NCBI GenBank assembly: GCA_005223085.1 | Contig: NJBP01000003.1 | Span: forward strand, 7,474-71,473 | Source: Candidatus Aerophobetes bacterium Ae_b3b | GTDB lineage: Bacteria; Aerophobota; Aerophobia; Aerophobales; AE-B3A | DNA: 64,000 nucleotides | Direction: 5' to 3' | Part shown: piece after piece, positions 1-64,000 of the stretch | How the letters are laid out: every line of letters starts with the position of its first letter | How positions within the stretch are numbered: the stretch's first letter is position 1 | Program-made: the position numbers and the translations under genes | Notes under the pieces: generated by a model | Seen by the model: only the letters and a program-made list of their open reading frames with translations | Told to the model about the DNA's origin: nothing | Databases searched by the model: none

Positions 1-282
1 AAGATTGGCAGATTCCCTTTTTCCGCCTCCGGTAAAGCTCAGGCTCTGAGTGAGATAGATGGCTTTGTGCAACTGGTCGTGGAGGAAGAAGATGGTAGGA
101 TTCTCGGCGGGCAGATCATAGGGCCTCATGCAGCCGATCTCGTACATGAAATTTCTCTGGCCATTAGATGGGAATTAACAGTTGATGAGATAGGTAGTAC
201 CGTTCATGCTCATCCTACCCTTTCCGAGGCTATAATGGAAGCAGCCAAAAAAGCCCAGGGGAAACCGATTCATTTAACCTAA
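1..282 (+). CDS. lpdA: Dihydrolipoamide dehydrogenase (E3), C-terminal part, cut by window edge
   Basis: The window opens inside this gene; 93 C-terminal residues are visible, in frame from base 1 to a TAA at 280-282. They form the dimerisation domain of the pyridine-nucleotide disulfide oxidoreductase family. The diagnostic HAHPTLSE motif lies at 205-228; its His and the Glu are the catalytic pair that protonates the active-site thiol. E3 reoxidises dihydrolipoyl groups of the glycine cleavage H protein and of 2-oxoacid dehydrogenases. The lipoate ligase and gcvPB at the other end of the window belong to the same chemistry. tsaD starts 21 bp downstream on the same strand, so the two are probably co-transcribed. 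The FAD-binding N-terminal part lies outside the window. Confidence 0.9.
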   Translation, partial: KIGRFPFSASGKAQALSEIDGFVQLVVEEEDGRILGGQIIGPHAADLVHEISLAIRWELTVDEIGSTVHAHPTLSEAIMEAAKKAQGKPIHLT

Positions 283-303
283 ATCCCTCTCAAGGCATAT
301 CTT

Positions 304-1302
304 ATGCTTATTCTGGGAATAGAGACGTCCTGTGATGAGACAGCCGCCGCCGTGGTGGAAAATGGAAAAAAGATACTCTCCAATGTGGTAGCCTCTCAGG
401 TTGATCTACATCGAAAATTCTGGGGGATAGTCCCTGAAATAGCCTCAAGGAAGCATCTGGAACTTATCATTCCCATTATAAAAGAATCTCTAGGCGAAGC
501 CCGCATAAAGCTGAAAGATCTAGATGCTGTTGCCGCTACCTATGGACCAGGCCTGTTGGGATCACTTCTGGTAGGGTTAATTGTGGCCAAGGGGCTAGCT
601 TACGCACTTGAGCTACCCTTTATCGGCATCAATCACCTGGAAGCTCACTTTTATGCTAATTTCCTTAGCTATCCGGAAATTGTCCTTCCTTTAGTAGGTT
701 TGATTATATCTGGCGGTCATACTGAACTCATCTATTTATCAAAGGAAAGAGAATATGAGATATTGGGTACCACCAGAGATGATGCCGTGGGAGAAGCGTT
801 TGATAAGGTAGCCAGGATCCTTGATTTAGGATACCCAGGAGGCCCTGTCATTGAAAAAATGGCTGAAAAAGGAAACCCTCAATCCATAAAGCTACCTTTG
901 ACTCATTTCAAAAACAATAGCTTGGACTTTAGCTTCAGCGGAATAAAGACAGCCGTGCTCTATTATGTTAAAGATCTAGAAAGGAAAAAAGCTCCTGTTT
1001 CCACTGCCGATATTGCCGCCAGCTTTCAGCTCAAGATAGCTCAAATGCTCAGCAAAAATCTCTTTAAGGTGGCCTGTCTAAAAAAAGTAAAACAAATTAT
1101 TTTGGGAGGAGGAGTATCAGCCAATCTTTTCCTTCGCTCATTTCTGGAAAAAGAAAAGCCCGATCACATAAAGATTTTCTTTCCTCCCTTAGAACTCTGT
1201 ACCGATAACGCCGCTATGGTGGCTGCCTGCGCCTATCCCAAAGTTAAGCAGGGCAAAAGTTCCCCCCTTTCTCTCGATGCTCAACCTAACTTAGGCTTTT
1301 GA
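304..1302 (+). CDS. tsaD: tRNA N6-adenosine threonylcarbamoyltransferase TsaD
   Basis: TsaD transfers the threonylcarbamoyl group from TC-AMP to A37 of ANN-decoding tRNAs, acting in the cytoplasm with TsaB and TsaE. The 332-residue protein starts with the family signature LGIETSCDET (residues 3-12). The metal-binding pair H111 and H115 sits in NHLEAH, and the C-terminal CTDNAAM segment supplies the third ligand, an Asp. ASKH-fold glycine motifs (GLIISGGHTEL, LGGGVSANLFL) are intact. Length is normal for bacterial TsaD. The ATG follows the lpdA stop by 21 bp. A 443-bp gap follows, so this may be the last gene of its transcript. Confidence 0.97.
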   Translation: MLILGIETSCDETAAAVVENGKKILSNVVASQVDLHRKFWGIVPEIASRKHLELIIPIIKESLGEARIKLKDLDAVAATYGPGLLGSLLVGLIVAKGLAYALELPFIGINHLEAHFYANFLSYPEIVLPLVGLIISGGHTELIYLSKEREYEILGTTRDDAVGEAFDKVARILDLGYPGGPVIEKMAEKGNPQSIKLPLTHFKNNSLDFSFSGIKTAVLYYVKDLERKKAPVSTADIAASFQLKIAQMLSKNLFKVACLKKVKQIILGGGVSANLFLRSFLEKEKPDHIKIFFPPLELCTDNAAMVAACAYPKVKQGKSSPLSLDAQPNLGF

Positions 1303-1436
1303 AATCTGCAAGAAATCCTTCCTTTTTTAATAATCCTTCAATTCTTTCAATAAAAGTCTGGTCTTCGTTAAATCTCTTCTCGGCCTCTTCTTTAGAGAAT
1401 TTAAATCTCTTATAATCAGCCTTTTGTCTACCCTCA
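1290..1436 (-). pseudogene. Antisense open frame without start, possible gene remnant
   Basis: On the minus strand an open frame of about 48 codons runs from just after a TAA near 1437 to a TAG at 1290-1292 that overlaps the last codons of tsaD. It has no ATG, GTG or TTG start at its head. The predicted peptide is rich in Lys, Glu, Arg and Phe (for example RFKFSKEEAEKRFNEDQ, then LLKKEGFLADF) and looks like an amphipathic helical C-terminus rather than random translation. I do not recognise the family. It could be the tail of a gene whose body was lost, or chance in A+T-rich DNA. Confidence 0.25.
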
Positions 1437-1532
1437 ATTTGTTATTTGTCAAAGGAATTTTTAATTTTGTATTGATTCCGAAGACTGTCCCACCTGCGGA
1501 AGATTTTTCCTTTTAAGAAGGAAATAATTTCC

Positions 1533-1672
1533 TGTGGATAATGTGGATAATTCTGTTAATAACTATCTTATAAGGGATAGAGAGTTATTGGCTGTGTTGG
1601 GCTCATTAAAAGAAAGAGAGAGATTTTCTGTTTGGAAACTGACCAACCATAGCTTCTTCGGCCTGTGGATAT
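1533..1672 (+). promoter_or_regulatory. DnaA-box cluster (two perfect abutting boxes plus one near-match)
   Basis: TGTGGATAA occurs twice back to back at 1533-1541 and 1542-1550. This is the exact reverse complement of the classical DnaA box TTATCCACA. A third copy with one mismatch, TGTGGATAT, lies at 1664-1672. The surrounding 1303-1745 gap is A+T-rich, non-coding and about 4 kb from gyrB/gyrA. The boxes could be part of a replication origin or a DnaA-regulated promoter of the downstream operon. No switch in gene orientation supports an origin here, so the second reading is at least as likely. Confidence 0.5.
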
Positions 1673-1690
1673 TTTTTTGCCGAGGAAGAT

Positions 1691-1719
1691 TTTACAAAAT
1701 CCTAAAAATATGCTATTAT
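1691..1719 (+). promoter_or_regulatory. Sigma-70 type promoter for the PHP-ctp-accA-gyrBA-fabD operon
   Basis: TTTACA at 1691-1696 and TATTAT at 1714-1719 are separated by exactly 17 bp. Transcription would start near 1726, giving a leader of about 20 nt before the TTG start at 1746, with AGGAG at 1732-1736 as ribosome binding site. It lies just downstream of the DnaA-box cluster. Confidence 0.7.
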
Positions 1720-1745
1720 ACTAATAAAAATAGGAGCAGACCGCA

Positions 1746-2399
1746 TTGATCGACTTACATACTCATAGTCTCCTAAGTGATGGGCAGCTTTGTCCGGCTG
1801 AGCTGGTGCAAAGAGCAAAGAAAAAGGGATATAGGGCTTTGGCCATCACTGATCATGTTGATTCATCGAATTTAGACTTGATAGTTCCTCAGATAGTTAA
1901 GTTTTGCCGAGAGAATGCACATCTAAATAGTGATATTAGAGTAATTCCTGGGGTGGAGTTAACCCATTTATTACCTCCCCTGATCAATAAACTCGCCAGG
2001 AAAGCGCGAGAAAAAGGAGCTAAGCTCATAATAGTACATGGAGAAACCATAGTAGAACCAGTTCCAAACCACACCAATACAGCAGCGTTAGACGCGGATA
2101 TCGATATTCTAGCCCATCCGGGCCTGATCTCTGAAGAGGAAGTCAAAATAGCTAAGGAAAGAGGAATTTATCTGGAGATATCCAGCCGAAAAGGGCATAG
2201 CTTGACCAACGGATGGCTGGCAAGGCTGGCCACCAAGTGGGGAACAAAACTTATCTTGAACACTGATGCTCACCGAGTAGAGGATCTAATAACTGGAGAG
2301 ACGGCAAGAAAAATCCTACAAGGGGCAGGACTATCTTATAGAGAAATAGAGTCGGTGATGAGAAACTCCCAAGAGTTAGTCGAGAAGATGAACCTTTAG
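1746..2399 (+). CDS. PHP-domain phosphoesterase (histidinol-phosphatase-like)
   Basis: A 217-residue PHP-fold metallo-phosphoesterase. The metal-binding motifs appear in order: DLHTHSLLSDG (residues 3-13), ITDHVD, PGVEL, IIVHGE, DILAHPG and NTDAH near the C-terminus. Such stand-alone PHP proteins are related to histidinol phosphatase (HisK) and YcdX-type enzymes; the substrate cannot be told from sequence. The start is TTG at 1746, chosen because AGGAG lies at a good distance and the next residues (IDLHTHS) begin the PHP fold directly. It is the first gene of a + strand run and is preceded by a strong promoter. No his genes are nearby, so a role in histidine synthesis is unsupported. Confidence 0.85.
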   Translation: MIDLHTHSLLSDGQLCPAELVQRAKKKGYRALAITDHVDSSNLDLIVPQIVKFCRENAHLNSDIRVIPGVELTHLLPPLINKLARKAREKGAKLIIVHGETIVEPVPNHTNTAALDADIDILAHPGLISEEEVKIAKERGIYLEISSRKGHSLTNGWLARLATKWGTKLILNTDAHRVEDLITGETARKILQGAGLSYREIESVMRNSQELVEKMNL

Positions 2400-2467
2400 A
2401 AATCAAATTCGCCGATTTCTGGGAGGATGGTGTTGTTAAATAATACGGAGTTTGAGGAAAAGAATAA

Positions 2468-3802
2468 GTGAAAAAAAATAGAGGATGGCTAATTTTAATT
2501 GTCTTTTTCAGTATCGCCATAGGGGGAATCTTATTCTCCCGGGTTTGGGCAGGGAGCGACCTTTTCCGGGATTTGGAGCCTTTAATTGACACCTATCAGA
2601 CTATCCAGACTCAGTATATGGAAAAGGTTAAGCCTTCCAAGCTTATAGAGGGAGCCATTAAGGGGATGATTGAATCCTTAGAGGACCCTCATTCACACTG
2701 GATGGATCCTCGTAGTTATGAGGAATGGCAAACGGAAAGGGAGGGAAAATTTGGGGGCTTGGGGATTCAGATCACTATCAAAGATAATTTCCTTACCATA
2801 GTCTCTCCCCTGGAGGGAACTCCTGCCAGTGAAGCTGGAATCGAGCCAGGGGATAGGATCATCAAGATAGAAGATAAATCAACGGAAGGAATTACCCTCA
2901 TCGAGGCAGCGAGGAAGCTGCGAGGTGAACCAGGAACCCAGGTAAGGATAACTATTGAGAGAGAAGGAGAAAAAAAATATCTGGATTTTAATCTCACCAG
3001 GGCCATTATCAAGTCTCCCAACATTAAACAAAGGATATTACCTAATGACATAGGATATATTAAGATCATGAGTTTTATGGATGAAAATACGGATGAGGAC
3101 TTTAAAGGGGCTCTGGCCCAGCTAGAAGATAGGAAGATAGAAGGGCTTATTCTGGATCTAAGATATAATTCGGGCGGACTTCTCATTCAAGCTGTAGAAG
3201 TAGCCGATGAATTTCTCGACTCGGGAGTCATCGTTTCCATAAAGGGAAGAGACTCCTCGCAAAATGAGATTTACCACGCCCGTCCTGGAGGTGAGGCAGT
3301 GAATATACCTCTGGTAGTCCTGATAAATGGAGGAAGTGCTAGTGCCTCAGAGATCGTGGCCGGGGCAATCAAAGACCACAACCGTGGGATTCTGATGGGA
3401 ATCAAGAGCTTCGGTAAAGGAACGGTGCAGCAGATATTTCCCTTAGCCAACGAAGGAGCTATCGCCTTAACTACGGCGAAATATTATACTCCTTCAGGAG
3501 AAAGCATAGAGGGCAAGGGAATTGAACCTTATATGAAAGTGGAGGCCTTTAAACCAACTGAAGAAGAGAAAAAGACTTTAGCCCAATTAAAAAAATCAAA
3601 GTGGGTGAAAGAATTTCTGGCGAAGTATCCCCACTGGGAGGAAATGGACTTAACTTTCTTCCTGGACAGACTTAAGGAGGAGGGGATTGAAGTTGAGGTT
3701 GATCTTTTAAAGAAATTTCTGCGGGAAGAAGACAAAGATAGGGAAAACGATTATCTTAATGACCTTCAACTTCTGCAAGCGCTAAAGTTATTGAGTAAGT
3801 AG
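2468..3802 (+). CDS. C-terminal processing peptidase, S41 family (CtpA/CtpB type)
   Basis: An exported serine protease that cuts after C-terminal residues of envelope proteins. Residues 6-28 form a signal anchor. A PDZ domain starts near residue 98 with the carboxylate-binding GLGI loop. The catalytic Ser-Lys dyad is visible as S292 in GGSASASEI and K317 in SFGKGTVQ, spaced 25 residues as in Bacillus CtpB. At 444 residues it has usual length. The start is GTG at 2468, behind a GAGG sequence. The next gene starts at the base after its stop codon, so expression is tightly coupled to the deacetylase, an arrangement common for envelope-maintenance genes. Confidence 0.92.
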   Translation: MKKNRGWLILIVFFSIAIGGILFSRVWAGSDLFRDLEPLIDTYQTIQTQYMEKVKPSKLIEGAIKGMIESLEDPHSHWMDPRSYEEWQTEREGKFGGLGIQITIKDNFLTIVSPLEGTPASEAGIEPGDRIIKIEDKSTEGITLIEAARKLRGEPGTQVRITIEREGEKKYLDFNLTRAIIKSPNIKQRILPNDIGYIKIMSFMDENTDEDFKGALAQLEDRKIEGLILDLRYNSGGLLIQAVEVADEFLDSGVIVSIKGRDSSQNEIYHARPGGEAVNIPLVVLINGGSASASEIVAGAIKDHNRGILMGIKSFGKGTVQQIFPLANEGAIALTTAKYYTPSGESIEGKGIEPYMKVEAFKPTEEEKKTLAQLKKSKWVKEFLAKYPHWEEMDLTFFLDRLKEEGIEVEVDLLKKFLREEDKDRENDYLNDLQLLQALKLLSK

Positions 3803-4873
3803 ATGGCAAAAAAATCTCACAAAATTCTATATCTTTTAATTGGATTAATTATCTGTCTGGTAGGGATAGGGAGCTTCTTTTACCTCAAGATCTCTATCTA
3901 TCAGAAAGAGCTTTCTAGGATAGACTCAAAAGTTGATGAGGTGGTTAAGGCACTTAATTTTTCCGTCTTGAGCAAAAAAATAAAGTGGGTAGGACCTTTT
4001 CCGACCTATCTCCAGGTACGAGAGACTCTGAAGATTCCCTTTGACTATCCGCTGGATAAGCTCCCTGATCAAATTCAGAGAGAGCTTCGGCGAAATTTGC
4101 TGAAGATCCACCAGATCAAGAGAGAAAATCTTAAGGATCGCTATAAAATAGTGGTAAGTCTCGGCTTTGATGAGAGAATTACCCATACTTTAGAGTTTAT
4201 TCTCCAAAAACTTAAGATTGCCTTACTCATTGATGACTTTGGATATTCGCATGGTAAGACGGTAGATTTTTTACTGAAAGAGCTGGATTTACCTTTTACT
4301 ATCTCGATTATCCCTGGAACTCCTTACGCTAAAAGCATTGCCGAAGAGGCCCATCGTAATGGGAAGCAGGTTATCTTGCATCTTCCCATGGAACCCCAAA
4401 AAAATTTTATCAATCGTTATCGATGGATAGTTCTTAACCGGATGAGCTCCCAACAAATCAGCTCAATGGTCAAGGACGCAATAAAAGATGTACCCTATGT
4501 AGTAGGTTTAAGTAACCACATGGGTTCCCTTGTTACTACCCAGGAAAAACCTATGCGGGATGTGCTGCAGGCGGTAAAGGCCGAGGGACTCTATTTTGTC
4601 GATAGCAGAACTGTTTCCAGCTCCATAGCCTTTCCTTTAGCTCAGAAGATGGGAATAAAATCAACTCAGCGGCAGGTTTTCTTGGATAACCAAAAGGATT
4701 CGAGCTATATCGAATCACAATTTCAAACGCTCATCTCCTCTGCTCAAAAGAGAGGAGGGGCGCTAGGGATTGCTCATGTTGACCCCATCACTGCGGAGGC
4801 TTTAAAGAAAATCTTATCTCGATTAGAAAAAAGGAAGATACAGTTGGTCTATATATCAGACATAGTAGACTAA
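3803..4873 (+). CDS. Divergent polysaccharide deacetylase (YibQ family)
   Basis: A 356-residue protein with one N-terminal membrane anchor (about residues 8-27) and a C-terminal NodB-like barrel of the divergent polysaccharide deacetylase (DUF610/YibQ) family. Markers are ALLIDDFGYS with the Asp pair, then ISIIPGTPYA, VILHLPMEP and GLSNHMGS. The ATG begins directly after the ctpA stop. In other bacteria this family sits beside S41 peptidases and the EnvC/NlpD-type murein hydrolase activator, so a role at the cell wall is inferred. The exact substrate is unknown. Confidence 0.85.
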   Translation: MAKKSHKILYLLIGLIICLVGIGSFFYLKISIYQKELSRIDSKVDEVVKALNFSVLSKKIKWVGPFPTYLQVRETLKIPFDYPLDKLPDQIQRELRRNLLKIHQIKRENLKDRYKIVVSLGFDERITHTLEFILQKLKIALLIDDFGYSHGKTVDFLLKELDLPFTISIIPGTPYAKSIAEEAHRNGKQVILHLPMEPQKNFINRYRWIVLNRMSSQQISSMVKDAIKDVPYVVGLSNHMGSLVTTQEKPMRDVLQAVKAEGLYFVDSRTVSSSIAFPLAQKMGIKSTQRQVFLDNQKDSSYIESQFQTLISSAQKRGGALGIAHVDPITAEALKKILSRLEKRKIQLVYISDIVD

Positions 4874-4879
4874 TAAAAA

Positions 4880-5848
4880 ATGATGGCTCAAAATAGATAT
4901 AGCCTCGATTTTGAAAAGCCAATTCTGGAGTTGGAACGTAAAATTGAAGAACTAAAGGGTTTAACCTCCAAGGAAGGATTGGACTTCGAGGAGGAGATAA
5001 ACCGGCTTCAACAACGCTTGAAAAAACTTGAAAAAGAAACCTTTGCTAATCTTACTCCCTGGCAGACGGTTCAGCTAGCCAGACACCCCAATCGCCCTAA
5101 ATCCCTTACCCTGGCCAAATTGATCTTTGATGATTTTATATTACTTCATGGAGATAGGTTATATTCTGATGATCAGGCCATCGTGGGGGGTTTTGCCAGA
5201 ATGGGGGAGGAGAGACTGCTTTTTATCGGACACCAGAAAGGGGAATCAATCAAGGAGAATCTTGTCAGAAATTTTGGTATGGCTCATCCTGAAGGGTATC
5301 GGAAGGCAAAGAGGTTAATGAACCTGGCAGAGAAATTTTCCCGACCCGTAGTTACCTTTATTGATACCCCCGGAGCGTACCCTGGAATCGAAGCAGAAGA
5401 AAGGGGACAAGCTGAGGCTATTGCAGCAAATTTGGAGTACATGTCTCAGTTAAAGGTCCCTATTGTTGTGATCATAATTGGGGAGGGAGGAAGCGGAGGA
5501 GCTTTAGGAATCGGGGTCGGGGACCGAACTCTGATGTTGGAGAATGCTATTTATTCGGTAATCTCTCCAGAGGGATGTGCGGCAATTCTCTGGAAAGATC
5601 AGGCCAAAATGGAGGAAGCAGCAAAGGCTTTGCGAATCACTTCTCAAGATCTTCTGGATCTAAAGATTATCGACGGCACCATCCCTGAACCCATGGGAGG
5701 AGCCCATCGAGACGCAGAACAAACAGCCCTCAATATCAAGCAGGCCGTAACTAAACACCTTAGAGAGTTAAAGGATCTGACTCCAGCAGAGTTAATTCAA
5801 AAAAGGTATAAGAAATACCGAGGAATAGGGAAATTTAAAAGAGGGTAA
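4880..5848 (+). CDS. accA: Acetyl-CoA carboxylase carboxyltransferase subunit alpha
   Basis: AccA pairs with AccD to move the carboxyl group from biotin carried on AccB to acetyl-CoA, making malonyl-CoA for fatty-acid synthesis. The 322-residue protein has the usual N-terminal helical segment, the TPWQTVQLARHP motif, and the crotonase-fold GGEGGSGGALGIGVGD-type oxyanion region (visible as IIGEGGSGGALGIGVGD). There is no fused beta subunit and no zinc ribbon; accD is not in the window. The gene lies 6 bp after the deacetylase and 2 bp before gyrB. Together with fabD it brackets the gyrase genes inside one operon. Confidence 0.96.
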   Translation: MMAQNRYSLDFEKPILELERKIEELKGLTSKEGLDFEEEINRLQQRLKKLEKETFANLTPWQTVQLARHPNRPKSLTLAKLIFDDFILLHGDRLYSDDQAIVGGFARMGEERLLFIGHQKGESIKENLVRNFGMAHPEGYRKAKRLMNLAEKFSRPVVTFIDTPGAYPGIEAEERGQAEAIAANLEYMSQLKVPIVVIIIGEGGSGGALGIGVGDRTLMLENAIYSVISPEGCAAILWKDQAKMEEAAKALRITSQDLLDLKIIDGTIPEPMGGAHRDAEQTALNIKQAVTKHLRELKDLTPAELIQKRYKKYRGIGKFKRG

Positions 5849-5850
5849 AA

Positions 5851-7743
5851 ATGGAAGAAGAATACGGCGCTAAACAGATCAAAGTCTTAAAGGATCTGGA
5901 GGCCGTTCGCAAAACACCCAGCATGTACATCGGAAGCACCGGACCACGAGGACTACATCACCTCATTAGTGAAGTAGTTGATAACTCCATTGATGAGGTC
6001 CTGGCTGGCTGCTGCCAGAATATAAAGGTAACAATCCATTCTGATAACAGCATCACCGTAGTTGATGATGGAAGAGGCATCCCGGTAGCTCCCCATCCAG
6101 TTTATAAAAAATCCGCTCTGGAGCTGGTGATGACCTCTCTTCATGCTGGGGGTAAATTCGACAACAAGATATACCGGGTGGCTGGAGGACTTCATGGAGT
6201 GGGAGTCTCGGTAGTCAATGCTCTTTCTGAATGGTTAGAGGCAAAAATAGCCCGTGAAGGTAGGATCTGGCGTCAAAGATATAAAAGAGGTAAACCTACA
6301 ACCAAGGTGAAGTGTATAGGAGAGGGCTCTTGCCCAAAAAATGGAACCGAGATCAGCTTTAGACCTGACCCAGAAATATTTGAATCCATAGAATTTGACT
6401 GGGAAAGAGTAACTCGTCGTTTGAGAGAACTGGCCTTTCTGAACCAGGGACTCAACATAGAGGTAGAGGATGAAAGAAGTGGTAGGAGGCGCACCTTTGC
6501 CTACGAAGGAGGGATTAGGACCTTTGTAAAGCACCTCAACCGGAATCGAGAGGTTATTTTTGATGAGCCCATCTACCTTCAGGGAGAAAAAGATGATGTA
6601 GTCCTGGAGGTAGCCATTCAATATAATCAAAGTTTTATCCAGGACATTTTCGCCTTTGTCAATGATATTAATACTGAGGAAGGAGGAACTCACCTTTCTG
6701 GATTTAAGTCCGGCTTAACTAGAACCATCAATGACTATGTTAAGAAAAAGGAAAACCAGCCAATCGTACTCTTAGGAGAAGACGTAAGAGAAGGTTTAAC
6801 CGCTATTATTAATATGAAGATGCCCGATCCTCAGTTTGAGGGACAGACAAAAACCAGATTAGGCAATACCGAAGCCAAAGGAATTGTGGAGTCCATTGTT
6901 TATGGAAATCTCTCCCGATACCTGGAGGAGAATCCCACCATAGGTAAATTGGTAATACAGAATGTAGTCTCTGCTTCACGGGTTCGACAGACTGCCCAGA
7001 AAGCAAGGGAAGTAGCTCGAAGAAAGGAAGGTCTGGTAGGGGGAGCCCTTCCTGGTAAACTGGCTGCTTGCTCCGAGGATGATCCCGAAAAAAGTGAGCT
7101 TTTCATAGTGGAGGGGGACTCAGCAGGAGGCTCCGCTAAGCAAGGAAGAGATAGGCGTTTCCAGGCTATCCTGCCCTTAAGGGGAAAAATTCTTAACGTG
7201 GAAAAGACTCATCTACTTAGGATCCTCAATAATGAAGAGATAAAATCTATGATTGCCGCTATCGGCACCGGTATTAAGGAGGAATTCAGTCTGTCCGGAC
7301 TGAGATATAGCAAAGTTATCCTTATGAGTGATGCGGATGTGGATGGAGCTCATATCAGGACTCTTATTCTCACCTTCTTTTATCGGTATATGCAGGATTT
7401 AATTAGAGAAGGCCATGTTTATATCGCCCAACCACCTCTCTATAAGGTTAACGGTAAAAATAAAGAATATTTTCTTTACAGCGAGGAGAACTTAAAGGAA
7501 TTAACGAAAGAGCTGAGTCAGCAAAAACTAGAGGTTCAACGCTATAAAGGTCTAGGGGAGATGAATCCCGACCAGCTCTGGCAAGCCACCATGAATCCGG
7601 CCACCCGCACCATCTTTCAGGTTTCCATAGAAGATGCTGTCCAGGCTGATGAGCTATTTACCATCCTAATGGGAGGAGAAGTCGAGCCTCGTCGTAGGTT
7701 TATCGAAGATCATGCCCTGGAAGTGACCAACCTGGATATATAA
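5851..7743 (+). CDS. gyrB: DNA gyrase subunit B
   Basis: The ATPase subunit of gyrase, 630 residues, the short form without the insertion of about 165 residues found in proteobacteria. The GHKL ATP site is visible in EVVDNSIDEVLAG, DDGRGIPV and GGLHGVG. The Toprim motifs EGDSAGG (from E421) and DADVDGAH (D494, D496, D498) supply the catalytic Glu and metal-binding Asp residues. The C-terminal tail NPATRTIFQV...EPRRRFIEDHA is standard. Start and accA stop are 2 bp apart, and gyrA begins 18 bp downstream. Confidence 0.97.
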   Translation: MEEEYGAKQIKVLKDLEAVRKTPSMYIGSTGPRGLHHLISEVVDNSIDEVLAGCCQNIKVTIHSDNSITVVDDGRGIPVAPHPVYKKSALELVMTSLHAGGKFDNKIYRVAGGLHGVGVSVVNALSEWLEAKIAREGRIWRQRYKRGKPTTKVKCIGEGSCPKNGTEISFRPDPEIFESIEFDWERVTRRLRELAFLNQGLNIEVEDERSGRRRTFAYEGGIRTFVKHLNRNREVIFDEPIYLQGEKDDVVLEVAIQYNQSFIQDIFAFVNDINTEEGGTHLSGFKSGLTRTINDYVKKKENQPIVLLGEDVREGLTAIINMKMPDPQFEGQTKTRLGNTEAKGIVESIVYGNLSRYLEENPTIGKLVIQNVVSASRVRQTAQKAREVARRKEGLVGGALPGKLAACSEDDPEKSELFIVEGDSAGGSAKQGRDRRFQAILPLRGKILNVEKTHLLRILNNEEIKSMIAAIGTGIKEEFSLSGLRYSKVILMSDADVDGAHIRTLILTFFYRYMQDLIREGHVYIAQPPLYKVNGKNKEYFLYSEENLKELTKELSQQKLEVQRYKGLGEMNPDQLWQATMNPATRTIFQVSIEDAVQADELFTILMGGEVEPRRRFIEDHALEVTNLDI

Positions 7744-7761
7744 ATAAATAAGGGGGTTACC

Positions 7762-10170
7762 ATGGCTTTGGAAAGTGGAATTGCTCCGCTTTATCTGGAA
7801 GAGGAAATGAAGACTTCTTACCTGAATTACGCTATGAGCGTAATTGTGGGTCGAGCCCTACCCGATGTCCGAGATGGACTAAAGCCGGTACAACGAAGGA
7901 TTCTTTACGCCATGCAGGGATTGGGTTTACTTCCTAACAAGCCTTACAGAAAATCGGCTCGTCTGGTAGGGGAGGTTTTGGGAAAATACCATCCTCATGG
8001 AGATATGGCCGTCTATGAGGCTATGGTAAGAATGGCTCAAGACTTTTCCCTGCGTCATCCTCTGGTTGACGGGCAGGGAAATTTTGGCTCTGTGGATGGG
8101 GACCCTCCGGCCGCTATGAGGTACACCGAGATAAGACTCTCGCTCATAACCTCGGAAATCCTTGAGGATCTGGATAAGGATACAGTCGACTTTCTACCCA
8201 ACTTTGACAATAGCCTGGAGGAGCCTCTTGTTCTACCAGCAAAAGTGCCTAATCTCTTACTAAATGGGAGCTCTGGAATAGCCGTGGGGATGGCCACCAA
8301 TATCCCTCCTCATAATCTGAGTGAGGTGGTGGATGCCTGTATCAGAATGATTGAGGATCCTCAAGTTTCTAGCGATGAGCTTTTAAAGATCATTCGAGGT
8401 CCAGATTTTCCCACAGCGGGGGTTATTATAGGGACGGAGGCGATTGAAAGAGCCTACCGGCACGGAAAGGCAAAGATAATCTTACAAGGAAAGGCCAATA
8501 TTGAAACTACCCAGGACCGAGAAAGCATTATTATTACTGAACTTCCCTATCAGGTCAATAAAGCAAAATTGATTGAGACTATTGCTGAGCTGTCTTCGAA
8601 TAATAGAATAAAGGGGGTCAAGAATCTGCGGGATGAATCGGACAGAAAGGGAATAAGGATTGCGATAGAGCTTTCCCGCAACACTAACGCTGAGGTCATT
8701 TTAAATCAACTTTATAAATATACCCCTCTTCGGACGACCTTTGGAGTTATTCTTTTAGCCATACTGGGTGGTAAGCCACGCCTTTTGAACCTGGTCGAGA
8801 TGCTCCGGTGCTATCTTGATCATCGTAAAGAGGTAGTTACCCGACGGACAAAATTCCTTCTTTCCCGCGAGCAAAAAAAGGCTCACCTTTTGGAAGGACT
8901 CAAAAAGGCTCTGGGGAAACTGGATGAGGTAATTAAGATTATAAGGTCGTCTTCCAATCCAGAAGAAGCCAGAAATCACCTGATAAAATTGTTAAGGCTA
9001 AGTGATGAGCAAGCCCGAGCGATTCTGGAGATGAGGTTAGCTCGCTTGACCAGCCTGGAGAGGCATAAAGTGGACCAGGATTATGCCGAATCGGTAAAAA
9101 TAATAGGTAGCTATGAGGAGATGCTGGCAAGGGAGCCCATGATTTGGGCAACCATTAAGGAAGAACTTGTCCAGATTAAGGAAAAATATGGAGAAGAGAG
9201 GCGTACCCGGATCAAGGCGGTAGTAAAAGAGTTAACCTTTAAACCAGAAGATTTGATCAAAAAAGAGGAGATCGTCGTTACTACCACCCGTCACGGCTAT
9301 ATAAAGTACACTTCCTTGAGAGCTTATAAGCGACAAAGACGTGGGGGCAAGGGGATGAGCGGAATGATCACGGGAAAGGAAGATTTTGTAGAAGACCTTT
9401 TTATTACTCACACTCATTCTATCCTCTTATTTTTTACCAATTTAGGAAAGGTTCATTGGGCCAGAGCTTACGACATTCCTCAAAAGAAGCGGTCAGCTAA
9501 AGGTAGGGCGCTGGTTAACTTCCTCTCTATGGGAAAGAATGAGAGAGTGAGTAAAACTCTTCCTCTGGACAATTTTGACCAGGAAGGTTTTCTGGTTATG
9601 GTCACCAGGAAAGGGAAAGTAAAGAAAACCAGTCTTTCCGCTTATTCCCGTCCTAAAAAAGGAGGAATAAGGGGAATTCGTCTGCAGGAGGAAGATGAAT
9701 TAATTAAAGTCCTGCCCACCCAAGGCGAAGAAAATATAGTCTTGGTCACCAGGAAAGGTAAGGCTATTCTTTTTTCTGAAAAAGATGTTCGTCCCACGGG
9801 AAGAACTTCACTAGGAGTAAAGGGGATTTCTTTAGGGGAAGAGGATGAGGTAATGGATGCCGTCATTGCCAAAGAGGATGAAGCTCTGCTCACCATTACC
9901 TCCAAAGGTTACGGGAAAAGAACTCTCTTTGCTAAGTACAGAAAAACCAGAAGAGGCGGCAAAGGAATCATTAACCTGCGTTTTGTTCCCCATAAGGGTG
10001 AGGTGGTGGGAGCAAAAAGAATAAAGAAGAGTGATGAGGTAATTGTTATCACCCGGAAGGGAAAGAGCATTCGCCTGGCAGCTAAAAATATCTCCCTTAT
10101 TGGAAGAAATACCTCCGGTCCCCGCATAATCAGGTTAGGCCAAGATGACGAGGTTATTGCTCTGACATGA
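7762..10170 (+). CDS. gyrA: DNA gyrase subunit A
   Basis: The DNA-cleaving subunit, 802 residues. The active-site tyrosine is Y121 in AAMRYTE. The C-terminal beta-pinwheel carries the GyrA box QRRGGKG in about its expected place, which separates it from ParC. In the quinolone-contact helix the motif reads [13 protein letters not shown]82 and E86 stand where E. coli has S83 and D87, so weak binding of quinolones would be expected from known resistance positions. The AGGGGG-like sequence before ATG 7762 is a good ribosome binding site. The stop overlaps the fabD start as ATGA (10167-10170). A diverged fragment of this gene (about residues 424-489) lies at 22,492-22,686. Confidence 0.97.
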
Positions 10171-11090
10171 GAAAAATAGCTTTTCTTTTTCCCGGGCAGG
10201 GTTCTCAACACGTAGGAATGGGAAGAGGATTCATTGATGGAAATTGTGGAGCTAAAAAAATCTTCCGGCAGGCCAGCAACGTCCTGGATTTTGATCTTGA
10301 GAAGCTATGTAATCATGGCCCGGAAGAAGAGCTGAAAAAGACCACTAATGCTCAGCCAGCTCTGTTGACAGTGAACTGGATCCTTACCAGAATTTTGAGA
10401 GAAAAGGGGATAGAGCCAAACGTGGTAGCCGGACACAGTCTAGGAGAATACAGTGCGGTACTTTGCGCTAAGGTGGTTGACTATCCTGCTGCCTTAAGAC
10501 TGGTTCGCCGAAGAGCCCAGTTTATGGAGGAGGCCTCGGCTGCCATAGATGGCGTGATGGCAGCCGTAATTGGACTACCCAGAGAGGCAGTTTTGTCAAT
10601 TTGTCGGAGAATCAAAGGGGTAGAGGCGGTCAACTTTAATTCTCCTTCTCAGGTAGTTATTGCTGGAAAAAAAAAAGCGGTAGAAATAGCAAGCAAAAGA
10701 TTAGAGCAAGAGGGGTCAAAAAAGGTTATTCCCCTTTTGGTAAGTGGTCCCTTTCACACTTCCTTTATGAGACGCGCAGCTTTAAAATTCAGTCAAGAAT
10801 TAGATAAAATTTCCTTCTCAGATCCTTGCTGTAAAGTTCTCACCAACGCCTTTGCCCGGTATGCCTTGAGTGCCGAGGAAATTAAAAAGGCCCTCCGTAT
10901 GCAGATGGATCATCCCATTCTCTGGGAGGATTCTATGAGGAAACTGTTGTCTGAGGGAATCGATCTATTCGTTGAAGTAGGACCAGGAAAGGTTCTCAAA
11001 GGGCTCCTGCGAAGAATTGACGGGAGAGCATTGGTTTTAGGAATGGAAAGTCCCGAGGACCTAGAAAGAATCGAGCACTACTGTACCTAA
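10167..11090 (+). CDS. fabD: Malonyl-CoA:ACP transacylase
   Basis: FabD moves the malonyl group from CoA to acyl carrier protein. The 307-residue protein shows FPGQGSQ at the N-terminus, the nucleophile S91 in GHSLGEYSA, the substrate-binding Arg in RRRAQFM, and the catalytic H197 in SGPFHTSF. Its start overlaps the gyrA stop by four bases, so translation is coupled. It is the last + strand gene before the accessory island; the next gene converges on it. A diverged copy of residues 175-307 survives as a scar at 45,933-46,334. Confidence 0.96.
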
Positions 11091-11149
11091 GCAGAAGTTC
11101 ACAAAAAATTGCCCCCGGATGCCCCTACCCCTTGCAAGTGGGGAGGATG

Positions 11150-12424
11150 TCACTTCTTCATCATTTTTTCACTAACAACTGCAAATTTTGCTGGCCTTGG
11201 CCCATATGGTTCTTGCTTATATCTAACACCACTGTTAATTAAATACTCAACTAAGTCTCCCATGTTTTCTGTAGTGCCTGCCATAACAAGTGGTTTCATA
11301 ATTTCTTTTCTTAATTGTCCATCAGTTTTTAGCGCTTCAATAGTTTCCTTCCATGATTCATTATCCCTGCCCATGACCCTGATTCCTTTAACACTATTAA
11401 GGTTTAGCTCTTCGATTCCTGTCCTACCAGTTACAAATGTGTGAATATCCATATTGGTACCGGGAATCATGACTTTCTTTCCTCCCGCAGGAAGACCATA
11501 ATAAAATATCTTACCCCTCGGAGAAGCATACTCTATTACCATTTTTTGCAGTTTTTTCTGTCCGGTTAATTCAATACTTACAAATCCATCTTCTTGCCCA
11601 AGTTCTTCTTTTAACCGATTTAATTGTTGTTGATCGTCAGAATTTACAAAGTAAAAGTTAGCATCTAAATCCATTACACATCTTTTCATATACATCATAG
11701 CTGATTTTCCTCTGTAAATTAAAACAAAATTCTTAACCCCCTTGCTGGCAAAGTATGGGACCATATACAGTGCCTGAGCACCACAACCACCCCATATAGC
11801 CAGAGTTTCAGGCACTCTACCACTTTTTTCGCTAACGATTCTTTCCATTTTGACGGTATTTCCAAGTGGCTCTGCAAATGAGGGAAAGAAATTGAACTTC
11901 TCTATGTCTTGTGTTGGTTTTGCACAGCATTGGTGGATAGAGACAAATTCGGCAAAAGCTCCATTTCTTAGCCAATCTTTTGGATTCCCAGATTTATACC
12001 AGCCGAGAAAACCCTCTTTTTGGCATCTATCAAATTTTCCCTCTAAACACGAGCTACACTGTAAACATGGGTAATGCTCCTCACCAACAACTGTCTGGCC
12101 AATAAGAGCCTTATTAACATTTTCACCAACACCAACGATCCTTCCAGCAAATTCATGACCAAATACTGTCTTCTTTAAATCACCAGTTAAATCTACAAAT
12201 TTGTTTGCATCAGAGGCACATATAGAAATCCATAAAGGTTCTACTAAAACATCATCGGGTAGCATCTTTGGCAGGGGAACCTCTTCCAGAACAGTTTTTC
12301 CTCCCTTATAGGTAATCCATGCCTTCATTATTTCTGGGAGAGGATCCGGTATTTGATGTTTTGGCAATATAGATTTATAATCTGAGCCTATCGGTGTTAA
12401 TTCTAATTTAGAAGTAGTTTTCAC
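11150..12424 (-). CDS. Zinc-dependent alcohol dehydrogenase, threonine-dehydrogenase-like
   Basis: A 424-residue medium-chain dehydrogenase/reductase. The catalytic zinc ligands are C69 in ICASDANK and H90-E91 in GHEFAG. The four structural zinc cysteines C120, C123, C126 and C134 are all present. The nucleotide-binding loop reads IWGGCGAQAL, a variant of GxGxxG. The gene overlaps the KBL-like gene by four bases. This pairing is the classical threonine route: threonine is oxidised to 2-amino-3-ketobutyrate, which KBL cleaves with CoA to glycine and acetyl-CoA. The N-terminus is about 30 residues longer than typical TDH, so another beta-hydroxy amino acid or polyol as substrate is possible. 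Confidence 0.75.
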   Translation of the reverse strand: MKTTSKLELTPIGSDYKSILPKHQIPDPLPEIMKAWITYKGGKTVLEEVPLPKMLPDDVLVEPLWISICASDANKFVDLTGDLKKTVFGHEFAGRIVGVGENVNKALIGQTVVGEEHYPCLQCSSCLEGKFDRCQKEGFLGWYKSGNPKDWLRNGAFAEFVSIHQCCAKPTQDIEKFNFFPSFAEPLGNTVKMERIVSEKSGRVPETLAIWGGCGAQALYMVPYFASKGVKNFVLIYRGKSAMMYMKRCVMDLDANFYFVNSDDQQQLNRLKEELGQEDGFVSIELTGQKKLQKMVIEYASPRGKIFYYGLPAGGKKVMIPGTNMDIHTFVTGRTGIEELNLNSVKGIRVMGRDNESWKETIEALKTDGQLRKEIMKPLVMAGTTENMGDLVEYLINSGVRYKQEPYGPRPAKFAVVSEKMMKK

Positions 12425-13662
12425 TCCAAAATGCCTTCTTTTTTTCCTGTCTCTTGGAATGACTTCAGTGCATAATCAAGATCGTGCCTCGTATGTGAAG
12501 CTAATATCTGAACTCTTATAGTATCTTGACCTCTGGGAACAACAGGATAAGTTAAAGCTACCACATAGATTCCTCTTTGATATAAGTCAAAGACCATTTG
12601 CTTAGCCTTAATTGCATCGCCAATTAAAATAGGAACTATGGGATGAATCCCTTCAATTGTTTTAAAACCAATCTGATTTATTCCCTTTCTAAAATATTCA
12701 GTATTTTCTCTTAATCTCTCCAATAATCTTAATCCTTCATGGCTATCTAAAATCTCCAATGCTTTTAATGCAGCACCTGCCACTCCCGATCCTATTGGAT
12801 TTGAATACACATATAAAGGAGAAGTCTCTCTTAAATACTCAATAACCTTTTCATTGGATACAATAAAACCGCCGTCTACCCCCAAGCCCTTTCCTAATGT
12901 TGCGGTTATTATATCAATCCTATCTTCCTGGGTAACCTCTCCAGTGCCCCTTCCGGTTTTCCCATAAGCTCCTATTCCGTGTGAGTCATCTACAACTGTT
13001 ATAATTCCCTCTTCAAATTTTGGATCGTACTCCTCGGCCAAACAAGCTATATAGTGCAGGGGAGCATAATCTCCTCTCATACTAAATACACCATCGGTCA
13101 CTATAATTAATCTTTTCCCATTACCCACAGATTCATCTATGCACTTTCTGAGCTTGTCCATGTCACAGTGAGCATAAATTTTTTTCCTATCTCTGGGAAC
13201 TCCAGCAAATCTTATGGCCATAATTATACTGTTATGATTTAACTCATCGCTTATAATATAGGTATCCTTATCCACTAATGGAGCAATAATTCCGCAATTA
13301 GCAGCATAAGCAGAACTAAATATCATAGCAGCCTCTGTTTTATAAAACTCTGCTAGTTTTTTCTCTAATTCAATATGAGGCTCTTGTGTCCCGGAGATAA
13401 ACCTGACCGCACCTGGACCAACTCCAAACTTTAAATCTGCTTCATGTGCAGCTTTGATTAATCTTGGGTCATTAGAAATACCTAGGTAACTGTTGGAGGC
13501 AAAATTTAAGAGAGTGCGCTGGTCACTCATAACTATTTTTCTACCAAATCCATCTCCAGGAGGCACTATATCAACGATGACTTTTTCTTTCCCCTTCAGT
13601 CTACCTTCCTTCTCTAATAGTTTTAACTTTGCATCTAAAACAGATGTTAATTTATCAAGCAT
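12421..13662 (-). CDS. Alpha-oxoamine synthase family PLP enzyme (2-amino-3-ketobutyrate CoA ligase-like)
   Basis: A 413-residue fold-type-I PLP enzyme. K258 in ATLGKGLG is the expected Schiff-base lysine, D225/H228 in VVDDSHG hold the cofactor ring, and NFASNSYLG is the family N-terminal signature. Relatives are KBL (glycine C-acetyltransferase), BioF and ALA synthase. The overlap with the threonine-dehydrogenase-like gene and the lack of bio or hem genes favour KBL. The product glycine could feed the glycine cleavage system whose genes flank the island. An ATCTCTCCG-type stretch of the complement precedes the ATG, so the ribosome site is GGAGAG. A diverged copy of its first 88 codons lies at 22,685-22,953. 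Confidence 0.82.
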   Translation of the reverse strand: MLDKLTSVLDAKLKLLEKEGRLKGKEKVIVDIVPPGDGFGRKIVMSDQRTLLNFASNSYLGISNDPRLIKAAHEADLKFGVGPGAVRFISGTQEPHIELEKKLAEFYKTEAAMIFSSAYAANCGIIAPLVDKDTYIISDELNHNSIIMAIRFAGVPRDRKKIYAHCDMDKLRKCIDESVGNGKRLIIVTDGVFSMRGDYAPLHYIACLAEEYDPKFEEGIITVVDDSHGIGAYGKTGRGTGEVTQEDRIDIITATLGKGLGVDGGFIVSNEKVIEYLRETSPLYVYSNPIGSGVAGAALKALEILDSHEGLRLLERLRENTEYFRKGINQIGFKTIEGIHPIVPILIGDAIKAKQMVFDLYQRGIYVVALTYPVVPRGQDTIRVQILASHTRHDLDYALKSFQETGKKEGILE

Positions 13663-13663
13663 T

Positions 13664-13771
13664 TTTATCTCTCCGATATTTCATTGATGCTGTCATCAGG
13701 GCCTTGTTGTAGTTATCTCTCATCGACGGAGGTAAAAGCGGACTGATGACTTCCCACTGCCTGTCTGTAAA
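13664..13771 (-). pseudogene. IS5-family transposase N-terminal relic
   Basis: On the minus strand a 36-codon stretch reads TDRQWEVISPLLPPSM near its head (residues 2-17). This is the characteristic start of IS5/IS1182-type DDE transposases, normally written LTDEQWELIEPLLPP. A TGA directly precedes the stretch and it runs into the kbl start region, so only this scrap is left. Upstream, 13,772-13,923 holds a decayed frame starting with MKLAQLMKLIDDKEEAKKY interrupted by two TAG codons, which may be another transposase N-terminus (IS1595-like, weak). Together they mark the spacer upstream of kbl as an old insertion spot. Confidence 0.5.
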
Positions 13772-13923
13772 TCACTTCTGGCCACCCTCCTATCTTATCC
13801 AACTTTTGAAGCTACTTCTAGTATTTCTTCGCCTCTTCCTTGTCATCTATTAGCTTCATCAGCTGTGCCAACTTCATGGCAGCACTGTATCTCTACTCTC
13901 CCTCCCTGGTTAACCATCAAAAG

Positions 13924-14802
13924 CTATCTAGAACAAAGTATCTTTCTCATTCGCTTTGGAAACTTAAGAGCGTTCCCAGTGATTATACAGACCACTATAT
14001 CATTTTCCTCTAGATCTACGTGTTTTAAGGCAGCGGCTGAGGCGGCAGAAGCTGGCTCTGATAATATACCTTGCTTAGCTAGGGAAATAGTTTCCTCAAC
14101 AAGCTCTTTGTCTGAAACAGAGACAAATTGCCCACCAGAATCATTTACAGCATTCGATATCTTAGGTTCCTCCAACCGGTAAAATCCATGAATACTGTCC
14201 GCAATTTTGGTGAATTGTGAGGTAGCAGCTATCATGCGCGGCGAAACCCCAGCTCTCTTCAATCCTTCCCAGACTCCGACAAGGTGAGTCCCATTGTTGG
14301 TAGGGCAGACTACGACATCCGGTGAGAACGGCGCAATTTCCCTTCCAATATAGGCATTGCCTACGATCTTGGCTTGGCAATACCCAGCATTTGCATTGTA
14401 GTATCCATGTTTTTCAGCGGCCTCGATTACCTTCTGTGTTGCAGCCATATAGTCGCCCTCAACTATTTCGATTTCGGGTTTGAAGATTCTGATGAGATCC
14501 AACTTTTCTTTACTGACATTGCTGCCAACAAATATCTTTGCTTTCAATTCATTCATGTACATAAAGGCTGATAGCGATAAGGCGGCGTTGCCGGAACTAG
14601 CACAAACAGCAGTGCCATAGCCTTTCTCAATCATCTCTAAAACAACCATGGCACTACCTCTGTCCTTGTGTGTACCTGTGGGGTTTACCGCCTCGAGTTT
14701 GGCGAAGACATTAGCCCCATACCTCTCTCTCCCTTTGGGAATCTTGACTAAGGGGGTATTCCATGTTGGCTCCTGTAGCTTATAACTTATCATTCCATCC
14801 AC
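13924..14802 (-). CDS. PLP-dependent fold-type-II enzyme, threonine-synthase-like
   Basis: A 292-residue PLP enzyme of the threonine synthase / serine-threonine dehydratase / cysteine synthase superfamily. K46 in TGTHKDRGS is the Schiff-base lysine in the form typical of threonine synthase. SSGNAALS (about residues 69-76) is the phosphate-binding loop; ITGNALKFP near the end resembles the threonine synthase C-terminus. It is shorter than usual (over 350 residues), lacking the long N-terminal region. The gene is 10 bp downstream of the M55 peptidase, in the D-peptide cassette. It could act as a lyase on an amino acid released from peptides; exact reaction unknown. Confidence 0.7.
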   Translation of the reverse strand: MDGMISYKLQEPTWNTPLVKIPKGRERYGANVFAKLEAVNPTGTHKDRGSAMVVLEMIEKGYGTAVCASSGNAALSLSAFMYMNELKAKIFVGSNVSKEKLDLIRIFKPEIEIVEGDYMAATQKVIEAAEKHGYYNANAGYCQAKIVGNAYIGREIAPFSPDVVVCPTNNGTHLVGVWEGLKRAGVSPRMIAATSQFTKIADSIHGFYRLEEPKISNAVNDSGGQFVSVSDKELVEETISLAKQGILSEPASAASAAALKHVDLEENDIVVCIITGNALKFPKRMRKILCSR

Positions 14803-14811
14803 CTCAAAGGT

Positions 14812-15654
14812 TCAGTACTCAAGTTTCATCCGAACGCTCTCACCAAGCATGAACATGGCTTGAAAAGCTTTGAAGAGCTCCAAGAAGTCGCTGGAAGTCA
14901 AAGACACTGTCGTACCACTCTTTCTTTCTGTGCCAGGGATTAGAGAGGCTGCATCCGCCATGTTCGTCATAAAGAAATCCACTTCTATGATCGTTGGGGT
15001 GTTGTAAACGAGCGGTGACATATCTTTTATTCTCCTTACTGCCATTCTGGCCATTTTTTTGATCACTTCGTTTGCCTTTGATAGAGGCAAACACTTTGCG
15101 GAGGTCATATTTATAGCCTTCTTTATGACAGCTACTTCGACTGTACCAAGCTGAGACTTTGCCTCCTCGGCTACGACGTTGTCACCTACTACTAGGGTGG
15201 TAGGCACGTTGAAATATCCGGCAATACCTGCACTGACGCCGAGTTCTCCAACCGATTTACCATTGAGTCTGACGTCTCTTATACTCAGAGGGCAAAAAGA
15301 ATGGTTCAAAACACCAGGGTGTGAGCCCATTTTCGCGTGGTAGCCTATGAGGAATGCGGCATCAAAGGTCTCATCAACTCCCTCCATCATGCATAGGGGT
15401 TTAGGTTGACCAGTTACGAGCTCGACGTTCTCGTCGTCGAACCTGTCGATCAAGAGGTTCCTCATCGTGTTGTGCGAATCGTTTATAACAAACTCCGTAG
15501 CATTTGCCTCTTTGGCCCCTTTGATTGCGGCGTTTACGTGTTCACACATAATGTGTCTGTCCCTGCCCCACTCTCCTGGATCAGCATTCTTTGAAAATTC
15601 CCAGTGTGTCTTACCAGCTCTGCCTTCCATATCTGCTGAAATAAATACTTTCAT
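14812..15654 (-). CDS. M55 family D-aminopeptidase (DppA type)
   Basis: A zinc D-aminopeptidase of 280 residues. D8, E10, H61 and H106 line up with zinc ligands known for Bacillus subtilis DppA (D8, E10, H60, H104), and an Glu near 137 can be the fifth. I place the start at ATG 15,654 because GGGAGG lies seven bases upstream; an in-frame start nine codons earlier has no ribosome site. In B. subtilis the same enzyme heads the dpp operon, and here too it lies next to a dipeptide ABC transporter on the same strand, with a 312-bp gap. Function inferred: release of D-alanine or other D-residues from imported wall peptides. Confidence 0.88.
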   Translation of the reverse strand: MKVFISADMEGRAGKTHWEFSKNADPGEWGRDRHIMCEHVNAAIKGAKEANATEFVINDSHNTMRNLLIDRFDDENVELVTGQPKPLCMMEGVDETFDAAFLIGYHAKMGSHPGVLNHSFCPLSIRDVRLNGKSVGELGVSAGIAGYFNVPTTLVVGDNVVAEEAKSQLGTVEVAVIKKAINMTSAKCLPLSKANEVIKKMARMAVRRIKDMSPLVYNTPTIIEVDFFMTNMADAASLIPGTERKSGTTVSLTSSDFLELFKAFQAMFMLGESVRMKLEY

Positions 15655-15678
15655 TTTTAATCCTCCCAGGGTCTTGCC

Positions 15679-15934
15679 CAAGTTTGTGGCAAAGTTATAG
15701 AATTAATGTAAGATTCTGTTTCATCTTCCGCTCTTTGAAAATAGCTCATCACAAGATGAGGCCTAAAAGATTTGGAACAAGCTATACCTTGAAGGCTGAC
15801 ACAAGAAAAATGGCCATCTTAAAAAGACGTCACGCTATTTATGAGTGTCCCTATGTGTGAGTATCTGTTTACCTAGAATTTTCGCTCAAATTAGCATTTG
15901 ACAACGAAAAGGACGAGCAATTGCCACAAACTTG
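15679..15934. repeat. Perfect 14-bp inverted repeat bracketing a 256-bp non-coding segment
   Basis: CAAGTTTGTGGCAA at 15,679-15,692 is repeated in inverse at 15,921-15,934 (TTGCCACAAACTTG). Between them I see no gene, only a small hairpin CTCATC-ACAA-GATGAG. The segment fills the gap between the M55 gene and the oligopeptide ATPase gene. The left arm ends at the ribosome site of the M55 gene. It has the form of a small non-autonomous element (MITE) or of two operator half-sites. I see no clear target duplication. Confidence 0.4.
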
Positions 15935-15966
15935 AGTAAATTTCCTCCTGCCCTTTTTTTAGATTA

Positions 15967-17007
15967 TCAGCTATACAAGAAGCAGGATACAAGATGTCCT
16001 TTATCTGGACCGATTAGCTTGGGCTCTTCTTTACTACACCTACTAAATGAAAACGGGCACCTCGTATGGAATCTGCATCCTGCTGGTGGATCAATAGGGG
16101 AAGGAACCTCCCCGGTAAGCTCTATTCTATCGATTCTGTAAACTTCGCTTAGCAGTGGGCTGGATGAGGCTAATGACTTGGTGTAAGGATGGAGGCACTT
16201 TTGAAAAAGCTCCTTAGTTGGTGCCAACTCCACCAGTTTACCCAAATACATGACACCAACAGTGTCCGAAACGTGACGTATCACAGAAAGGTCGTGTGCA
16301 ATGAAGAGATAAGTTAAATCCCTTTTGTTCTGCAATTCCATAAGGAGATTCAGTATTTGCGCTTGTATGGATGTATCCAGAGCGGTTACTGGCTCATCCA
16401 GCACGATGAATTTAGGTTCTGTCGCTAATGCGCGGGCTATTGCGGCCCTCTGCCGCTGTCCTCCACTTAGTGCTTTTGGTTTTTTCGTGTAAAATACCTC
16501 GCTGAGCCCGACCTGGCCAAGTAAGTCTAGGCAATATTCTTTTATCATGTCCCTCTTGACGATTTCATGATGATTGATCACCTCCTTTAACATATTTCCA
16601 ATTATCTTGTGTGGAGGCAAAGTCGAGTAGGGATTTTGAAATACGACTTGCACCTCCTTTCTAAGCTTTTTGAGCTGCCTATCTGCTAAAGAACGGATGT
16701 TCTGCCCGAAAACTCGAATGTTACCAGCAGTAATTGATTCGAGTCTAAGAACACACCTGCCTAAGGTCGACTTTCCGCAACCGCTCTCACCTACGAGTCC
16801 AAATGTCTCGCCTCTCCTTATGTCCAGGGAGATATCGTCTACAGCTTTAACATACTTCTGTTCCCTCACAAGGATTTTGTCGATAAAACCCTTTCTCAGC
16901 ACATAGTACTTTTTCAGATGGCCGATTTCTATAACTGTCTCATTTCGGGAGATTTCTTTCATTTTGTTCTTGTGGTCCGAGACTATATCTACATCCAACG
17001 TCAGCAC
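15967..17007 (-). CDS. Dipeptide/oligopeptide ABC transporter ATPase, DppF type (system 1)
   Basis: A 346-residue nucleotide-binding subunit. Walker A is GESGCGKST (73-81), the signature is LSGGQRQR, and Walker B is FIVLDEPVTALD. The C-terminal domain has the cysteine-rich PAGCRFHTRCPFS stretch typical of Dpp/Opp ATPases, often tied to an Fe-S cluster. The chosen start is GTG 17,007, overlapping the DppD stop; GGGGGT lies directly in front, so TTG a few codons in is an alternative. It is the last gene of the Dpp1 operon. Confidence 0.93.
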   Translation of the reverse strand: MLTLDVDIVSDHKNKMKEISRNETVIEIGHLKKYYVLRKGFIDKILVREQKYVKAVDDISLDIRRGETFGLVGESGCGKSTLGRCVLRLESITAGNIRVFGQNIRSLADRQLKKLRKEVQVVFQNPYSTLPPHKIIGNMLKEVINHHEIVKRDMIKEYCLDLLGQVGLSEVFYTKKPKALSGGQRQRAAIARALATEPKFIVLDEPVTALDTSIQAQILNLLMELQNKRDLTYLFIAHDLSVIRHVSDTVGVMYLGKLVELAPTKELFQKCLHPYTKSLASSSPLLSEVYRIDRIELTGEVPSPIDPPAGCRFHTRCPFSFSRCSKEEPKLIGPDKGHLVSCFLYS

Positions 17008-18011
17008 ACCCCCTGAAAACCGTGGTTCTTAGACCGCGATAGTCTCTTGGCATCTTCTGGTTTTATGCAACGAATACTGTGATTTTCATCGATTTTTCTA
17101 AGTTCTATACTTTCTTGGAGGCAGCCTTCATCCCCTATTGGACACCGAGGGTAAAATTTGCATCCTTGGTGAGGAATTTCACTGAGCTCGCCCATTATAG
17201 TTGGAATCTTACCCTTAGGTTCGTAGTATATTACGTTGGATCTAAGCAATCCGAATGTATAGGAGTGCAAGGGGTTTTCGAAAACGGTTTTCACCGTCCC
17301 CTGTTCCATTAATGTGCCAGCATACATTACATTCACATAGTCACATATGCGCTTGATGACTCCGAGATCGTGCGTTATCCACAGCACCGAAACACCTATC
17401 TCACCTATGAGTTCCTCGAACTCATTCAAAATCTGGTTTGCGATAGTTACATCTAGAGCTGTTGTCGGCTCATCCGCGATGATCAGTGACGGCTCGCAGC
17501 TCATTGCCATAGCGATCGTCACTCTTTGAATCATCCCACCGCTGAGTTCGTGAGGATAGTTGTCAAAACGTTTTTCCGGGTCCGAGATCCTAACTTTCCT
17601 GAATAGATCTATTGCCTTCGTCTTTGCCTCCTTCTGTCCAATATCTTGGTGGAGCTTCAAAACACTAGTAATCTGTTCTCCAACGGTAAACAGTGGATTG
17701 AGCGATACCATTGGATCCTGAAAGATCATCGAGATCTCATTCCCCCTGATTTTGAACTGCATCTCCTTCTCGCTTAATTCCCTTATATTTATACCTTTAA
17801 AAATTATCCCACCGGACACGATTCTACCTGTTTCCGGCAGGATCCTAAGGAGCGAGTTGGCAATTGTGGTCTTGCCACTTCCCGACTCACCTACGAGGCC
17901 AACTACCTCCCTTTCTCTTATCGAAAGGTCGGCACCATCCACCGCCTTGACGATTGCCCCGTTTCCCTCAAAGTACGTGTGGAGGTCCTTTATTTCTAGT
18001 AAATTCATCAT
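17001..18011 (-). CDS. Dipeptide/oligopeptide ABC transporter ATPase, DppD type (system 1)
   Basis: A 336-residue ATPase with Walker A GESGSGKTT (41-49), signature LSGGMIQR, Walker B LIIADEPTTALD and the terminal CKFYPRCPIG cysteine cluster. The signature with Met after GG is the usual DppD/OppD variant, while DppF has LSGGQRQR, so the two form the normal heterodimer. Its ATG shares one base with the DppC stop (TAATG), so the genes are translationally coupled. Confidence 0.93.
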   Translation of the reverse strand: MMNLLEIKDLHTYFEGNGAIVKAVDGADLSIREREVVGLVGESGSGKTTIANSLLRILPETGRIVSGGIIFKGINIRELSEKEMQFKIRGNEISMIFQDPMVSLNPLFTVGEQITSVLKLHQDIGQKEAKTKAIDLFRKVRISDPEKRFDNYPHELSGGMIQRVTIAMAMSCEPSLIIADEPTTALDVTIANQILNEFEELIGEIGVSVLWITHDLGVIKRICDYVNVMYAGTLMEQGTVKTVFENPLHSYTFGLLRSNVIYYEPKGKIPTIMGELSEIPHQGCKFYPRCPIGDEGCLQESIELRKIDENHSIRCIKPEDAKRLSRSKNHGFQGVC

Positions 18012-18907
18012 TATTTCTCCAACATGTCTCGCAGGCCATCGCCGATCAGGCTAAAACCTATCACGGTATACATGATCCCAAGTGCTGGAAAAGTAGCAAT
18101 CCACCAACCCACCTGCAGCAACTGCCTCCCTTCGGCTATCTGCGCCCCCCACTCAGGAATTGGGGGTTGTGCACCAACGCCAACAAAACTGAGGGAAGCT
18201 GCAACTAATATAACGAGTGCACAGTCAAGCGAAGCGTAAACAATGGTCGGCGCGATGGAGTTCGGCATCAAATGCCCGAATATTATTCTTTTGTCCGAAA
18301 AACCAACAGCTTCAGCTGCTCTGACATAATCCTCTTCCTTTTCTGAGAGGTACCTACTTCTAACAATCCTAGCATACTGACACCAACTTACAATAGCAAT
18401 AGCAAAATACAAGTTTTTGAGACCGGGACCGAAGATAGCCATGATGGCAATGACAAGTACCAGAAAAGGAAAAGCCATAATCGAGTCAACAATGCGCATG
18501 ATTATGGTATCGATCCAACCCTCGTAATAACCGGAAAGTGCTCCTGCTAAGTTGCCTACGATGAAGGCGATTCCGACACCGATTACGCAGATTTTCACTG
18601 CTATCCAGGCGCCGTGGATCACCCTTGACATTACATCTCTCCCATACAGATCCGTGCCAAATAGGTGGCTAAGCCCTGGTGGTTCAAGGCTCTCAGTTAG
18701 GACCTGTTGGTACGGATCGTAAGGAGCGATGAAAGGCGCGAATATTCCTACCAGGGTTAATATACCGATCATTATCAGGCCGATTCTGCTATTAGGATTT
18801 CTGATAATTTTCTTTACTGTCTCCCATCTCGCGATGTTTTCATCGCCGAAGAGAAGGTTAATGGAACGAGATATTACACTGCCTGCATTCCTGTTATTCA
18901 CTCTCAA
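18011..18907 (-). CDS. Dipeptide ABC transporter permease, DppC type (system 1)
   Basis: A 298-residue inner-membrane permease with six predicted membrane segments. The N-terminal DppC signature is visible as FGTDLYGRDVMSR after the first helix. The ATPase-coupling EAA loop reads AAEAVGFSDKRIIFGHLMPN, and the C-terminal SLSFVGVGAQPP motif is characteristic of DppC/OppC. The gene overlaps DppB by four bases and DppD by one. Confidence 0.94.
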   Translation of the reverse strand: MRVNNRNAGSVISRSINLLFGDENIARWETVKKIIRNPNSRIGLIMIGILTLVGIFAPFIAPYDPYQQVLTESLEPPGLSHLFGTDLYGRDVMSRVIHGAWIAVKICVIGVGIAFIVGNLAGALSGYYEGWIDTIIMRIVDSIMAFPFLVLVIAIMAIFGPGLKNLYFAIAIVSWCQYARIVRSRYLSEKEEDYVRAAEAVGFSDKRIIFGHLMPNSIAPTIVYASLDCALVILVAASLSFVGVGAQPPIPEWGAQIAEGRQLLQVGWWIATFPALGIMYTVIGFSLIGDGLRDMLEK

Positions 18908-19845
18908 CTCCTGTAGATCCGTGGGTCTATTAATCCATAAATGATGTCAACGATGTAGTTGTTTAACATTATTGCTAATGCAAATACAAGACTAATGCCC
19001 TGTATCAAGGGATAGTCCCTTACTATCACGGCATCTAATAACATCGCCCCTATCCCAGGTAGAGAGAATACTGTTTCGATCACCACCGACGATCCGAGGA
19101 GCCACCCTAAGTTCAAACCAAGAACGGTAATAGTAGGCAAAAGCGCATTCTTGAGGACATACTTCAGATAAATTGTCCTGTCCGAGAAGCCATACGTCCT
19201 TGCTGTTCGTATATACTCTTTTTGCAAAACCTCGATCATATCTGACCTAAGAGTTCTCGTAACAAGAGCAGTCAGAAACAGTCCGAGGATGAAACTGGGG
19301 AGAAATAGGTGATATATGTTATCTAGCAGACCTGACCCCCATCCCCTAGTGGGGAACCAACCCAATCGGAGGGCGAAGATATTGAGGAATAGAAGACCCG
19401 TCCAGAATTCCGGCATCGAGAAGACGAAAAGTGACGAGATTCGCGCCACATAATCGGGGAACTTGCCACGGTGTTTCGTCGCCCATAAGCTGAGCGGAAG
19501 CGAAATGATAACGCAAAATACTGCTGACATAAAAACCAGCGAGAGCGTCACTCTTAACCTTGAAAAAATCAACTCAGTAATTGGAGCCTTATAGCGAATT
19601 GATGTTCCCAGGCTTCCACGTGCAAGCTGTGTGAGAAACACGTAAAACTGCTTGTGTAGTGGCTCATTGAGACCGAGACTCTTCCTCAGTTGCTCGAGGC
19701 GCTCCGGTGTAGCCATGATACCAAGTATATTCTTGGCTGGATCACCAGGTATGAAATGCAGCATAAGGAATACTATAAACAAAACAATGAATAAAACGGG
19801 TATCATTTCGAGAAATCTTCTTAGAGCATATCGTTCAAGAGACAT
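18904..19845 (-). CDS. Dipeptide ABC transporter permease, DppB type (system 1)
   Basis: A 313-residue permease starting with a membrane helix and the DppB hallmark FIPGDPAKNILG. The coupling loop is ARTYGFSDRTIYLKYVLKNA, followed by the conserved VIETVFSLPGIGAML. A stem-loop separates it from the SBP gene upstream, after which the permease and ATPase genes follow with overlaps. AGGAGGT-type complement sits just before the ATG. Confidence 0.94.
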   Translation of the reverse strand: MSLERYALRRFLEMIPVLFIVLFIVFLMLHFIPGDPAKNILGIMATPERLEQLRKSLGLNEPLHKQFYVFLTQLARGSLGTSIRYKAPITELIFSRLRVTLSLVFMSAVFCVIISLPLSLWATKHRGKFPDYVARISSLFVFSMPEFWTGLLFLNIFALRLGWFPTRGWGSGLLDNIYHLFLPSFILGLFLTALVTRTLRSDMIEVLQKEYIRTARTYGFSDRTIYLKYVLKNALLPTITVLGLNLGWLLGSSVVIETVFSLPGIGAMLLDAVIVRDYPLIQGISLVFALAIMLNNYIVDIIYGLIDPRIYRS

Positions 19846-19883
19846 AGGAGGTCACCCTAAGGTAAGCCGTTCATTGATATTTG

Positions 19884-19924
19884 GAACCATGGTACCTTGG
19901 GAGGAACCCACGGCACCATGGTTC
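19884..19924 (-). other. Intercistronic stem-loop behind SBP gene of Dpp1
   Basis: GAACCATGGT (19,884-19,893) and ACCATGGTTC (19,915-19,924) form a perfect 10-bp stem with a 21-base loop. It starts 12 bases after the SBP stop and lies before the DppB gene. It has no T-run, so it fits partial termination or 3' protection of the SBP message better than full termination. Confidence 0.6.
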
Positions 19925-19935
19925 TCGGGAATATT

Positions 19936-21459
19936 TTACTCTTCTATCCAGACATATTCCCACCTGTAGAAATCGTTAGCCGGGACCAGGAAACCATGTA
20001 CGTTTGTCCGCATCGCTGTCGGGTTAGGAGTCGTCGTGACAAAGATCTGGGCGGCATCCTCATGTACTATTCTTTGTATGTCATAGTAAATCTCTCTTCG
20101 CTTCTCTTCGTCCAGGGCTACTCGCCCTAAAGCGTACAACTCTTCCACCCTGAGGTTGTGATAGTCGGAGAAATAAGCTTGATTTCCTGCATAGGATATT
20201 CCGAAGTCGGTTAACAGATCATCATCTAATATGTCACTCGTATAGTAGTCAGGTGAAAGTTCATACTTCCTCGCAATTAGTCGATCCCACCTTGTTCCCT
20301 CTTCAACCTTTTCGATGGTAGCCTCGATGCCAATATCCCTCAGATTCTGCTGGAGAATCGTTGCCATACTGATCATCATAGGCTCCCCGGCAGTGGCCAA
20401 AATGGTCGTCTTAAATCCTTTTTCGTATCCAGCCTCCTTCAAAAGCTGCTTGGCTTTTTCTGGATCGTAGGAGTATGGTTCTAGCTGATCATTGTAGTAC
20501 TGAACTGGCGGCATGTAGGATGGAGCTATCTCACCGTATCCGAAGAGTACGGTGTCAATGAAGCCCTGCTTGTTCATGGCATAGTTTAGAGCTTGTCTGA
20601 CCTTCACATTGTTGAATGGCTCAATGCCGCAGTTAATTTTAACGAAGTCGTGGCGCCAAATTGTATCGACCGAGACTTTTACATCGGGGTCAGCTCTGAG
20701 GATCTCGATCTCACTGAATGGTACATAAGCGGCGACGTCAACGCTTCCGTCGCGAACTGCGAGTGTCCTCGATGTTGCGTCGGGCATTATGTAGTAATAG
20801 AGTTTGTCCACCTTGGGTTGTCCTTCTCGCCAATAGTCTTCAAATTTGGAAAATAGTATCTCCTCGCCAGGTTTCCAATGTTCGAATTTGAACGGACCGG
20901 CCCCTATCGGATGTCGTCCGAACTTTTCGGTGCCACCAACTTCCAGGAAGTATTTCTCTGGAATTATGGCGGCATTGAACATAGCTAAATCCGCCAGTAT
21001 CGGGGCATATGGAGCGCTCAATCTTATCTCGACAGTGTACCTATCCACAGCCACCATCTCCTCAATCGGTTTGAACATATCCGCATAGGGACATTGCTCT
21101 GGGTCACGCGTCCTGTTCAGTGAAAATACGACGTCTTCAGCAGTCACTTCGTTTCCATTGTGAAATTTTGCACCTTTCCGGAGATGGAAGGTGTAGATCA
21201 AATTGTCATCCGAGACCTCCCATGACTCAGCCAAGTCAGGTTCGATATATGTGGAATCATCAGATACCCGGACCAAACAATCATGAGCATTGTGCAAAGC
21301 CCATAGCGACGGATTGTCGGAGGGACCAACTGGATCCAAGGTCTTAGGTTCCGAGATCCAAGCCACTCTCAACACGCTCTCACACTTTTCTGCTCCAAGC
21401 CCAACCACAATGGCTAAAAGCATCGAAATCGTTAGTAGTGTTACAATCCCTCTCCTCAT
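19936..21459 (-). CDS. Dipeptide ABC transporter substrate-binding protein (SBP family 5, system 1)
   Basis: A 507-residue exported binding protein. Residues 1-22 form a Sec signal peptide with no clear lipobox. The family-5 signature lies in the TYTFHLRKGAKFHNGNEVTAEDVVFSL region (visible in parts around residues 95-120). The protein captures peptides for the DppBCDF complex encoded downstream. Its ATG overlaps the stop of a 22-residue upstream frame as ATGA, and a stem-loop follows its stop. Neighbouring M55 D-aminopeptidase suggests D-residue peptides as cargo (inference). Confidence 0.92.
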   Translation of the reverse strand: MRRGIVTLLTISMLLAIVVGLGAEKCESVLRVAWISEPKTLDPVGPSDNPSLWALHNAHDCLVRVSDDSTYIEPDLAESWEVSDDNLIYTFHLRKGAKFHNGNEVTAEDVVFSLNRTRDPEQCPYADMFKPIEEMVAVDRYTVEIRLSAPYAPILADLAMFNAAIIPEKYFLEVGGTEKFGRHPIGAGPFKFEHWKPGEEILFSKFEDYWREGQPKVDKLYYYIMPDATSRTLAVRDGSVDVAAYVPFSEIEILRADPDVKVSVDTIWRHDFVKINCGIEPFNNVKVRQALNYAMNKQGFIDTVLFGYGEIAPSYMPPVQYYNDQLEPYSYDPEKAKQLLKEAGYEKGFKTTILATAGEPMMISMATILQQNLRDIGIEATIEKVEEGTRWDRLIARKYELSPDYYTSDILDDDLLTDFGISYAGNQAYFSDYHNLRVEELYALGRVALDEEKRREIYYDIQRIVHEDAAQIFVTTTPNPTAMRTNVHGFLVPANDFYRWEYVWIEE

Positions 21460-21524
21460 TTTTTATCTCCTTTGGTTAAATTATAAAGTGTTACTCTACT
21501 TATTCTTCTTTCGAACCTTGTCAT
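21456..21524 (-). CDS. Short leader ORF 2 overlapping the SBP start
   Basis: A 22-codon frame (MTRFERRISRV... to ...KGDKK) preceded by GGGGGTGAT, close to the anti-16S consensus, six bases before its ATG. Its TGA overlaps the SBP start codon as ATGA, and its ATG overlaps the stop of leader ORF 1 in the same manner. This layout suits translational coupling. Whether the peptide matters is unknown. Confidence 0.45.
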   Translation of the reverse strand: MTRFERRISRVTLYNLTKGDKK

Positions 21525-21565
21525 CTATCACCCCCTTCAGAAGGTACTCTACATTTCATTCTCAT
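21521..21565 (-). CDS. Short leader ORF 1
   Basis: A 14-codon frame (MRMKCRVPSEGGDR) with the ribosome site GGGGGTGAT six bases before its ATG. The same 14-base segment GGGGGTGATAGATG occurs again at its own end and is the ribosome site plus start of leader ORF 2, 41 bp downstream. It starts 18 bases after the truncated GntR-like gene. Confidence 0.4.
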   Translation of the reverse strand: MRMKCRVPSEGGDR

Positions 21566-21582
21566 CTATCACCCCCCTTGCT

Positions 21583-21873
21583 CTACTCTCCAATCTCCTT
21601 AATCCAACTATTGAAACCGTTACCGACCTTCGTCTCAATTACCCCGACAATTTGGAGAACGCATAAAGCTTCCCCAATAACTGGCCGACCTACCTCAGTC
21701 AAACTGGCAATACGATTTTCGGAGGGTAACTTATTACCCTTTCTATATTCCTCTTCCCTGATCGACTGGAGGACTTGCCCTGCTATTTCCATAGCTTTTC
21801 TCTTCCCGGTTTCCTGAACTTTCTTGAAGGTTGCTTCCAACCTCCAATACAAATCTGAATATCTGTAGCACAA
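21583..21873 (-). CDS. GntR-family winged-helix protein, truncated (no effector domain)
   Basis: A 96-residue protein whose residues 25-87 match the GntR/FadR DNA-binding domain: helix GQVLQSIREEEYRKGNKLPSE, recognition region LTEVGRPVIGEALCVLQ, then the wing VIETKVGNGF. FadR-type regulators continue with an effector domain of about 150 residues, which is missing; the frame stops nine codons after the wing. It lies directly upstream of the Dpp1 operon on the same strand, behind a strong promoter. It may be a decayed autoregulator of the operon or a domain-only regulator. Confidence 0.65.
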   Translation of the reverse strand: MCYRYSDLYWRLEATFKKVQETGKRKAMEIAGQVLQSIREEEYRKGNKLPSENRIASLTEVGRPVIGEALCVLQIVGVIETKVGNGFNSWIKEIGE

Positions 21874-21875
21874 GC

Positions 21876-21904
21876 ACTATACCACCATTCTCGAAATTTG
21901 TCAA
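21876..21904 (-). promoter_or_regulatory. Strong sigma-70 promoter before GntR-like gene and Dpp1 operon
   Basis: Read on the minus strand, TTGACA (21,904-21,899) and TATAGT (21,881-21,876) are 17 bp apart. This is at the right edge of module 1. The DNA just upstream is the repeated segment shared with the promoter of module 2 at 45.7 kb. Confidence 0.75.
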
Positions 21905-22036
21905 TTCTTTTGGCTATAATGATACTGCCCACTTTCTATTAGATTTTAGAGAGTTCGGAAAAGCTTTTATTTTATTTCAAAAGCGAAGGGAGTTATCTAC
22001 CAAATCACTATTTTTCACATTATTTTTCAGAACGTT
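21899..22036. repeat. Repeat A, copy 1: spacer between module promoter and lplA scrap
   Basis: About 135 bp resembling 45,741-45,888. Shared blocks include TTCTTTTGGCTA, AATGATACT, TTAGATTTTAGAGA and AACGTTATCCCCAA. Copy 1 has about 13 extra bases near its right end. Both copies sit between the promoter of a leftward operon and core-gene scraps. Part of it may be the decayed 3' half of the sigma-like gene that stands at this position in the intact locus at 62 kb, since KIVIW and F-x-IK can be read in both. Confidence 0.7.
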
Positions 22037-22490
22037 ATCCCCAATCTCTTCTCAAATCCCAGAATGAGACTATTTATTATTTTTCCCCGATCTTTTTGCT
22101 CTTTCCTACTTTTAGGGGTAATCTTGCTGTCGATCAGAATCGACCCGTGCTGGAAAAAGGCTTTGTTTTTCCTCCTTTGAGCGCTTCCCCCAATTTTTCT
22201 TCCGTCTTCAACGACATCGTATTTGGAGGGATTGACAAAACAAAAATAAGGATCAGGTCTTTCAGTCTCTTTTCTTTCTAACTCGGCGTTTATCCCCAAA
22301 TTTTGTAGACCGAGGATTATCGCCTCATGAACTAGCTGCTGCGTTTTTGTAATATCCCTAAAGGCAGGAAATTCATTGGTAGAGCAAGCTAAAGAATAGG
22401 TTATCTCATTTCTATGAAGTATCGCACCTCCTCCGGCAAAGCGCCTCACAATGATTAGTTTTTGTCTTTTATATCTTTGCAAGGAAGGTC
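22027..22490 (-). pseudogene. Fragment of lipoate-protein ligase gene (scar 1)
   Basis: About 150 codons closely similar to the middle of lplA at 62,543-63,274. They start at the residues matching [10 protein letters not shown] and end after GFEKRLGI, where the last 30 or so residues are replaced by two codons and a stop from repeat A. The lipoate-site motif RRFAGGGAILH and KIGGSAQRR are preserved. Differences from the intact gene are mostly third-base changes, so this copy diverged as a working gene before it was broken. The N-terminal 60 or so residues are absent. Confidence 0.9.
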
Positions 22491-22491
22491 T

Positions 22492-22686
22492 AGGCTAGCT
22501 CGCTTGACCAGCCTGGAGAGGCATAAAGTGGACCAGGATTATGCCGAATCGGTAAAAAAAATAGGAAAGCTAGAGGAGATGCTGGTAAAGGAGCCCCTGA
22601 TTTGGGCAACCATTAAGGAAGAACTTGTCCAGATTAAGCAAAAATATGGAGAAGAGAGGCGTACCCGGATTAAGACCGTAGTAAAG
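22492..22686 (+). pseudogene. Fragment of gyrA (scar 1)
   Basis: 65 codons matching GyrA residues 424-489, starting at [12 protein letters not shown] and ending at KTVVKD. Compared with the intact gene at 7,762-10,170 there are conservative changes (for example KKIGKLEEML for [10 protein letters not shown]) and many silent ones. Orientation is the same as intact gyrA. The left end is joined to the lplA fragment around AAGGAAGG/AGGCTAGC, the right end to kbl at GATAAACC. Confidence 0.92.
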
Positions 22687-22953
22687 GATAAACCTGACCG
22701 CACCGGGACCAACTCCAAACTTTAAATCTGCTTCATGTGCAGCTTTGATTAATCTTGGGTCATTAGAAATACCCAGGTAACTGTTGGAGGCAAAATTTAA
22801 GAGGACACGCTTATCACTCATAACTATTTTTCTACTAAATTCATCTTGAGGAGGCACTATATCAACAATGACTTTTTCTTTCCCCTTCAGTCTACCTTCC
22901 TTCTCTAATAGTTTTAACTTTGCATCTAAAACAGGCGTTAGTTTGTTAAGCAT
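22685..22953 (-). pseudogene. Fragment of KBL-like gene, first 88 codons (scar 1)
   Basis: Codons 1-88 of a kbl copy, very close to 12,421-13,662 (for example VLDAKLKLLEKEG and FASNSYLGIS are the same), then a breakpoint into antisense gyrA. The ribosome site TTGGAGG and ATG are intact, so a peptide of 127 residues with a meaningless tail could still be made. The catalytic lysine region is gone. Upstream homology with the intact copy stops just before the start codon. Confidence 0.92.
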
Positions 22954-22976
22954 CTTCTATCCTCCAACGCCATCCG

Positions 22977-23699
22977 CTATCGCTTCTTGGCCGGGGGTAA
23001 GGGATAGGTGATTCTACTATATGATAGTTTCATATCTATAAGCCCCTCTGCATACTTAATCATGGCATGTACCGGGTCAATGACTGGCACCCTATATGAC
23101 GCTTCCCATAGATCTCTCTGTAGGCTCGCTGCCATCCCCACCATGCCGGTACATCCTAGCGTTATCACTTGAGCGCCGTCCCTTTCAATTGCGGTCTTTG
23201 ATTCTTCAAACAGCCTTTGCTCAATCTTCTTCCAGTTTTTGTCCAGCTCCAGCACTGGCATCTGTATATCTCTGATGGATGCGATCTTGCAAGCCAACCC
23301 GTAGATGCGAGCCCGATTCCACATCCGTGGTTTTACCTGAGGCAAAACCGTAATGATCGAGAATCTTTGACCTAACATGGAAGCTAGGTGCATACTGGTT
23401 TCTGCGGCTCCGATAATCGGGATGCCAGCTACTTCTCGCGCTGCATCAATTCCGGGATCTCCAAAACAACTGATCATACAGGCATCCGCGCCACTCTTCT
23501 CAGCGTCCTTGGCCGCGCGCAAAATACCCGGTTCAGCTGCTACCACATCATACTCACACTCAATCGAAGCTGGGCCCTCTTCCAGACTTACCACCTGAAC
23601 CTGAACGCCTTCTCTTGCAATTGACTTACACTCCTGTGCGGTCCTACGCTCAAGCTCCTCAAACTTTAGTATTGGCAAGAGCATGACCAGTTTTGTCAT
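22977..23699 (-). CDS. Asp/Glu racemase superfamily protein, hydantoin-racemase-like (1)
   Basis: A 240-residue protein with the two-cysteine site of the superfamily: C78 in ISCFGDPG and C183 in LGCTGM. The spacing and the early ECEYD segment fit hydantoin racemase / allantoin racemase-like members better than glutamate racemase MurI. It is the last gene of a leftward cassette with a polyamine-type transporter and DUF917 protein. A paralogue of moderate similarity sits at 44,970-45,671. A role in inverting a substituted hydantoin or amino acid is inferred. Confidence 0.78.
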   Translation of the reverse strand: MTKLVMLLPILKFEELERRTAQECKSIAREGVQVQVVSLEEGPASIECEYDVVAAEPGILRAAKDAEKSGADACMISCFGDPGIDAAREVAGIPIIGAAETSMHLASMLGQRFSIITVLPQVKPRMWNRARIYGLACKIASIRDIQMPVLELDKNWKKIEQRLFEESKTAIERDGAQVITLGCTGMVGMAASLQRDLWEASYRVPVIDPVHAMIKYAEGLIDMKLSYSRITYPLPPAKKR

Positions 23700-23764
23700 A
23701 CTTCCGTCCTCCCTTATTAATGGTTGCTAGCCGAGAGCCAACCCCAATTCCTGGTACTCCTAGC

Positions 23765-24586
23765 CTAAAACCTGAACCCGGCAAACCACTTGTCCAAGTT
23801 TGTAAACCGATTCACTATGAGCATTGACGACACCACTATTGCGATAGAAACAGCACCAGCAGCGGCTACTCTGGGGTCATGGGAGAAGCGCAACGTGCTG
23901 TAGAGAGCTACGGGCAATGGATCCAAGTCTGGCGTGCTCAAATATAATGAAATGCTAAATTGGCCAAAAGAATAGATAAAAGCCAAGAAACCACCTACCA
24001 TAATGCTCGGATAGATATTGGGCAACGTAACCTTAAAGAATGCCTGAATCGCATTTGCCCCCAGGATCCTGGCAGCGTTTTCGATGTCGATGTTGAAGTT
24101 AGACAAGGCTCCAACTACGGTAATAACCACAAAAGGCATCGCGATGATTATGTGTCCGACCAATAGACCTGGAAACGAGCGCGTCAATGCGCCAATATTG
24201 ATGTAGTAGGCATAAAGCGCCAGACCGATCACAGCTCCCGGAATCATCAGCGGAGCTACCAACAGCGCCTGCAATAAATCTCTTCCCGGAAACCTAACCC
24301 GAACCAGAGCAATTGAAGCAGGGATACCGAGAAGCAAGGCACCTATAGATGCTGCAGCCGCCAAGAGCAAGCTAAGCGTAAAGGATTGCGTGAATAGTGC
24401 TGAGGTCAAGTACGCAGTGATCCAACGGACTGAGAACCCCTTCAGGGGAAAGGAAAGGTATGAAGCGCTATTGAAGGAAGTCAACACCACAACCACCGCC
24501 GGAGCTATGAGAAGTGCACTTGCTATGACAGCAATTAATCTAAATCCACGTGGGTAGCCTTCTCGATAGTAGCGCTGCTTGTTCAT
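23765..24586 (-). CDS. ABC transporter permease, PotC type (system 1)
   Basis: A 273-residue permease with six membrane segments. The coupling loop is ARILGANAIQAFFKVTLPNI, in the position expected for PotC/ thiamine-iron type permeases. It is 27 bp downstream of the PotB-type gene. Substrate class (polyamine, or another small organic cation or acid) cannot be fixed from the permease. Confidence 0.9.
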   Translation of the reverse strand: MNKQRYYREGYPRGFRLIAVIASALLIAPAVVVVLTSFNSASYLSFPLKGFSVRWITAYLTSALFTQSFTLSLLLAAAASIGALLLGIPASIALVRVRFPGRDLLQALLVAPLMIPGAVIGLALYAYYINIGALTRSFPGLLVGHIIIAMPFVVITVVGALSNFNIDIENAARILGANAIQAFFKVTLPNIYPSIMVGGFLAFIYSFGQFSISLYLSTPDLDPLPVALYSTLRFSHDPRVAAAGAVSIAIVVSSMLIVNRFTNLDKWFAGFRF

Positions 24587-24613
24587 TTTCTGATCTCCGC
24601 AACAGAAGATGGT

Positions 24614-25489
24614 CTAGACTGCCAACATCCGTTTCGTGTACACCCGCGAATAGTAACGGATCAAGGCGAAAACCACCATCAGGTTTGTCAGCAACAGTAC
24701 AATTGCAAAAGCCGCACCCCGTTGCCACAAGCCCTGATTTGAAATCTGTTGATAAACGTAAACCGGCAAGACAGCCCTTCCCCAACCTCCAAGTAGCACC
24801 GGTATCAGGTATGAGCTCATGGAAATTGCGAACGCAAACAGCACACCGGTGATGATGCCCGGCACACTCAAAGGAAGCTCAACTTTCATAAATCCTTTCC
24901 ACCTGTTGCATCCCAGTAATCGAGCCACGTTCAGAAGGTCAGGCGAGATACTTTCAATAATACCTATCAAAGGCAAGATTAGAAACGGCAGACTCAGATT
25001 TACCAAGCCGACTATGACCCCAAAGGAATTATACATCAAGGGAAGAGGGCGAGAAATGACCCCAGCTCTTATCAGACTTCCGTTGATTAGACCGTTATCA
25101 CCCAGTATAGTTAAGTAGCCAAAAATCCGGACTGTCAGATCTATCTGCATCGAAGAGAATACCAGGATCACCAGGAACGCTTGAACTCGCTTACTGGCGG
25201 TCCTCGCGATCATATAAGCCACAGGATATCCGATCAGTAGGCATATCGCGGTAGCCGCCGATGTTAACCACAAAGAATTGATGAGACTTTGCCGATAAAC
25301 CGGGTAGCTGAAGAAGAGTTTGAAATTCTCCAGCGTTAGTACCGGCTTGATCGCTATGCTTCCCAGCTCCTTTGGATTGAATGCAAGGGCCAATAAGGTG
25401 AAAATAGGCACGATGAAGAAAAAGGTGAAGAACGCAAGGACGGGTAGAGCAAGAACCACAGTCCTATTCTCTCTAAGCATTCGTATCAT
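24614..25489 (-). CDS. ABC transporter permease, PotB type (system 1)
   Basis: A 291-residue permease starting with a membrane helix (about 12-34). The coupling loop reads ARLLGCNRWKGFMKVELPLS, followed by SMSSYLIPVLLGG, typical of PotB. The start overlaps the end of the PotA-type gene by four bases, showing one operon. Confidence 0.91.
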   Translation of the reverse strand: MIRMLRENRTVVLALPVLAFFTFFFIVPIFTLLALAFNPKELGSIAIKPVLTLENFKLFFSYPVYRQSLINSLWLTSAATAICLLIGYPVAYMIARTASKRVQAFLVILVFSSMQIDLTVRIFGYLTILGDNGLINGSLIRAGVISRPLPLMYNSFGVIVGLVNLSLPFLILPLIGIIESISPDLLNVARLLGCNRWKGFMKVELPLSVPGIITGVLFAFAISMSSYLIPVLLGGWGRAVLPVYVYQQISNQGLWQRGAAFAIVLLLTNLMVVFALIRYYSRVYTKRMLAV

Positions 25490-26598
25490 TCTTCAAGCCT
25501 TTCATTCTTATTTGCACCTATAACCACCACACCTGCTGGTTCCCAGCAAATTCTGACTTTGGACCCTTCGGTAAAACGGTTCTCGCTGGTGTTAATCGCA
25601 TAGATATCGATCTGTTGATTACCCACCACCAGGGCTTTGTGCCTCAGTAGCGCTCCCTCGTAACTGCTTTGCAGAATTGAACCTTCAAAGCTGTTCACAG
25701 TTGAAGTGGTGCTAGCTGCGCTTTCCATGACTGAGATAGCCTCAGGCTTAACAAAAACATTGACAGGCTGACCTACTTCGAAAGTTCTGTTTCTTATAGT
25801 CGCGGTCACCTCGAAGCCTACGGTAAGTCTGACTTGGACCTGATTGTCGTCTATGGTGGTCACGGTACCCTCGAAGCGGTTTGTCAGGCCCATGAAGTCC
25901 GCTACAAACATAGAAGCCGGGCTTTCATAGATTTCTTGCGGGGTACCAATTTGTTCCACTCTACCAGCGTTTAGGACCAGAACATGGTCAGACAGTGATA
26001 GGGCCTCACTTTGGTCGTGAGTGACATAGATTGTTGTGGTTGTAAGATCTTCTTGAAAACTTCTCAGCCAGAATTTCATCTCTTCCCGGAGCTTCTTATC
26101 GAGGGCGCTAAGGGGTTCATCCAGAAGGAGGACTTTGGGGTTTGGCGCTACTGCCCGAGCCAAAGCCACCCTTTGCTGTTCGCCTCCGCTCAACTGGTGA
26201 GGGTACTTCTTTTCATATCCCAGCAAACCTACCCGATCTAACAGATCATGGACCTTAGTTTGAACGTGGCTCTCGCTCAGGTGTCTTAGCTTAAGCCCGA
26301 AGGCTACATTGTCGTAAACACTGAGGTGCGGGAATATCGCGTAGTTCTGAAATACCAACCCCAGACCCCGTTGCTCAGGTGCAAGACCTGTAATCTCCTT
26401 TCCATCCAGCAAAATTGAACCGTTGGCCGGAGTCGTTAGGCCTGCGATCATTCGCAGTATCGTGGTCTTGCCAGAACCACTTGGGCCGACCAGCGAAAAG
26501 AACTCACCGCTTTTTATGGTAACGTTGACTTGAGAAACAACCGTCAGTTTGCCATACCTCTTTGTGAGATCGACCAGTTGCAATGCTGAAGTTAACAT
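25486..26598 (-). CDS. ABC transporter ATPase, PotA type (system 1)
   Basis: A 370-residue ATPase with Walker A GPSGSGKTT near residue 38, signature LSGGEQQR, Walker B VLLLDEPLSALD and the H-loop VTHDQSEAL. Residues from about 240 form the C-terminal TOBE domain of the MalK/PotA group. It lies between the SBP gene and the permease genes. Confidence 0.93.
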   Translation of the reverse strand: MLTSALQLVDLTKRYGKLTVVSQVNVTIKSGEFFSLVGPSGSGKTTILRMIAGLTTPANGSILLDGKEITGLAPEQRGLGLVFQNYAIFPHLSVYDNVAFGLKLRHLSESHVQTKVHDLLDRVGLLGYEKKYPHQLSGGEQQRVALARAVAPNPKVLLLDEPLSALDKKLREEMKFWLRSFQEDLTTTTIYVTHDQSEALSLSDHVLVLNAGRVEQIGTPQEIYESPASMFVADFMGLTNRFEGTVTTIDDNQVQVRLTVGFEVTATIRNRTFEVGQPVNVFVKPEAISVMESAASTTSTVNSFEGSILQSSYEGALLRHKALVVGNQQIDIYAINTSENRFTEGSKVRICWEPAGVVVIGANKNERLEE

Positions 26599-26663
26599 CT
26601 ATTCCCCTATTACACCCAAATCATTCTGGATACATAACCTCGTGCTGATAGTTTTCTGAAGAG

Positions 26664-26706
26664 ACCAGGGGAGAGCGCTAGTTGATTCCCGACACCCTCC
26701 CCTGGT
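26664..26706 (-). other. Intercistronic stem-loop behind SBP gene of Pot1
   Basis: ACCAGGGGAG (26,664-26,673) pairs perfectly with CTCCCCTGGT (26,697-26,706), a 10-bp G+C-rich stem with a 23-base loop. It begins 12 bases after the SBP stop and precedes the ATPase gene. There is no T-run behind it. Confidence 0.65.
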
Positions 26707-26717
26707 AATGACCACAG

Positions 26718-27812
26718 TTAGTGCCCAGCGAAAATGGATTCTGCCATCCTCACAATCTCGTCTTCATTCTCCCTGTACCAGGTGTACTCAGGAACCCAGA
26801 TTTCCGCCACCGCTTCCGCAGTGTTCTTGACGCCCCATTTTGCCAACTTCTCCGGGACCCTTACGTATTTGTTGGTGGAGCGCAATCCTAAGCTGACTTC
26901 AGCTAATTCATACTGCCACCTTGCACTCAGGGCGCGGTTTATGAAGGCGTAGGCTAGCTTTTTCTCCAGGGCAGAGACATGCTTGGAGACAGTGAAAGTT
27001 TGGCTGAGGATTGCCCGGTAGCCTTTGGGCCACCATACTACTCCTAGCGGCAATCCTGCCTCAAGCATCGTATAAAGCTCGCCGTCCCATTGTTCACCTA
27101 TGACAACTTCGCCCTTTTCAAGGAGCATTTGCATTGTGCCCGTGAAATCAACGATCTTCATAGGCATAGAGTCCTTCATTGCCTTCTCCATGGTGGCAAC
27201 GTCGTGCGGGCCTTCGCCAAAAACCTGTGCGGCAGTCATCCACAAAGGCGGAAAGAGACCGTTCGAGGTAATATAACTGGCACGCATTCCATCAAATCTA
27301 TCCTCCCAAAAATCGGCGAACTCTGCCGGATGAGGTTCTTCGACAAGGTCCTTTCGATAAACGAAACAATGCTCACCAAACCCCCATGTTACGCCTGTCC
27401 CACTTAGCCAAGCGAAGTCCCAAATCTGATCTGCATTAGGGATGTTAGCCTTGATTTCTTCAATATCAACGAAGAAATCACCTGCGTTTGCAGCTTTACT
27501 CATCTGAAAGAGATTCCAGTTGCTTACGGCGTGCGGTGGGTTCTTTTCTCCTCCTGCTACATACTTGGGGAACCATGGCCAGCCACCGTCGTAGCTGACC
27601 TTGCAATTGAAGTCCTTTTCAAATTCCGGGATAAACTTCTCCATCCATTGTTCTTTCCAAAATCCCCCCCAATTCCCAAGGCGAAACGTTGCTCCTCCTG
27701 CATCAAAAGTTCCCCCGGTGTAGAGTATTTCCGGCTCTGCAGCTTGCCCAACGTAACTGAAACCCATTAGCAACCCTAACAACGCAACCAATAAGATACT
27801 AGATCGTTTCAT
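26718..27812 (-). CDS. Substrate-binding protein, PotD/spermidine-putrescine type (system 1)
   Basis: A 364-residue exported protein; residues 1-24 are a signal peptide ending in GQAAEP. The rest matches the extracellular family-1/PotD fold (LGNWGGFWKEQWMEKFIPEFEK, IGEQWDGELYTML). It is unusually rich in Trp. The ligand is not necessarily a polyamine; the neighbouring racemase and DUF917 protein suggest a heterocycle or amino acid derivative. Its ATG lies one base after the stop of a 22-codon upstream frame. Confidence 0.88.
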   Translation of the reverse strand: MKRSSILLVALLGLLMGFSYVGQAAEPEILYTGGTFDAGGATFRLGNWGGFWKEQWMEKFIPEFEKDFNCKVSYDGGWPWFPKYVAGGEKNPPHAVSNWNLFQMSKAANAGDFFVDIEEIKANIPNADQIWDFAWLSGTGVTWGFGEHCFVYRKDLVEEPHPAEFADFWEDRFDGMRASYITSNGLFPPLWMTAAQVFGEGPHDVATMEKAMKDSMPMKIVDFTGTMQMLLEKGEVVIGEQWDGELYTMLEAGLPLGVVWWPKGYRAILSQTFTVSKHVSALEKKLAYAFINRALSARWQYELAEVSLGLRSTNKYVRVPEKLAKWGVKNTAEAVAEIWVPEYTWYRENEDEIVRMAESIFAGH

Positions 27813-27813
27813 C

Positions 27814-27882
27814 TCAATTCTCCTCCTTTCTTAATTGGCAAAGTTTCTCGACAGTTTTCTCTATAGATATCACCTCCCACAT
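27814..27882 (-). CDS. Short leader ORF before Pot1 SBP
   Basis: A 22-codon frame (MWEVISIEKTVEKLCQLRKEEN). Its TGA is followed by one base and then the SBP ATG. Its EKTVEKL block resembles EKSVERL of the 50-residue frame upstream of the Liv SBP, with synonymous third-base differences. The start has no convincing ribosome site, and GGGAGGTGAT lies inside the frame. May be a leader peptide or part of a structured leader. Confidence 0.3.
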   Translation of the reverse strand: MWEVISIEKTVEKLCQLRKEEN

Positions 27883-28191
27883 TTTTGAATTAAGGATGAT
27901 GCATAGCCGTAGCGTAGTGCAAATCCTGGTTTGTTTATCGTCCTCGTCCATGGGATACGACGTTTTACCAATCGGTGTCTCGGTCGGAGATCACGGCCAA
28001 AACTCACGGGTTACCTATTGCAGAGAGCTTCTCTCCTCCGTTTCCCCTTAAACGAGGTTAGCTATTCCTTTGACCAAGGAATCTCCGCTCCCGAATTCAA
28101 ACATCACCCTTGTTCACATTATCTACCTTGATTCTCCTCTTGTCAAATGCTCCGAATGTCGACTAAAGAACTACCAGAATGACCTTTATCT
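27883..28191. other. Non-coding gap with promoter
   Basis: Between the leader frame and the DUF917 stop there is no gene on either strand. A promoter at 28,118-28,146 reads toward the Pot1 operon. Confidence 0.6.
28118..28146 (-). promoter_or_regulatory. Sigma-70 promoter for the Pot1-racemase operon
   Basis: On the minus strand TTGACA (28,146-28,141) and GATAAT (28,123-28,118) are 17 bp apart. It gives Pot1 and the racemase their own transcript, separate from DUF917 upstream, with a leader of about 300 bases. Confidence 0.72.
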
Positions 28192-29325
28192 TCAACCTTC
28201 TCCTCTCTTAGCGACGGTTTCGATGGGTTGGTACTCAATGTCAAAGCCAAAGTGAGGTGGTCCCAGAATATCGAGCCCTTTGGGGGAGCGGAACTGTTCT
28301 ACCGCACGTAACCCGATAACCGCTACAGAGTGTCCTTCAGCAATATGAGAGTTGGCGAAGGGCTCTCCGCTTTCGCGGTCAACTACAATTATCATGTCTG
28401 GACTGGTAACGTAAGGCTCGCCGTTAAGCCACGAGATGTGGTTTTCATTCTTAAACCAAATCTTAAATTCTTGTCCAGCAAATCGGCCGATCCCAGACAG
28501 GGTGTGGGTACCCCAATAGTATCCTTCTTTATCTTCCCACTCTTTGTTCGAAATATGCCCCTCAAACAGCAACCATCCATTCAATTGTTTTACCGTTTCT
28601 TCCACTGGGTTCCGGCCAGCCGCCCTGCTGGTGCGAATTAATCGACCAATTTCTAGACATTTGGAAAGAGTCTTAGGAATGAGCGCCCTCTTCATATCTT
28701 TACCCTTGAGCAAAAACCCTGCCTGACCTGCTAGTCCAAACGAGGCAGCAGCGAGAAATTTCCCCATTCTTTCCGCCATCTCATATCCGGTGCTTTCCGT
28801 AATAATAGCCTTGTTGCCATACTTATCTATACTAGCAATTGGCCAGAGACTGAGACCGTTGAGATAGGGAGTTGTTTGAGGAATTTCAGGAATTGCGCGT
28901 CCCGTATAATCACCGTCTACTATGGGGACCCTCAACCGAGCTGCCGCCACAACTGCACCGGGAGTGTTCGATCCACCAAGTTCAATAGGAACGATCGCTT
29001 GGATCTCCGCTTTGGTATAGCTCTCTAGCAAACGCACAGCCTCAGCCTGGATGCTCTTAACCGGCTCCTTAGTAAGACCAAGTGCCTGCATTCTCTGTTT
29101 CGCCTCCTCTGTACGTGGTGCAATGGAACCCATAAGAAAGGGACACACCGTCCAGGCATCATCCTTGACCTCTTCGTACGGGGTGAACGAGAGAGTCAAA
29201 TCTTCATCCAGTGCCGTCCGGAGCCAATCTATCCCATCTTTAGGATCACCGCCCCCTCCTGTTCCCATGAGGGTACAACCCCGCACGAAATCATGAATGT
29301 CTTGCTCGTTCTGAATCTTTACCAT
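28192..29325 (-). CDS. DUF917 family protein (S-methyl-thiohydantoin desulfurase-like)
   Basis: A 377-residue protein of the DUF917 family, recognised by the N-terminal GTGGGGDPKDG (residues 22-32), the EIQAIVPIELGGSNTP centre and the C-terminal HFGFDIEYQP segment. Characterised relatives act on thiohydantoin or lie next to hydantoinase genes. The ATG is preceded by AAAGGAGGA. Co-location with a hydantoin-racemase-like gene and a transporter suggests a heterocycle-salvage cassette; no hydantoinase is in the window, so the pathway is incomplete or different. Confidence 0.82.
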   Translation of the reverse strand: MVKIQNEQDIHDFVRGCTLMGTGGGGDPKDGIDWLRTALDEDLTLSFTPYEEVKDDAWTVCPFLMGSIAPRTEEAKQRMQALGLTKEPVKSIQAEAVRLLESYTKAEIQAIVPIELGGSNTPGAVVAAARLRVPIVDGDYTGRAIPEIPQTTPYLNGLSLWPIASIDKYGNKAIITESTGYEMAERMGKFLAAASFGLAGQAGFLLKGKDMKRALIPKTLSKCLEIGRLIRTSRAAGRNPVEETVKQLNGWLLFEGHISNKEWEDKEGYYWGTHTLSGIGRFAGQEFKIWFKNENHISWLNGEPYVTSPDMIIVVDRESGEPFANSHIAEGHSVAVIGLRAVEQFRSPKGLDILGPPHFGFDIEYQPIETVAKRGEG

Positions 29326-29407
29326 ACCATCCTCCTTTGCCCAATAGTGTCAAACGTAAATATTCAGTGAGGAACGTTCCATGTTGTTGACTGCAAAGAG
29401 CAGAGCG

Positions 29408-29487
29408 GGTAGCCGCACCCTTTAGGGTGCGTATAAACGCAGGCTAAGATTTTGCGCAGGCTGAAGCCTGCGGCTACCAGCGGCTAC
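29408..29487. repeat. REP-like palindromic pair
   Basis: Two imperfectly mirrored palindromes: CGCACCC-TTTA-GGGTGCG at 29,414-29,431 and CGCAGGCT-GA-AGCCTGCG at 29,455-29,472. They are enclosed by a 9-bp inverted repeat GGTAGCCGC (29,408-29,416) / GCGGCTACC (29,470-29,478), with GCGGCTACC repeated once more to 29,487. This is the form of a bacterial interspersed mosaic element (paired REPs). It sits between the Dpp2 operon end and DUF917. Confidence 0.7.
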
Positions 29488-29567
29488 CGAGATTGCTTCG
29501 CTGGCAATGGGATTCACTAAGTATTTACCCTTCCTCCCAGTTCAGTTGGCGCAGTCTCCGCATTGGT

Positions 29568-30587
29568 TCATTCTAGGACCACGAGCTCTTCTGCTCGAGC
29601 TGCGAGTTCCTCAGCTCGATGGCACCAAACCAGGTGCCCAGGTCCCACTTTTACTGGAGAAGGTAACTCCTGGGAACATCTGGATTCAGCTATAGAGCAT
29701 CTTGGATGGAAGGCGCACCCACCCGGCGGGTTCACTGGGCTTGGGATCTCACCTTCTTTGCTCATTTCTCGAGGTTTAACGCGTTCTTCCTCTTTGGATA
29801 CGACCGGCGTAGCTGCAATCAGGGTCTTCGTATATGGATGGACAGGATGACTAAAGAGCATTTCCATGGTGCCCAGTTCATAAATCTTTCCCAGATACAT
29901 CACCCCTGCCCTGGCAGCAATTGTCCGCACTAAGCCTAGATTATGAGTAATAAAGAGATACGATAAGGCTAATTCCTTCTTGAGTCTAAGGAAAAGATTT
30001 ATCAGTTTTGCTTGCACGGATACATCCAACGCTGATGTCGGTTCATCCAAAACCAGGAAAGAAGGATTTACAGCTAAGGCTCGAGCGATGGCAATCCTCT
30101 GTCTCTCACCCCCACTGAGCGCAGATGGATATTTGTACATATAGCGGCTTGGCATCTCTACCTGTCCCAGCAATGTATGGATTATTCTCTTTCGCTCAAC
30201 CCTTGATTTCCCTATTCCATGTATGATAAGCGGATCCTCTAAAATACTCATGACACTGCGCCGAGGATTTAATGAGGACTTGGGATCTTGAAAAACCATC
30301 TGTACCTCGCGGCGGAACCGTCCGATAGTTTGCTTGGTCAATTTTGACAAATTTTGTCCCTTGAAATAAATCATCCCACTTGTGGGGTTATAAATTTGCA
30401 CAATAGTTTTCGCCACTGTAGATTTCCCTGATCCTGACTCTCCAATTAATCCAAAGATCTCTCCTTTCTGCACGTCAAAAGAGACTTTGTCCACTGCTTT
30501 GACATGCGCCACTATCTTATGAAGGAGGCCTGAGCGAATAGGGAAATATTTCACTAGATTCTCGACCTTCAACACTGGCTCACTCAT
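29568..30587 (-). CDS. Dipeptide/oligopeptide ABC transporter ATPase, DppF type (system 2)
   Basis: A 339-residue ATPase with Walker A GESGSGKST, signature LSGGERQR, Walker B FLVLDEPTSALD, and the CAFHPRCSIAE cysteine cluster. I use ATG 30,587, which overlaps the DppD stop as ATGA and has GGAGGGGG upstream; a frame extension of 40 codons lies inside DppD and has no sense. Last gene of the Dpp2 operon. Confidence 0.93.
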   Translation of the reverse strand: MSEPVLKVENLVKYFPIRSGLLHKIVAHVKAVDKVSFDVQKGEIFGLIGESGSGKSTVAKTIVQIYNPTSGMIYFKGQNLSKLTKQTIGRFRREVQMVFQDPKSSLNPRRSVMSILEDPLIIHGIGKSRVERKRIIHTLLGQVEMPSRYMYKYPSALSGGERQRIAIARALAVNPSFLVLDEPTSALDVSVQAKLINLFLRLKKELALSYLFITHNLGLVRTIAARAGVMYLGKIYELGTMEMLFSHPVHPYTKTLIAATPVVSKEEERVKPREMSKEGEIPSPVNPPGGCAFHPRCSIAESRCSQELPSPVKVGPGHLVWCHRAEELAARAEELVVLE

Positions 30588-31585
30588 CCGCCCCCTCCGT
30601 GGTACAAGTAGCAAGCCACATGTTGCTTTGTTGAAACTTTCACCATAGGCGGTTTTTGCTGGGCACATTTTTCCATAGCCTGAGGGCATCGGGGATGGAA
30701 TCGACACCCAGAAGGAGCCTCAGTATAGTCGGAGAGGGTGCCTGGTATGCCTTCGGCTAAGGCTTCCCCTGTGAGGCGAGGTACAGAAGAAAGCAGGCCT
30801 TGAGTATACGGATGTTTGGGGTCATCGAAAATCTCAACTGTTTGTCCTTCTTCTACGACTCGCCCTGCATACATAATATAGACTCTCTCCACCGTTTCTC
30901 GAACGACCCCTAGATCATGGGTAATTAACAAAACCGCGATGCCAGCCTCCTTCACTAGACTCTTCAATAGGGAGAGAATTTGGGCCTGAATGGTGACATC
31001 TAAAGCACTACCCGGCTCATCCGCGATTAGAAACCGCGGCCTATTAACCAGCGCCATGGCGATCAGCACTCGCTGCCGCATCCCTCCGCTGAGCTCGAGA
31101 GGATATAGACTGAGGATGCGCCTGGGATCAGGCAATTGCACCGATGTCAGCGCCTCCATAGCTATCCCCCGAACCTTTGTTTTGGTAAGTGCACCATCAT
31201 CTCGAATCCAGCGATGGCCAAAGCGAATTACGTCAAATATTTGCTGGCCCACGGTGAACACGGGATTGAGTGCACTGAGAGGATCTTGGAAGATCATGGA
31301 GATCGTCTTGCCCTTCATTCTGAGGAGTTCAATAGGGGCCGCCTTTAATACATCTCGGCCAGCTAAGAGAACTTGTCCCTGAGGGAAGAGAGCAGGGGGA
31401 GATCTCAGAATTCCCATGGCCGTTTTCATGGCCACGGTTTTGCCACACCCTGTTTCCCCGACTAATCCCACATGCTCTCCCCCTCGAACATATAAGCTCA
31501 CTCCGTCTAATACCCGCGAGACGCCCTCGTAAACGCGAAACCAGACGTGCAAGTCCCGTATATCCAATATAGCTTTTTCTTCCAT
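30584..31585 (-). CDS. Dipeptide/oligopeptide ABC transporter ATPase, DppD type (system 2)
   Basis: A 333-residue ATPase: Walker A GETGCGKT (with Thr instead of Ser), signature LSGGMRQR, Walker B FLIADEPGSALD, terminal CRFHPRCPQA cysteines. It starts 3 bp after the DppC gene ends. The sequence is clearly diverged from the DppD of system 1, so the two systems are not a recent duplication. Confidence 0.93.
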   Translation of the reverse strand: MEEKAILDIRDLHVWFRVYEGVSRVLDGVSLYVRGGEHVGLVGETGCGKTVAMKTAMGILRSPPALFPQGQVLLAGRDVLKAAPIELLRMKGKTISMIFQDPLSALNPVFTVGQQIFDVIRFGHRWIRDDGALTKTKVRGIAMEALTSVQLPDPRRILSLYPLELSGGMRQRVLIAMALVNRPRFLIADEPGSALDVTIQAQILSLLKSLVKEAGIAVLLITHDLGVVRETVERVYIMYAGRVVEEGQTVEIFDDPKHPYTQGLLSSVPRLTGEALAEGIPGTLSDYTEAPSGCRFHPRCPQAMEKCAQQKPPMVKVSTKQHVACYLYHGGGG

Positions 31586-31588
31586 CTG

Positions 31589-32506
31589 TTAGACCCCTTC
31601 TTCCACAGCCAGGACATCGCGCAATCCATCACCCAACAGATTGAATCCCAAGATAATAAAGAAAATTGCCAAGCTAGGGAAGACCGTCATCCACCATCTC
31701 TCCGGTAGATACTTGGCACCAAAAGAAATCATCGTTCCTAGATCTTCTGCGGGAGGCTGAGCACCTAAGCCTAAGAAGCTCAATCCTGCCCCGACCAGGA
31801 TAACAAAGCCGGCATCCAGGGTAATCTTCACTATGACCGGTGAGGCACAATTAGGAAGAATATCTTTGAAGATTATTCTTAAAGGGCTAGCTCCCAATAC
31901 CTTGCTGGCTTGGACAAATTCCTCTGTTTTGATGGAGCGGGTGATACCGTTCACCAGGCGACAGTGCCATGTCCACCAAATGGAGGCCACTGCCAGCATG
32001 GCTTTATCGATGCTGGGAGTGAAAGCGGCACAGATTGCCAAGGCCATCACCAGGGCAGGCAGAGATAAGAAAACGTCAGTCACCCTCATTATTACTGTTT
32101 CAGTCTTTCCACCCATATATCCTGAAATAAGACCAAGGAAAACCCCGACTGGCACGCTGATGCCTAATACCACCGCAGTAAGCATAAGGGAAATCCGAGA
32201 ACCAAAGATTATGCGAGTGAAAACATCACAGCCTAGTGCATCTGTTCCCAACCAATGTGATTTGCTTGGTGCTTGAAAGGCGTTTTGAAAATCAGTAAAT
32301 GCTCCAGCATGTTTGGGGTAGGGGGTGACATAGGGAGCAAAAATAGCCAAGAGCACGCATAAGAGCACCATAACCCCACCGACAAGAGAGATCGGATTGC
32401 GTCTGAACTTATACCATCCTCTTCCCAAACGATCCTTGATGATCATCCATCGCGTCTCATTCAATCCCGTGGTTACCTGATGGTGGGATGCTCGAGTAGA
32501 CATCAC
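31589..32506 (-). CDS. Dipeptide ABC transporter permease, DppC type (system 2)
   Basis: A 305-residue permease with an N-terminal cytoplasmic tail, LGTDALGCDVFTRI signature, coupling loop ASKVLGASPLRIIFKDILPN and GLSFLGLGAQPP. Six membrane segments are predicted from the hydrophobic pattern. It is 14 bp behind DppB. Confidence 0.93.
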   Translation of the reverse strand: MMSTRASHHQVTTGLNETRWMIIKDRLGRGWYKFRRNPISLVGGVMVLLCVLLAIFAPYVTPYPKHAGAFTDFQNAFQAPSKSHWLGTDALGCDVFTRIIFGSRISLMLTAVVLGISVPVGVFLGLISGYMGGKTETVIMRVTDVFLSLPALVMALAICAAFTPSIDKAMLAVASIWWTWHCRLVNGITRSIKTEEFVQASKVLGASPLRIIFKDILPNCASPVIVKITLDAGFVILVGAGLSFLGLGAQPPAEDLGTMISFGAKYLPERWWMTVFPSLAIFFIILGFNLLGDGLRDVLAVEEGV

Positions 32507-32520
32507 AACCTCCTTTTGGT

Positions 32521-33549
32521 TTACTCTCCCTCCTCATGTTTAATGCGGACTCGAGGGTCCACATACCCAGCCAGGATATCAACGATTAGATTTACAATGA
32601 CAAAAGCGAGACCAATGATAAGAACAACCCCCATAACGGCGTTGAAATCCTTTCTCAGGATGGCACGGATGCCATATTTGGCTAGTCCAGGCCATGCGAA
32701 AACCGTTTCTACAAGAAAAGCGTTGCTCAGTTCTGAGGCAAAGGTCAGCCCTAAGATGGTAAGAGGAGCAATGGAAGCAGGCTTCAACATATACTTGAAA
32801 GCTATAACTCGATTAGGTATTCCAAATCCGCGAGATGCCTCTATGTAATCTTGGTTAGCAACGTCGCTCATGCTTGCCCTTGTCAGTCGGGCAATTTGTC
32901 CTATGCCTGTCATGGCAATGGCAAAAGAAGGGAGAATGATGTGTTTTAACGCATCCCCCAACGCACTAAAGTCTCCCTCTATCAAACTATCAAGCAACAG
33001 GAGTCCTGTTCGAAGAGGAGGAGCAGGCGTCATCAAACTTAGTCGTCCTGTGGTAGGCAGAATGCCTAGAAGGTAAGAAAAGGTAAGCTGGAGAAAGAGT
33101 CCCACGACAAATGGGGGAACGGCAACACCGATGAATGCCATAACCCGCACCAAATTGTCCACCCAACTATCCTTGTAGCGCGCTGCCAGTACTCCCAGGG
33201 GTACTCCCAGCACCAATACCCAGACTATAGCCACGAGAACTAGCTCGACCGTGGCCGGCAGATAATGAGCAATGTCCAGCGCTACGTTCCTGCGGGTTTG
33301 AAATGAGAGGCCAAAATCGCCGTGAAATATCCCGGTAATGTACGTCCAGTATTGGAGGGGCAGGGGTTTGTCCATCCCCATTACGTGTCGGAGATGTTCA
33401 ACCTGCTCCTGTAAAGCAAAAGGCCCTAGGGCTAGCCGCGCTGGATCACCTGGGAGCATGCGGGCGATAATGAATATCAGTATAGAAAGTCCGAACAAAA
33501 CCAAAATCGAGTAGAGCCACCGGCGTAATACAAAGTAAGAAAACCGCAT
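32521..33549 (-). CDS. Dipeptide ABC transporter permease, DppB type (system 2)
   Basis: A 342-residue permease with the DppB features ARMLPGDPARLALG near residue 28, coupling loop ASRGFGIPNRVIAFKYMLKPA and VETVFAWPGLAKYG. It is somewhat longer than system-1 DppB in the central periplasmic loop (about residues 180-205). Confidence 0.93.
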   Translation of the reverse strand: MRFSYFVLRRWLYSILVLFGLSILIFIIARMLPGDPARLALGPFALQEQVEHLRHVMGMDKPLPLQYWTYITGIFHGDFGLSFQTRRNVALDIAHYLPATVELVLVAIVWVLVLGVPLGVLAARYKDSWVDNLVRVMAFIGVAVPPFVVGLFLQLTFSYLLGILPTTGRLSLMTPAPPLRTGLLLLDSLIEGDFSALGDALKHIILPSFAIAMTGIGQIARLTRASMSDVANQDYIEASRGFGIPNRVIAFKYMLKPASIAPLTILGLTFASELSNAFLVETVFAWPGLAKYGIRAILRKDFNAVMGVVLIIGLAFVIVNLIVDILAGYVDPRVRIKHEEGE

Positions 33550-33566
33550 GCTGTTCCTTTCTAGGA

Positions 33567-33597
33567 AAAGGGAGGGAAGTTTGACTCCCCTCCCTTT
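33567..33597 (-). other. Intercistronic stem-loop behind SBP gene of Dpp2
   Basis: AAAGGGAGGG (33,567-33,576) pairs perfectly with CCCTCCCTTT (33,588-33,597), a 10-bp stem and 11-base loop, between the SBP stop and the DppB start. Confidence 0.65.
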
Positions 33598-33614
33598 GAG
33601 CCTCTGTGCCTAGG

Positions 33615-35228
33615 TTATTTCTCGAACCACCAATCGTAGAAGTAGTAATAGAAGCTCATAACCGGCCTGTAGGTGAAGCCCCTTAAGTAGTCTTGTATAG
33701 CCACCCGCAAAGGCATGACGTAGACAAAGATATCGGGGCAACGTTCCACTATAACAGCTTGGGCAACGTTCATAATATGGGCTCGTTCTTCAGGGTCGAG
33801 CGTGGTCCGCTCCTGGTCGATCAGTTGGTCCACCACTGGATCTTGCAGCCACTCCGTGGACATCCAGGTGCCGCTTCCCCGTGAGTGATACATGCAGTTG
33901 AGATAGGTATCGGCATCAGGGTAGTTCGAGGACACCGAGGTCACCATGATGTTCGGTGTTGTCTCTACTGTAGTCGCCAGGTCGGTCATTCGTCCCCACG
34001 GTTCAACATGGATGTCAAGTTTCACTCCCAGCGGTTCAAGTTTTTCTTTGAATCGAACCGCCATCTTGCGCCGGTTCTCAAGCCCGGTGGGCAACACCAG
34101 GGTAATGGTTGGAACATCAGGATAGTACTTGCTTTGTTCGAGCTCCTGGCGGGCCTTGTCCAGGTCCATATGGTATTGGAAAACCCTGGGGTTATGGCCA
34201 GGAATACTAGCGGGAATTGGCCCTCTTGCGGGACCTGACCCAGGTTCCAGTGTTTGGATCACCGTCTCGTAATCAAACGCCCAGGCCAACATTCTCCGGA
34301 TATGAATGTCATCAGTGGGAGGCCTTTTGGTGTTAATCTTAAAACTCATCTCTTCAGGAGACAAGAAGGTGAGCACCTCAACGCCAGGGATTTTGGCCAT
34401 GTCTTGATAATCGGGATAGGTGCGCCAATGTTCTACCATGGTTAGCTCGCCTCTTCGCAGCATCGTCTTCACCGTTGCTGTTTCTTGCAAGAAGATACTG
34501 TGTGCCTCGTCGATGTGCTTGTCTCCATGAGGCCATCCTCCCCAGTAGTCAAGGAAGCGCTCGAAAACGATCTCGCGCCCCCGATCCCAAGCCATGAGAG
34601 TATAAGGTCCGGAACCGGCGTCCTCATTGGTAGTTACAGCTAGCCAGTTGGTGCCGTAATCGCCGAACTCCCCGAAATCTCCGGGCTGCTTATGAGCCAG
34701 GATCACATCTTTGTTCACAATGAACAGCCAGGGGAGAGTAGAAAGGAATGGAGCGTATACTTTGCTCAGGTGGAAAGTAACCTTGAATGGGCCATCAACC
34801 GTGACTTCCTTAACGATGCCCGACCACAGCCACGAATAACCATCCTTTAAGGCTAGTATTCGCTCCATCGAGAATTTGACGTCCTCAGCGGTTAGCTCGG
34901 TGGCATCGTGAAATTTCGCGCCCTGCCTTAGCTCAAAGGTATACGAGAGCCCATCAGCACTGATTGTCCAGCTCTTGGCCAACTTGGGTTCGATCTTACC
35001 TGTTGGGGATGGGAACACCAAGGGATCGTACACATTCAGCATACCGTAGGACTCGGTGTAGTCCGTTCCACGAGCAGGATCGATTGTTCCAAATTCCTGA
35101 GTGTTGCTCATGGTGAAAATGTTCTTGGCGACTCCCACTCCAATGTCGGTGCCCACGATTGTAATCGCAACCCCTAAGACCACTACGCCAAAAACAGCCA
35201 ATTTACCAAATTGTCGGATAGACATCAT
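33615..35228 (-). CDS. Dipeptide ABC transporter substrate-binding protein (SBP family 5, system 2)
   Basis: A 537-residue exported family-5 binding protein with signal peptide (about residues 1-34). The family signature lies around residues 98-125 (LRQGAKFHDATELTAEDVKFSMERI). It is the first gene of Dpp2, preceded by AAAGGAGG. Its cargo may differ from system 1; only modest similarity to the first SBP is visible. Confidence 0.92.
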   Translation of the reverse strand: MMSIRQFGKLAVFGVVVLGVAITIVGTDIGVGVAKNIFTMSNTQEFGTIDPARGTDYTESYGMLNVYDPLVFPSPTGKIEPKLAKSWTISADGLSYTFELRQGAKFHDATELTAEDVKFSMERILALKDGYSWLWSGIVKEVTVDGPFKVTFHLSKVYAPFLSTLPWLFIVNKDVILAHKQPGDFGEFGDYGTNWLAVTTNEDAGSGPYTLMAWDRGREIVFERFLDYWGGWPHGDKHIDEAHSIFLQETATVKTMLRRGELTMVEHWRTYPDYQDMAKIPGVEVLTFLSPEEMSFKINTKRPPTDDIHIRRMLAWAFDYETVIQTLEPGSGPARGPIPASIPGHNPRVFQYHMDLDKARQELEQSKYYPDVPTITLVLPTGLENRRKMAVRFKEKLEPLGVKLDIHVEPWGRMTDLATTVETTPNIMVTSVSSNYPDADTYLNCMYHSRGSGTWMSTEWLQDPVVDQLIDQERTTLDPEERAHIMNVAQAVIVERCPDIFVYVMPLRVAIQDYLRGFTYRPVMSFYYYFYDWWFEK

Positions 35229-35291
35229 AAACCTCCTTTCGGTCTAATGCTCCTTACAGGATCGCACGTGCATATTTGCTCCGTACGGTCT

Positions 35292-35327
35292 TCAGTAATG
35301 TCCACCACCTCCTTTCTTTGATGGCAT
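35292..35327 (-). CDS. Possible 11-codon leader ORF before Dpp2 SBP
   Basis: ATG at 35,327 opens MPSKKGGGGHY followed by TGA. GGAGGTGGTGG, a strong anti-16S match, lies inside the frame without a start codon in reach downstream. Weak AAGGG precedes the ATG. It could be a leader peptide or only the footprint of a structured leader. Confidence 0.25.
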   Translation of the reverse strand: MPSKKGGGGHY

Positions 35328-35358
35328 AGAGACCCTTCTTTCATAAAAATATTCGCTG

Positions 35359-36573
35359 TTATTTCGTCCTTTCAGAATGCCATGTAGACATATGGGCCTT
35401 ATCCATCTGGTCAAGATATTCAGGGAAAAATTTCTCATAGAAGCCGGTATCCAGATGATGAATTTGAGCAAGAATAGGTATAAACATGGCGTCGTGGTAT
35501 TTTGGTATTCTGCCATACGTTTCATACACATAGCTACAGTATGACTTGGTGATTTCTACGATTGATTCGTATATCTTTGGCTTGGGAAGGTCATACCCTT
35601 TTTTGCCATATATGCCCTCAGAGCCCCACTTTTTAGCAGCTATTTCCTCCACCGCTTCCTCCACTGTTCTGTATGGCGGACAATATCCCTCCAATATGCC
35701 ATCTATTCCTACTGGATTAACGGTTGCTTGAGGGAATGGTTCCCTTTCGAGCTGCTCGAAATGCATGTTCAATGACCTCATTACTGTTGGAAGGTCGATA
35801 GTATGCATCATGAAGGAACCAAGCCCCATGGCCGTAGCGGCAAGGGATAAGTTTTGCATGGCCATGCCAGCTTCGAGATTGCACAACCATGGCAGCATGG
35901 ATTCATACTGGGTTATGGTCATCCGGTTACCATTTAAGAATCCATCATCTATCCATTTACCAACTCCTGCAGGCTGATTCTTGACTTCATCCCACAATTG
36001 CCATCTAAATTGGGCTAAGCCAGTGAACAACAAATTGATATACTCTCTTGTGGTATCAGCAATCGGTATGAACAGAGTAGTTCCGGGTAAGTTTACCATG
36101 CTCTCAAATGCTGAGCCGATCACGTCACGGGGAATGTCTATTCTTCCGTCTTTTAGCTTGGTGGTGTTCTTTTTATAATCCTCAAGTATTTCCTTTCTAT
36201 CTTCTAGAGTTTTTGTCCTAACTCGCTTTTTTGGAATGATCTCATCTGTGGAATCTGTTTTGTAGTAAAATACCCCCTCATCATTGCTAAAGAACAGATG
36301 TAAAGTAAGGGAAGCACAAGGACTGGCTGCAGTTCTCCCTATCACTGTCAAATGTCCAAGGAGATGCCTAATCTCCTCTACGGTCACTCCTGTTATCCCT
36401 GAGGTAGCGAAACATAAAATCGCTGTTTCTAGCTCACTGAGCGGGATTGGCTGCTCTTTAGAGTTGTAGTTGAGGCCAGCACGTCGTGAGAGCAATTTCC
36501 CCCCTTGAGGAAACCTCCTGGTTCTCCTTCTATACATGGTTTCAAAAAGAGGCACATCAAAATCCATAGACAT
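35359..36573 (-). CDS. Nitroreductase-fold family protein, large
   Basis: A 404-residue protein that I place in the nitroreductase superfamily on two segments: YRRRTRRFP near residue 14 (the FMN-phosphate-binding RRSxRxF of the family) and AGMAMQNLSLAATAMGLGSFMM around residue 240 (the AxxNLxLAAxxLGLGS helix). It is twice the usual family length, with an insertion between these parts and an extra C-terminal segment of about 110 residues. Its substrate is unknown. It sits between the peptidase gene and Dpp2, all leftward. Confidence in the fold is fair, in function low. Confidence 0.6.
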   Translation of the reverse strand: MSMDFDVPLFETMYRRRTRRFPQGGKLLSRRAGLNYNSKEQPIPLSELETAILCFATSGITGVTVEEIRHLLGHLTVIGRTAASPCASLTLHLFFSNDEGVFYYKTDSTDEIIPKKRVRTKTLEDRKEILEDYKKNTTKLKDGRIDIPRDVIGSAFESMVNLPGTTLFIPIADTTREYINLLFTGLAQFRWQLWDEVKNQPAGVGKWIDDGFLNGNRMTITQYESMLPWLCNLEAGMAMQNLSLAATAMGLGSFMMHTIDLPTVMRSLNMHFEQLEREPFPQATVNPVGIDGILEGYCPPYRTVEEAVEEIAAKKWGSEGIYGKKGYDLPKPKIYESIVEITKSYCSYVYETYGRIPKYHDAMFIPILAQIHHLDTGFYEKFFPEYLDQMDKAHMSTWHSERTK

Positions 36574-36594
36574 CGATCTTTCACCTCACTTTAA

Positions 36595-36653
36595 GAGAGA
36601 AGTTTGATACCCTTACTTTTTGCTATAAAAGCTGTTAATAATTAACTTCTCTC
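36595..36653 (-). other. Inverted repeat between peptidase and nitroreductase-like genes
   Basis: GAGAGAAGTT (36,595-36,604) and AACTTCTCTC (36,644-36,653) form a 10-bp stem with a 39-base loop. The right arm overlaps the peptidase stop codon. Could be attenuator or mRNA stabiliser. Confidence 0.45.
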
Positions 36654-37727
36654 ACATAAGTCCTCGAAGATTTGCTGAATAATCTCCACACCTTTTATCA
36701 TATCTGCTACTGCTATTTTCTCATCTTTTGTGTGTTCTGATTGAACTCCCATCCCTATCACCGCTGTCTCGATACCCTTTTCGTTATAATGAGTAGCATC
36801 TGTTCCACCACATATAACCTTGACCCTTGGATGCAGCCCTACGCTGCTGATAGCTTTTTTCGCAATTGTAACAGCTTCTGAATCTTGTGAAATGCGGTAA
36901 CACCTTATCAGGAGTTCCATTGTGACATCTGCCCTTGCTCCGATAGAATCTGCTGCAGTGAGAAATATCTGCTTTATCAGGTTACTGTGCCCAAGGCACT
37001 TTTCATGGTTTTGGCTACGGCATTCAACTTTGACTACTGTTTTTTCTGGTACGGCATTGAGAATCTCACCTCCCCTGATGACCCCCACGTTTACCGTTGT
37101 CTCATCATCGATCCAACCTTCTTTTAACATTGATATGGCATGTGATGCGGCTTTAATAGAAGATATCCCCTTTTCTGGTTCCATCCCTGCATGAGCAGCC
37201 CTACCTGTTATATCTACTTTGATACTCATGTAGGAGGGCCCCCCTACAATAATATCCTCTAGATTATCCGTATCGATTACAAACCCCATTCTTGATTTGA
37301 GGAGAGATGCATCAGTATTCTTGGACCCTTTGAGACCTGTCTCCTCTTTCCTTGAAACCACAATCTCTATCGGGGGATAACAATTGGCTGTTCTGATCGC
37401 CTCAAAGAGTTCTGTTATACCCGCCTTGTCATCTGCACCCAAAATTGTTTCTCCCTGGGAATGTATTATTCCATCTTTGAGAATTGGTTCAATTTCCTTA
37501 CCGGGTTTAACCGTGTCTGCATGAACCCCAAAGAAGATTGGTTCAATCGAGCCTGAGTTTTTGGCCCTCACCTTTGCTATTAGGTTCCCAAATTTATCTA
37601 GAACACATTCAGCTTGCAGCTCTTTGGTAAATAAATCCTTGAGGTAATGTATGAATTCCTTCTCATTGCCAGATTCACTGCTAATTCGAACCATTCTAAA
37701 GAAGGTATTTACTAATTCTCGCTTCAT
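36642..37727 (-). CDS. M20 family metallopeptidase, PepT-like
   Basis: A 361-residue zinc peptidase. GVHADTV gives the first metal His and Asp, GADDKAG the bridging Asp, and KEETGLKGS the catalytic Glu pair; VDITGRAAHAGMEPE marks the dimerisation lid domain, and CGGTDATHYNEKG the C-terminal His ligand region. This pattern is that of tripeptide aminopeptidase-like M20 enzymes. I use ATG 37,727 because AAGGA lies in front; an upstream TTG has none. It would cut peptides imported by Dpp2. Confidence 0.85.
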   Translation of the reverse strand: MKRELVNTFFRMVRISSESGNEKEFIHYLKDLFTKELQAECVLDKFGNLIAKVRAKNSGSIEPIFFGVHADTVKPGKEIEPILKDGIIHSQGETILGADDKAGITELFEAIRTANCYPPIEIVVSRKEETGLKGSKNTDASLLKSRMGFVIDTDNLEDIIVGGPSYMSIKVDITGRAAHAGMEPEKGISSIKAASHAISMLKEGWIDDETTVNVGVIRGGEILNAVPEKTVVKVECRSQNHEKCLGHSNLIKQIFLTAADSIGARADVTMELLIRCYRISQDSEAVTIAKKAISSVGLHPRVKVICGGTDATHYNEKGIETAVIGMGVQSEHTKDEKIAVADMIKGVEIIQQIFEDLCERS

Positions 37728-37801
37728 CGGTTTTTCCTTAGATTTAGTTTTACACTTCAAAAAACAGCAGTTATCTTAAGTGAGCACCAGTGCAGAATAC
37801 A

Positions 37802-38848
37802 TTAATGACCGCAGGCTTTTGCTAACTCTACTAAATCCGGATGTACAACTTCACCTTCTTCAGTTAGGGGCTCCTCATCACATGATACCGAACACGCCAA
37901 ACATATGCCGTCTATGTGGGAAGCTGCCACCCTAGGTTTACCACCCGAATACATTGGGCCCTGATACCCAAAACCCCATTCCGTACTTCCCCATATCCTT
38001 TCATCCTCCGTAGCAGTGTACCCGAGCTTTGCATTTGGATTAAAACCGTAACAAACATGTGCCACTAAGTACATAGTGGGATCGTTTAATTTTTCAAACC
38101 ATTTTTTAACAATTTCCGCCTCCTTTCCACCTCGTATTTCTTTTATTCTTCCCTTTTTAACTTCGTATATAACTGGCTTTGAGACCACCCCTATATCTGC
38201 TTTACCACCACCTGAAATAGCACCATCAAAGACTAGTGTTCCATTGATAGTTTCTTCTCTAGGCGCCCATCCAATCTGTCCTGTTAGAAAATGTCCCCCC
38301 GGTTTGTCAGCAATGTGCTCGTCAGCAAAAGGGCGATGGGGATCATTTTCAAATTCTATGTTTGTCCCCGCAGCATTAACAATCTTCATTTTTTTTGCAC
38401 GCTTTGTTATCTCAACAACTTTTTCCTGAAAGGCTATTTGAGCTTCAATATCTACTTCTCCTATACAGCGAATCAACTGATCGGTTGATAAACCTCCAAG
38501 CATAAGATTTCGAGTACGGCCGTTTGTTACCGCCCGTTCCCAGGGTGTACTATATAGTAACCATTGGTTATTAAGTTCTATCCACGCATCTGCTTCAGGA
38601 CATGCTGCTATAAGCGGAGCAGGCAAATATGGGTCAGTTGCCTTTCCATACCCCTTTGGTGTGGAATGCCAAGCCACCATCACCTTGGCACCAAGTGCCT
38701 CTCCCGCTTTGGCCATTTCCTCTGCCACCCTGAAGTCACTGATAGAGTCAATAGTAATGAGGAGATTTTCACCTTCTTTTACTCTAATGATTTCCTTAAC
38801 TGTTTTATAGGCCGCTTTGAATAGTTCCAGATCACTTATGGTTGGCAT
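37802..38848 (-). CDS. NicX-like metalloprotein (2,5-dihydroxypyridine 5,6-dioxygenase / M29-related family), copy 1
   Basis: A 348-residue protein. H264 in AHVCYGFNP and H311-x-D313 in SHIDG have the same order and nearly the same positions as the iron ligands H265, H318 and D320 of Pseudomonas putida NicX. The N-terminal half (VKEGENLLITIDS, AKVMVAWHSTPKGYG) resembles the M29 aminopeptidase relatives. NicX uses O2, which is odd in a genome that otherwise looks anaerobic, so a non-oxygen hydrolytic reaction is possible. A paralogue at 43,906 lies at the other end of the Liv operon. Confidence 0.72.
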   Translation of the reverse strand: MPTISDLELFKAAYKTVKEIIRVKEGENLLITIDSISDFRVAEEMAKAGEALGAKVMVAWHSTPKGYGKATDPYLPAPLIAACPEADAWIELNNQWLLYSTPWERAVTNGRTRNLMLGGLSTDQLIRCIGEVDIEAQIAFQEKVVEITKRAKKMKIVNAAGTNIEFENDPHRPFADEHIADKPGGHFLTGQIGWAPREETINGTLVFDGAISGGGKADIGVVSKPVIYEVKKGRIKEIRGGKEAEIVKKWFEKLNDPTMYLVAHVCYGFNPNAKLGYTATEDERIWGSTEWGFGYQGPMYSGGKPRVAASHIDGICLACSVSCDEEPLTEEGEVVHPDLVELAKACGH

Positions 38849-38986
38849 GTTTCCTCCTAAAATCTGAAGTACTCACACCTATAGTATTGTTTTGAAACTG
38901 CGTCTGGCAGAAATTTGACATCGTTCCTGAGTCTCTGCATTTACCTTATTAATATATAGTTAAGGTCATCATCCTCAAAAGGTTAT

Positions 38987-39916
38987 TTAAGCACGTTTCG
39001 GATTCATTTTTCTTAATAATTTTTGTATATTCGGTGCTAATCCTTCGGGAAGAAGTACTATTACCAATATGAAAATTAATCCAAAAAATATACGAAGGTA
39101 CCTTTCAACTGGTACCAAAAGTTCCGGTATAAGTATTACAAAAAGCGCACCTAAAACGGGGCCGTAGAAAACCTTACTTCCTCCTATAAGAGGAATGAAA
39201 AAGATATATAGAGTGGTAAAAACTTCTATATCCACCGATGAAATAAACCCGGTATAATTAACGTATAAAGCACCACCGAATCCGGATATGAATCCAGCAA
39301 TACTATAGGCAAGTATCTTATACTTGCGAGTATTGAGCCCCACCGTCTGGGTTAATCTGTCATTTTCGGATATTAAAGTTAAAATTCTTCCTGTTTTGGT
39401 TCCCATAATCCATAAAAAGAAAGCTACTATTGCTGCTGTTAAGAATATTACCAAGAGATATAGAGTTTTATATCCTACTAAAGCAGTGAGTCCACCAAAA
39501 TATAAACCACTTCTGCCTCCTGTAATTGGCTGCAATGCTTCAATTAATTTAGGAAAGAGAATGGCAAGTAAGAAGGAGGCCATGCTTACATAAAAACCTC
39601 GGGCTCTACTGGTAGAAAGGAACATAAGTACTGCTATCACCGTGGCTAACACTGCACCTATGAATATGGATGCAAACAAAGGCCATTGAAACATTTCTGT
39701 TAGGACTATTGTTGCATAAGCCCCTATGGCCATGGTGACGGAATAACCAAAAAATGGCTGGCCACTCTTAAAAAAGAGAAACCATGCCACATAACCCTGT
39801 ATCAGGAATAAATACACGTATCCTGTTACTTCTTGTAGATAGCCTCCTTTGAAAACAAACAAGGAAGGTAACAAAAGCATTAAGATTGTTCCTATTTTCT
39901 CATAACGACCTTTCAC
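38987..39916 (-). CDS. Branched-chain amino acid type ABC permease LivM
   Basis: A 309-residue permease with about nine hydrophobic segments and the LivM core (LTQTVGLNTRKYKILAYSIAGFISGFGGAL around residue 190; the central RxLxAIRENxxxA-type loop reads LTLISENDRLTQTVG). It overlaps the LivH gene by 17 bases. Hydrophobic organic acids or amide compounds are also known cargo of this class. Confidence 0.9.
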   Translation of the reverse strand: MKGRYEKIGTILMLLLPSLFVFKGGYLQEVTGYVYLFLIQGYVAWFLFFKSGQPFFGYSVTMAIGAYATIVLTEMFQWPLFASIFIGAVLATVIAVLMFLSTSRARGFYVSMASFLLAILFPKLIEALQPITGGRSGLYFGGLTALVGYKTLYLLVIFLTAAIVAFFLWIMGTKTGRILTLISENDRLTQTVGLNTRKYKILAYSIAGFISGFGGALYVNYTGFISSVDIEVFTTLYIFFIPLIGGSKVFYGPVLGALFVILIPELLVPVERYLRIFFGLIFILVIVLLPEGLAPNIQKLLRKMNPKRA

Positions 39917-40757
39917 TGCCTAAAATCCCCTTTGGAGCAACTATTAGAACAAGAATAACAATGAAATACAAAATAACACTCTGCCACATACCACCGAGCA
40001 GGTATCCACTAAAACTCATTACCATACCCATTATTAAGGCACTGATTATTCCACCCCATATATTTCCAATCCCTCCTACCACAGCAATAATGAATCCAAG
40101 AAAACCTAAGTCCCAGCCAGTCATCAGGTTCAGGTTATACAATGATCCCCAAAAAATTGCTCCCACACAAGCCAAAGCACAGCCAATACCCGAGGCAATA
40201 CTGAACACCCGGTTAGTCTTGATTCCAATTAGTTTTGCCAATTTTAGATTTTGAGATGTTGCCTGCCAGGATTTTCCAATCTCTGTATGCTCTTCTAATA
40301 GACGTATAATTACTAAAGTCCCCAGTGCAAAGAGAAGAGCAAAAATCTTGAAGCCTTCTACTGTAACTCCTGCAATATTTATTGTTCCTATACGGGGGAG
40401 TGCCAGGGATATGCTGGGTCGAGGGAAAATTGCTCTCATCAAACCCTCAAAAACAAAACCAAGAGAAACCGTTATTATAAAAAATAAGGTAGAGTCTCCT
40501 CCCCTTTCGCTGATGGGTGTGAGCAATATCCGCTGTATAATATATCCAATAGCGAAACAAAATACTACTCCAACTAAGATGGCTATCCCCATATTAAAAG
40601 AGAGGAAATACCACGTTAAAAAACCTCCAAAAACACCGATGACCCCTATAGCAAAATTTGGGATACCAGTTATACCATAAATAACTGCTACACCCAGTAC
40701 AGGAAGAGACAAAATCCCACCCATGATTAACCCGGTGATGATACCGTTTAAGATCAT
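39900..40757 (-). CDS. Branched-chain amino acid type ABC permease LivH
   Basis: A 285-residue permease with the LivH pattern: GGILSLPVLGVAVIYGITG at the N-terminus, coupling region QATSQNLKLAKLIGIKTNRVF, and the FLGFIIAVVGGIGNIWGGI membrane motif. It overlaps LivM and lies 18 bp after LivF. Confidence 0.92.
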   Translation of the reverse strand: MILNGIITGLIMGGILSLPVLGVAVIYGITGIPNFAIGVIGVFGGFLTWYFLSFNMGIAILVGVVFCFAIGYIIQRILLTPISERGGDSTLFFIITVSLGFVFEGLMRAIFPRPSISLALPRIGTINIAGVTVEGFKIFALLFALGTLVIIRLLEEHTEIGKSWQATSQNLKLAKLIGIKTNRVFSIASGIGCALACVGAIFWGSLYNLNLMTGWDLGFLGFIIAVVGGIGNIWGGIISALIMGMVMSFSGYLLGGMWQSVILYFIVILVLIVAPKGILGSERSL

Positions 40758-40775
40758 ACTATTTCCTCATAAAAA

Positions 40776-41492
40776 TTAACTAATGGATCCTAGGTAGAGA
40801 TCTTTTACCACGTCTCTACTGAGATTTTCTGTTTTTTCGTCAAATCTAATTTCCCCGGCTTCCAGTCCAAAAAGCCTATCCGCAATATTAAGAACCTTTA
40901 TGTTCTGTTCAGAAAGCACGATTGTCTTACCGGTATCTTCCTTGATCTTTTTCAGAGTTTCAAACAATTTGGTCACCAATTTAGGTGCTAAGCCTATTGA
41001 AGGCTCATCAATCAGCATAATCTTTGCATTTGAAGCTATGCCAATACCAACAGCCAGCATCTTCTGTTGCCCACCGCTTAGAGTATTGGCTATTTGCCTT
41101 CTTTTCTCCCACAAGACAGGGAAGAGTTTATAGACGCGGTCAATGAGTTCTTCTTTCTTAGCCCGGTTACTGAGAATTACACTCACCTCAAGATTCTTCT
41201 TAACAGACATCAGGGGAAAAATATTTCCCTCTTGAGGTACGAGCATTAATCCAAGTTGACGGCGTTTAAGTACAGGCCATCTCTCAATTTGATGACCTAA
41301 AAAATTAATCTGTCCTTCCTTTATATGCATCGATCCTGCTATAGATTCAAGCAGAGTGGTTTTACCAGCGCCATTTGGCCCAACTATACCGACAATTTCG
41401 TTATCATTAACATAGAAACCTATACCTTTTAAAGCACTTATCATCCCATAGCAGGCAGTCAAGCCAGAAACTTCTAAAATTGGCTCGCTCAA
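40776..41492 (-). CDS. Branched-chain amino acid type ABC ATPase LivF
   Basis: A 238-residue ATPase with Walker A GPNGAGKTT, signature LSGGQQKMLAVG, Walker B IMLIDEPSIGLAP and the LivF-typical H-loop LSEQNIKVL. It lies 15 bp behind LivG. Confidence 0.93.
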   Translation of the reverse strand: MSEPILEVSGLTACYGMISALKGIGFYVNDNEIVGIVGPNGAGKTTLLESIAGSMHIKEGQINFLGHQIERWPVLKRRQLGLMLVPQEGNIFPLMSVKKNLEVSVILSNRAKKEELIDRVYKLFPVLWEKRRQIANTLSGGQQKMLAVGIGIASNAKIMLIDEPSIGLAPKLVTKLFETLKKIKEDTGKTIVLSEQNIKVLNIADRLFGLEAGEIRFDEKTENLSRDVVKDLYLGSIS

Positions 41493-41507
41493 TTGTTTTC
41501 TCCCTTC

Positions 41508-42209
41508 TTATTCCAGATATACACTGTGGACATCTTTATTATCTCTTATTTCCTCAGGTGAACCTTCAGCTATTTTGCATCCTTCATCTAAAACGAAAAT
41601 CCAGTCAGAAGTTCTCATAATGGGTCTTATCTCATGTCCTATCTGGAATATGGTGTATCCTTGATCACGGAGAGTTTCAACAATTTGACAAATTTTCTCT
41701 ATCTCTGTCGGAACTAGGCCACCTACAAGTTCATCTAATAGTATTAACTTGGGAGTCGTAGCCAATGCTCTTCCTAATTCAACCAGCTTGCTATCAAGTG
41801 GGGGGAGACTTGAAACAATCTCTTTTTCTTTCTTTTCTAGCCCGAGAAACTCTAGGATTTCATAAACTCTTTCCTTCCTCCTCTGCTCTTCCATACTATC
41901 CTTTAACATTCCTGCGATTACATTGTCAAAAACACTTAAGTTTGGGAAAAGGTTCTTCTGCTGATAGGTTCTGGCAATTCCCTTCCTGCAGATTTCATAG
42001 GGTTTCATATCTGTAATATCCTCACCCATAAATTCAATCTTCCCCGAGTCTGCAGGAAGGGTTCCCGTTATCAAGTTAAAAAGAGTGGTTTTACCAGCCC
42101 CATTCGGCCCAATCAAGCTCCAGATTTTTCTGCTTTCCAGAACAAGGCTAACGTTTTCAAGAGCATGAAGTCCACCAAACCTTTTGTGTAAATTTCTTAT
42201 CATCAACAT
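41508..42209 (-). CDS. Branched-chain amino acid type ABC ATPase LivG, unusual signature
   Basis: A 233-residue ATPase with Walker A GPNGAGKTT and the LivG loop IARTYQQKNLFPNLSVFDNV. The ABC signature normally LSxGxQ reads LPPLDSKLVELGRALAT, and Walker B reads LILLDELVGGLVPTE with DEL in place of DEP. Similar drift is known in some LivG proteins, so the pair LivF/LivG may have one degenerate ATP site. First of the downstream Liv genes after the SBP. Confidence 0.9.
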   Translation of the reverse strand: MLMIRNLHKRFGGLHALENVSLVLESRKIWSLIGPNGAGKTTLFNLITGTLPADSGKIEFMGEDITDMKPYEICRKGIARTYQQKNLFPNLSVFDNVIAGMLKDSMEEQRRKERVYEILEFLGLEKKEKEIVSSLPPLDSKLVELGRALATTPKLILLDELVGGLVPTEIEKICQIVETLRDQGYTIFQIGHEIRPIMRTSDWIFVLDEGCKIAEGSPEEIRDNKDVHSVYLE

Positions 42210-42279
42210 GGTTAATTTTTAATCCACCCTTCTTAGCTAGATATTTCTATTTGCCGACAATAAACTCCTGAACTATATT

Positions 42280-43599
42280 TTACCGCGCTCTCTCATATTT
42301 TTCCCCTGATTCAAGTTTTTTGAATCCTTTCAATTCATCGAGTATTTCCAGCATAGTACTCTCAGCCGTTTCGTACACTCTCACCAATTCTGGATGGAGA
42401 CCAAAGGTAGGATCCAGATCAGAAGAACCAGGTACGAACTTAATAATCGCACCCTTGGCGCCTTTATTGTTTCCATATCCGTCCAATGGTCCCATTGGAC
42501 TAATACATACGTTTTGGAACGATGTTTTTTGCATCAAATCAATAATCACATCGGGATCTTTGGTCCCCGCCTTTTCATAAACTTCTTTAATCCAGTAGAT
42601 CACTTGATAGTAATTATTAGTGTATGCCTCAGGGTAAGCTTTTTCACCGTATTTAGCTTTCCATTTCTTTACAAAGTCTTTCCAGGCTTCGCTCGTTGGA
42701 TCATGATCGGCAAGGGTATATATATTTTCTGCTCCATACTCTCCGGTTATCTTTGCACCCCCCATGTTTGAGTAGGTTGTACCATAGAGCATTATCCGGG
42801 GCATGGCGCCAGCATCCCGCAACTGTTTAGCCACGCTAAACCATCCAGCTCCAGTATATGGACAGAAAATCGCATCCGGTTTTTCCTCTTTAATGATTAA
42901 TACCTCAGTGCTGTAATCTGTTTTGTCAAGTGGAGTATAGATGACCGGGCTTATCTCAAAAGGTTTACCGTTCTTTTCCCAATAGGCTTTTAAGCCCATA
43001 CCATTACTGTATCCCCAATCGTAATCCCCTCCTATGAGTGCTACCTTTTTTGCTCCCATTTCCTCAAAGAACCTGCCCGCAAGCTGACCGGCAAAATAAT
43101 CAGCATAACCATAGTAGACTACCCATTTGCTCACTGGAACTTCTCCAGGAGGAAGATACTTACTCATACTGAGGTGCCCTCCCACAAAGCATGGGATTTT
43201 ATATTTTGGAGCTTCCACACATAGCGGGCTAATGGTAGTTTCAAGAGCTGCTCCTCCCATTACATCGGGTTTCCAAGTTCCCACTTCTCTGCTGAGCTTT
43301 CTCTTAAGTACGGAAGGTTTTGTCTCCGTATCTATAACCTTATATTCAATCCCTGAAAAGCCTTTTATACCCTCTCTATTAATCTCTTCCACAGCCAATT
43401 TCATAGCTCTATCATAAGCCGGACCTATGTTACCTGCAGCCCCTGAAAAAGCAACAGTACCCAGAATCCGTATAGGTTCTTCCTTCTTTTCTGCTGATGC
43501 TACCAAAATGCTGGAGACAAGTCCAACAGCCAGCAATACCCCAATGCCCCCTACGATCATCAGCTTCAGCCTGCTTTTTTTAAATATTTTCCTTAACAT
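42280..43599 (-). CDS. Branched-chain amino acid type substrate-binding protein (LivK-like)
   Basis: A 439-residue exported binding protein of the periplasmic-binding-protein type I (ABC amide/BCAA) class. Residues 1-36 are a signal peptide (long charged head, then hydrophobic run ending VASAEKK). Family marks are ILGTVAFSGAAGNIGPAYDRAMKLAVEEIN and GGDYDWGYSNG. GGGAGGGAGC precedes the ATG. Unlike the other SBP genes it is not followed by an obvious stem-loop. NicX-like neighbours suggest an aromatic, heterocyclic or amide ligand. Confidence 0.9.
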   Translation of the reverse strand: MLRKIFKKSRLKLMIVGGIGVLLAVGLVSSILVASAEKKEEPIRILGTVAFSGAAGNIGPAYDRAMKLAVEEINREGIKGFSGIEYKVIDTETKPSVLKRKLSREVGTWKPDVMGGAALETTISPLCVEAPKYKIPCFVGGHLSMSKYLPPGEVPVSKWVVYYGYADYFAGQLAGRFFEEMGAKKVALIGGDYDWGYSNGMGLKAYWEKNGKPFEISPVIYTPLDKTDYSTEVLIIKEEKPDAIFCPYTGAGWFSVAKQLRDAGAMPRIMLYGTTYSNMGGAKITGEYGAENIYTLADHDPTSEAWKDFVKKWKAKYGEKAYPEAYTNNYYQVIYWIKEVYEKAGTKDPDVIIDLMQKTSFQNVCISPMGPLDGYGNNKGAKGAIIKFVPGSSDLDPTFGLHPELVRVYETAESTMLEILDELKGFKKLESGEKYERAR

Positions 43600-43615
43600 A
43601 TGCTCCCTCCCTTGG

Positions 43616-43768
43616 TCAATAATTCTTTAATATCTTTTTGACATGGTTCATTTTTCTGGGCAAAGCTCCCGAAAGAGAAGTTAATCTTTCAACACTTTTC
43701 TCTTCGGAAAGCCCTGCTTGGCCTTGAGCTAGTGGCCTGCCTACCTTCTCACCTCCCTCCAGCCTCAT
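43616..43768 (-). CDS. Small ORF, 50 residues, upstream of Liv SBP
   Basis: ATG at 43,768, stop TGA at 43,618-43,616, ending 16 bases before the SBP start. The peptide begins MRLEGGEKVGRPLAQGQ and ends NHVKKILKNY, basic at its end. No good ribosome site stands before the ATG. Part of its coding pattern (GRPL; EKSVERL) recurs with synonymous changes in the leaders at 47.7 and 27.8 kb, which could come from either a peptide or a conserved RNA. Confidence 0.3.
   Translation of the reverse strand: MRLEGGEKVGRPLAQGQAGLSEEKSVERLTSLSGALPRKMNHVKKILKNY
43664..43766 (-). ncRNA. Leader element B, copy 1 (candidate structured leader)
   Basis: About 100 bases that align with 47,679-47,775. On the transcribed strand the hairpin CCGAAGAGAA ... 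TTCTCTTTCGG (arms 43,707-43,698 and 43,679-43,669) has one bulged base and a loop AAGTGTTGAAAGATTAAC-like. Copy 2 keeps the loop core GTGTTG-x-A-x-AG and forms a weaker stem with different bases, which hints at compensatory change. A GGAGGxGGTGAGAA block opens both copies. It does not match any riboswitch consensus I know. Confidence 0.4.
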
Positions 43769-43905
43769 TTTTACTTTTTCCTTGCTAAGGACCTACCTTC
43801 CTGCTTTTTCTTTACCTATTCAAGACTTTCCAACTTACCATTTTAATTTCGTCTTCCCCCGCAAATCTATCACTCACACCTTCACATTACCCCAAAATCG
43901 CTCAT

Positions 43906-44949
43906 CTATTTTCCCATTGCCTGTGCAATTTCGCTTAGTTCAGGATGCACTACTTTCCCTTCTTTGAGTAACAACTCATCATCTACCCATACAGTAGAAT
44001 TCAAGCATATCCCGTCAGCATGAGATACAGCATCTCCCAGACTACCTTCAAACATGGGTCCCTGATAACCATTTCCCCATTCAGTAGATCCCCATACACG
44101 TTCATCCTCAGTACATAACCCTGTGAGTATTGCTCCCGGATTGAACCCGTAACATATATGAGCCAAATTATACATATTCGGATCACCGAGCTTTTTCAGC
44201 CAATTACTCATCTTTTTGGCTTCATCCTGACCCTTAACTTCAACAATTCTCCCTTCTTTTATGGTCAATTCAATCGGATGAGCAAGGATTCCGAGATCAG
44301 CTTCCCCGCCACCAGAAAATGATCCATCAAATACTATAACCCCATTAATACTTTCTTCACGAGGGGCCCATCCAATCTGGCCTACCAGAAAATGTGGTCC
44401 CGGTACATCTGCTCGCAGCTCATTGGTAATGGGGCGCTCGTGCACATTCTCAAAAGAAACGTCAGTACCTGCTGGTGTCGTAACACGCATCTTGGAAGCT
44501 TTTTTCGTGAGCTCGACCACCTTATTCTGAAATTTTTCTTGCAAATCCATATCAAGTTTGGCAATACATCTGGTAATGCGTTCTGGATCTAATCCTCCTA
44601 GAAAAAGGTACCGCGTTCTCTCGTTGGACATCGCTTCTATCCACGGAGTGGAATATAGGAGCCACTGGTTATTGAATTCTATCCATACATCTGCTGCTGG
44701 TATGGCTTTTTTAAGAGATTCCGGTAACTGCGGATCAGCCACTTTGCCATAACCATTGGGCGTTGTATGCCACGCTACCATTACTTTCCCGCCAGCAGCT
44801 TCAGCTGCCTTGGCAACTTCTACTACTGGTTTAAAATACATTGCTGAATCTACTGTTAGTATTACGGATTCTCCTTTTTTGATTCTACACATTTCATGAG
44901 CTACTATATAGCTCGCTTTTCCTAATTCTAATTCAAACCTCTCTGGCAT
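43906..44949 (-). CDS. NicX-like metalloprotein, copy 2
   Basis: A 347-residue paralogue of 37,802-38,848, collinear over its full length. The presumed iron ligands are H264 (AHICYGFNP) and H310-x-D312 (SHADG). WHTTPNGYG and the STPW motif match copy 1. The gene lies 20 bp downstream of a racemase-superfamily gene, so both share the promoter at 45.73 kb. In nicotinate breakdown NicX is followed later by maleate isomerase, a member of the same Asp/Glu racemase superfamily as its neighbour; that parallel is suggestive only. Confidence 0.72.
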   Translation of the reverse strand: MPERFELELGKASYIVAHEMCRIKKGESVILTVDSAMYFKPVVEVAKAAEAAGGKVMVAWHTTPNGYGKVADPQLPESLKKAIPAADVWIEFNNQWLLYSTPWIEAMSNERTRYLFLGGLDPERITRCIAKLDMDLQEKFQNKVVELTKKASKMRVTTPAGTDVSFENVHERPITNELRADVPGPHFLVGQIGWAPREESINGVIVFDGSFSGGGEADLGILAHPIELTIKEGRIVEVKGQDEAKKMSNWLKKLGDPNMYNLAHICYGFNPGAILTGLCTEDERVWGSTEWGNGYQGPMFEGSLGDAVSHADGICLNSTVWVDDELLLKEGKVVHPELSEIAQAMGK

Positions 44950-44969
44950 CTTCTCTTCCTCCTTCTTTT

Positions 44970-45671
44970 TTAAAGCATTTCTTTCTCTGAGGGCGCCTCA
45001 TACGCAATTGTGCTCGTCTTAAGACCCATACTCACATATATTTCTGCCAACCTCAATGAGGCCACTGCCGGATCAACTACCGGTACTCCTAATTTCTGTT
45101 GTAATTTTTTTGCTAAAGATGACATGCCGGTACACCCAAGAACGATACCTTCCGTCCCATCGTTTTCTATAGCTATTTTAGCTTCTGCCAAGATAGCCTT
45201 AAATGCCTTTTCCTCATCTTTTAGGTCCAATACAGGAATATTAGCAAACCGTACCGAGGCCACCCTGCTTCCAAAACCATACTTGTTTATGTTTTCTCTG
45301 ATTTCATCGGCAGTACTTTTTAATACGGTGACTACCGAAAACTTCCTGCACAATCCGAGAGCCAGAAGATAGCTCGCTTCACCTGCACTGGTGACAGGTA
45401 TTGTAACTGCTTCGCGGCAGGCTCTTACAACAGTATCCATGGCACAATCTAAACTTACCGCATCATAACCTTCTTTCTCTGCCTTTTTGACTTCTTCGAT
45501 AATATATGGGGCTGCAAGAGCCTCATCATATGCTGATTCAATAGATACTGGTCCATGACTTAAACATACAACTTCTACTTCATTTCCAGGTGAGGCTGCC
45601 TTTCTTCGCTCTTCAACTTGGCTATCTCTAAATTTAATCGATGAGTTTGGTATTACTATCTTAACTCTCAT
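44970..45671 (-). CDS. Asp/Glu racemase superfamily protein, hydantoin-racemase/maleate-isomerase-like (2)
   Basis: A 233-residue protein with the two cysteines C76 (SLDCAMDT) and C180 (LGCTGMS). PVSIESAYDEALAAP matches the same part of copy 1 (PASIECEYDVVAAEP), so both come from one subfamily, but they are well diverged. First gene of the leftward run with NicX-like copy 2 and Liv. Confidence 0.78.
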   Translation of the reverse strand: MRVKIVIPNSSIKFRDSQVEERRKAASPGNEVEVVCLSHGPVSIESAYDEALAAPYIIEEVKKAEKEGYDAVSLDCAMDTVVRACREAVTIPVTSAGEASYLLALGLCRKFSVVTVLKSTADEIRENINKYGFGSRVASVRFANIPVLDLKDEEKAFKAILAEAKIAIENDGTEGIVLGCTGMSSLAKKLQQKLGVPVVDPAVASLRLAEIYVSMGLKTSTIAYEAPSEKEML

Positions 45672-45718
45672 ATCTGATTATTTTGCATCCTCCTTTTTTG
45701 ATTATTGTTCCTGTGAGA

Positions 45719-45746
45719 ATAGTAGAACATATGTATAATCTGTCAA
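45719..45746 (-). promoter_or_regulatory. Sigma-70 promoter at right edge of module 2
   Basis: On the minus strand TTGACA (45,746-45,741) and TACTAT (45,724-45,719) are 16 bp apart, about 50 bases before the racemase start. Upstream DNA is repeat A copy 2. Confidence 0.7.
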
Positions 45747-45888
45747 GAAAAAAATTCTTTTGGCTACAATGATACTATTGACTTTTTATTAGATTTTAGA
45801 GAACTCCGAAAAACTCCTATTTGATTTTAAAAGTGGAGGGAACCATCTGCCAAATTACTATTTTTCGGAACGTTATCCCCAACTTCCC
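45741..45888. repeat. Repeat A, copy 2
   Basis: Second copy of the spacer at 21,899-22,036, again between a module promoter and core-gene scraps. At its right end the minus strand reads ATGGAATTTACAGAAACAGT, close to the first 20 bases of the sigma-like pseudogene at 62,488 (ATGGAATTTACCGAAGCAGT). Confidence 0.7.
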
Positions 45889-45940
45889 ACTGTTTCTGTA
45901 AATTCCATGAAGGTAGGAAATTCACGGGTAGAGCAAGCAA
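45889..45940 (-). pseudogene. Short lplA scrap joined to sigma-like start (scar 2)
   Basis: About 45 bases matching lplA near 62,952-62,997; the minus strand encodes CSTREFPTF where intact LplA has CSTNEFPTF. It is fused on the left to the start of the sigma-like gene and on the right to fabD. The joint with fabD lies in AGCAAGC, seven bases present in both parents. Confidence 0.8.
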
Positions 45941-46334
45941 AAGATTAGAGCAAGAGGGGGCAAAAAAGGTTATTCCCCTTCCGGTAAGTGGTCCCTTTCA
46001 CACCTCCTTTATGAGACGCGCAGCTTTAAAATTCAGTCAAGAATTAGATCGCATCGCTTTCTCTGATCCCTGCTGCAAAGTTCTCACCAATGCCTTTGCC
46101 CGCTATGCCTTAAGCGGCGAAGAAATTAAAAGCGCCCTTCGGATGCAGATGGATCATCCCGTTCTCTGGGAGGATTCTATGAGGAAACTACTCACTGATG
46201 GAATCGATCTATTCATTGAAGTAGGACCAGGAGAGGTTCTCAAGGGGCTCCTGCGAAGAATTGACAGGAGAGCATCGGTTTTGGGAATGGAAAATTCCGA
46301 GGATCTAGAGAGAATTGAGGACTACGGTAGCTAA
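45933..46334 (+). pseudogene. C-terminal fabD fragment (scar 2)
   Basis: 134 in-frame codons with stop, matching FabD residues 175-307 including the catalytic His in SGPFHTSF, but lacking the nucleophile domain. Many changes from the intact gene are silent or conservative (for example RIAFSDPCCK for [10 protein letters not shown]). Same orientation as intact fabD. It ends before the stem-loop at 46,381. Confidence 0.93.
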
Positions 46335-46380
46335 ATTTTATTTACAATTTGGGATTAAAGTAGACTAAAAAGGAGCCTTC

Positions 46381-46417
46381 CCAGGGTATTTAGCTTATGT
46401 CAGGCTAAATACCCTGG
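46381..46417. terminator. Perfect 14-bp stem-loop between fabD scar and Pot2 SBP
   Basis: CCAGGGTATTTAGC (46,381-46,394) pairs fully with GCTAAATACCCTGG (46,404-46,417), loop of nine bases. It lies behind both converging genes. A T-run stands 14 bases away on the + side and CTTTTT about ten bases away on the - side, so it may end either transcript. Confidence 0.6.
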
Positions 46418-46510
46418 CAGCCTCACTCAGGTTTTTAGAGACCCATGTTTCTCCCATCTTTCTTTGAAAAGGTACTGGTAGTCTGCGATAAATACTTTGA
46501 TCTTCTTATT

Positions 46511-47614
46511 CTATGGGGCTGCTTTTACCTCTTGCCACATTTCTATCCAATCTGCCATAGTAGCGTATTTGCCAGGCTCAAGTGGCAAAGGACCATTGGG
46601 TTTACTCTCTGCAAAAAACTCTACCAGAGTATCATAGGGATACAGACTTTTTTCCTCCTCACTTAACAACGGCTTAACGTCAGTAGTTACGGCACCCCAA
46701 TAATTCTTTACCACACCCACATGCTGAACGTAAGGTGTTAGCACCTCATTAATCAGTGCATATGCAGCTTCTGGGTTAGGGGCATTGACGGGGATGCAAT
46801 AGCTGTCAATAAAAACAAGGGTACCTTCCTTCGGGATATTCCACTCTAAATTATACCCTTCTTCTTTCGCCAGTTTTGCTATCATGAGATCCCCACTAGT
46901 AGCCTGTAGATCAACTTCTCCGCTTATAAGCATCGATTTTGCTTCTCCCTTGGAAATCACTATTGCTCTTGCGCCCTTTTTCAGTTTGATCAGGAAATCC
47001 TTAGCCTTAGCAAATTCCTCCGGCGTCAAAAGACTCGGGTCACCCTTCTTTCCAGTGGCTTTTGCTGCCTGTGTTATCGCCCCCAGCGCCTCATCCTGCA
47101 TAATATATCTACCTTTCCATTCAGGTTTAAGTAAATCCCAGTAGGACTCTAGAGGACCCACTTTATCTGCGTTATAGACGACATCGTTTTTGCCAAAGTT
47201 TATTGGTACAGCCCATACTTTCCCTTCGAAGTTAAACATCTCCATTGCGTCCAGGATTCCGGGATCAAGATTTTTATAGTTTGGTATTTTGCTTACGTCA
47301 ATCGGTTGCAGTAGATTGTTCACCACTAGTTGTTCAATATTCGCTTGATTCGGAGTTACAATATCATACTCGGCTCCTGCTTTCAGTTTTGCAAATATCT
47401 CATCGTTACTGGCTATGTAAGTCGGATCAATTGTCACTCCATATTTTTCTTTAAACTCTTTGAATGCTTCAGTGAATTCATAACCTTCCCAACCAAGTAT
47501 TCTGATCGACCCACTTATCTTCTTTTCTGCAAAGGATACGCCTAAAGCGAAACTACTAACCAGCACACATAGAGTCAAAGAAGTGATAATCAAGAGTTTT
47601 CTTTTCTTTAACAT
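46511..47614 (-). CDS. Substrate-binding protein, PotD type (system 2)
   Basis: A 367-residue binding protein with signal peptide (residues 1-30). ILGWEGYEFTEAFKEFKEKYGV and VWAVPINFGKNDVVYNADKV are PotD-like. Unlike system 1 it is the last gene, about 290 bp behind the PotC gene. It has GAGGAGGT as ribosome site. Diverged from the system-1 SBP, which has a very different ligand face. Confidence 0.9.
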   Translation of the reverse strand: MLKKRKLLIITSLTLCVLVSSFALGVSFAEKKISGSIRILGWEGYEFTEAFKEFKEKYGVTIDPTYIASNDEIFAKLKAGAEYDIVTPNQANIEQLVVNNLLQPIDVSKIPNYKNLDPGILDAMEMFNFEGKVWAVPINFGKNDVVYNADKVGPLESYWDLLKPEWKGRYIMQDEALGAITQAAKATGKKGDPSLLTPEEFAKAKDFLIKLKKGARAIVISKGEAKSMLISGEVDLQATSGDLMIAKLAKEEGYNLEWNIPKEGTLVFIDSYCIPVNAPNPEAAYALINEVLTPYVQHVGVVKNYWGAVTTDVKPLLSEEEKSLYPYDTLVEFFAESKPNGPLPLEPGKYATMADWIEMWQEVKAAP

Positions 47615-47678
47615 TGGTAACCTCCTCGATTATACTACAAAACTTGTAACTCAAGACGGTTTAAACTCCCACGGAAAT

Positions 47679-47775
47679 TTCCCGGGAGAAATGCCAACTA
47701 TCCAACACCTCTCCTCAGACAACTTCCATTCCCAAGCCGAAGCGGCCTACCCGCATTCTCACCCCCTCCTGGCCT
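47679..47775 (-). ncRNA. Leader element B, copy 2 (candidate structured leader)
   Basis: Counterpart of 43,664-43,766, upstream of the Pot2 SBP. It begins GGAGGGGGTGAGAATG, which would also serve as ribosome site for a 13-codon frame (MRVGRFGLGMEVV). GAGGAGA ... TTTCTCC can pair around the GTGTTGGATAG loop. A further small stem GCCG-CTT-CGGC lies in the part where copy 1 has GGCC ... GGCC. Confidence 0.4.
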
Positions 47776-47908
47776 TTTATTTCTAGCTTTTACTTTCTTG
47801 AAGAAAGATTTTGCCAATATTTTATCGATCCTTTTTCGTCAAAAAACTACCGTTCTCATCATAGCTTCACGTCCTCTTGCATAGTCCAAAGAAGCCGATA
47901 AACGAGGA

Positions 47909-48709
47909 TTAATACAGAGTTCTCAATTTCGCGATTCTATTCGCTATTATGATTAACGTGATGGAAATAGCTAAAACCATAGTTGCAATTACGTTTACTG
48001 TGGGAGAAACTCCTCTTCTTAACATTCCCCATATCACTATAGGAAGGGTATTTTTCCTCCCTACCACAAAAAAAGTAACGAGAAATTCATCAAAAGAGAG
48101 GCCAAAACTAAGCATCATAGTTCCAATTAATGAAGGTCTTATTAGAGGAAAGGTCACATACCTGAATGTTTGTAGTGCATTTGCCCCAAGATCCTTAGCT
48201 GCTTCCTCAATCGTAATGTCAAATTTATCAAGCCGCGCATTCATAATTAGTACCACAAATGGTGTAACAAATACTACGTGACTTAACGTAACCGTCAAAA
48301 GTGATCTAGAAATTCCCAATACAGATGCGAAAAAAGATAATAGTGAAATGCCAAGAATAATGGCCGGCAGAGTGATTGGTAGAAGGACAATGTATGACAT
48401 CATTTCTTTAAACCTGAACCGATACCTTGTTAAAGCAAATGAGGCAAGCACTCCTATGAAAACCGATACACATGAAACCATAAGCCCCACATAAACGCTA
48501 TTTATTAGTGCCGAAATAAAGATTTCATTTCTTAATACCTCTCGATACCATTTTGTGGTGAAACCCCTCATTGGGAATACAGTGGCAGAAGTAGGGTTGA
48601 AAGAGAAAAGCACAATAATTACTATTGGCAACAATAGAAAGATCATAATTAACACAGTAGATAAATCTAGTACTCCGAATCTAAAACTCTTGCCTCTTGT
48701 TGTCCTCAC
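47909..48709 (-). CDS. ABC transporter permease, PotC type (system 2)
   Basis: A 266-residue permease with six hydrophobic segments and coupling loop AAKDLGANALQTFRYVTFPLI. The ATG lies 7 bp behind the PotB gene. The 294-bp gap behind it separates the SBP gene. Confidence 0.91.
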   Translation of the reverse strand: MRTTRGKSFRFGVLDLSTVLIMIFLLLPIVIIVLFSFNPTSATVFPMRGFTTKWYREVLRNEIFISALINSVYVGLMVSCVSVFIGVLASFALTRYRFRFKEMMSYIVLLPITLPAIILGISLLSFFASVLGISRSLLTVTLSHVVFVTPFVVLIMNARLDKFDITIEEAAKDLGANALQTFRYVTFPLIRPSLIGTMMLSFGLSFDEFLVTFFVVGRKNTLPIVIWGMLRRGVSPTVNVIATMVLAISITLIIIANRIAKLRTLY

Positions 48710-48716
48710 TTAAAGA

Positions 48717-49565
48717 TTACCTCCTAAGCTTCAGAATCTTGAGTATCCAAATCAAACAGTACACTAGAAGAGCCAGTAGAAATAAGGTGAAGTAAGAAAG
48801 AGCAGACCCAAATGGCCAGTTATAGCGCATTCCAAACTGATCCGCTATAATCTTTCCTATCATCATTCCAGTTGTTCCACCAACAAGTTGTGGAGTAACA
48901 TAATCTCCCGCGGAAAGTATAAAACTAAAAATAAAGCCAGTTACCACCCCCGACATGCTCAAAGGGAGAGTGACCTTGTAAAAAGCCTCAAAATTGTTTG
49001 CCCCCAGGTCCTTAGCAGCTTCAATTAACTCTGGTTTGACATTCTGTAGGGAAGAAAATATTGGGAGAATGGTAAAGGGGACAAATATAAATACCAGCGT
49101 TATTATCACTGCTGTTGGACTATACAAAAGAAATGAGAGTGGTTCTTTTGTTAAGCCTATGTACTGTAAGATCTGATTGATTAGTCCCTGTCTCCCAAGA
49201 ATAGTCTTCCAAGCATAAATCCTAACCAGGTAACTGCTAAAGAGTGAGATCAAAATCAAATATAAAACAAAATCCTGCATTTTTTTGTATTTGAAAGTTA
49301 GTGAGTAGGCAACTGGATAGCTCACAACCACACAGATTATGGCAGCTATAAAGGCTATGCGAATTGACCTTAGTATAATAATAAGGTAGAGTTTTTTTGA
49401 AAAAATGGCCCAGTAATTCTCCAGCGTAAACGTTGGCACAAGTCCTCTTGCTGTTGTTAACCAAAAACTATAAGTGAGCAAAATACCCAGAGGAATAAAA
49501 AAGAACAAGATATAATAAACCCAGAAAGGCAACAGCAAAAATATGTGTATTTTCCCCTTTCTCAT
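48717..49565 (-). CDS. ABC transporter permease, PotB type (system 2)
   Basis: A 282-residue permease with the PotB marks AAKDLGANNFEAFYKVTLPLS and SAGDYVTPQLVGG. It lies 41 bp behind the PotA-type gene. Confidence 0.92.
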   Translation of the reverse strand: MRKGKIHIFLLLPFWVYYILFFFIPLGILLTYSFWLTTARGLVPTFTLENYWAIFSKKLYLIIILRSIRIAFIAAIICVVVSYPVAYSLTFKYKKMQDFVLYLILISLFSSYLVRIYAWKTILGRQGLINQILQYIGLTKEPLSFLLYSPTAVIITLVFIFVPFTILPIFSSLQNVKPELIEAAKDLGANNFEAFYKVTLPLSMSGVVTGFIFSFILSAGDYVTPQLVGGTTGMMIGKIIADQFGMRYNWPFGSALSYFTLFLLALLVYCLIWILKILKLRR

Positions 49566-49606
49566 AACAAAAAACAGCCTTCCTTTTCAGAAAAACTAAC
49601 TTGCAC

Positions 49607-50701
49607 TCATTCCGGGAAAACGTTAAGACTTTCTCTTGTAAAGGCTAAAGTGACTCCATCACCAATTTTGATGCTTCTAGCATTGCTTTCGTCTGTTATT
49701 CTGTCTTCGGCTACCATAGTAATATTTTCCGATATCCGTAGGTAATACTTGACAACAGAACCAAAAAATACCGCATCTACCATTTTTCCCCTAATCTGGT
49801 TACCAAATGATTTGCCCTCTAACTCACCAGTTATCCTGAGCTTTTCTGGTCTTATTGCCAAAGTAACTGGATCTCCCGTTTTTACATTAATGGTTCTATT
49901 CGCAAACAGCTCCAATCCATCAACGGAAATTACCAAGCAGTCACTGTTGACCTTAACAACCGTTCCTTTTAAGAGATTGTTTTCTCCAACGAACATTGCC
50001 GAAAATTTAGAATTCGGGTGGTTATATATCCTCTTTGGGGTACCAACCTGCATTATTTCTCCCTCATTCATTAATACAATTCTGTCTGACATTACTAGAG
50101 CTTCTTCTTGATCATGTGTCACATAGATAAAAGTTATTCTGAGCTTCTCTTGAATATTTTTGAGTTCAATTTGCATCTGCTTCCTTATCTTCAAATCCAG
50201 TGCCCCGAGCGGCTCATCAAGCAATAAGACTTTTGGTTCATTTATGAGAGCCCGAGCGAGAGCCACTCTTTGACACTGCCCACCCGAAAGCTGGTTGGGT
50301 CCTCTTGTTTCAAAACCTTCCAATTGGACTAACTGGAGCATTTTCCTGACTTTCCTTGCCACTTCTTCCTTAGGTTTTTTCTTTAGAAATTGACTGAATG
50401 CAATATTTTCGAAAACACTCATATGTGGAAAAAGAGCATAACTTTGAAAAACCATATTCATTGTCCTTCTATAAGGCGGAAGATCAATAATACTCTCGCC
50501 ATTCATTAAAACATCACCTGAATCAAGTGTTTCAAAACCGGCAATAATTCGCAGTAGAGTAGTTTTTCCACATCCACTTGGGCCGAGTAAACAAACAAAT
50601 TCCCCATCTTTTACTTGAAGACTAAAATTTTTCACAGCCACCACTTGCCCAAAACTCCGAGAAGCACCTTTGATTACTAATAGTGTATTTTCGTATGACA
50701 T
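49607..50701 (-). CDS. ABC transporter ATPase, PotA type (system 2)
   Basis: A 364-residue ATPase: Walker A GPSGCGKTT, Q-loop region MVFQSYALFPH, signature LSGGQCQR, Walker B VLLLDEPLGALD, H-loop VTHDQEEAL, C-terminal TOBE domain. First gene of Pot2, directly behind a strong promoter. Confidence 0.94.
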   Translation of the reverse strand: MSYENTLLVIKGASRSFGQVVAVKNFSLQVKDGEFVCLLGPSGCGKTTLLRIIAGFETLDSGDVLMNGESIIDLPPYRRTMNMVFQSYALFPHMSVFENIAFSQFLKKKPKEEVARKVRKMLQLVQLEGFETRGPNQLSGGQCQRVALARALINEPKVLLLDEPLGALDLKIRKQMQIELKNIQEKLRITFIYVTHDQEEALVMSDRIVLMNEGEIMQVGTPKRIYNHPNSKFSAMFVGENNLLKGTVVKVNSDCLVISVDGLELFANRTINVKTGDPVTLAIRPEKLRITGELEGKSFGNQIRGKMVDAVFFGSVVKYYLRISENITMVAEDRITDESNARSIKIGDGVTLAFTRESLNVFPE

Positions 50702-50750
50702 TAGCCCCTCTTCGAATCAAAGATAGAAGGATTGGTCATCATTAGGATTA

Positions 50751-50779
50751 ATTCTAAACAAATTTTTTTCCCTTGTCAA
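50751..50779 (-). promoter_or_regulatory. Sigma-70 promoter for Pot2 operon
   Basis: On the minus strand TTGACA (50,779-50,774) and TAGAAT (50,756-50,751) are 17 bp apart, about 40 bases before the PotA start. Confidence 0.75.
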
Positions 50780-50974
50780 GAAACGCGCTTTTTGAGAAAA
50801 TTGCATCTTTTACCTTCCCAGAGAGGAAAAGGCCTTTTGAGTTTCTCTCGATGAAATTCAAACAAGGATATGCCATTTTCTTCGTTCCTCGGTGTAAAAG
50901 AGCTTTAGTTTACATAATCCGGGTTTAAATCTATCTATTCCTACTATCCACGAATGTTGGGGGAGCATTCTCGA

Positions 50975-51754
50975 TTATTCTATTCTTCGATACTGCTGTA
51001 TTGATAAACCTCCATCGATAATAATTGTATGTCCTTGAATATATTTAGAATCATCAGAAGCCAGGAAAACAGCGGCTCCCACACAATCCTCCACCGTACC
51101 GAGTCTGCCGAGGGGAGTCTTTGAAAGTACCGCCTCGTTAAATTGAGGGTCCTCCATAAATCCCTCCGGCACTATATCTGTTCCCGTAATAACTCCTGGA
51201 GCAAGTCCGTTAACATTAATATTGTAAGGCCCCAATTCCACCGCCATGGATGCAGTAAGCATATCAAGACCACCTTTAGAGACATTATAGTGGGCTCTAC
51301 CAGGTTCTACCTGAAATCCGTTAACCGAGGATACATTTATGATCTTACCGGAGATTTTATTTTCCACCATTTTCCTGGCAACCGCTTGACTACATAAAAA
51401 AGCTCCTTTTAGATTAACAGCCAAGACTCTATCCCAGGTTTTCTCGCTCACTTTTAGAAAAGGCACCTCGGGACTTATACCGGCGTTATTCACTAAAATA
51501 TCGATTTTCCCTAGCATAGCCCATGCTCCATCAATTAACCCGGTTACGTCATCAATTTTGGCTACGTCGGCTTGAATAGCTATTGCTCTTCTCCCCAAAT
51601 TTTTGACAATGTTAACCGTTTCTTCCGCTAAATTCTTTCTAGAGTGATAATTAACCACTACATTGGCACCTTCTTTAGCAAAACCTATTGCAATTCCTTT
51701 TCCTATTCCACTCGAACTCCCAGTTACTAAAGCAACTTTATTTTCCAATTTCAT
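50975..51754 (-). CDS. Short-chain dehydrogenase/reductase (FabG/glucose-dehydrogenase-like)
   Basis: A 259-residue NAD(P)-dependent SDR. TGSSSGIG (11-18) is the cofactor loop, NNAG the structural Asn motif, NVSS the catalytic Ser region and YNVSKGG the catalytic Tyr-x3-Lys. The C-terminal VFLASDDSKYIQGHTIIIDGG is classical. I use ATG 51,754, which has GGGGAGG in front. The gene lies between Pot2 and the sugar transporter; an oxidation of an imported sugar or sugar acid is likely, but the substrate is not given by sequence. Confidence 0.85.
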   Translation of the reverse strand: MKLENKVALVTGSSSGIGKGIAIGFAKEGANVVVNYHSRKNLAEETVNIVKNLGRRAIAIQADVAKIDDVTGLIDGAWAMLGKIDILVNNAGISPEVPFLKVSEKTWDRVLAVNLKGAFLCSQAVARKMVENKISGKIINVSSVNGFQVEPGRAHYNVSKGGLDMLTASMAVELGPYNINVNGLAPGVITGTDIVPEGFMEDPQFNEAVLSKTPLGRLGTVEDCVGAAVFLASDDSKYIQGHTIIIDGGLSIQQYRRIE

Positions 51755-51911
51755 AATTACCTCCCCTACTATAATCTTCACCGGACCGTGGGTGCAGATT
51801 TCCCACATGAAAGCTCTTCATCGATATTTCCCTGTCTCAAGGCTAGGCATAGGCTAAGTAATAGATCTTTGGCTAACAAAAGCGACTATACGTGGTATTA
51901 TGAAAAGACTC

Positions 51912-51973
51912 GCCTCTCTTCTTCGCACCAGCCTTTTCTCTACAGCAAAAAAAAGACAAGAGAGAAGAGAGGC
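51912..51973 (-). terminator. Inverted repeat behind the sugar transporter operon
   Basis: GCCTCTCTTCT (51,912-51,922) and AGAAGAGAGGC (51,963-51,973) form an 11-bp stem with a 40-base loop. It starts 33 bases after the stop of the last sugar permease gene and is followed on that strand by a short T-run (TCTTTTC). Confidence 0.5.
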
Positions 51974-52005
51974 CCCGAGAGCAAGGAGTGACAGTGACTA
52001 CATTG

Positions 52006-52878
52006 CTACTTTACAGTACCCATAGTTAGTCCTCGAACAAAGTATTTCCTGGCCAAAATGCCTAGGGCAAAGAGAGGCAACATAGAAATTGTTGAAATAG
52101 CTCCTACTTCACCCCACATAATCATTTGCTGGCCAAACAAAGATGGTAAGAAAACAGAAAGAGGAATTACTCGTCGCCTAGCAAGAATGAGCGCATAAGG
52201 GTACTCCTGCCAGCTAAAGATAAAACAAAACATCGCGGTTACAATCAACCCTGGCGCGGCTAATGGTAAGACGACTCTCCAAAAAACTCCTACCTCAGAA
52301 CATCCGTCAATTCTGGCACTTTCTTGCGCCTCTTGGGGAATTTCCCGAAAGAATCCCCTCATCATCCATACGGTAAAAGGTAGATTAAAAACAAGGTGCA
52401 TTAAGATTATAGCAAGATACGTATCAATTATACGGAGTTCTTTAAAGAAAAGAAATACTGGAAAAACCACAGCAATAGGTGGGAGAACTCGTAAGGTTAG
52501 AAGTCCAAAAGGAAAGCTTTTGCCCCCGGTTTTCCAGCGCGTGATGCTGTAGGCCGCCAAGGAACCTATTACGACAACACAAGCGGTACTCAAGCCAGCA
52601 ATTATTAAACTATCCTTAAAGGACTTATATCCGTTCAATTCTTGAACCCCTATGTAGTGAGCAAAGGTTAGCTCTTTGGGTAACCAGATTGGCGGACTGT
52701 GCAGAATGTCAGAAGGAAACTTAACCGAAGTTAATACAGTCCATACTATAGGGAAGAGAGCAAATGCTACTGCTAGGCCGACGATGACGTAGCGAGCTAT
52801 CTTCACCGCCTTCAAGTTTTTCCGTTTCTGAATACGTTTTGGCTCTTTATTAGTGTATATATGTCTTTTATCACCCAT
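52006..52878 (-). CDS. Carbohydrate ABC transporter permease, MalG/UgpE type
   Basis: A 290-residue permease with a basic N-terminal tail, six membrane segments and the coupling loop ESARIDGCSEVGVFWRVVLPLAAPG of the CUT1 family. It starts 2 bp after the MalF-type gene. Confidence 0.93.
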   Translation of the reverse strand: MGDKRHIYTNKEPKRIQKRKNLKAVKIARYVIVGLAVAFALFPIVWTVLTSVKFPSDILHSPPIWLPKELTFAHYIGVQELNGYKSFKDSLIIAGLSTACVVVIGSLAAYSITRWKTGGKSFPFGLLTLRVLPPIAVVFPVFLFFKELRIIDTYLAIILMHLVFNLPFTVWMMRGFFREIPQEAQESARIDGCSEVGVFWRVVLPLAAPGLIVTAMFCFIFSWQEYPYALILARRRVIPLSVFLPSLFGQQMIMWGEVGAISTISMLPLFALGILARKYFVRGLTMGTVK

Positions 52879-52880
52879 AC

Positions 52881-53762
52881 CTATCCCCCTCGTTCTATTC
52901 TTAACAGTCTAACTGCAACAACAAGGAAACAACCGACCGCAACTAGAAGTACAATGTTAGCAGCAGATGCGTACCCCATACGAAAGTACTGAAATCCTAT
53001 GCGATACAGGTACAAAGAGATTGTTTCAGTAGAGGTTCCTGGTGCTCCTTGAGTAAGAGCAACGATTATGTCAAAGATTTTGAAAGACTCCAAACCTCGA
53101 AAGAGCAGCGCCACCCCGATTACGGGGCGCATTAAGGGGAGAGTGATGCTTCTGAATCGAGCCCAAGGAGAAGCTCCGTCTATCGCTGCTGCCTCGTATA
53201 TTTCAGGAGAAAGAGATGTTAGTCCAGCGAGCAATATCAGGAAAATAAAAGGGGTCCACTCCCACAAATCCGTAACGATAATACTTATGAAGGCAGTTGG
53301 AGTTTTTGCTAACCAGAGAATATTAATTTCTTTTCCTAGAAGCCCAGTGAGAATATGATTAATAGGCCCGTATTGGTCGTTCCATAACAACTTCCAGGTA
53401 TATCCGACTACTATGGGAAGCATCATCACTGGTAATACTACCATTACGAGCGCAGCGTTTCTCCCTTTAAACTCTTCCACGAATATGAGAGCAAGTGCAA
53501 GTCCCAGCATAAACTCCAGACCCAGTGCTGCAGACAAGATAATAACTGTTGTCCCGAGAGCACTAAAATATCTTCCGTCTTGAAACACATTCAGGTAGTT
53601 CTGGATTCCTATGAAAGGTCTTCCCATAATCTGATAATCCCATTGAAAGAAACTGAGTACAAAGGCATAGATAAAGGGAAAAATAGTTACAAAGGACAGT
53701 ATACCCATGGTGGGGAGCACAAAAAGCAACGGCAACGTCTTTTTACTCTTAAGTCGTATCAT
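52881..53762 (-). CDS. Carbohydrate ABC transporter permease, MalF/UgpA type
   Basis: A 293-residue permease with CUT1 coupling loop EAAAIDGASPWARFRSITLPLM. No ATPase gene lies in this cassette; CUT1 systems often share one ATPase (MsmX/UgpC type) encoded elsewhere, and the PotA-type ATPases here are not of that kind. Confidence 0.93.
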   Translation of the reverse strand: MIRLKSKKTLPLLFVLPTMGILSFVTIFPFIYAFVLSFFQWDYQIMGRPFIGIQNYLNVFQDGRYFSALGTTVIILSAALGLEFMLGLALALIFVEEFKGRNAALVMVVLPVMMLPIVVGYTWKLLWNDQYGPINHILTGLLGKEINILWLAKTPTAFISIIVTDLWEWTPFIFLILLAGLTSLSPEIYEAAAIDGASPWARFRSITLPLMRPVIGVALLFRGLESFKIFDIIVALTQGAPGTSTETISLYLYRIGFQYFRMGYASAANIVLLVAVGCFLVVAVRLLRIERGG

Positions 53763-53806
53763 CTTCTTTTTCCCATAGTCTTAGTGGACAAAAAAAGTTT
53801 TGGAGT

Positions 53807-53836
53807 ATCCCGGTCCTCCTGTGAGAGGACCGGGAT
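53807..53836 (-). other. Intercistronic stem-loop behind sugar SBP gene
   Basis: ATCCCGGTCCTC (53,807-53,818) pairs perfectly with GAGGACCGGGAT (53,825-53,836): 12-bp stem, six-base loop, between the SBP and MalF genes. Confidence 0.7.
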
Positions 53837-53854
53837 TGACGTCCGATCCTGCTA

Positions 53855-55291
53855 CTACGGACTCTGCCCTACAGATCTTAGCCATTCAATGTAGAACTTC
53901 CTCTGAGTCTCTCTACCCAATCGGTTGGTGATTTTCTCCCACTTGTCAGCCGCTTCGTCTAAAGCTGCCTGGACATCTTTTCCGCCATATGCGGCAGTCA
54001 TAGCCTCCTCCAGAGCACGGAAGTATTCGAACGCTGCGGGAATAGCCAACTCCCATACGCCGTGCATAGCGGATTCTTTTAAAGTATCCAGGTATTCACC
54101 AGCATTTCCCCAGGCATTTCGATAAAGGGGAGCTTCAAAATGGGATATTCTCCAGGGATCACAAAGCGCAAAGGGAAGCATAACTGTCTGAAGACTGATT
54201 TCAGGACTGCTCGCCCATTGCGCAAAGAGATAGGCTGCTTCCTTGTTCTTGCTCCCCGAATTCACACCCAGGGAGAAACAACCAGCATGAGTTGATCTTC
54301 CCAGGGGCATAGGTCCGTAACCAACGTTTCCGGCAATTTCTGTCTTGGGAACCCATGCGAGCTGCTTGGTGTAGGTCCCATAGCCCTCTGACCATCGGCC
54401 AATTGGAGGCCAGGTAATTATCATGGCCACTTTCCCAGACAACCAAGCACTTAGAACATCCATGAAATCCCATGTCTCTATGCCTGGAGGCATAACTTTG
54501 TTTTGCTCTACCATTTCCGTTAGAGTTCTTACTCCGATAGCGTTGTTGATCTCAGGTTCCATCGTTTCGGGATTGAAGTATCTTCCTCCGTAAGCCACAA
54601 AAGGAGCCTCAAACCAGGTATAAGTCTGCATTGCTCTTTGTATCGCCGCACCATAAATGTCTGGAGCATACTTCGCGGTGAAAAATGTAGCTATCTCCTG
54701 AAATTCCCTCCAAGTTTGTGGGCATCGCAGCTCATACCCATATTGGGACTCAAATTCCGCCTTATTCTGGGAATCCTCAAACAGATCTTTTCTATAAAAG
54801 AGAGTGAGTATATCTAGGTCGATGGGCAAACCGTAGAACGTACCCCCCCACATCATCAGGTTTTTGCGGACAATAGGCGGAATGTCTTCAAGATCTTCCT
54901 TGTTCATGTACTTCTCAACGTAACGGTCTAAGGGTTCCATCAAGCCAGCAGCTATGAAGTCAGGTACCCACAAAGGGGAGTATTGGACAATATCGTACGC
55001 TCCTGTTGCCGCCAGGTGTTCCGCAATCTGCTTGTCATGAAGAGCGTAGTAGTCCATACCCACTACCTCTACCTTCATGCCGGTTGCCTTCTCCCACTGA
55101 GGAGCCAAAGCAAGAGGACCTTGCATGAACAGTCCTGATTCAGTGGGAAAAACAATAGTTTTGCCAGCATATTTTTTCCCTTCTTCTATAGCCACCTTCA
55201 TAGAGCTACGCTGAGCAAAAGCTGCTCCTGCACCCAACACAAGAACAATACAGACAAAAACCACCCACGCATTTTTCTTGTTCAATTTCAT
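53855..55291 (-). CDS. Carbohydrate ABC transporter substrate-binding protein (family 1)
   Basis: A 478-residue exported protein with signal peptide (residues 1-26, cleavage after AFA). Features of extracellular solute-binding family 1 are FPTESGLF, YDIVQYSPLWVPDF, and WLSGKVAMIITWPP. First gene of the transporter. GGAGGAAAG precedes the ATG. Ligand unknown; neighbouring kinase and isomerase genes suggest a sugar or sugar acid. Confidence 0.9.
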   Translation of the reverse strand: MKLNKKNAWVVFVCIVLVLGAGAAFAQRSSMKVAIEEGKKYAGKTIVFPTESGLFMQGPLALAPQWEKATGMKVEVVGMDYYALHDKQIAEHLAATGAYDIVQYSPLWVPDFIAAGLMEPLDRYVEKYMNKEDLEDIPPIVRKNLMMWGGTFYGLPIDLDILTLFYRKDLFEDSQNKAEFESQYGYELRCPQTWREFQEIATFFTAKYAPDIYGAAIQRAMQTYTWFEAPFVAYGGRYFNPETMEPEINNAIGVRTLTEMVEQNKVMPPGIETWDFMDVLSAWLSGKVAMIITWPPIGRWSEGYGTYTKQLAWVPKTEIAGNVGYGPMPLGRSTHAGCFSLGVNSGSKNKEAAYLFAQWASSPEISLQTVMLPFALCDPWRISHFEAPLYRNAWGNAGEYLDTLKESAMHGVWELAIPAAFEYFRALEEAMTAAYGGKDVQAALDEAADKWEKITNRLGRETQRKFYIEWLRSVGQSP

Positions 55292-55608
55292 TAGCTTTCC
55301 TCCTTCTTACGTAATATCCCTTTGTGTTCTAAAACAACCATCGTCAACCTCTTACTGTGCCATTCTGAGCATGATATGAGTGGATAAGCCATGCTATCTT
55401 TGACGATCTTGACCGTATCTATACTTTTTCCCTGTCACGACATACCTCCGTCAGGGTAAGGTGCGATCTCTCACCTCCTTCTATGCGGACTTTATACCTA
55501 GGGTCTTGTGCTTGTTAAGCAGTATCACCCCCTCTCGCTTCGATTTTTGACCCATCCTTTCACTTTAGAGAAGATTATTGGAGTCTGTTTTAATAAGAGG
55601 CTCATTCA
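55292..55608 (-). other. Leader/gap before sugar transporter
   Basis: No gene seen. The transcribed strand has three strong anti-16S-like blocks (AGGGGGTGAT, AAGGAGGTGAG, GGAGGT) without start codons at working distance, and a hairpin CCCTG-ACG ... CGT-CAGGG at 55,431-55,457. Looks like a structured leader. Confidence 0.4.
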
Positions 55609-56370
55609 TTATTCATTTTTATTTAGATTTGTTTTCAGTCTGAAGACAGATTTGGCTGTTTTACCTAGTGCCCAATCAATTTCCTCATTTGTTAATCCAA
55701 TGCTTCTGTATTTTATTAACTCTACTGCTGCGTTATCGGCATGATCCGAACCAAACATTATTCTGTCTTTGCCAATACATTTTATCCATTCTTTAATAAG
55801 AAAACCAGCTGTCCAACTACACTCAAGAAATACATTCACGTGTTTCTTGGTAAGATAAGCTGCTTCTGAGGCAAAAACCATCATACCTGCATGCGCAACA
55901 ATAATTTTCACCGTCGAATATTCCTCGGCGATCGGATGCAATAAAGAGGGTTCTGACCATGGAATTCCCGATCCGGTATGGACCATTACTGGAATTTTCA
56001 GTTTGTTTGCCAGAGCAAATACCTTTCGTCCATCATGACCAAGCGGATTAACCGCATGAGCAAATGGTTGAAGTTTTACTCCCACAAACTTTAATTTGCT
56101 TATACAACGCCGAAGTTCCACCTCGTAGATATTTTCAGGTAAATGAGGATTGGGATTGGCCATACCGTAGAAACGACCTGGATATCGCTTGCAAAGCTCG
56201 AATATCCTGTCGTGCTGTTTTTTGACATCCTCAATGGAATTGACGGTGGCAGGCTGGACAATTGTTATGTTGATCCCGTTTCGCTTCTGAGCCTCGATAA
56301 GTTCTTCTTCACCGAACTCCTCGTCAAAAACCTTATCTTTACCTAGATGAGCATGTGTATCAATTATCAT
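55609..56370 (-). CDS. Amidohydrolase family protein (TIM-barrel metal hydrolase)
   Basis: A 253-residue protein of the amidohydrolase-2 (COG2159) group. DTHAHLGKD at the N-terminus gives the HxH metal pair, HTGSG and VAHAG the next ligands, and GSDHAD the final Asp. Members include decarboxylases, lactonases and sugar-acid hydrolases. It overlaps the dehydrogenase gene by 11 bases, so both act in one pathway, possibly as lactonase or in ring opening. Confidence 0.82.
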   Translation of the reverse strand: MIIDTHAHLGKDKVFDEEFGEEELIEAQKRNGINITIVQPATVNSIEDVKKQHDRIFELCKRYPGRFYGMANPNPHLPENIYEVELRRCISKLKFVGVKLQPFAHAVNPLGHDGRKVFALANKLKIPVMVHTGSGIPWSEPSLLHPIAEEYSTVKIIVAHAGMMVFASEAAYLTKKHVNVFLECSWTAGFLIKEWIKCIGKDRIMFGSDHADNAAVELIKYRSIGLTNEEIDWALGKTAKSVFRLKTNLNKNE

Positions 56371-57220
56371 CTTTTTTCAGCTTTTCTGGATGTAACATAA
56401 GATTTATTGTTTTTCGGATCATTTCTGGTTCAAACAATACCTTCTTCCAATCGGGTTTAAAAAACCATTCTTTCCCTAATTTGATAGCAACCTTGCATGC
56501 ATCAGAGAAAAGAGCGTCGGTGGTTCCAAAAACAATACCTAATTCAATGCAAGCATGACCCAGCATAAATGATTCGGCAGCTTCTTTTGGCACGCCATGA
56601 TCGTTGACAGCAATGTCAACTGCTTCCTTTAAAACAGATGCGAGTGCAGCCCCGAGAACTTCTGCTACCATCGGTTCCAGTATAGCCATCTGTTCAAGGG
56701 TGACTCTGTGACATTTATCAACAGGACCCCACATCTCACAGCAGAGCTCCTTTGCCTTAGTGAAGTTCTCCTCCGAACCCTGTATTAAGCCGACTATGAT
56801 GTCTTGGACTGCTCTACCGCCCCACCAGTCTTTTCTCGTTACAGGAGTCTCCTGCTCCTTAAAGGGGGAGACGTGACACGGGTGAGCTGCCACATAGGTC
56901 ACATCATCCCTCATGGGAATCCCCCCGACATAGGGAACAGCTGCATCAAGGAGAACCACGGTAGCATCGCTTTTAAGCATGGGAGTTATATTTTTAGCGA
57001 TGCTACTCATCAAAATGTCGGGAACAGCCATAATAACAATATCGGTAACAGGTACAGCTTCCTCAGCGGGCGTAGCTTTCAAACCCTTCTCTTGAAGTTT
57101 TTTCAGACCATCACCTTCTTCACAGAGTAAAAGCCTATAGTTTTCTTTCATAAGCTTATCTCTACATCGACTACCCATTTTTCCACCAGCTCCAAGTAAT
57201 GCTACTGTTTGTGTCATCAT
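56360..57220 (-). CDS. NAD-binding dehydrogenase of the phosphogluconate-dehydrogenase-related/ApnO-like group
   Basis: A 286-residue protein with an N-terminal Rossmann domain (ALLGAGGKMGSR at residues 8-19) and a helical C-terminal domain with HPCHVSPF, LEQMAILEPMVAEVLG and HACIELGIVFG. These match the family annotated as phosphogluconate dehydrogenase C-terminal domain-like, whose described member is D-apionate oxidoisomerase ApnO. Together with a XylB-like kinase, a TIM-barrel isomerase and an amidohydrolase it suggests a branched-sugar-acid pathway. True substrate unproven. Confidence 0.65.
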   Translation of the reverse strand: MMTQTVALLGAGGKMGSRCRDKLMKENYRLLLCEEGDGLKKLQEKGLKATPAEEAVPVTDIVIMAVPDILMSSIAKNITPMLKSDATVVLLDAAVPYVGGIPMRDDVTYVAAHPCHVSPFKEQETPVTRKDWWGGRAVQDIIVGLIQGSEENFTKAKELCCEMWGPVDKCHRVTLEQMAILEPMVAEVLGAALASVLKEAVDIAVNDHGVPKEAAESFMLGHACIELGIVFGTTDALFSDACKVAIKLGKEWFFKPDWKKVLFEPEMIRKTINLMLHPEKLKKDDN

Positions 57221-57380
57221 GACTCCTCTTTTTTTAAACCGAATTAAATCACGTCAAACCTAACCGAAAAGGGACTACTTGAATCGTTTCCAATGACACT
57301 TTTGGCACAATTTGGCACCAGACTCTGACCTTGAGACCACCAAATGATGTACTTTTCCAGCACGTTCCTAGATATTTCTA

Positions 57381-58904
57381 TTACAGTGAAGAAAGTTCAG
57401 CAAACTTATCTTTTAAAAGGGGATACAAAGAACGATATAATAAATAATAGTCTTCATATCTTTTTACGTTATCCTTAATAGGATAGGTCTCTTCTATGAC
57501 TCTAATCAGTCGATTACAAACCTCATTAACGCTATTATACAAACCCGACCCTACACTAGCCAGTATTGCTGCACCATAAGCTGCACCCTCCAAGGAATTC
57601 ACCGTTATAACTTTTGAATTAGTTACATCAGCCAGTATTTGCTTCCACAGCTTGGCGCGCGCACCCCCTCCGGTAGCCCGAATCTCGCTAATTGGTATAT
57701 GGAGTTCCTTCATAACTTCTATAGAATCCCTTAATCCGAAAACAACCCCTTCCAAAATAGATCTTATCATGTGAGCTTTATGGTGACGCATATCCAATCC
57801 AAAGAAAATCCCTCTCGCTTTTGCATCGGAATGGGGGTGTCTTTCTCCACTCAAATAAGGCAAAAATATGAGATTTTCGCTTCCCGCAGGTACTCTTTCT
57901 GCCTGTTCCACGATGAGTTGGTAAACATCTTGCCGTTTATTTTCAGCCTCTTTTATTTCGGCATCACACAGAGTATCGCGAAACCATCTTAACGATCCAC
58001 CTGCCGATTGCATAACTCCCATTGTATGCCAGGTATCCGGAATGGCAAAGCAAAAACTATCTAATCGACCTCGATCGTCGTGTCGAATAAGACTGGTAGG
58101 AGCAAAGACAACTCCCGAGGTACCCATGGTACAGGCCAAAACCCCTTCCTTAATGACTCCGGTGCCTATGGCTTGAGCTGATTGATCACCGGCTCCGGCA
58201 ACCACTGGTGTGCCATAATTAAGTCCCGTTAATTCACTGGCTTTTTTGGTAATTGCGCCAGAGATCTCTATTGATTCTCGGCAATCCGGTAATATGTCTT
58301 TGTCTAAATCAAGTTTGTCCACTATTTGGGAAGACCACCTTCTCTCAGGGACATCCAGCAGGAGAGTTCCGGAAGCATCAGTTACATCAGTAACCAAATT
58401 ACCCGTAAGTTTCAAACGAACATAATCTTTAGGAAGTAAAAAATGAGATAACTTCTCATAGACTTGTGGTTCATTCTCTTTTACCCAGAGTATCTTGCAT
58501 ACAGTAAAATAATAAGAAGCCGGATTACCGGTAATCCTCAACAGCTCTTCCTTGCTTATTCTTTTACTTATATATTCAACCTGTTCAGTGGTTCGTTGGT
58601 CACACCAAAGAATACAAGGTCGAAGAACGTGGTGGGCTTTGTCAAGCAGGACAGCTCCATGGTATTGGCCGGATAATCCTATACCAGCAATCTCACGAGT
58701 CTTGACAGAAGCATCACCCATGACTTTAGCTATTCCTTTCATAGTAGCCTTCCACCAATCTTCTGGGTCTTGTTCTACCCAGTCTACTTGAGGAGTTGAC
58801 AAAGGGTAATCTTCGAAGGCGCTCGCTGTAACCTTGCCTGCTTCTGTTACTAAAACAACCTTGGTTCCCGTAGTCCCTACATCAATGCCCAGTAAATACT
58901 TCAT
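57381..58904 (-). CDS. FGGY-family carbohydrate kinase, xylulokinase-like
   Basis: A 507-residue sugar kinase. LLGIDVGTTGTK is the N-terminal ATP-site motif; GLSGQYHG and WCDQRT the sugar-binding residues; the catalytic Asp lies in GAGDQSAQA; GGGARAKLWKQILAD and EGAAYGAAILA are the FGGY C-terminal signatures. I use ATG 58,904, seven bases behind AAGGAG. Closest family is XylB; neighbours point to a keto sugar or keto acid, so name and substrate are open. Confidence 0.85.
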   Translation of the reverse strand: MKYLLGIDVGTTGTKVVLVTEAGKVTASAFEDYPLSTPQVDWVEQDPEDWWKATMKGIAKVMGDASVKTREIAGIGLSGQYHGAVLLDKAHHVLRPCILWCDQRTTEQVEYISKRISKEELLRITGNPASYYFTVCKILWVKENEPQVYEKLSHFLLPKDYVRLKLTGNLVTDVTDASGTLLLDVPERRWSSQIVDKLDLDKDILPDCRESIEISGAITKKASELTGLNYGTPVVAGAGDQSAQAIGTGVIKEGVLACTMGTSGVVFAPTSLIRHDDRGRLDSFCFAIPDTWHTMGVMQSAGGSLRWFRDTLCDAEIKEAENKRQDVYQLIVEQAERVPAGSENLIFLPYLSGERHPHSDAKARGIFFGLDMRHHKAHMIRSILEGVVFGLRDSIEVMKELHIPISEIRATGGGARAKLWKQILADVTNSKVITVNSLEGAAYGAAILASVGSGLYNSVNEVCNRLIRVIEETYPIKDNVKRYEDYYLLYRSLYPLLKDKFAELSSL

Positions 58905-58986
58905 TATTATACTCCTTGCCACAAAAAAGACCTGCTTATTTTGAGCGGGACGCGTTCCGAAAAAGAACGTGATGTAGAACTTAAGT

Positions 58987-59472
58987 TTATTTATCTGGAG
59001 GATATCGTCTCTCTGGAGGTCCTACTTCCCCGTCATTTCCAAGTTCATAGATAATCCCCAGGGTCGGCTCGGTATTGAGATAGCAGAACACGTCCGTACC
59101 ACATTTACCACTCTGAATGACTTCGACTCCCTTTTTTCTGAACTTCTCCAGGGTGTGTTCCATCTCATCATCGGCAACTTTTTCCTTGATATGATGAAAA
59201 CCTTCACCTTTTTCTTTCAAGAAACGCTCATAAATGTTGGGACCTTTTACGGGCTGCATAAGTTCAAATTGAATATCTCCGAATTTAGCCAAGGCGATCT
59301 TAAATGCGAAGGGCTCTTTGACGGGTTGGCCATAGAAAATAAACTCTCTGACTGTATCTGAACCAAAGGTGTAAACATCCCAGGGTCCTATGCCCAAAGT
59401 TTCCCAGAACCTTTCCATCGACTTTTGAAGATCTTTAACCAATATACCTATTTGTACTATTTTTCTTTTCAT
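58987..59472 (-). CDS. VOC-family (glyoxalase/epimerase-fold) protein
   Basis: A 161-residue protein with two beta-alpha-beta-beta-beta modules. VQIGILVKDLQKSMERFWETLG is the typical first module head; IQFELMQPVKGPNIYERFLKEKGEGFHHI contains the metal-binding Glu and His. Such proteins near sugar-acid genes may be epimerases or lyases. GGAGGAGA stands before the ATG. Confidence 0.8.
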   Translation of the reverse strand: MKRKIVQIGILVKDLQKSMERFWETLGIGPWDVYTFGSDTVREFIFYGQPVKEPFAFKIALAKFGDIQFELMQPVKGPNIYERFLKEKGEGFHHIKEKVADDEMEHTLEKFRKKGVEVIQSGKCGTDVFCYLNTEPTLGIIYELGNDGEVGPPERRYPPDK

Positions 59473-59647
59473 CTTTATCTCCTCCTTCTTGAGACATAGC
59501 TCATTTTCTTAGGTTCTATCTCCAGACCTGCCCATCCATCCCATAGTTTAAGATAGCCCGAGGTAAACGTAAAACCATACCCAGAGGAATGCAACGTTAT
59601 CGGCGCCTTAAGAGACCAACAATACGCATCTTGCCTGTGATATAGCG

Positions 59648-60757
59648 TTATTGAGAGGCTCCTCTGGCTTTCATGTGCCATACTGCCTCGACCACATCAT
59701 TTCGGACCACATAGCAGAGGTCGTGTAGATTGATGGTGGTGCACCCGTGACTGGGATAAAATTCTAATTTGTCTCCAATTTTGAGATTCCTGGTCGGATT
59801 TTTCCAGAGTATACGCACGTGCTCCTCGTGCATAGCATCAATAACTGCCCCAGGTGCCTCAATTAGTTCAGGCATTCCCATATCATTGGTTAATGATTTT
59901 AGCCCGGTATCCAGAATATACTTTTCTTCTGTGGGATGACTGATGATGGTTGTCATAAGGGAAAGAGCAATTTCAAAATCTATTCCGATTTTTCGGTATT
60001 GCGTATCCATGGTAGCATAGGATCCTGCCTGGACTTCGGTGATTCCAGGGTAGCGACCGGCTATGGTATACGTTCCGGTGCCGCCGGCACTTACTATTTC
60101 TATGGGTACCCCATTTTTCTCCAGAAAATCCCGGACTCGCACCAACCGAACGAGAGCTTTGCGGCATTCACTCTTTCTTCGTTCGTAATCTGGTATCAGC
60201 ACGGTATGACCTTCGTATCCCATAAGACCTCTCAAGCGAACTCCTTTCAGGTCCAAAATAGTTTTCGCAAGCGCTAAAGCCTCCTCTTCCGTCCCAACAC
60301 CGCATCGGTTCATCCCTACGTCGATCTCTACAAGGACATTGACTTTCACCCCTCTTTTGACGGCAATAGCTGACATCTGAGAGGCATTCTCCACATTGTC
60401 AACTGCTACTATGATGTCACTGTGATGTGCTAAACCGGCCAATTGCTCAAGTTTTCTCTCTCCTACAATCTGATTAGCAATGAGTACGTCCCTCACGCCG
60501 CTTTCAGCAAGAACTTTAGCCTCGCTGATCTTGGCACAGGTGATACCCCGGGCGCCTGCCTTGATCTGCTTGTGAGCTATAACAGGAAGACGATGAGTCT
60601 TGAAGTGGGGTCTAAGATTGCACTCGACCTGCGAAAAAAAGGCTGCCATTTTATCAATATTTCTTTCCAGGCGATCTGCATAAAGAAGAAGAGCGGGTGT
60701 TTCAATCTCATGTTTATGTTTGCCCACAATCAATTGATTGTATCGAACAGAACTCAT
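59648..60757 (-). CDS. D-threonine aldolase / D-serine dehydratase-like PLP enzyme (fold type III)
   Basis: A 369-residue protein with an alanine-racemase-type N-terminal barrel: K53 in RPHFKTHR binds PLP, and SAGGTGTY holds the phosphate. The C-terminal domain has PSHGCTTINLHD, whose His and Cys (H-x-C) are the metal site of zinc D-serine dehydratase; D-threonine aldolase has Asp at the second place. So the enzyme may dehydrate D-serine-like or cleave D-threonine-like 3-hydroxy amino acids, the latter giving glycine. The ATG follows AAGGAGAT. Confidence 0.8.
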   Translation of the reverse strand: MSSVRYNQLIVGKHKHEIETPALLLYADRLERNIDKMAAFFSQVECNLRPHFKTHRLPVIAHKQIKAGARGITCAKISEAKVLAESGVRDVLIANQIVGERKLEQLAGLAHHSDIIVAVDNVENASQMSAIAVKRGVKVNVLVEIDVGMNRCGVGTEEEALALAKTILDLKGVRLRGLMGYEGHTVLIPDYERRKSECRKALVRLVRVRDFLEKNGVPIEIVSAGGTGTYTIAGRYPGITEVQAGSYATMDTQYRKIGIDFEIALSLMTTIISHPTEEKYILDTGLKSLTNDMGMPELIEAPGAVIDAMHEEHVRILWKNPTRNLKIGDKLEFYPSHGCTTINLHDLCYVVRNDVVEAVWHMKARGASQ

Positions 60758-60975
60758 AATATCTCCTTTTTCTTCAAAAATTTTTTTCGGTGCTACCTGT
60801 TCTTCTCGTCTACGACGGTGGGGTATCTGTCAGCCATTTTCAAGTCCTACTGCCAAAGGTCACATTCGTCTCCAGTAACGAATTTACTGGCAGATGTTTA
60901 CTGCCCTAACCTATTTTGGAATTTTGACATAGAAACCGGTGCTTTTTGACCCGCGGCTGCCCGTTGGCTAGAGCT
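60758..60975. other. Gap with small hairpin
   Basis: No gene seen. CCAGTAA-CGAAT-TTACTGG (60,872-60,890) is a perfect 7-bp hairpin and GGCAG ... CTGCC follows at once. Could end or attenuate the isomerase transcript. Confidence 0.35.
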
Positions 60976-61893
60976 CTAATAGTCTATACTGGTAGTGCTC
61001 TTCCAGTATTCGACGCTCTCCTTAATATCTTCTAATACCTTTTTTTCATCAGCTTCAAAGGGATGTATTATTTCGAGGAACAAATATACTTCGTCTGTTC
61101 CGGATTTCTGGATACTCTTCAGTATCCTTTCAGGCTCAATGATTCCCTTTTTATTAAATTCTTTTGTGAAGGGCCAGTGTGAGTCCAATATTCCATCGGT
61201 TTGCTGGATGTGAATTGCCGGAGATAGGGGGGCGAACTCCTCTAACCATGCATAAGGGTCTCTATCTTTACCCGATGTATCCACTGCACACTGGTGTCCT
61301 ACATCAAGGCAAAAATTGATGGGAACGGCAGACCCTTTATTGACTTCAGTGTGGAAATTCCTGGCTTCTTCCATTGTGTGGCATATCTCCCGGGCTAAAG
61401 GTGTTGGTTCCCACAGAAAAAATTCCTGGTCTTCGAGGGCAGCCAATTGTGCCAGATGTTGAAGTGACTCAATTAATTGCTTGATTAAACTTTCTTTCCG
61501 AGAAGGTGTATTAAAATCTCTCATAGAAAAAGCACCAAGAGGTCCTCCCGTTCCTCGTGCTCCCATTTCACTGGTCATAAATACTGCTTCCTCACACCAG
61601 CGCAGGGCATCATGACGAATCCCTACGTCTGGATGGAGAAGTTGATTAAAGGAATACGAGGCAATACCGGGAAAGGTAGTATGAATTTCCAAACCATAGC
61701 TGCCAGCTGTCTTTTTTATTTTCTCACTCATTTTACGTCTTGCTGGCTGGCTAACCCCTGGATCAAGTAAATCCCAGCTAAATTGTACGTACCTGAGTTT
61801 CAATTCTTCTGCTATTATTCTGCACCATTCTTCAGGCTCTGGCCATCTTTTTACTGCAAAACAATTATTGATGCCCAATGTAATTTTGCTCAT
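60976..61893 (-). CDS. Sugar phosphate isomerase/epimerase-like TIM-barrel protein
   Basis: A 305-residue protein of the xylose-isomerase-like TIM barrel (AP endonuclease 2) group: LGINNCFAVKRWPEPEEW at the N-terminus, EIHTTFPGIASYSF, EFFLWEPTPLA with the metal Glu, FCLDVGHQCAVD with Asp and His, HIQQTDGILDSHWPF. I use ATG 61,893 with GAGGAGG in front, rather than an upstream frame start. First gene of module 3, behind the promoter at 62.08 kb. Related enzymes isomerise or epimerise free sugars and sugar acids. Confidence 0.83.
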   Translation of the reverse strand: MSKITLGINNCFAVKRWPEPEEWCRIIAEELKLRYVQFSWDLLDPGVSQPARRKMSEKIKKTAGSYGLEIHTTFPGIASYSFNQLLHPDVGIRHDALRWCEEAVFMTSEMGARGTGGPLGAFSMRDFNTPSRKESLIKQLIESLQHLAQLAALEDQEFFLWEPTPLAREICHTMEEARNFHTEVNKGSAVPINFCLDVGHQCAVDTSGKDRDPYAWLEEFAPLSPAIHIQQTDGILDSHWPFTKEFNKKGIIEPERILKSIQKSGTDEVYLFLEIIHPFEADEKKVLEDIKESVEYWKSTTSIDY

Positions 61894-61971
61894 TGCCTCC
61901 TCCTCTTTATCAGGTTCGTCAAGCTCCTCCAAGGAAAGAGTTTTTCCTTATTAGATTTAGTGCTAACTCCC

Positions 61972-62070
61972 CACCTGTAAGGATGGGGATGAGAGCGTTT
62001 CCTGCAAGAATTGCAGGACAAGCGGAGCTTGAATTATGAAAGCACCACGTCTGTAAAAGCGTGAGTATCT
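61972..62070. mobile_element. Possible right-end remnant of an IS200/IS605-type element
   Basis: A run of small hairpins: CCCCA ... TGGGG, then CCTGCAA-GAA-TTGCAGG (62,001-62,017), then ATGAAAGCACCACG ... AGCGTGAG. The order and the GAAGCACC-type core followed by a short hairpin resemble the non-coding 3' ends of tnpB elements. No transposase or tnpB is left. Weak. Confidence 0.25.
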
Positions 62071-62076
62071 ATATCA

Positions 62077-62104
62077 ATTATGCCATCCAAGATGAATCTG
62101 TCAA
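62077..62104 (-). promoter_or_regulatory. Sigma-70 promoter at right edge of module 3
   Basis: On the minus strand TTGACA (62,104-62,099) and CATAAT (62,082-62,077) are 16 bp apart. It reads toward the isomerase gene. Its place relative to lplA matches the promoters at 21.9 and 45.7 kb relative to the lplA scraps. Confidence 0.65.
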
Positions 62105-62197
62105 GGAAAAATGAGAGTTTCCCCAAATTCTACCTAAAATCTTAAGCTTTGACATGCAAAAAGTCCTTTTCCACTTTATCATCTTCTCAATCGCTCT

Positions 62198-62488
62198 TTA
62201 ATTCAGCACTTTAGGAAAAACGATATGAAATTTTTGGGAATCTCCGGTAACATTTTTCCTTACCTTACTGTCAATACTTCTACCTTGCTTAAGATAATCA
62301 ACGAACCGAAAATAACAGCCCGTCAAAACATAAGATATCGTCTTATTCTCCAGTTTTTCTCTATTTTTCCATAGATAGAGTCACCCTTCCTGCAATAAAT
62401 CATCCTGGTCCGCCTTATTGTCGGTAACGTCGCCAGCAATTTTTTGTAGCTTTGTTTCTAACTTTTCTACTGCTTCGGTAAATTCCAT
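62198..62488 (-). pseudogene. Sigma-70-like factor gene, broken by in-frame TGA
   Basis: ATG 62,488 opens 35 codons ending ADQDDLLQEG, then TGA (62,383-62,381), then 60 more open codons starting LYLWKNREKLENK and a TAA at 62,200-62,198. Read through, DDLLQEG-x-LYLW is the region-2 pattern of sigma-70-like factors (DLxQExxxxLW). The TGA stands where a Leu is usual, one base from TTA or TTG. Region 4 is missing, so it is most likely decayed. A piece of its start occurs in scar 2. Confidence 0.6.
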
Positions 62489-62542
62489 CTTTTCCCGACT
62501 TTCAGTTTAAGAAGGTGACTCTACAGGAAGAGGAAACTATAT

Positions 62543-63274
62543 CTATCTTCGGTAATTCCAGTTTCGAGTGCTGTATTTGATCTGCCTTAACTCCTGAGAT
62601 AGTTTCACTTCCTCTTTGGTTAACTGGCCAGGTAGTAATCTTATCCCTAATCTTTTTTCAAATCCCCAAACTAGACTATCTATAATTTTCCCCCTATCTT
62701 TTTTCTGTTTGCTATTTTTAGAGGTAATTTTGTTATCCATCAGGATCGATCCGTGTTGGAAAAAGGCTCTGTTTCTTCTCCTTTGAGCGCTTCCCCCAAT
62801 TTTTCTACCCTCTTCAACGACGTCATATTTTGAGGGAATGACAAAACAAAAATAGGGATCAGGCCCTTTGGTCTCTTTTCTTTCTAACTCGGCATTTATC
62901 CCCAAATTTTGTAGACCGAGGATTATAGCCTCATGAACTAACTGCTGGGTTTTTGTAATATCCCTAAAGGTAGGAAATTCATTGGTAGAGCAAGCTAAAG
63001 AATAGGTTATCTCATTTCTATGAAGTATCGCGCCTCCTCCGGTAAAGCGCCTCACAATGGTGAGTTTTTGTCTTTTGTATTCTTTTAAGGAAGGATCTTC
63101 TATTCTCTGAAAGTAGCCGATGGAGATAGCCGCTGGTTTCCAGGCATAGAATCGAAGGGTAGCAGGAAGGCCCAGTTTCTCTCTCATCAGGAATACGGCC
63201 TCGTCTATAGCCATATTGGTATAGGCATCTAGATAGCCAGAATCAATCAATCGCCACTCTTTTTTTCTTTCCAT
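62543..63274 (-). CDS. lplA: Lipoate-protein ligase A family protein
   Basis: A 243-residue biotin/lipoate ligase-fold protein. [11 protein letters not shown] carries the lipoyl-AMP-binding glycines, KIGGSAQRR the catalytic lysine, and GSILMD the following strand. It attaches lipoate (or octanoate) to lipoyl domains such as GcvH. It overlaps gcvPB by 28 bases, fitting a glycine cleavage operon. The C-terminal accessory domain of long LplA forms is absent, so it could be an LplA2/LipM-like transferase. Fragments of diverged copies lie at 22.0-22.5 and 45.9 kb. Confidence 0.9.
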
Positions 63275-64000
63275 CTCAGCTTTAGCTCTTTAGCTGCCTT
63301 TACCTCATCCAGCCGACCAATGGACAAATTATGGGGAGCCTGCTTAACTAAAGAGGGATCCTCGTCTATCTCTTTTCTAATTTGAATCATAGAAGATACA
63401 AAGGCATCCAGGGTTTCCTTGGACTCGGTCTCGGTAGGCTCAATCATTAAGGCTTCTTTCACAATTAAGGGAAAATATATAGTAGGAGGATGAAAGCCGA
63501 AGTCCAAAAGGCGTTTAGCAATGTCCAGGGTTCTTACATCCTTCATCTTTCCCTCTACTCCCGAAAGAACAAACTCGTGCATACAGGGTTGATCGTAAGG
63601 AAGATAAAAATACTTCTTTAGTCTTTCCATCAAATAATTTGCATTTAAAACAGCATTATGGCTTATCTTCTTTAATCCTTTTTTCCCCAGAGATCTTAGA
63701 TAACAGTATGCTTTTATGATGACTTCGATGTTCCCATAAAAAGATCTGACCTTTCCTATAGACCCGGCTCTATCATAGTCAAGATAATAACCTTTCTTAT
63801 CTTTTTCTACCGCAGGCACAGGTAAATAGGGAGCGAGTTTCTCTTTTGCTCCTAGGGGTCCTGAACCGGGGCCTCCTCCTCCATGAGGGGTGGAAAAAGT
63901 CTTGTGGAGATTAAAGTGCATTATATCTATCCCCAAATCAGATGGTCTAACTATCCCCAAGAGAGCATTTAGATTGGCCCCGTCAAGGTAAAGAAAGCCT
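63247..64000 (-). CDS. gcvPB: Glycine dehydrogenase (decarboxylating) subunit 2, cut by window edge
   Basis: 251 C-terminal residues, open to the window edge. [10 protein letters not shown] and [21 protein letters not shown] are the PLP-site signature of GcvPB; the Lys in NLHKT binds PLP. With GcvPA it decarboxylates glycine and passes the aminomethyl group to lipoyl-GcvH. The N-terminal half lies beyond 64,000. Its overlap with lplA shows a shared operon. Confidence 0.95.

Follow-up and report, generated by a model that had tools for sequence, protein, structure and literature searches.

Introduction

Accessory gene hotspots often lack mobile elements, and gene gain at these sites is mostly inferred from gene content. 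For hotspots of this kind, exchange through the flanking core genes has been proposed (Oliveira et al., 2017; PMC5635113), and in its classical form the model consists of a double crossover that replaces the resident genes and leaves no scar. For the T6SS loci of Vibrio cholerae, serial addition of modules through homology-facilitated illegitimate recombination has been proposed (Kirchberger et al., 2017; PMC5361080), a process known from Acinetobacter, Streptococcus pneumoniae and Pseudomonas stutzeri in the work cited there. The fabD-lplA interval of Candidatus Aerophobetes bacterium Ae_b3b departs from the classical exchange model in that several occupants coexist and addition appears to have left scars. 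The locus seems to retain physical traces of two additions, and a comparison of its fragments with donor lineages would put the model of exchange via flanking core genes to a direct test.

Materials and Methods

The window, i.e., the whole 64,000-nt stretch of DNA that was analyzed, corresponds to bases 7474-71473 of contig C29 of the source assembly (G000; 2.04 Mb, 86 contigs, completeness 88.6%), with its right end at the contig end. The nearest named relative was the Candidatus Aerophobetes MAG JAUWXE010000072.1, whose contig matches were those of G001:C35. Among the genomes compared, G001 is a congener of the source genome and the G008 bin represents another genus. Scar fragments were located by self-BLAST of the window, and the whole assembly was also searched. 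Substitutions in the gyrA, fabD and lplA pieces were polarized using G001 as the third sequence, and trees were built with FastTree.

Results

Three unrelated modules between fabD and lplA

Two scars (21903-22965 and 45753-46334) divided the interval between fabD and lplA into three modules (Table 1), and the self-BLAST fragments thus confirmed an arrangement that had been proposed from the nucleotide sequence alone. To the left, the accA-gyrB-gyrA-fabD synteny of the core block was kept in relatives. The modules measured 8-23 kb, were metabolic and had all been retained; every module gene lay on the minus strand, and gene content was unrelated among the three. The oligopeptide ABC transporter of module 1 was represented by oppF, D, C and B together with a family-5 SBP. 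Module 2 ran from an Asp/Glu racemase through a spermidine-type transporter, an S-Me-THD-like protein, the second oligopeptide transporter, a nitroreductase-like gene, an M20 peptidase and a branched-chain amino-acid type transporter to a second Asp/Glu racemase, while module 3 joined its two ABC transporters to sugar or D-amino-acid catabolic genes. Some transporter classes were common to modules 1-3; homologs from different modules shared only ~39-44% protein identity, and hence none of the modules is a copy of another. This layout supports the view that three nutrient-uptake cassettes occupy one address, joined end to end.

Two further features of module 2 were recorded. A pair of paralogous proteins (37802-38848 and 43906-44949; 56% identical), neither with a confident Pfam match, flanks the branched-chain amino-acid type transporter, and in G002 a homolog has an M20 peptidase gene on one side and a gcvH-like gene on the other. 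At 29356-29528 there is an element of ~175 bp that is bounded by imperfect terminal inverted repeats of 15 bp and contains palindromes in its interior; it is missing at that place from G008:C3, similar copies occur on many other contigs of the source assembly, and it is probably a MITE-like repeat.

Table 1. Features of the fabD-lplA interval and its borders (positions in the window; intact counterparts and nucleotide identity of scar fragments in the last column).
Feature	Position	Strand	Remarks
Left core block (tsaD, PHP, ctp, polysaccharide deacetylase, accA, gyrB, gyrA, fabD)	304..11090	+	Intact left border
gyrA, intact	7762-10170	+	Left core block
fabD, intact	10167-11090	+	Left core block
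tdh-like and kbl (BioF/Kbl family)	11150..13662	-	First gene pair of module 1
Module 1: threonine-synthase-like PLP enzyme, DppA-like peptidase, oligopeptide ABC transporter, GntR regulator fragment	13924..21873	-	
Scar 1, segment S	21903..22016	+	Module-side; shared with scar 2 and G008:C3
Scar 1, lplA codons 61-211	22035..22488	-	Frame open; 62641-63094, 88.8%
Scar 1, gyrA codons ~425-490	22492..22695	+	9034-9238, 92.7%
Scar 1, kbl codons 1-89	22687..22965	-	13396-13674, 92.5%
Module 2: three ABC transporters (spermidine-type, second oligopeptide, branched-chain amino-acid type), two Asp/Glu racemases, S-Me-THD-like, nitroreductase-like, M20 peptidase	22977..45671	-	
Scar 2, segment S and first bases of sigma-like ORF	45753..45909	+	
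Scar 2, lplA remnant, ~codons 90-103	45909..45948	-	40 bp
Scar 2, fabD codon 174 to stop	45932..46334	+	10688-11090, 89.3%
Module 3: two sugar/polyamine-type ABC transporters, SDR, amidohydrolase, PGDH-like, FGGY kinase, glyoxalase-like, D-serine dehydratase-like, xylose-isomerase-like	46511..61932	-	
Sigma-70-region-2-like ORF	62180..62540	-	In-frame stop; downstream of lplA
lplA, intact	62543..63274	-	Right border
gcvPB start	63247..63960	-	Contig stops at window end

Anatomy of the scars and their joints

Five border-gene fragments were found inside the interval, all of them oriented like the intact copies and mostly 89-93% identical to them; no other DNA-level match to gyrA, fabD or kbl occurred in the 2.04-Mb assembly. 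In both scars the right-border piece (lplA) precedes the left-border piece (gyrA/kbl or fabD), which is the order expected where a complete copy of the locus has been placed beside another, and the native orientation and order foreseen in the original prediction were therefore borne out. The lplA remnant of scar 2 was recovered by self-BLAST as a 57-bp match (45892-45948 to 62949-63005; 84%).

The scars had also been described as made of core genes only, which is true of gyrA and fabD but not of kbl, a gene present in only one of 17 genomes of the order, the source genome itself. A member of the gene pair that opens module 1, kbl apparently also belongs to the opening pair of module 2: the fragment in scar 1, located on the same strand as the racemase gene of module 2 and 24 bp downstream of it, has the appearance of that module's native left terminus. 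At the opposite end, segment S and the sigma-like start in scar 2 make up the native right terminus, the arrangement also seen in G008:C3. A sigma-like gene had been counted among the right-border genes, and its start is indeed in scar 2, but the ORF at the outer border (Sigma70_r2, E 1.7e-5) is interrupted by a stop codon and is not intact. The segment S copies at 21903-22016 and 45753-45866 were 82% identical, and the outer right border had none. Within segment S, a ~32-bp motif (21903-21935) adjoining the TTGACA-like promoter sequence of the module operons had 91-97% matches at many G002 sites and single matches in G003 and G005; it is possibly a shared operator or promoter element.

The five joints, located at about 22030, 22490, 22690, 45909 and 45940, differed in the homology they displayed. 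At the joint between segment S and lplA, 7-10 bp were shared, and at that between lplA and fabD there was 14/16 homeology, a level that 2 of 651,753 position pairs attained. The sigma-lplA joint was weak (11/15; reached by 111 of 248,428 position pairs). Microhomology was absent or nearly so at the lplA-gyrA joint and amounted to ~2 bp at the gyrA-kbl joint, where ~4.2 kb would have been removed judging by the intact spacing. Given the latter two joints, the joining route was not uniform. Searches of viral contigs for the lplA-gyrA and lplA-fabD joints gave no match.

Scar fragments carry the marks of working genes

Over four fragments, alignment of the scars to the intact genes, which had been put forward as a check, turned up 62 silent differences and 65 replacements; about half were thus silent, not most of them as had been claimed, against a neutral expectation of ~27%. 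No stop or frameshift was found across 428 scar codons. Upon polarization, silent/replacement changes numbered 17/17 on the scar branch, 24/26 on that of the window and 31/25 on that of G001, and the scar-specific changes departed from neutral (p = 0.003). The scar branch was not longer than the intact branch (34 vs. 50 changes, p = 0.10). Over the same stretches, G001 and the window were 87-88% identical, comparable to the 89-93% of the scar fragments.

In trees of few genomes, the scar copies of lplA and gyrA were placed apart from the intact copies. The lplA of scar 1 fell outside the pair formed by the window copy and that of contig C55 (support 0.97), whereas the fabD and gyrA trees were weakly resolved; the scar gyrA was 92% identical to that of G001 and the intact gyrA 88%. 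Border divergence by itself would be compatible with either side being imported. Taken together, the polarized constraint and a scar branch no longer than the intact one indicate that the fragments diverged in other lineages while they were still working genes, and that their breakage was recent relative to that divergence, in agreement with the original prediction.

Module 2 in relatives

In G001, module-2 sequence starts 142 bp after fabD and comprises a nitroreductase-like gene cut at codon 141 followed by an M20 peptidase (90% identical). On an 18-kb contig of the G008 bin (G008:C3), module 2 connects to lplA by way of segment S and the start of the sigma-like ORF, and the window (28101-45908) is mostly 98-99% identical to it over most of 16.4 kb. 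The lplA of this contig is only 92% identical to that of the window, and this difference points to recent transfer of module 2 between lineages. Because the gyrA and fabD proteins of G008 itself share only 67% and 55% identity with those of the window, G008:C3 was probably misbinned from the genus studied here, the other candidate being transfer between genera. With either origin, the right border next to module 2 in G008:C3 bears no scar. At 45000-45400, in the second Asp/Glu racemase gene, identity to G008:C3 dips to ~88-91% inside a 95-98% stretch, a possible gene conversion patch.

Part of module 2 was therefore found at the left border in G001, and module 2 at the right border in G008:C3, on independent contigs; no contig of a relative spanned the whole interval. 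Modules 1 and 3 alone had no convincing DNA-level match in 12 relatives, and no empty fabD-lplA site was found among the relatives searched. The proposal of repeated capture at one locus, with each module to be sought alone in relatives, was accordingly upheld for module 2, in part, and not for modules 1 and 3; on these comparisons, support for exchange would extend to module 2 only. Clear relatives of lplA were patchy, occurring only in G001, G005, G008:C3 and G014 among 16 other genomes. In G005, lplA is followed by a thioredoxin-reductase-like and an NAD-kinase-like gene (named from sequence only). Other genes follow fabD in G002, G003, G004, G006, G009, G010, G011 and G015, and in sister genera both fabD and lplA have other neighbors.

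Searches for mobile elements and DNA-uptake genes

Pfam/NCBIfam scans of the main ORFs of the window detected no integrase or transposase, ARAGORN found neither a tRNA nor a tRNA att-like site in the window, and an Rfam scan of the window returned nothing, so the predicted lack of an integrase or att site held among the genes examined. Direct repeats accompanied by a recombinase at both module ends were not found by self-comparison and scanning of the main ORFs, and neither a plasmid nor a relaxase gene was seen among the genes examined. The source assembly did contain ComEC and DprA matches above the curated cut-off, which makes natural transformation possible, although their presence alone does not prove it.

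Discussion

The results suggest that the cassettes arrived by sloppy recombination at the same address and not by a mobile element. We regard as probable, and as the best explanation, additive capture, in which homologous recombination acts at one border and illegitimate joining at the other, with deletions occurring afterwards. In this Aerophobetes genus, the interval between fabD and lplA would then serve for the exchange of metabolic cassettes, which would travel together with the flanking household genes. DNA of a relative holding another cassette between the same border genes would enter the cell, possibly by natural transformation given comEC and dprA, and pair by homologous recombination at one border gene, the identity of which we can only infer. 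Its other end would be joined illegitimately, so that the new cassette comes to lie next to the resident one, which is not replaced; what remains is a scar where a truncated lplA from the right border meets a truncated gyrA or fabD from the left. If this happened twice, with small deletions within the scars, three stacked modules would result; the deletions as later events, the order of the additions and the route of DNA entry are all points that we infer.

It is unlikely that a fragment of a relative's locus was instead ligated end to end (lplA to gyrA or fabD) into a circle or tandem intermediate and integrated by a single, Campbell-type homologous crossover. The same scar structure would be expected and the nearly homology-free lplA-gyrA joint would fit end ligation, but an extra step is needed and the genes examined included none of plasmid or relaxase type. 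Its product would be identical to that of additive capture, the two differing only in the order of illegitimate joining and homologous crossover.

Tandem duplication in situ of the whole gyrA-to-lplA locus, after which each copy would have had its module replaced and the inner border genes would have decayed, ranks below the circle in our estimation and is improbable. Direct orientation and border order would be expected from it as well, and the shared transporter classes agree with it. Against this, the inner copies are 7-11% diverged yet constrained, on a branch no longer than that of the intact genes, the lplA of scar 1 groups outside the window copy, no module is duplicated (as the low identity of transporters across modules indicates), and import from relatives would be required anyway.

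Last in probability, and likewise improbable, is an assembly artefact in which the contig fuses pieces of co-occurring strains that hold one module each. The bin does hold a second lplA-gcvPB copy (G000:C55:1-1121, 94% identical to the window), and thus strain or species mixing; contig C55 begins inside lplA. A single stretch of ~150 bp in lplA contains the ends of contigs from G000, G001, G005 and G008, and G005:C29 and G005:C147 overlap inside lplA by exactly 141 bp, which suggests assembly-graph branching there in several assemblies. However, the assembly kept C29 and C55 apart despite a 116-bp identical stretch, whereas the longest exact match between a scar and an intact gene was 68 bp and joint homology did not exceed ~16 bp, making an assembler join at the scars appear unlikely. 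Moreover, the window contains no N, each scar has several joints, and the right end of module 2, as far as the start of the sigma-like ORF, has independent backing from G008:C3. A history in which duplicated genes simply decayed in situ was rejected on the polarized substitution counts.

Additive capture with border-gene scars may, as a tentative and rather doubtful generalization, be a recurrent mode of island growth in recombining lineages, in which the scars would record donor, order and age for each capture. Scanning islands for truncated border genes in right-then-left order would reveal how often cassettes are added as opposed to swapped.

An integrative element or recombinase-bearing genomic island would be recognized by a recombinase gene and direct repeats at both ends, and these were not found by self-comparison of the window and scanning of its main ORFs. 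The T6SS effector-immunity arrays of V. cholerae are similar in that modules are inserted serially at one locus, with an anchor on the conserved side, and older pieces remain as an ordered array (PMC5361080). They differ in that the incoming effector-immunity pairs are small and take the place of the old effector, whose immunity gene stays behind as an orphan, whereas here 8-23 kb modules are all kept and the remnants are truncated household genes of the border. Homology-facilitated illegitimate recombination in Acinetobacter, S. pneumoniae and P. stutzeri, as cited by Kirchberger et al. (2017), resembles the proposed events in that a homologous anchor and an illegitimate joint at the other end insert foreign DNA; those cases are experimental transformations, while here the process would have occurred twice, judging by old joints, in an uncultured phylum. 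As its occupants were added and not swapped, the locus fits homology-facilitated illegitimate recombination (PMC5361080) better than the exchange described for hotspots without mobile elements (PMC5635113).

Follow-up and report, generated by a model that had tools for sequence, protein, structure and literature searches.

Flexible genomic islands of the replacement type are exchanged through homology in their flanks, as has been documented (Lopez-Perez et al. 2014, PMC4033161). The orphan immunity gene arrays of the Vibrio cholerae T6SS show successive one-sided insertions at a single locus, for which homology-facilitated illegitimate recombination (HFIR) has been proposed and by which older versions are pushed along and remnants stay behind (PMC5361080). 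HFIR gives one-sided insertions with 3–10 bp of microhomology in most cases (PMC3240628); usually about 1 kb is inserted together with a deletion of similar size, and such events are rare (PMC3240628 and references there).

Here we describe an interval with broken core genes in the draft MAG of an uncultured deep-sediment bacterium, Candidatus Aerophobetes bacterium Ae_b3b (2.04 Mb, 86 contigs, 88.6% complete, 0.4% contaminated), whose nearest named relatives found are Candidatus Aerophobetes MAGs. The window, i.e. the whole stretch of DNA that was analysed, comprises 64,000 nt (G000:C29:7474-71473). We refer to gyrA-fabD-tdh-kbl as block A, to spacer-lplA-gcvPB as block B and to the content between them as X. 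The window reads, in order, A, X1, scar 1 (B then A), X2, scar 2 (B then A), X3 and B, and the coordinates of all parts are collected in Table 1.

Table 1. Blocks, islands and scar fragments in the 64,000-nt window, in window coordinates.
Feature	Position	Strand	Evidence
Resident gyrA (block A)	7762-10170	+	Pfam (GyrA)
Resident fabD (block A)	10167-11090	+	Pfam (FabD-type acyltransferase)
Resident tdh (block A)	11150-12424	-	Pfam (ADH of ADH/aminotransferase pair)
Resident kbl (block A)	12421-13662	-	Pfam (aminotransferase of ADH/aminotransferase pair)
X1: threonine-synthase-like PLP-dependent enzyme, DppA-like, dipeptide ABC transporter and binding protein	13924-21459	-	NCBIfam/Pfam
Scar 1 spacer, normally downstream of lplA; promoter-like motif TTCTTTTGGCTATAATGATACTGC at left end	21903-22034	.	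82% to 45753-45866
Scar 1 lplA fragment, codons ~61-211, open frame of 151 aa	22035-22488	-	88.8% DNA identity, no stops
Scar 1 gyrA fragment, codons ~425-490, open frame	22492-22690	+	92.7%, in-frame translation
Scar 1 kbl fragment, codons 1-~88 and 12 bp upstream	22687-22965	-	92.5%, translation
X2: Asp/Glu racemase, ABC transporters, S-Me-THD family protein, peptidase, liv-type transporter, second Asp/Glu racemase	22977-45671	-	Pfam
Scar 2 spacer, same lplA-downstream spacer as scar 1	45753-45908	.	82% to scar 1
Scar 2 lplA fragment, 57 bp	45892-45948	-	84% to 62949-63005 (self-BLAST)
Scar 2 fabD 3' fragment, ~codon 174 to stop, 135 codons, no stops, and 9 bp past the stop	45932-46343	+	
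X3: spermidine/iron-type and sugar-type ABC transporters, FGGY kinase, D-serine dehydratase-like protein, others	46511-61932	-	Pfam
Full-length lplA (block B)	62543-63274	-	Pfam LplA domain
gcvPB 3' part (block B), cut by contig end	63247-64000	-	Pfam GcvP2_C

The three X regions are unrelated transporter islands and not copies of each other, their proteins being only distant paralogues, which rejects the idea that entire A-X-B units, with the contents they have now, were duplicated in tandem. X1 was without counterpart in 20 relatives, save for a 145-bp match in one of them (G003), and X3 showed partial matches only. Inside X2, a conserved non-coding leader (43670-43807, minus strand) precedes the liv-type binding-protein gene (42280-43599); it is also found in three other genomes (G004, G011 and G014, 74–83% identity) and in contig C3 of a further relative, G008 (hereafter G008:C3), is predicted to form a long helix in which both partners of three pairs have changed, matched no Rfam family, and is a candidate cis-regulatory RNA. 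Two interspersed repeats were also observed. One, of about 176 bp with near-inverted ends (GTAAATAYTCAGTGA...), is MITE-like, lies at 29355-29532, has full or partial matches at more than 10 other places in the genome and is missing at the corresponding place in G008:C3; the other, of about 130 bp, lies at the X3/B boundary (62112-62245) and has two further matches in this genome and three in G001, the nearest sequenced species of the genus.

Scar 1 contains a mosaic of lplA, gyrA and kbl (22035-22965) with 89–93% identity to the complete copies that the contig also carries. Self-BLAST of the window matched its lplA piece to 62641-63094 (88.8%, E = 2e-168), its gyrA piece (22492-22695) to 9034-9238 (92.7%, E = 2e-79) and its kbl piece to 13396-13674 (92.5%, E = 1e-112). 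This bears out a sequence-only reading of the window, which had placed pieces of these three core genes within about 1 kb, in the same orientations and approximate codon ranges. The extent which that reading gave to the mosaic held for the core pieces, and a left edge at 21903 is now added, with the lplA-downstream spacer ahead of the lplA piece. The sequence at 21903-22044 is 84.5% identical to positions 344-485 of G008:C3, where it sits directly downstream of lplA. The LplA Pfam domain was found in the scar fragment as well as in the full-length gene, and the fragment is 95% identical across 201 bp to an lplA start on another contig of the bin, C55. This was the one further lplA start detected when the bin beyond the window was checked, by targeted searches only, for gyrA, fabD, tdh, kbl and lplA pieces; these searches returned no other gyrA, fabD, tdh or kbl pieces, which occur on contig C29 alone.

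The order within scar 1 is spacer, a deletion of about 180 bp, lplA codons 61-211, gyrA codons 425-490 and kbl codons 88-1, hence to the two joints recognised in the first reading, lplA to gyrA (J2) and gyrA to kbl (J3), a third is added between spacer and lplA (J1), where TTATCCC stands on both sides of the deletion. That joints lie in short similar sequences was upheld at J3, an imperfect repeat (GTTAACCT versus GATAAACCT), and failed at J2, which has almost no microhomology, the proposed AAGG/AGG match being very weak. The fragments are collinear, and the gyrA-to-kbl step does resemble an internal deletion of a gyrA-fabD-tdh-kbl copy, as had been proposed. J2 is a candidate for the original illegitimate joint.

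The layout of scar 2 (45753-46343) is like that of scar 1: spacer, deletion, a short lplA piece and then the 3' part of fabD. The stretch 45605-45908 is 93.7% identical to G008:C3 positions 633-318, and the fabD fragment is 89.3% identical to resident positions 10688-11090 (self-BLAST) and 90.4% identical to the fabD of G001, with the match continuing 9 bp beyond the G001 stop codon. About 8 of 11 bases are shared at the first joint of scar 2 (S2J1) and about 15 of 17 at the second, between lplA and fabD (S2J2). Four of the five joints across both scars (J1, J3, S2J1 and S2J2) thus sit at short imperfect repeats, and joints of this kind fit deletions between such repeats. Internal order and orientation are identical in the two scars, running from spacer through lplA to a piece of the A cluster, hence the scars mark B-to-A seams. 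B-to-A junctions between stacked A-X-B units offer the best explanation for the lplA-gyrA order. The promoter-like motif TTCTTTTGGCTATAATGATACTGCNCACTTT at 21903-21938 and 45753-45788 recurs intergenically across several Aerophobetes genera.

Scar pieces and resident genes differ by 7–11%, and the value between G001 and the resident gyrB-gyrA-fabD is 8.7% (91.3% identity over 4.8 kb). Pooled differences by codon position (37/20/65, p = 3e-6) are near the pattern between resident genes and G001, i.e. like that of orthologues, and the reading frames of all scar 1 pieces and of the scar 2 fabD piece are open, with no stops. Third-position bias and open frames together indicate that the pieces diverged as working genes to the level of sister species, evolving as genes during most of that divergence, and were broken recently. 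Fewer changes are unique to the scar pieces (n = 33; 9/7/17 by codon position, p = 0.08 taken alone) than to the resident genes (n = 51) or to the G001 genes (n = 56), which also indicates that breakage was recent. The pieces had first been taken for plain copies of the genome's own genes, a claim which this between-species level of third-position-biased divergence in open frames does not support; a plain recent duplication is ruled out by the same divergence and codon-position bias. Judged by their sequence, the pieces are not old in-place duplicates, and import from a sister species would fit them better than decay of a duplicate in place. A more elaborate version, in which A-X-B was doubled in an ancestor, functional copies diverged, X blocks were replaced and surplus core genes lost, produces B-to-A seams directly, without an illegitimate insertion step, and is compatible with the deletion joints. 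We regard it as unlikely, because redundant gyrA, fabD, kbl and lplA would have to remain under selection until they had diverged by 7–11%, the X blocks are not duplicates and no such gene duplicates were found in G001.

X2 is joined to each of the core flanks elsewhere, each flank on a separate relative's contig. In G001, fabD is followed within about 140 bp by X2 from 36150 on, in the same orientation, this part of X2 holding a truncated nitroreductase-like gene and then an M20 peptidase. G008:C3 carries window positions 28101-45908 at 98–99% identity over most of the length and continues into lplA; from 45.0 kb on, through the racemase-spacer-lplA flank, divergence climbs to about 9%, and lesser peaks stand near 29.5, 38.5 and 43.5 kb. 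A near-identical X2 beside a flank of about 91% identity is the mark of a recently exchanged island. G008 belongs to another genus, and the fabD it has itself is only 55% identical at the protein level, hence G008:C3 was either transferred or misbinned; in both cases X2 has recently travelled between lineages with flanks about 9% apart. More distant relatives have different genes after fabD, which restricts the interval to this genus at most. G014, from another family, has a sigma-factor-like gene after lplA and next the leader sequence known from X2, an arrangement which hints that X2-like genes beside lplA are old. None of the relatives' genomes searched had the same seams as scars 1 and 2, no relative had both core flanks of the interval on one contig, and an ancestral A-X2-B unit was not found whole on any one contig.

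We favour, with modest confidence, the reading that scar 1 is a decayed seam between neighbouring A-X-B units which were stacked via one-sided recombination of imported islands. The interval between gyrA-fabD(-tdh-kbl) and lplA-gcv would hold lineage-specific X content, mostly transporter and amino-acid genes, that moves between species through recombination in the conserved flanks, and X1, X2 and X3 would have been added in tandem rather than swapped for each other. Most likely, one end of a donor A'-X'-B' would be joined through homologous recombination and the other end through a non-homologous or microhomology joint, as in HFIR, so that every addition would leave a B-to-A' joint; surplus partial core genes would then be trimmed, after insertion, by deletions between short imperfect repeats. 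The events would have followed in this order, and DNA would have been taken up by the cell; a ComEC homologue in the genome makes such uptake possible, although ComEC alone does not show competence. It counts against stacking that the data come from a draft MAG, that the seams are shared by no other genome searched, that A-X2-B is not whole on any contig and that G008:C3 sits in the bin of another genus and may be misbinned, and against HFIR at this locus that it is rare and usually inserts about 1 kb, where the insertions here would have to be much larger.

Seams similar to those expected from stacking would be left by tandem duplication with exchange of the middles, and also by integration of a circle. 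A circular or circularised A'-X'-B' donor integrating by a single crossover in A or B would give A-X1-B-A'-X2-B, i.e. both addition and B-to-A seams, and in Escherichia coli linear DNA that escapes degradation tends to form circles, which integrate by single crossover (PMC3240628). This route seems to us quite improbable, as no direct trace of a circle was seen and no plasmid or phage gene was recognised among the Pfam- and NCBIfam-annotated genes of the window. Capture of host gene pieces by a mobile element appears least credible, verging on negligible: the repeated promoter-like motif on the left edge and the further short interspersed repeats within the window would suit it, yet the pieces keep chromosomal order, no transposase was recognised beside the scars, inverted repeats are absent at both (the sole one in the regions tested lies at 61941-62111) and the motif stands alone in intergenic regions elsewhere. 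The motif at 21903-21938 was rejected as a mobile element end, being promoter-like and intergenic in relatives, with no transposase among the neighbouring ORFs listed. An RNA or tRNA attachment site was likewise rejected, there being no Rfam or tRNA match in the window.

As the source is a MAG, the contig could also join DNA from several co-occurring relatives, either in assembly or in binning. Several related assemblies break at the gene lplA. Two contigs of G005 (L030 4019-4159 and L031 1-141) overlap by exactly 141 bp inside it, which fits the k141 in the contig name and resembles a branch in the assembly graph, so that lplA may occur in more than a single context in that sample. Furthermore, the end of C29 (62880-64000) and the start of C55 (L027 1-1121) carry two versions of lplA-gcvPB with 93.7% identity, which may represent two loci or two strains. 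Assembly breaks in lplA are expected where strains vary, and are also a reason for care about the contig. An artefact nevertheless strikes us as very doubtful, since lplA and gyrA have no common k-mer that would allow an assembler to jump, a 57-bp piece stands between two joints in scar 2, the order is identical in both scars and G001, a separate assembly, has a similar truncated joint beside fabD.

If the stacking of imported islands is real, one can read from the seams how an uncultured lineage gathered transporter islands, including the order, donor divergence and joint nature of successive imports, and island exchange through flank homology can misfire, adding content instead of replacing it. 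It is conceivable, and we put it forward tentatively, that gyrA-fabD/lplA-gcv is a recombination hot spot of Aerophobetes where islands from other species are habitually appended, so that several versions of the interval gather in a single genome, with seam order equal to acquisition order. The leftover core-gene pieces may be misread by gene finders and assemblers.

Overall, the locus is a variant of known island behaviour. Much as in replacement flexible genomic islands, a variable interval would lie between conserved core genes and be exchanged between divergent lineages via recombination in the flanks, and the sign of recent exchange is present, X2 being mostly 98–99% identical to G008:C3 and the flank about 91%. 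Unlike those islands, three contents are stacked, separated by remnants of A and B, instead of being cleanly replaced, and the cargo consists of transporters, where theirs is surface polysaccharide. In contrast to additive islands on mobile elements, no integrase, transposase or repeat boundary was recognised at the scars. Successive additions at one locus which leave remnants would be shared with the V. cholerae T6SS arrays, whereas the units here are islands of 8–23 kb and what remains is from core genes instead of immunity genes. The closest documented process is HFIR, which combines one homologous joint with one joint of short or no homology, as may have been the case here (microhomology is almost absent at J2 and about 15 of 17 bases at S2J2); its experimental inserts are about 1 kb, whereas the insertions here would have been at least 8 kb and later trimmed.
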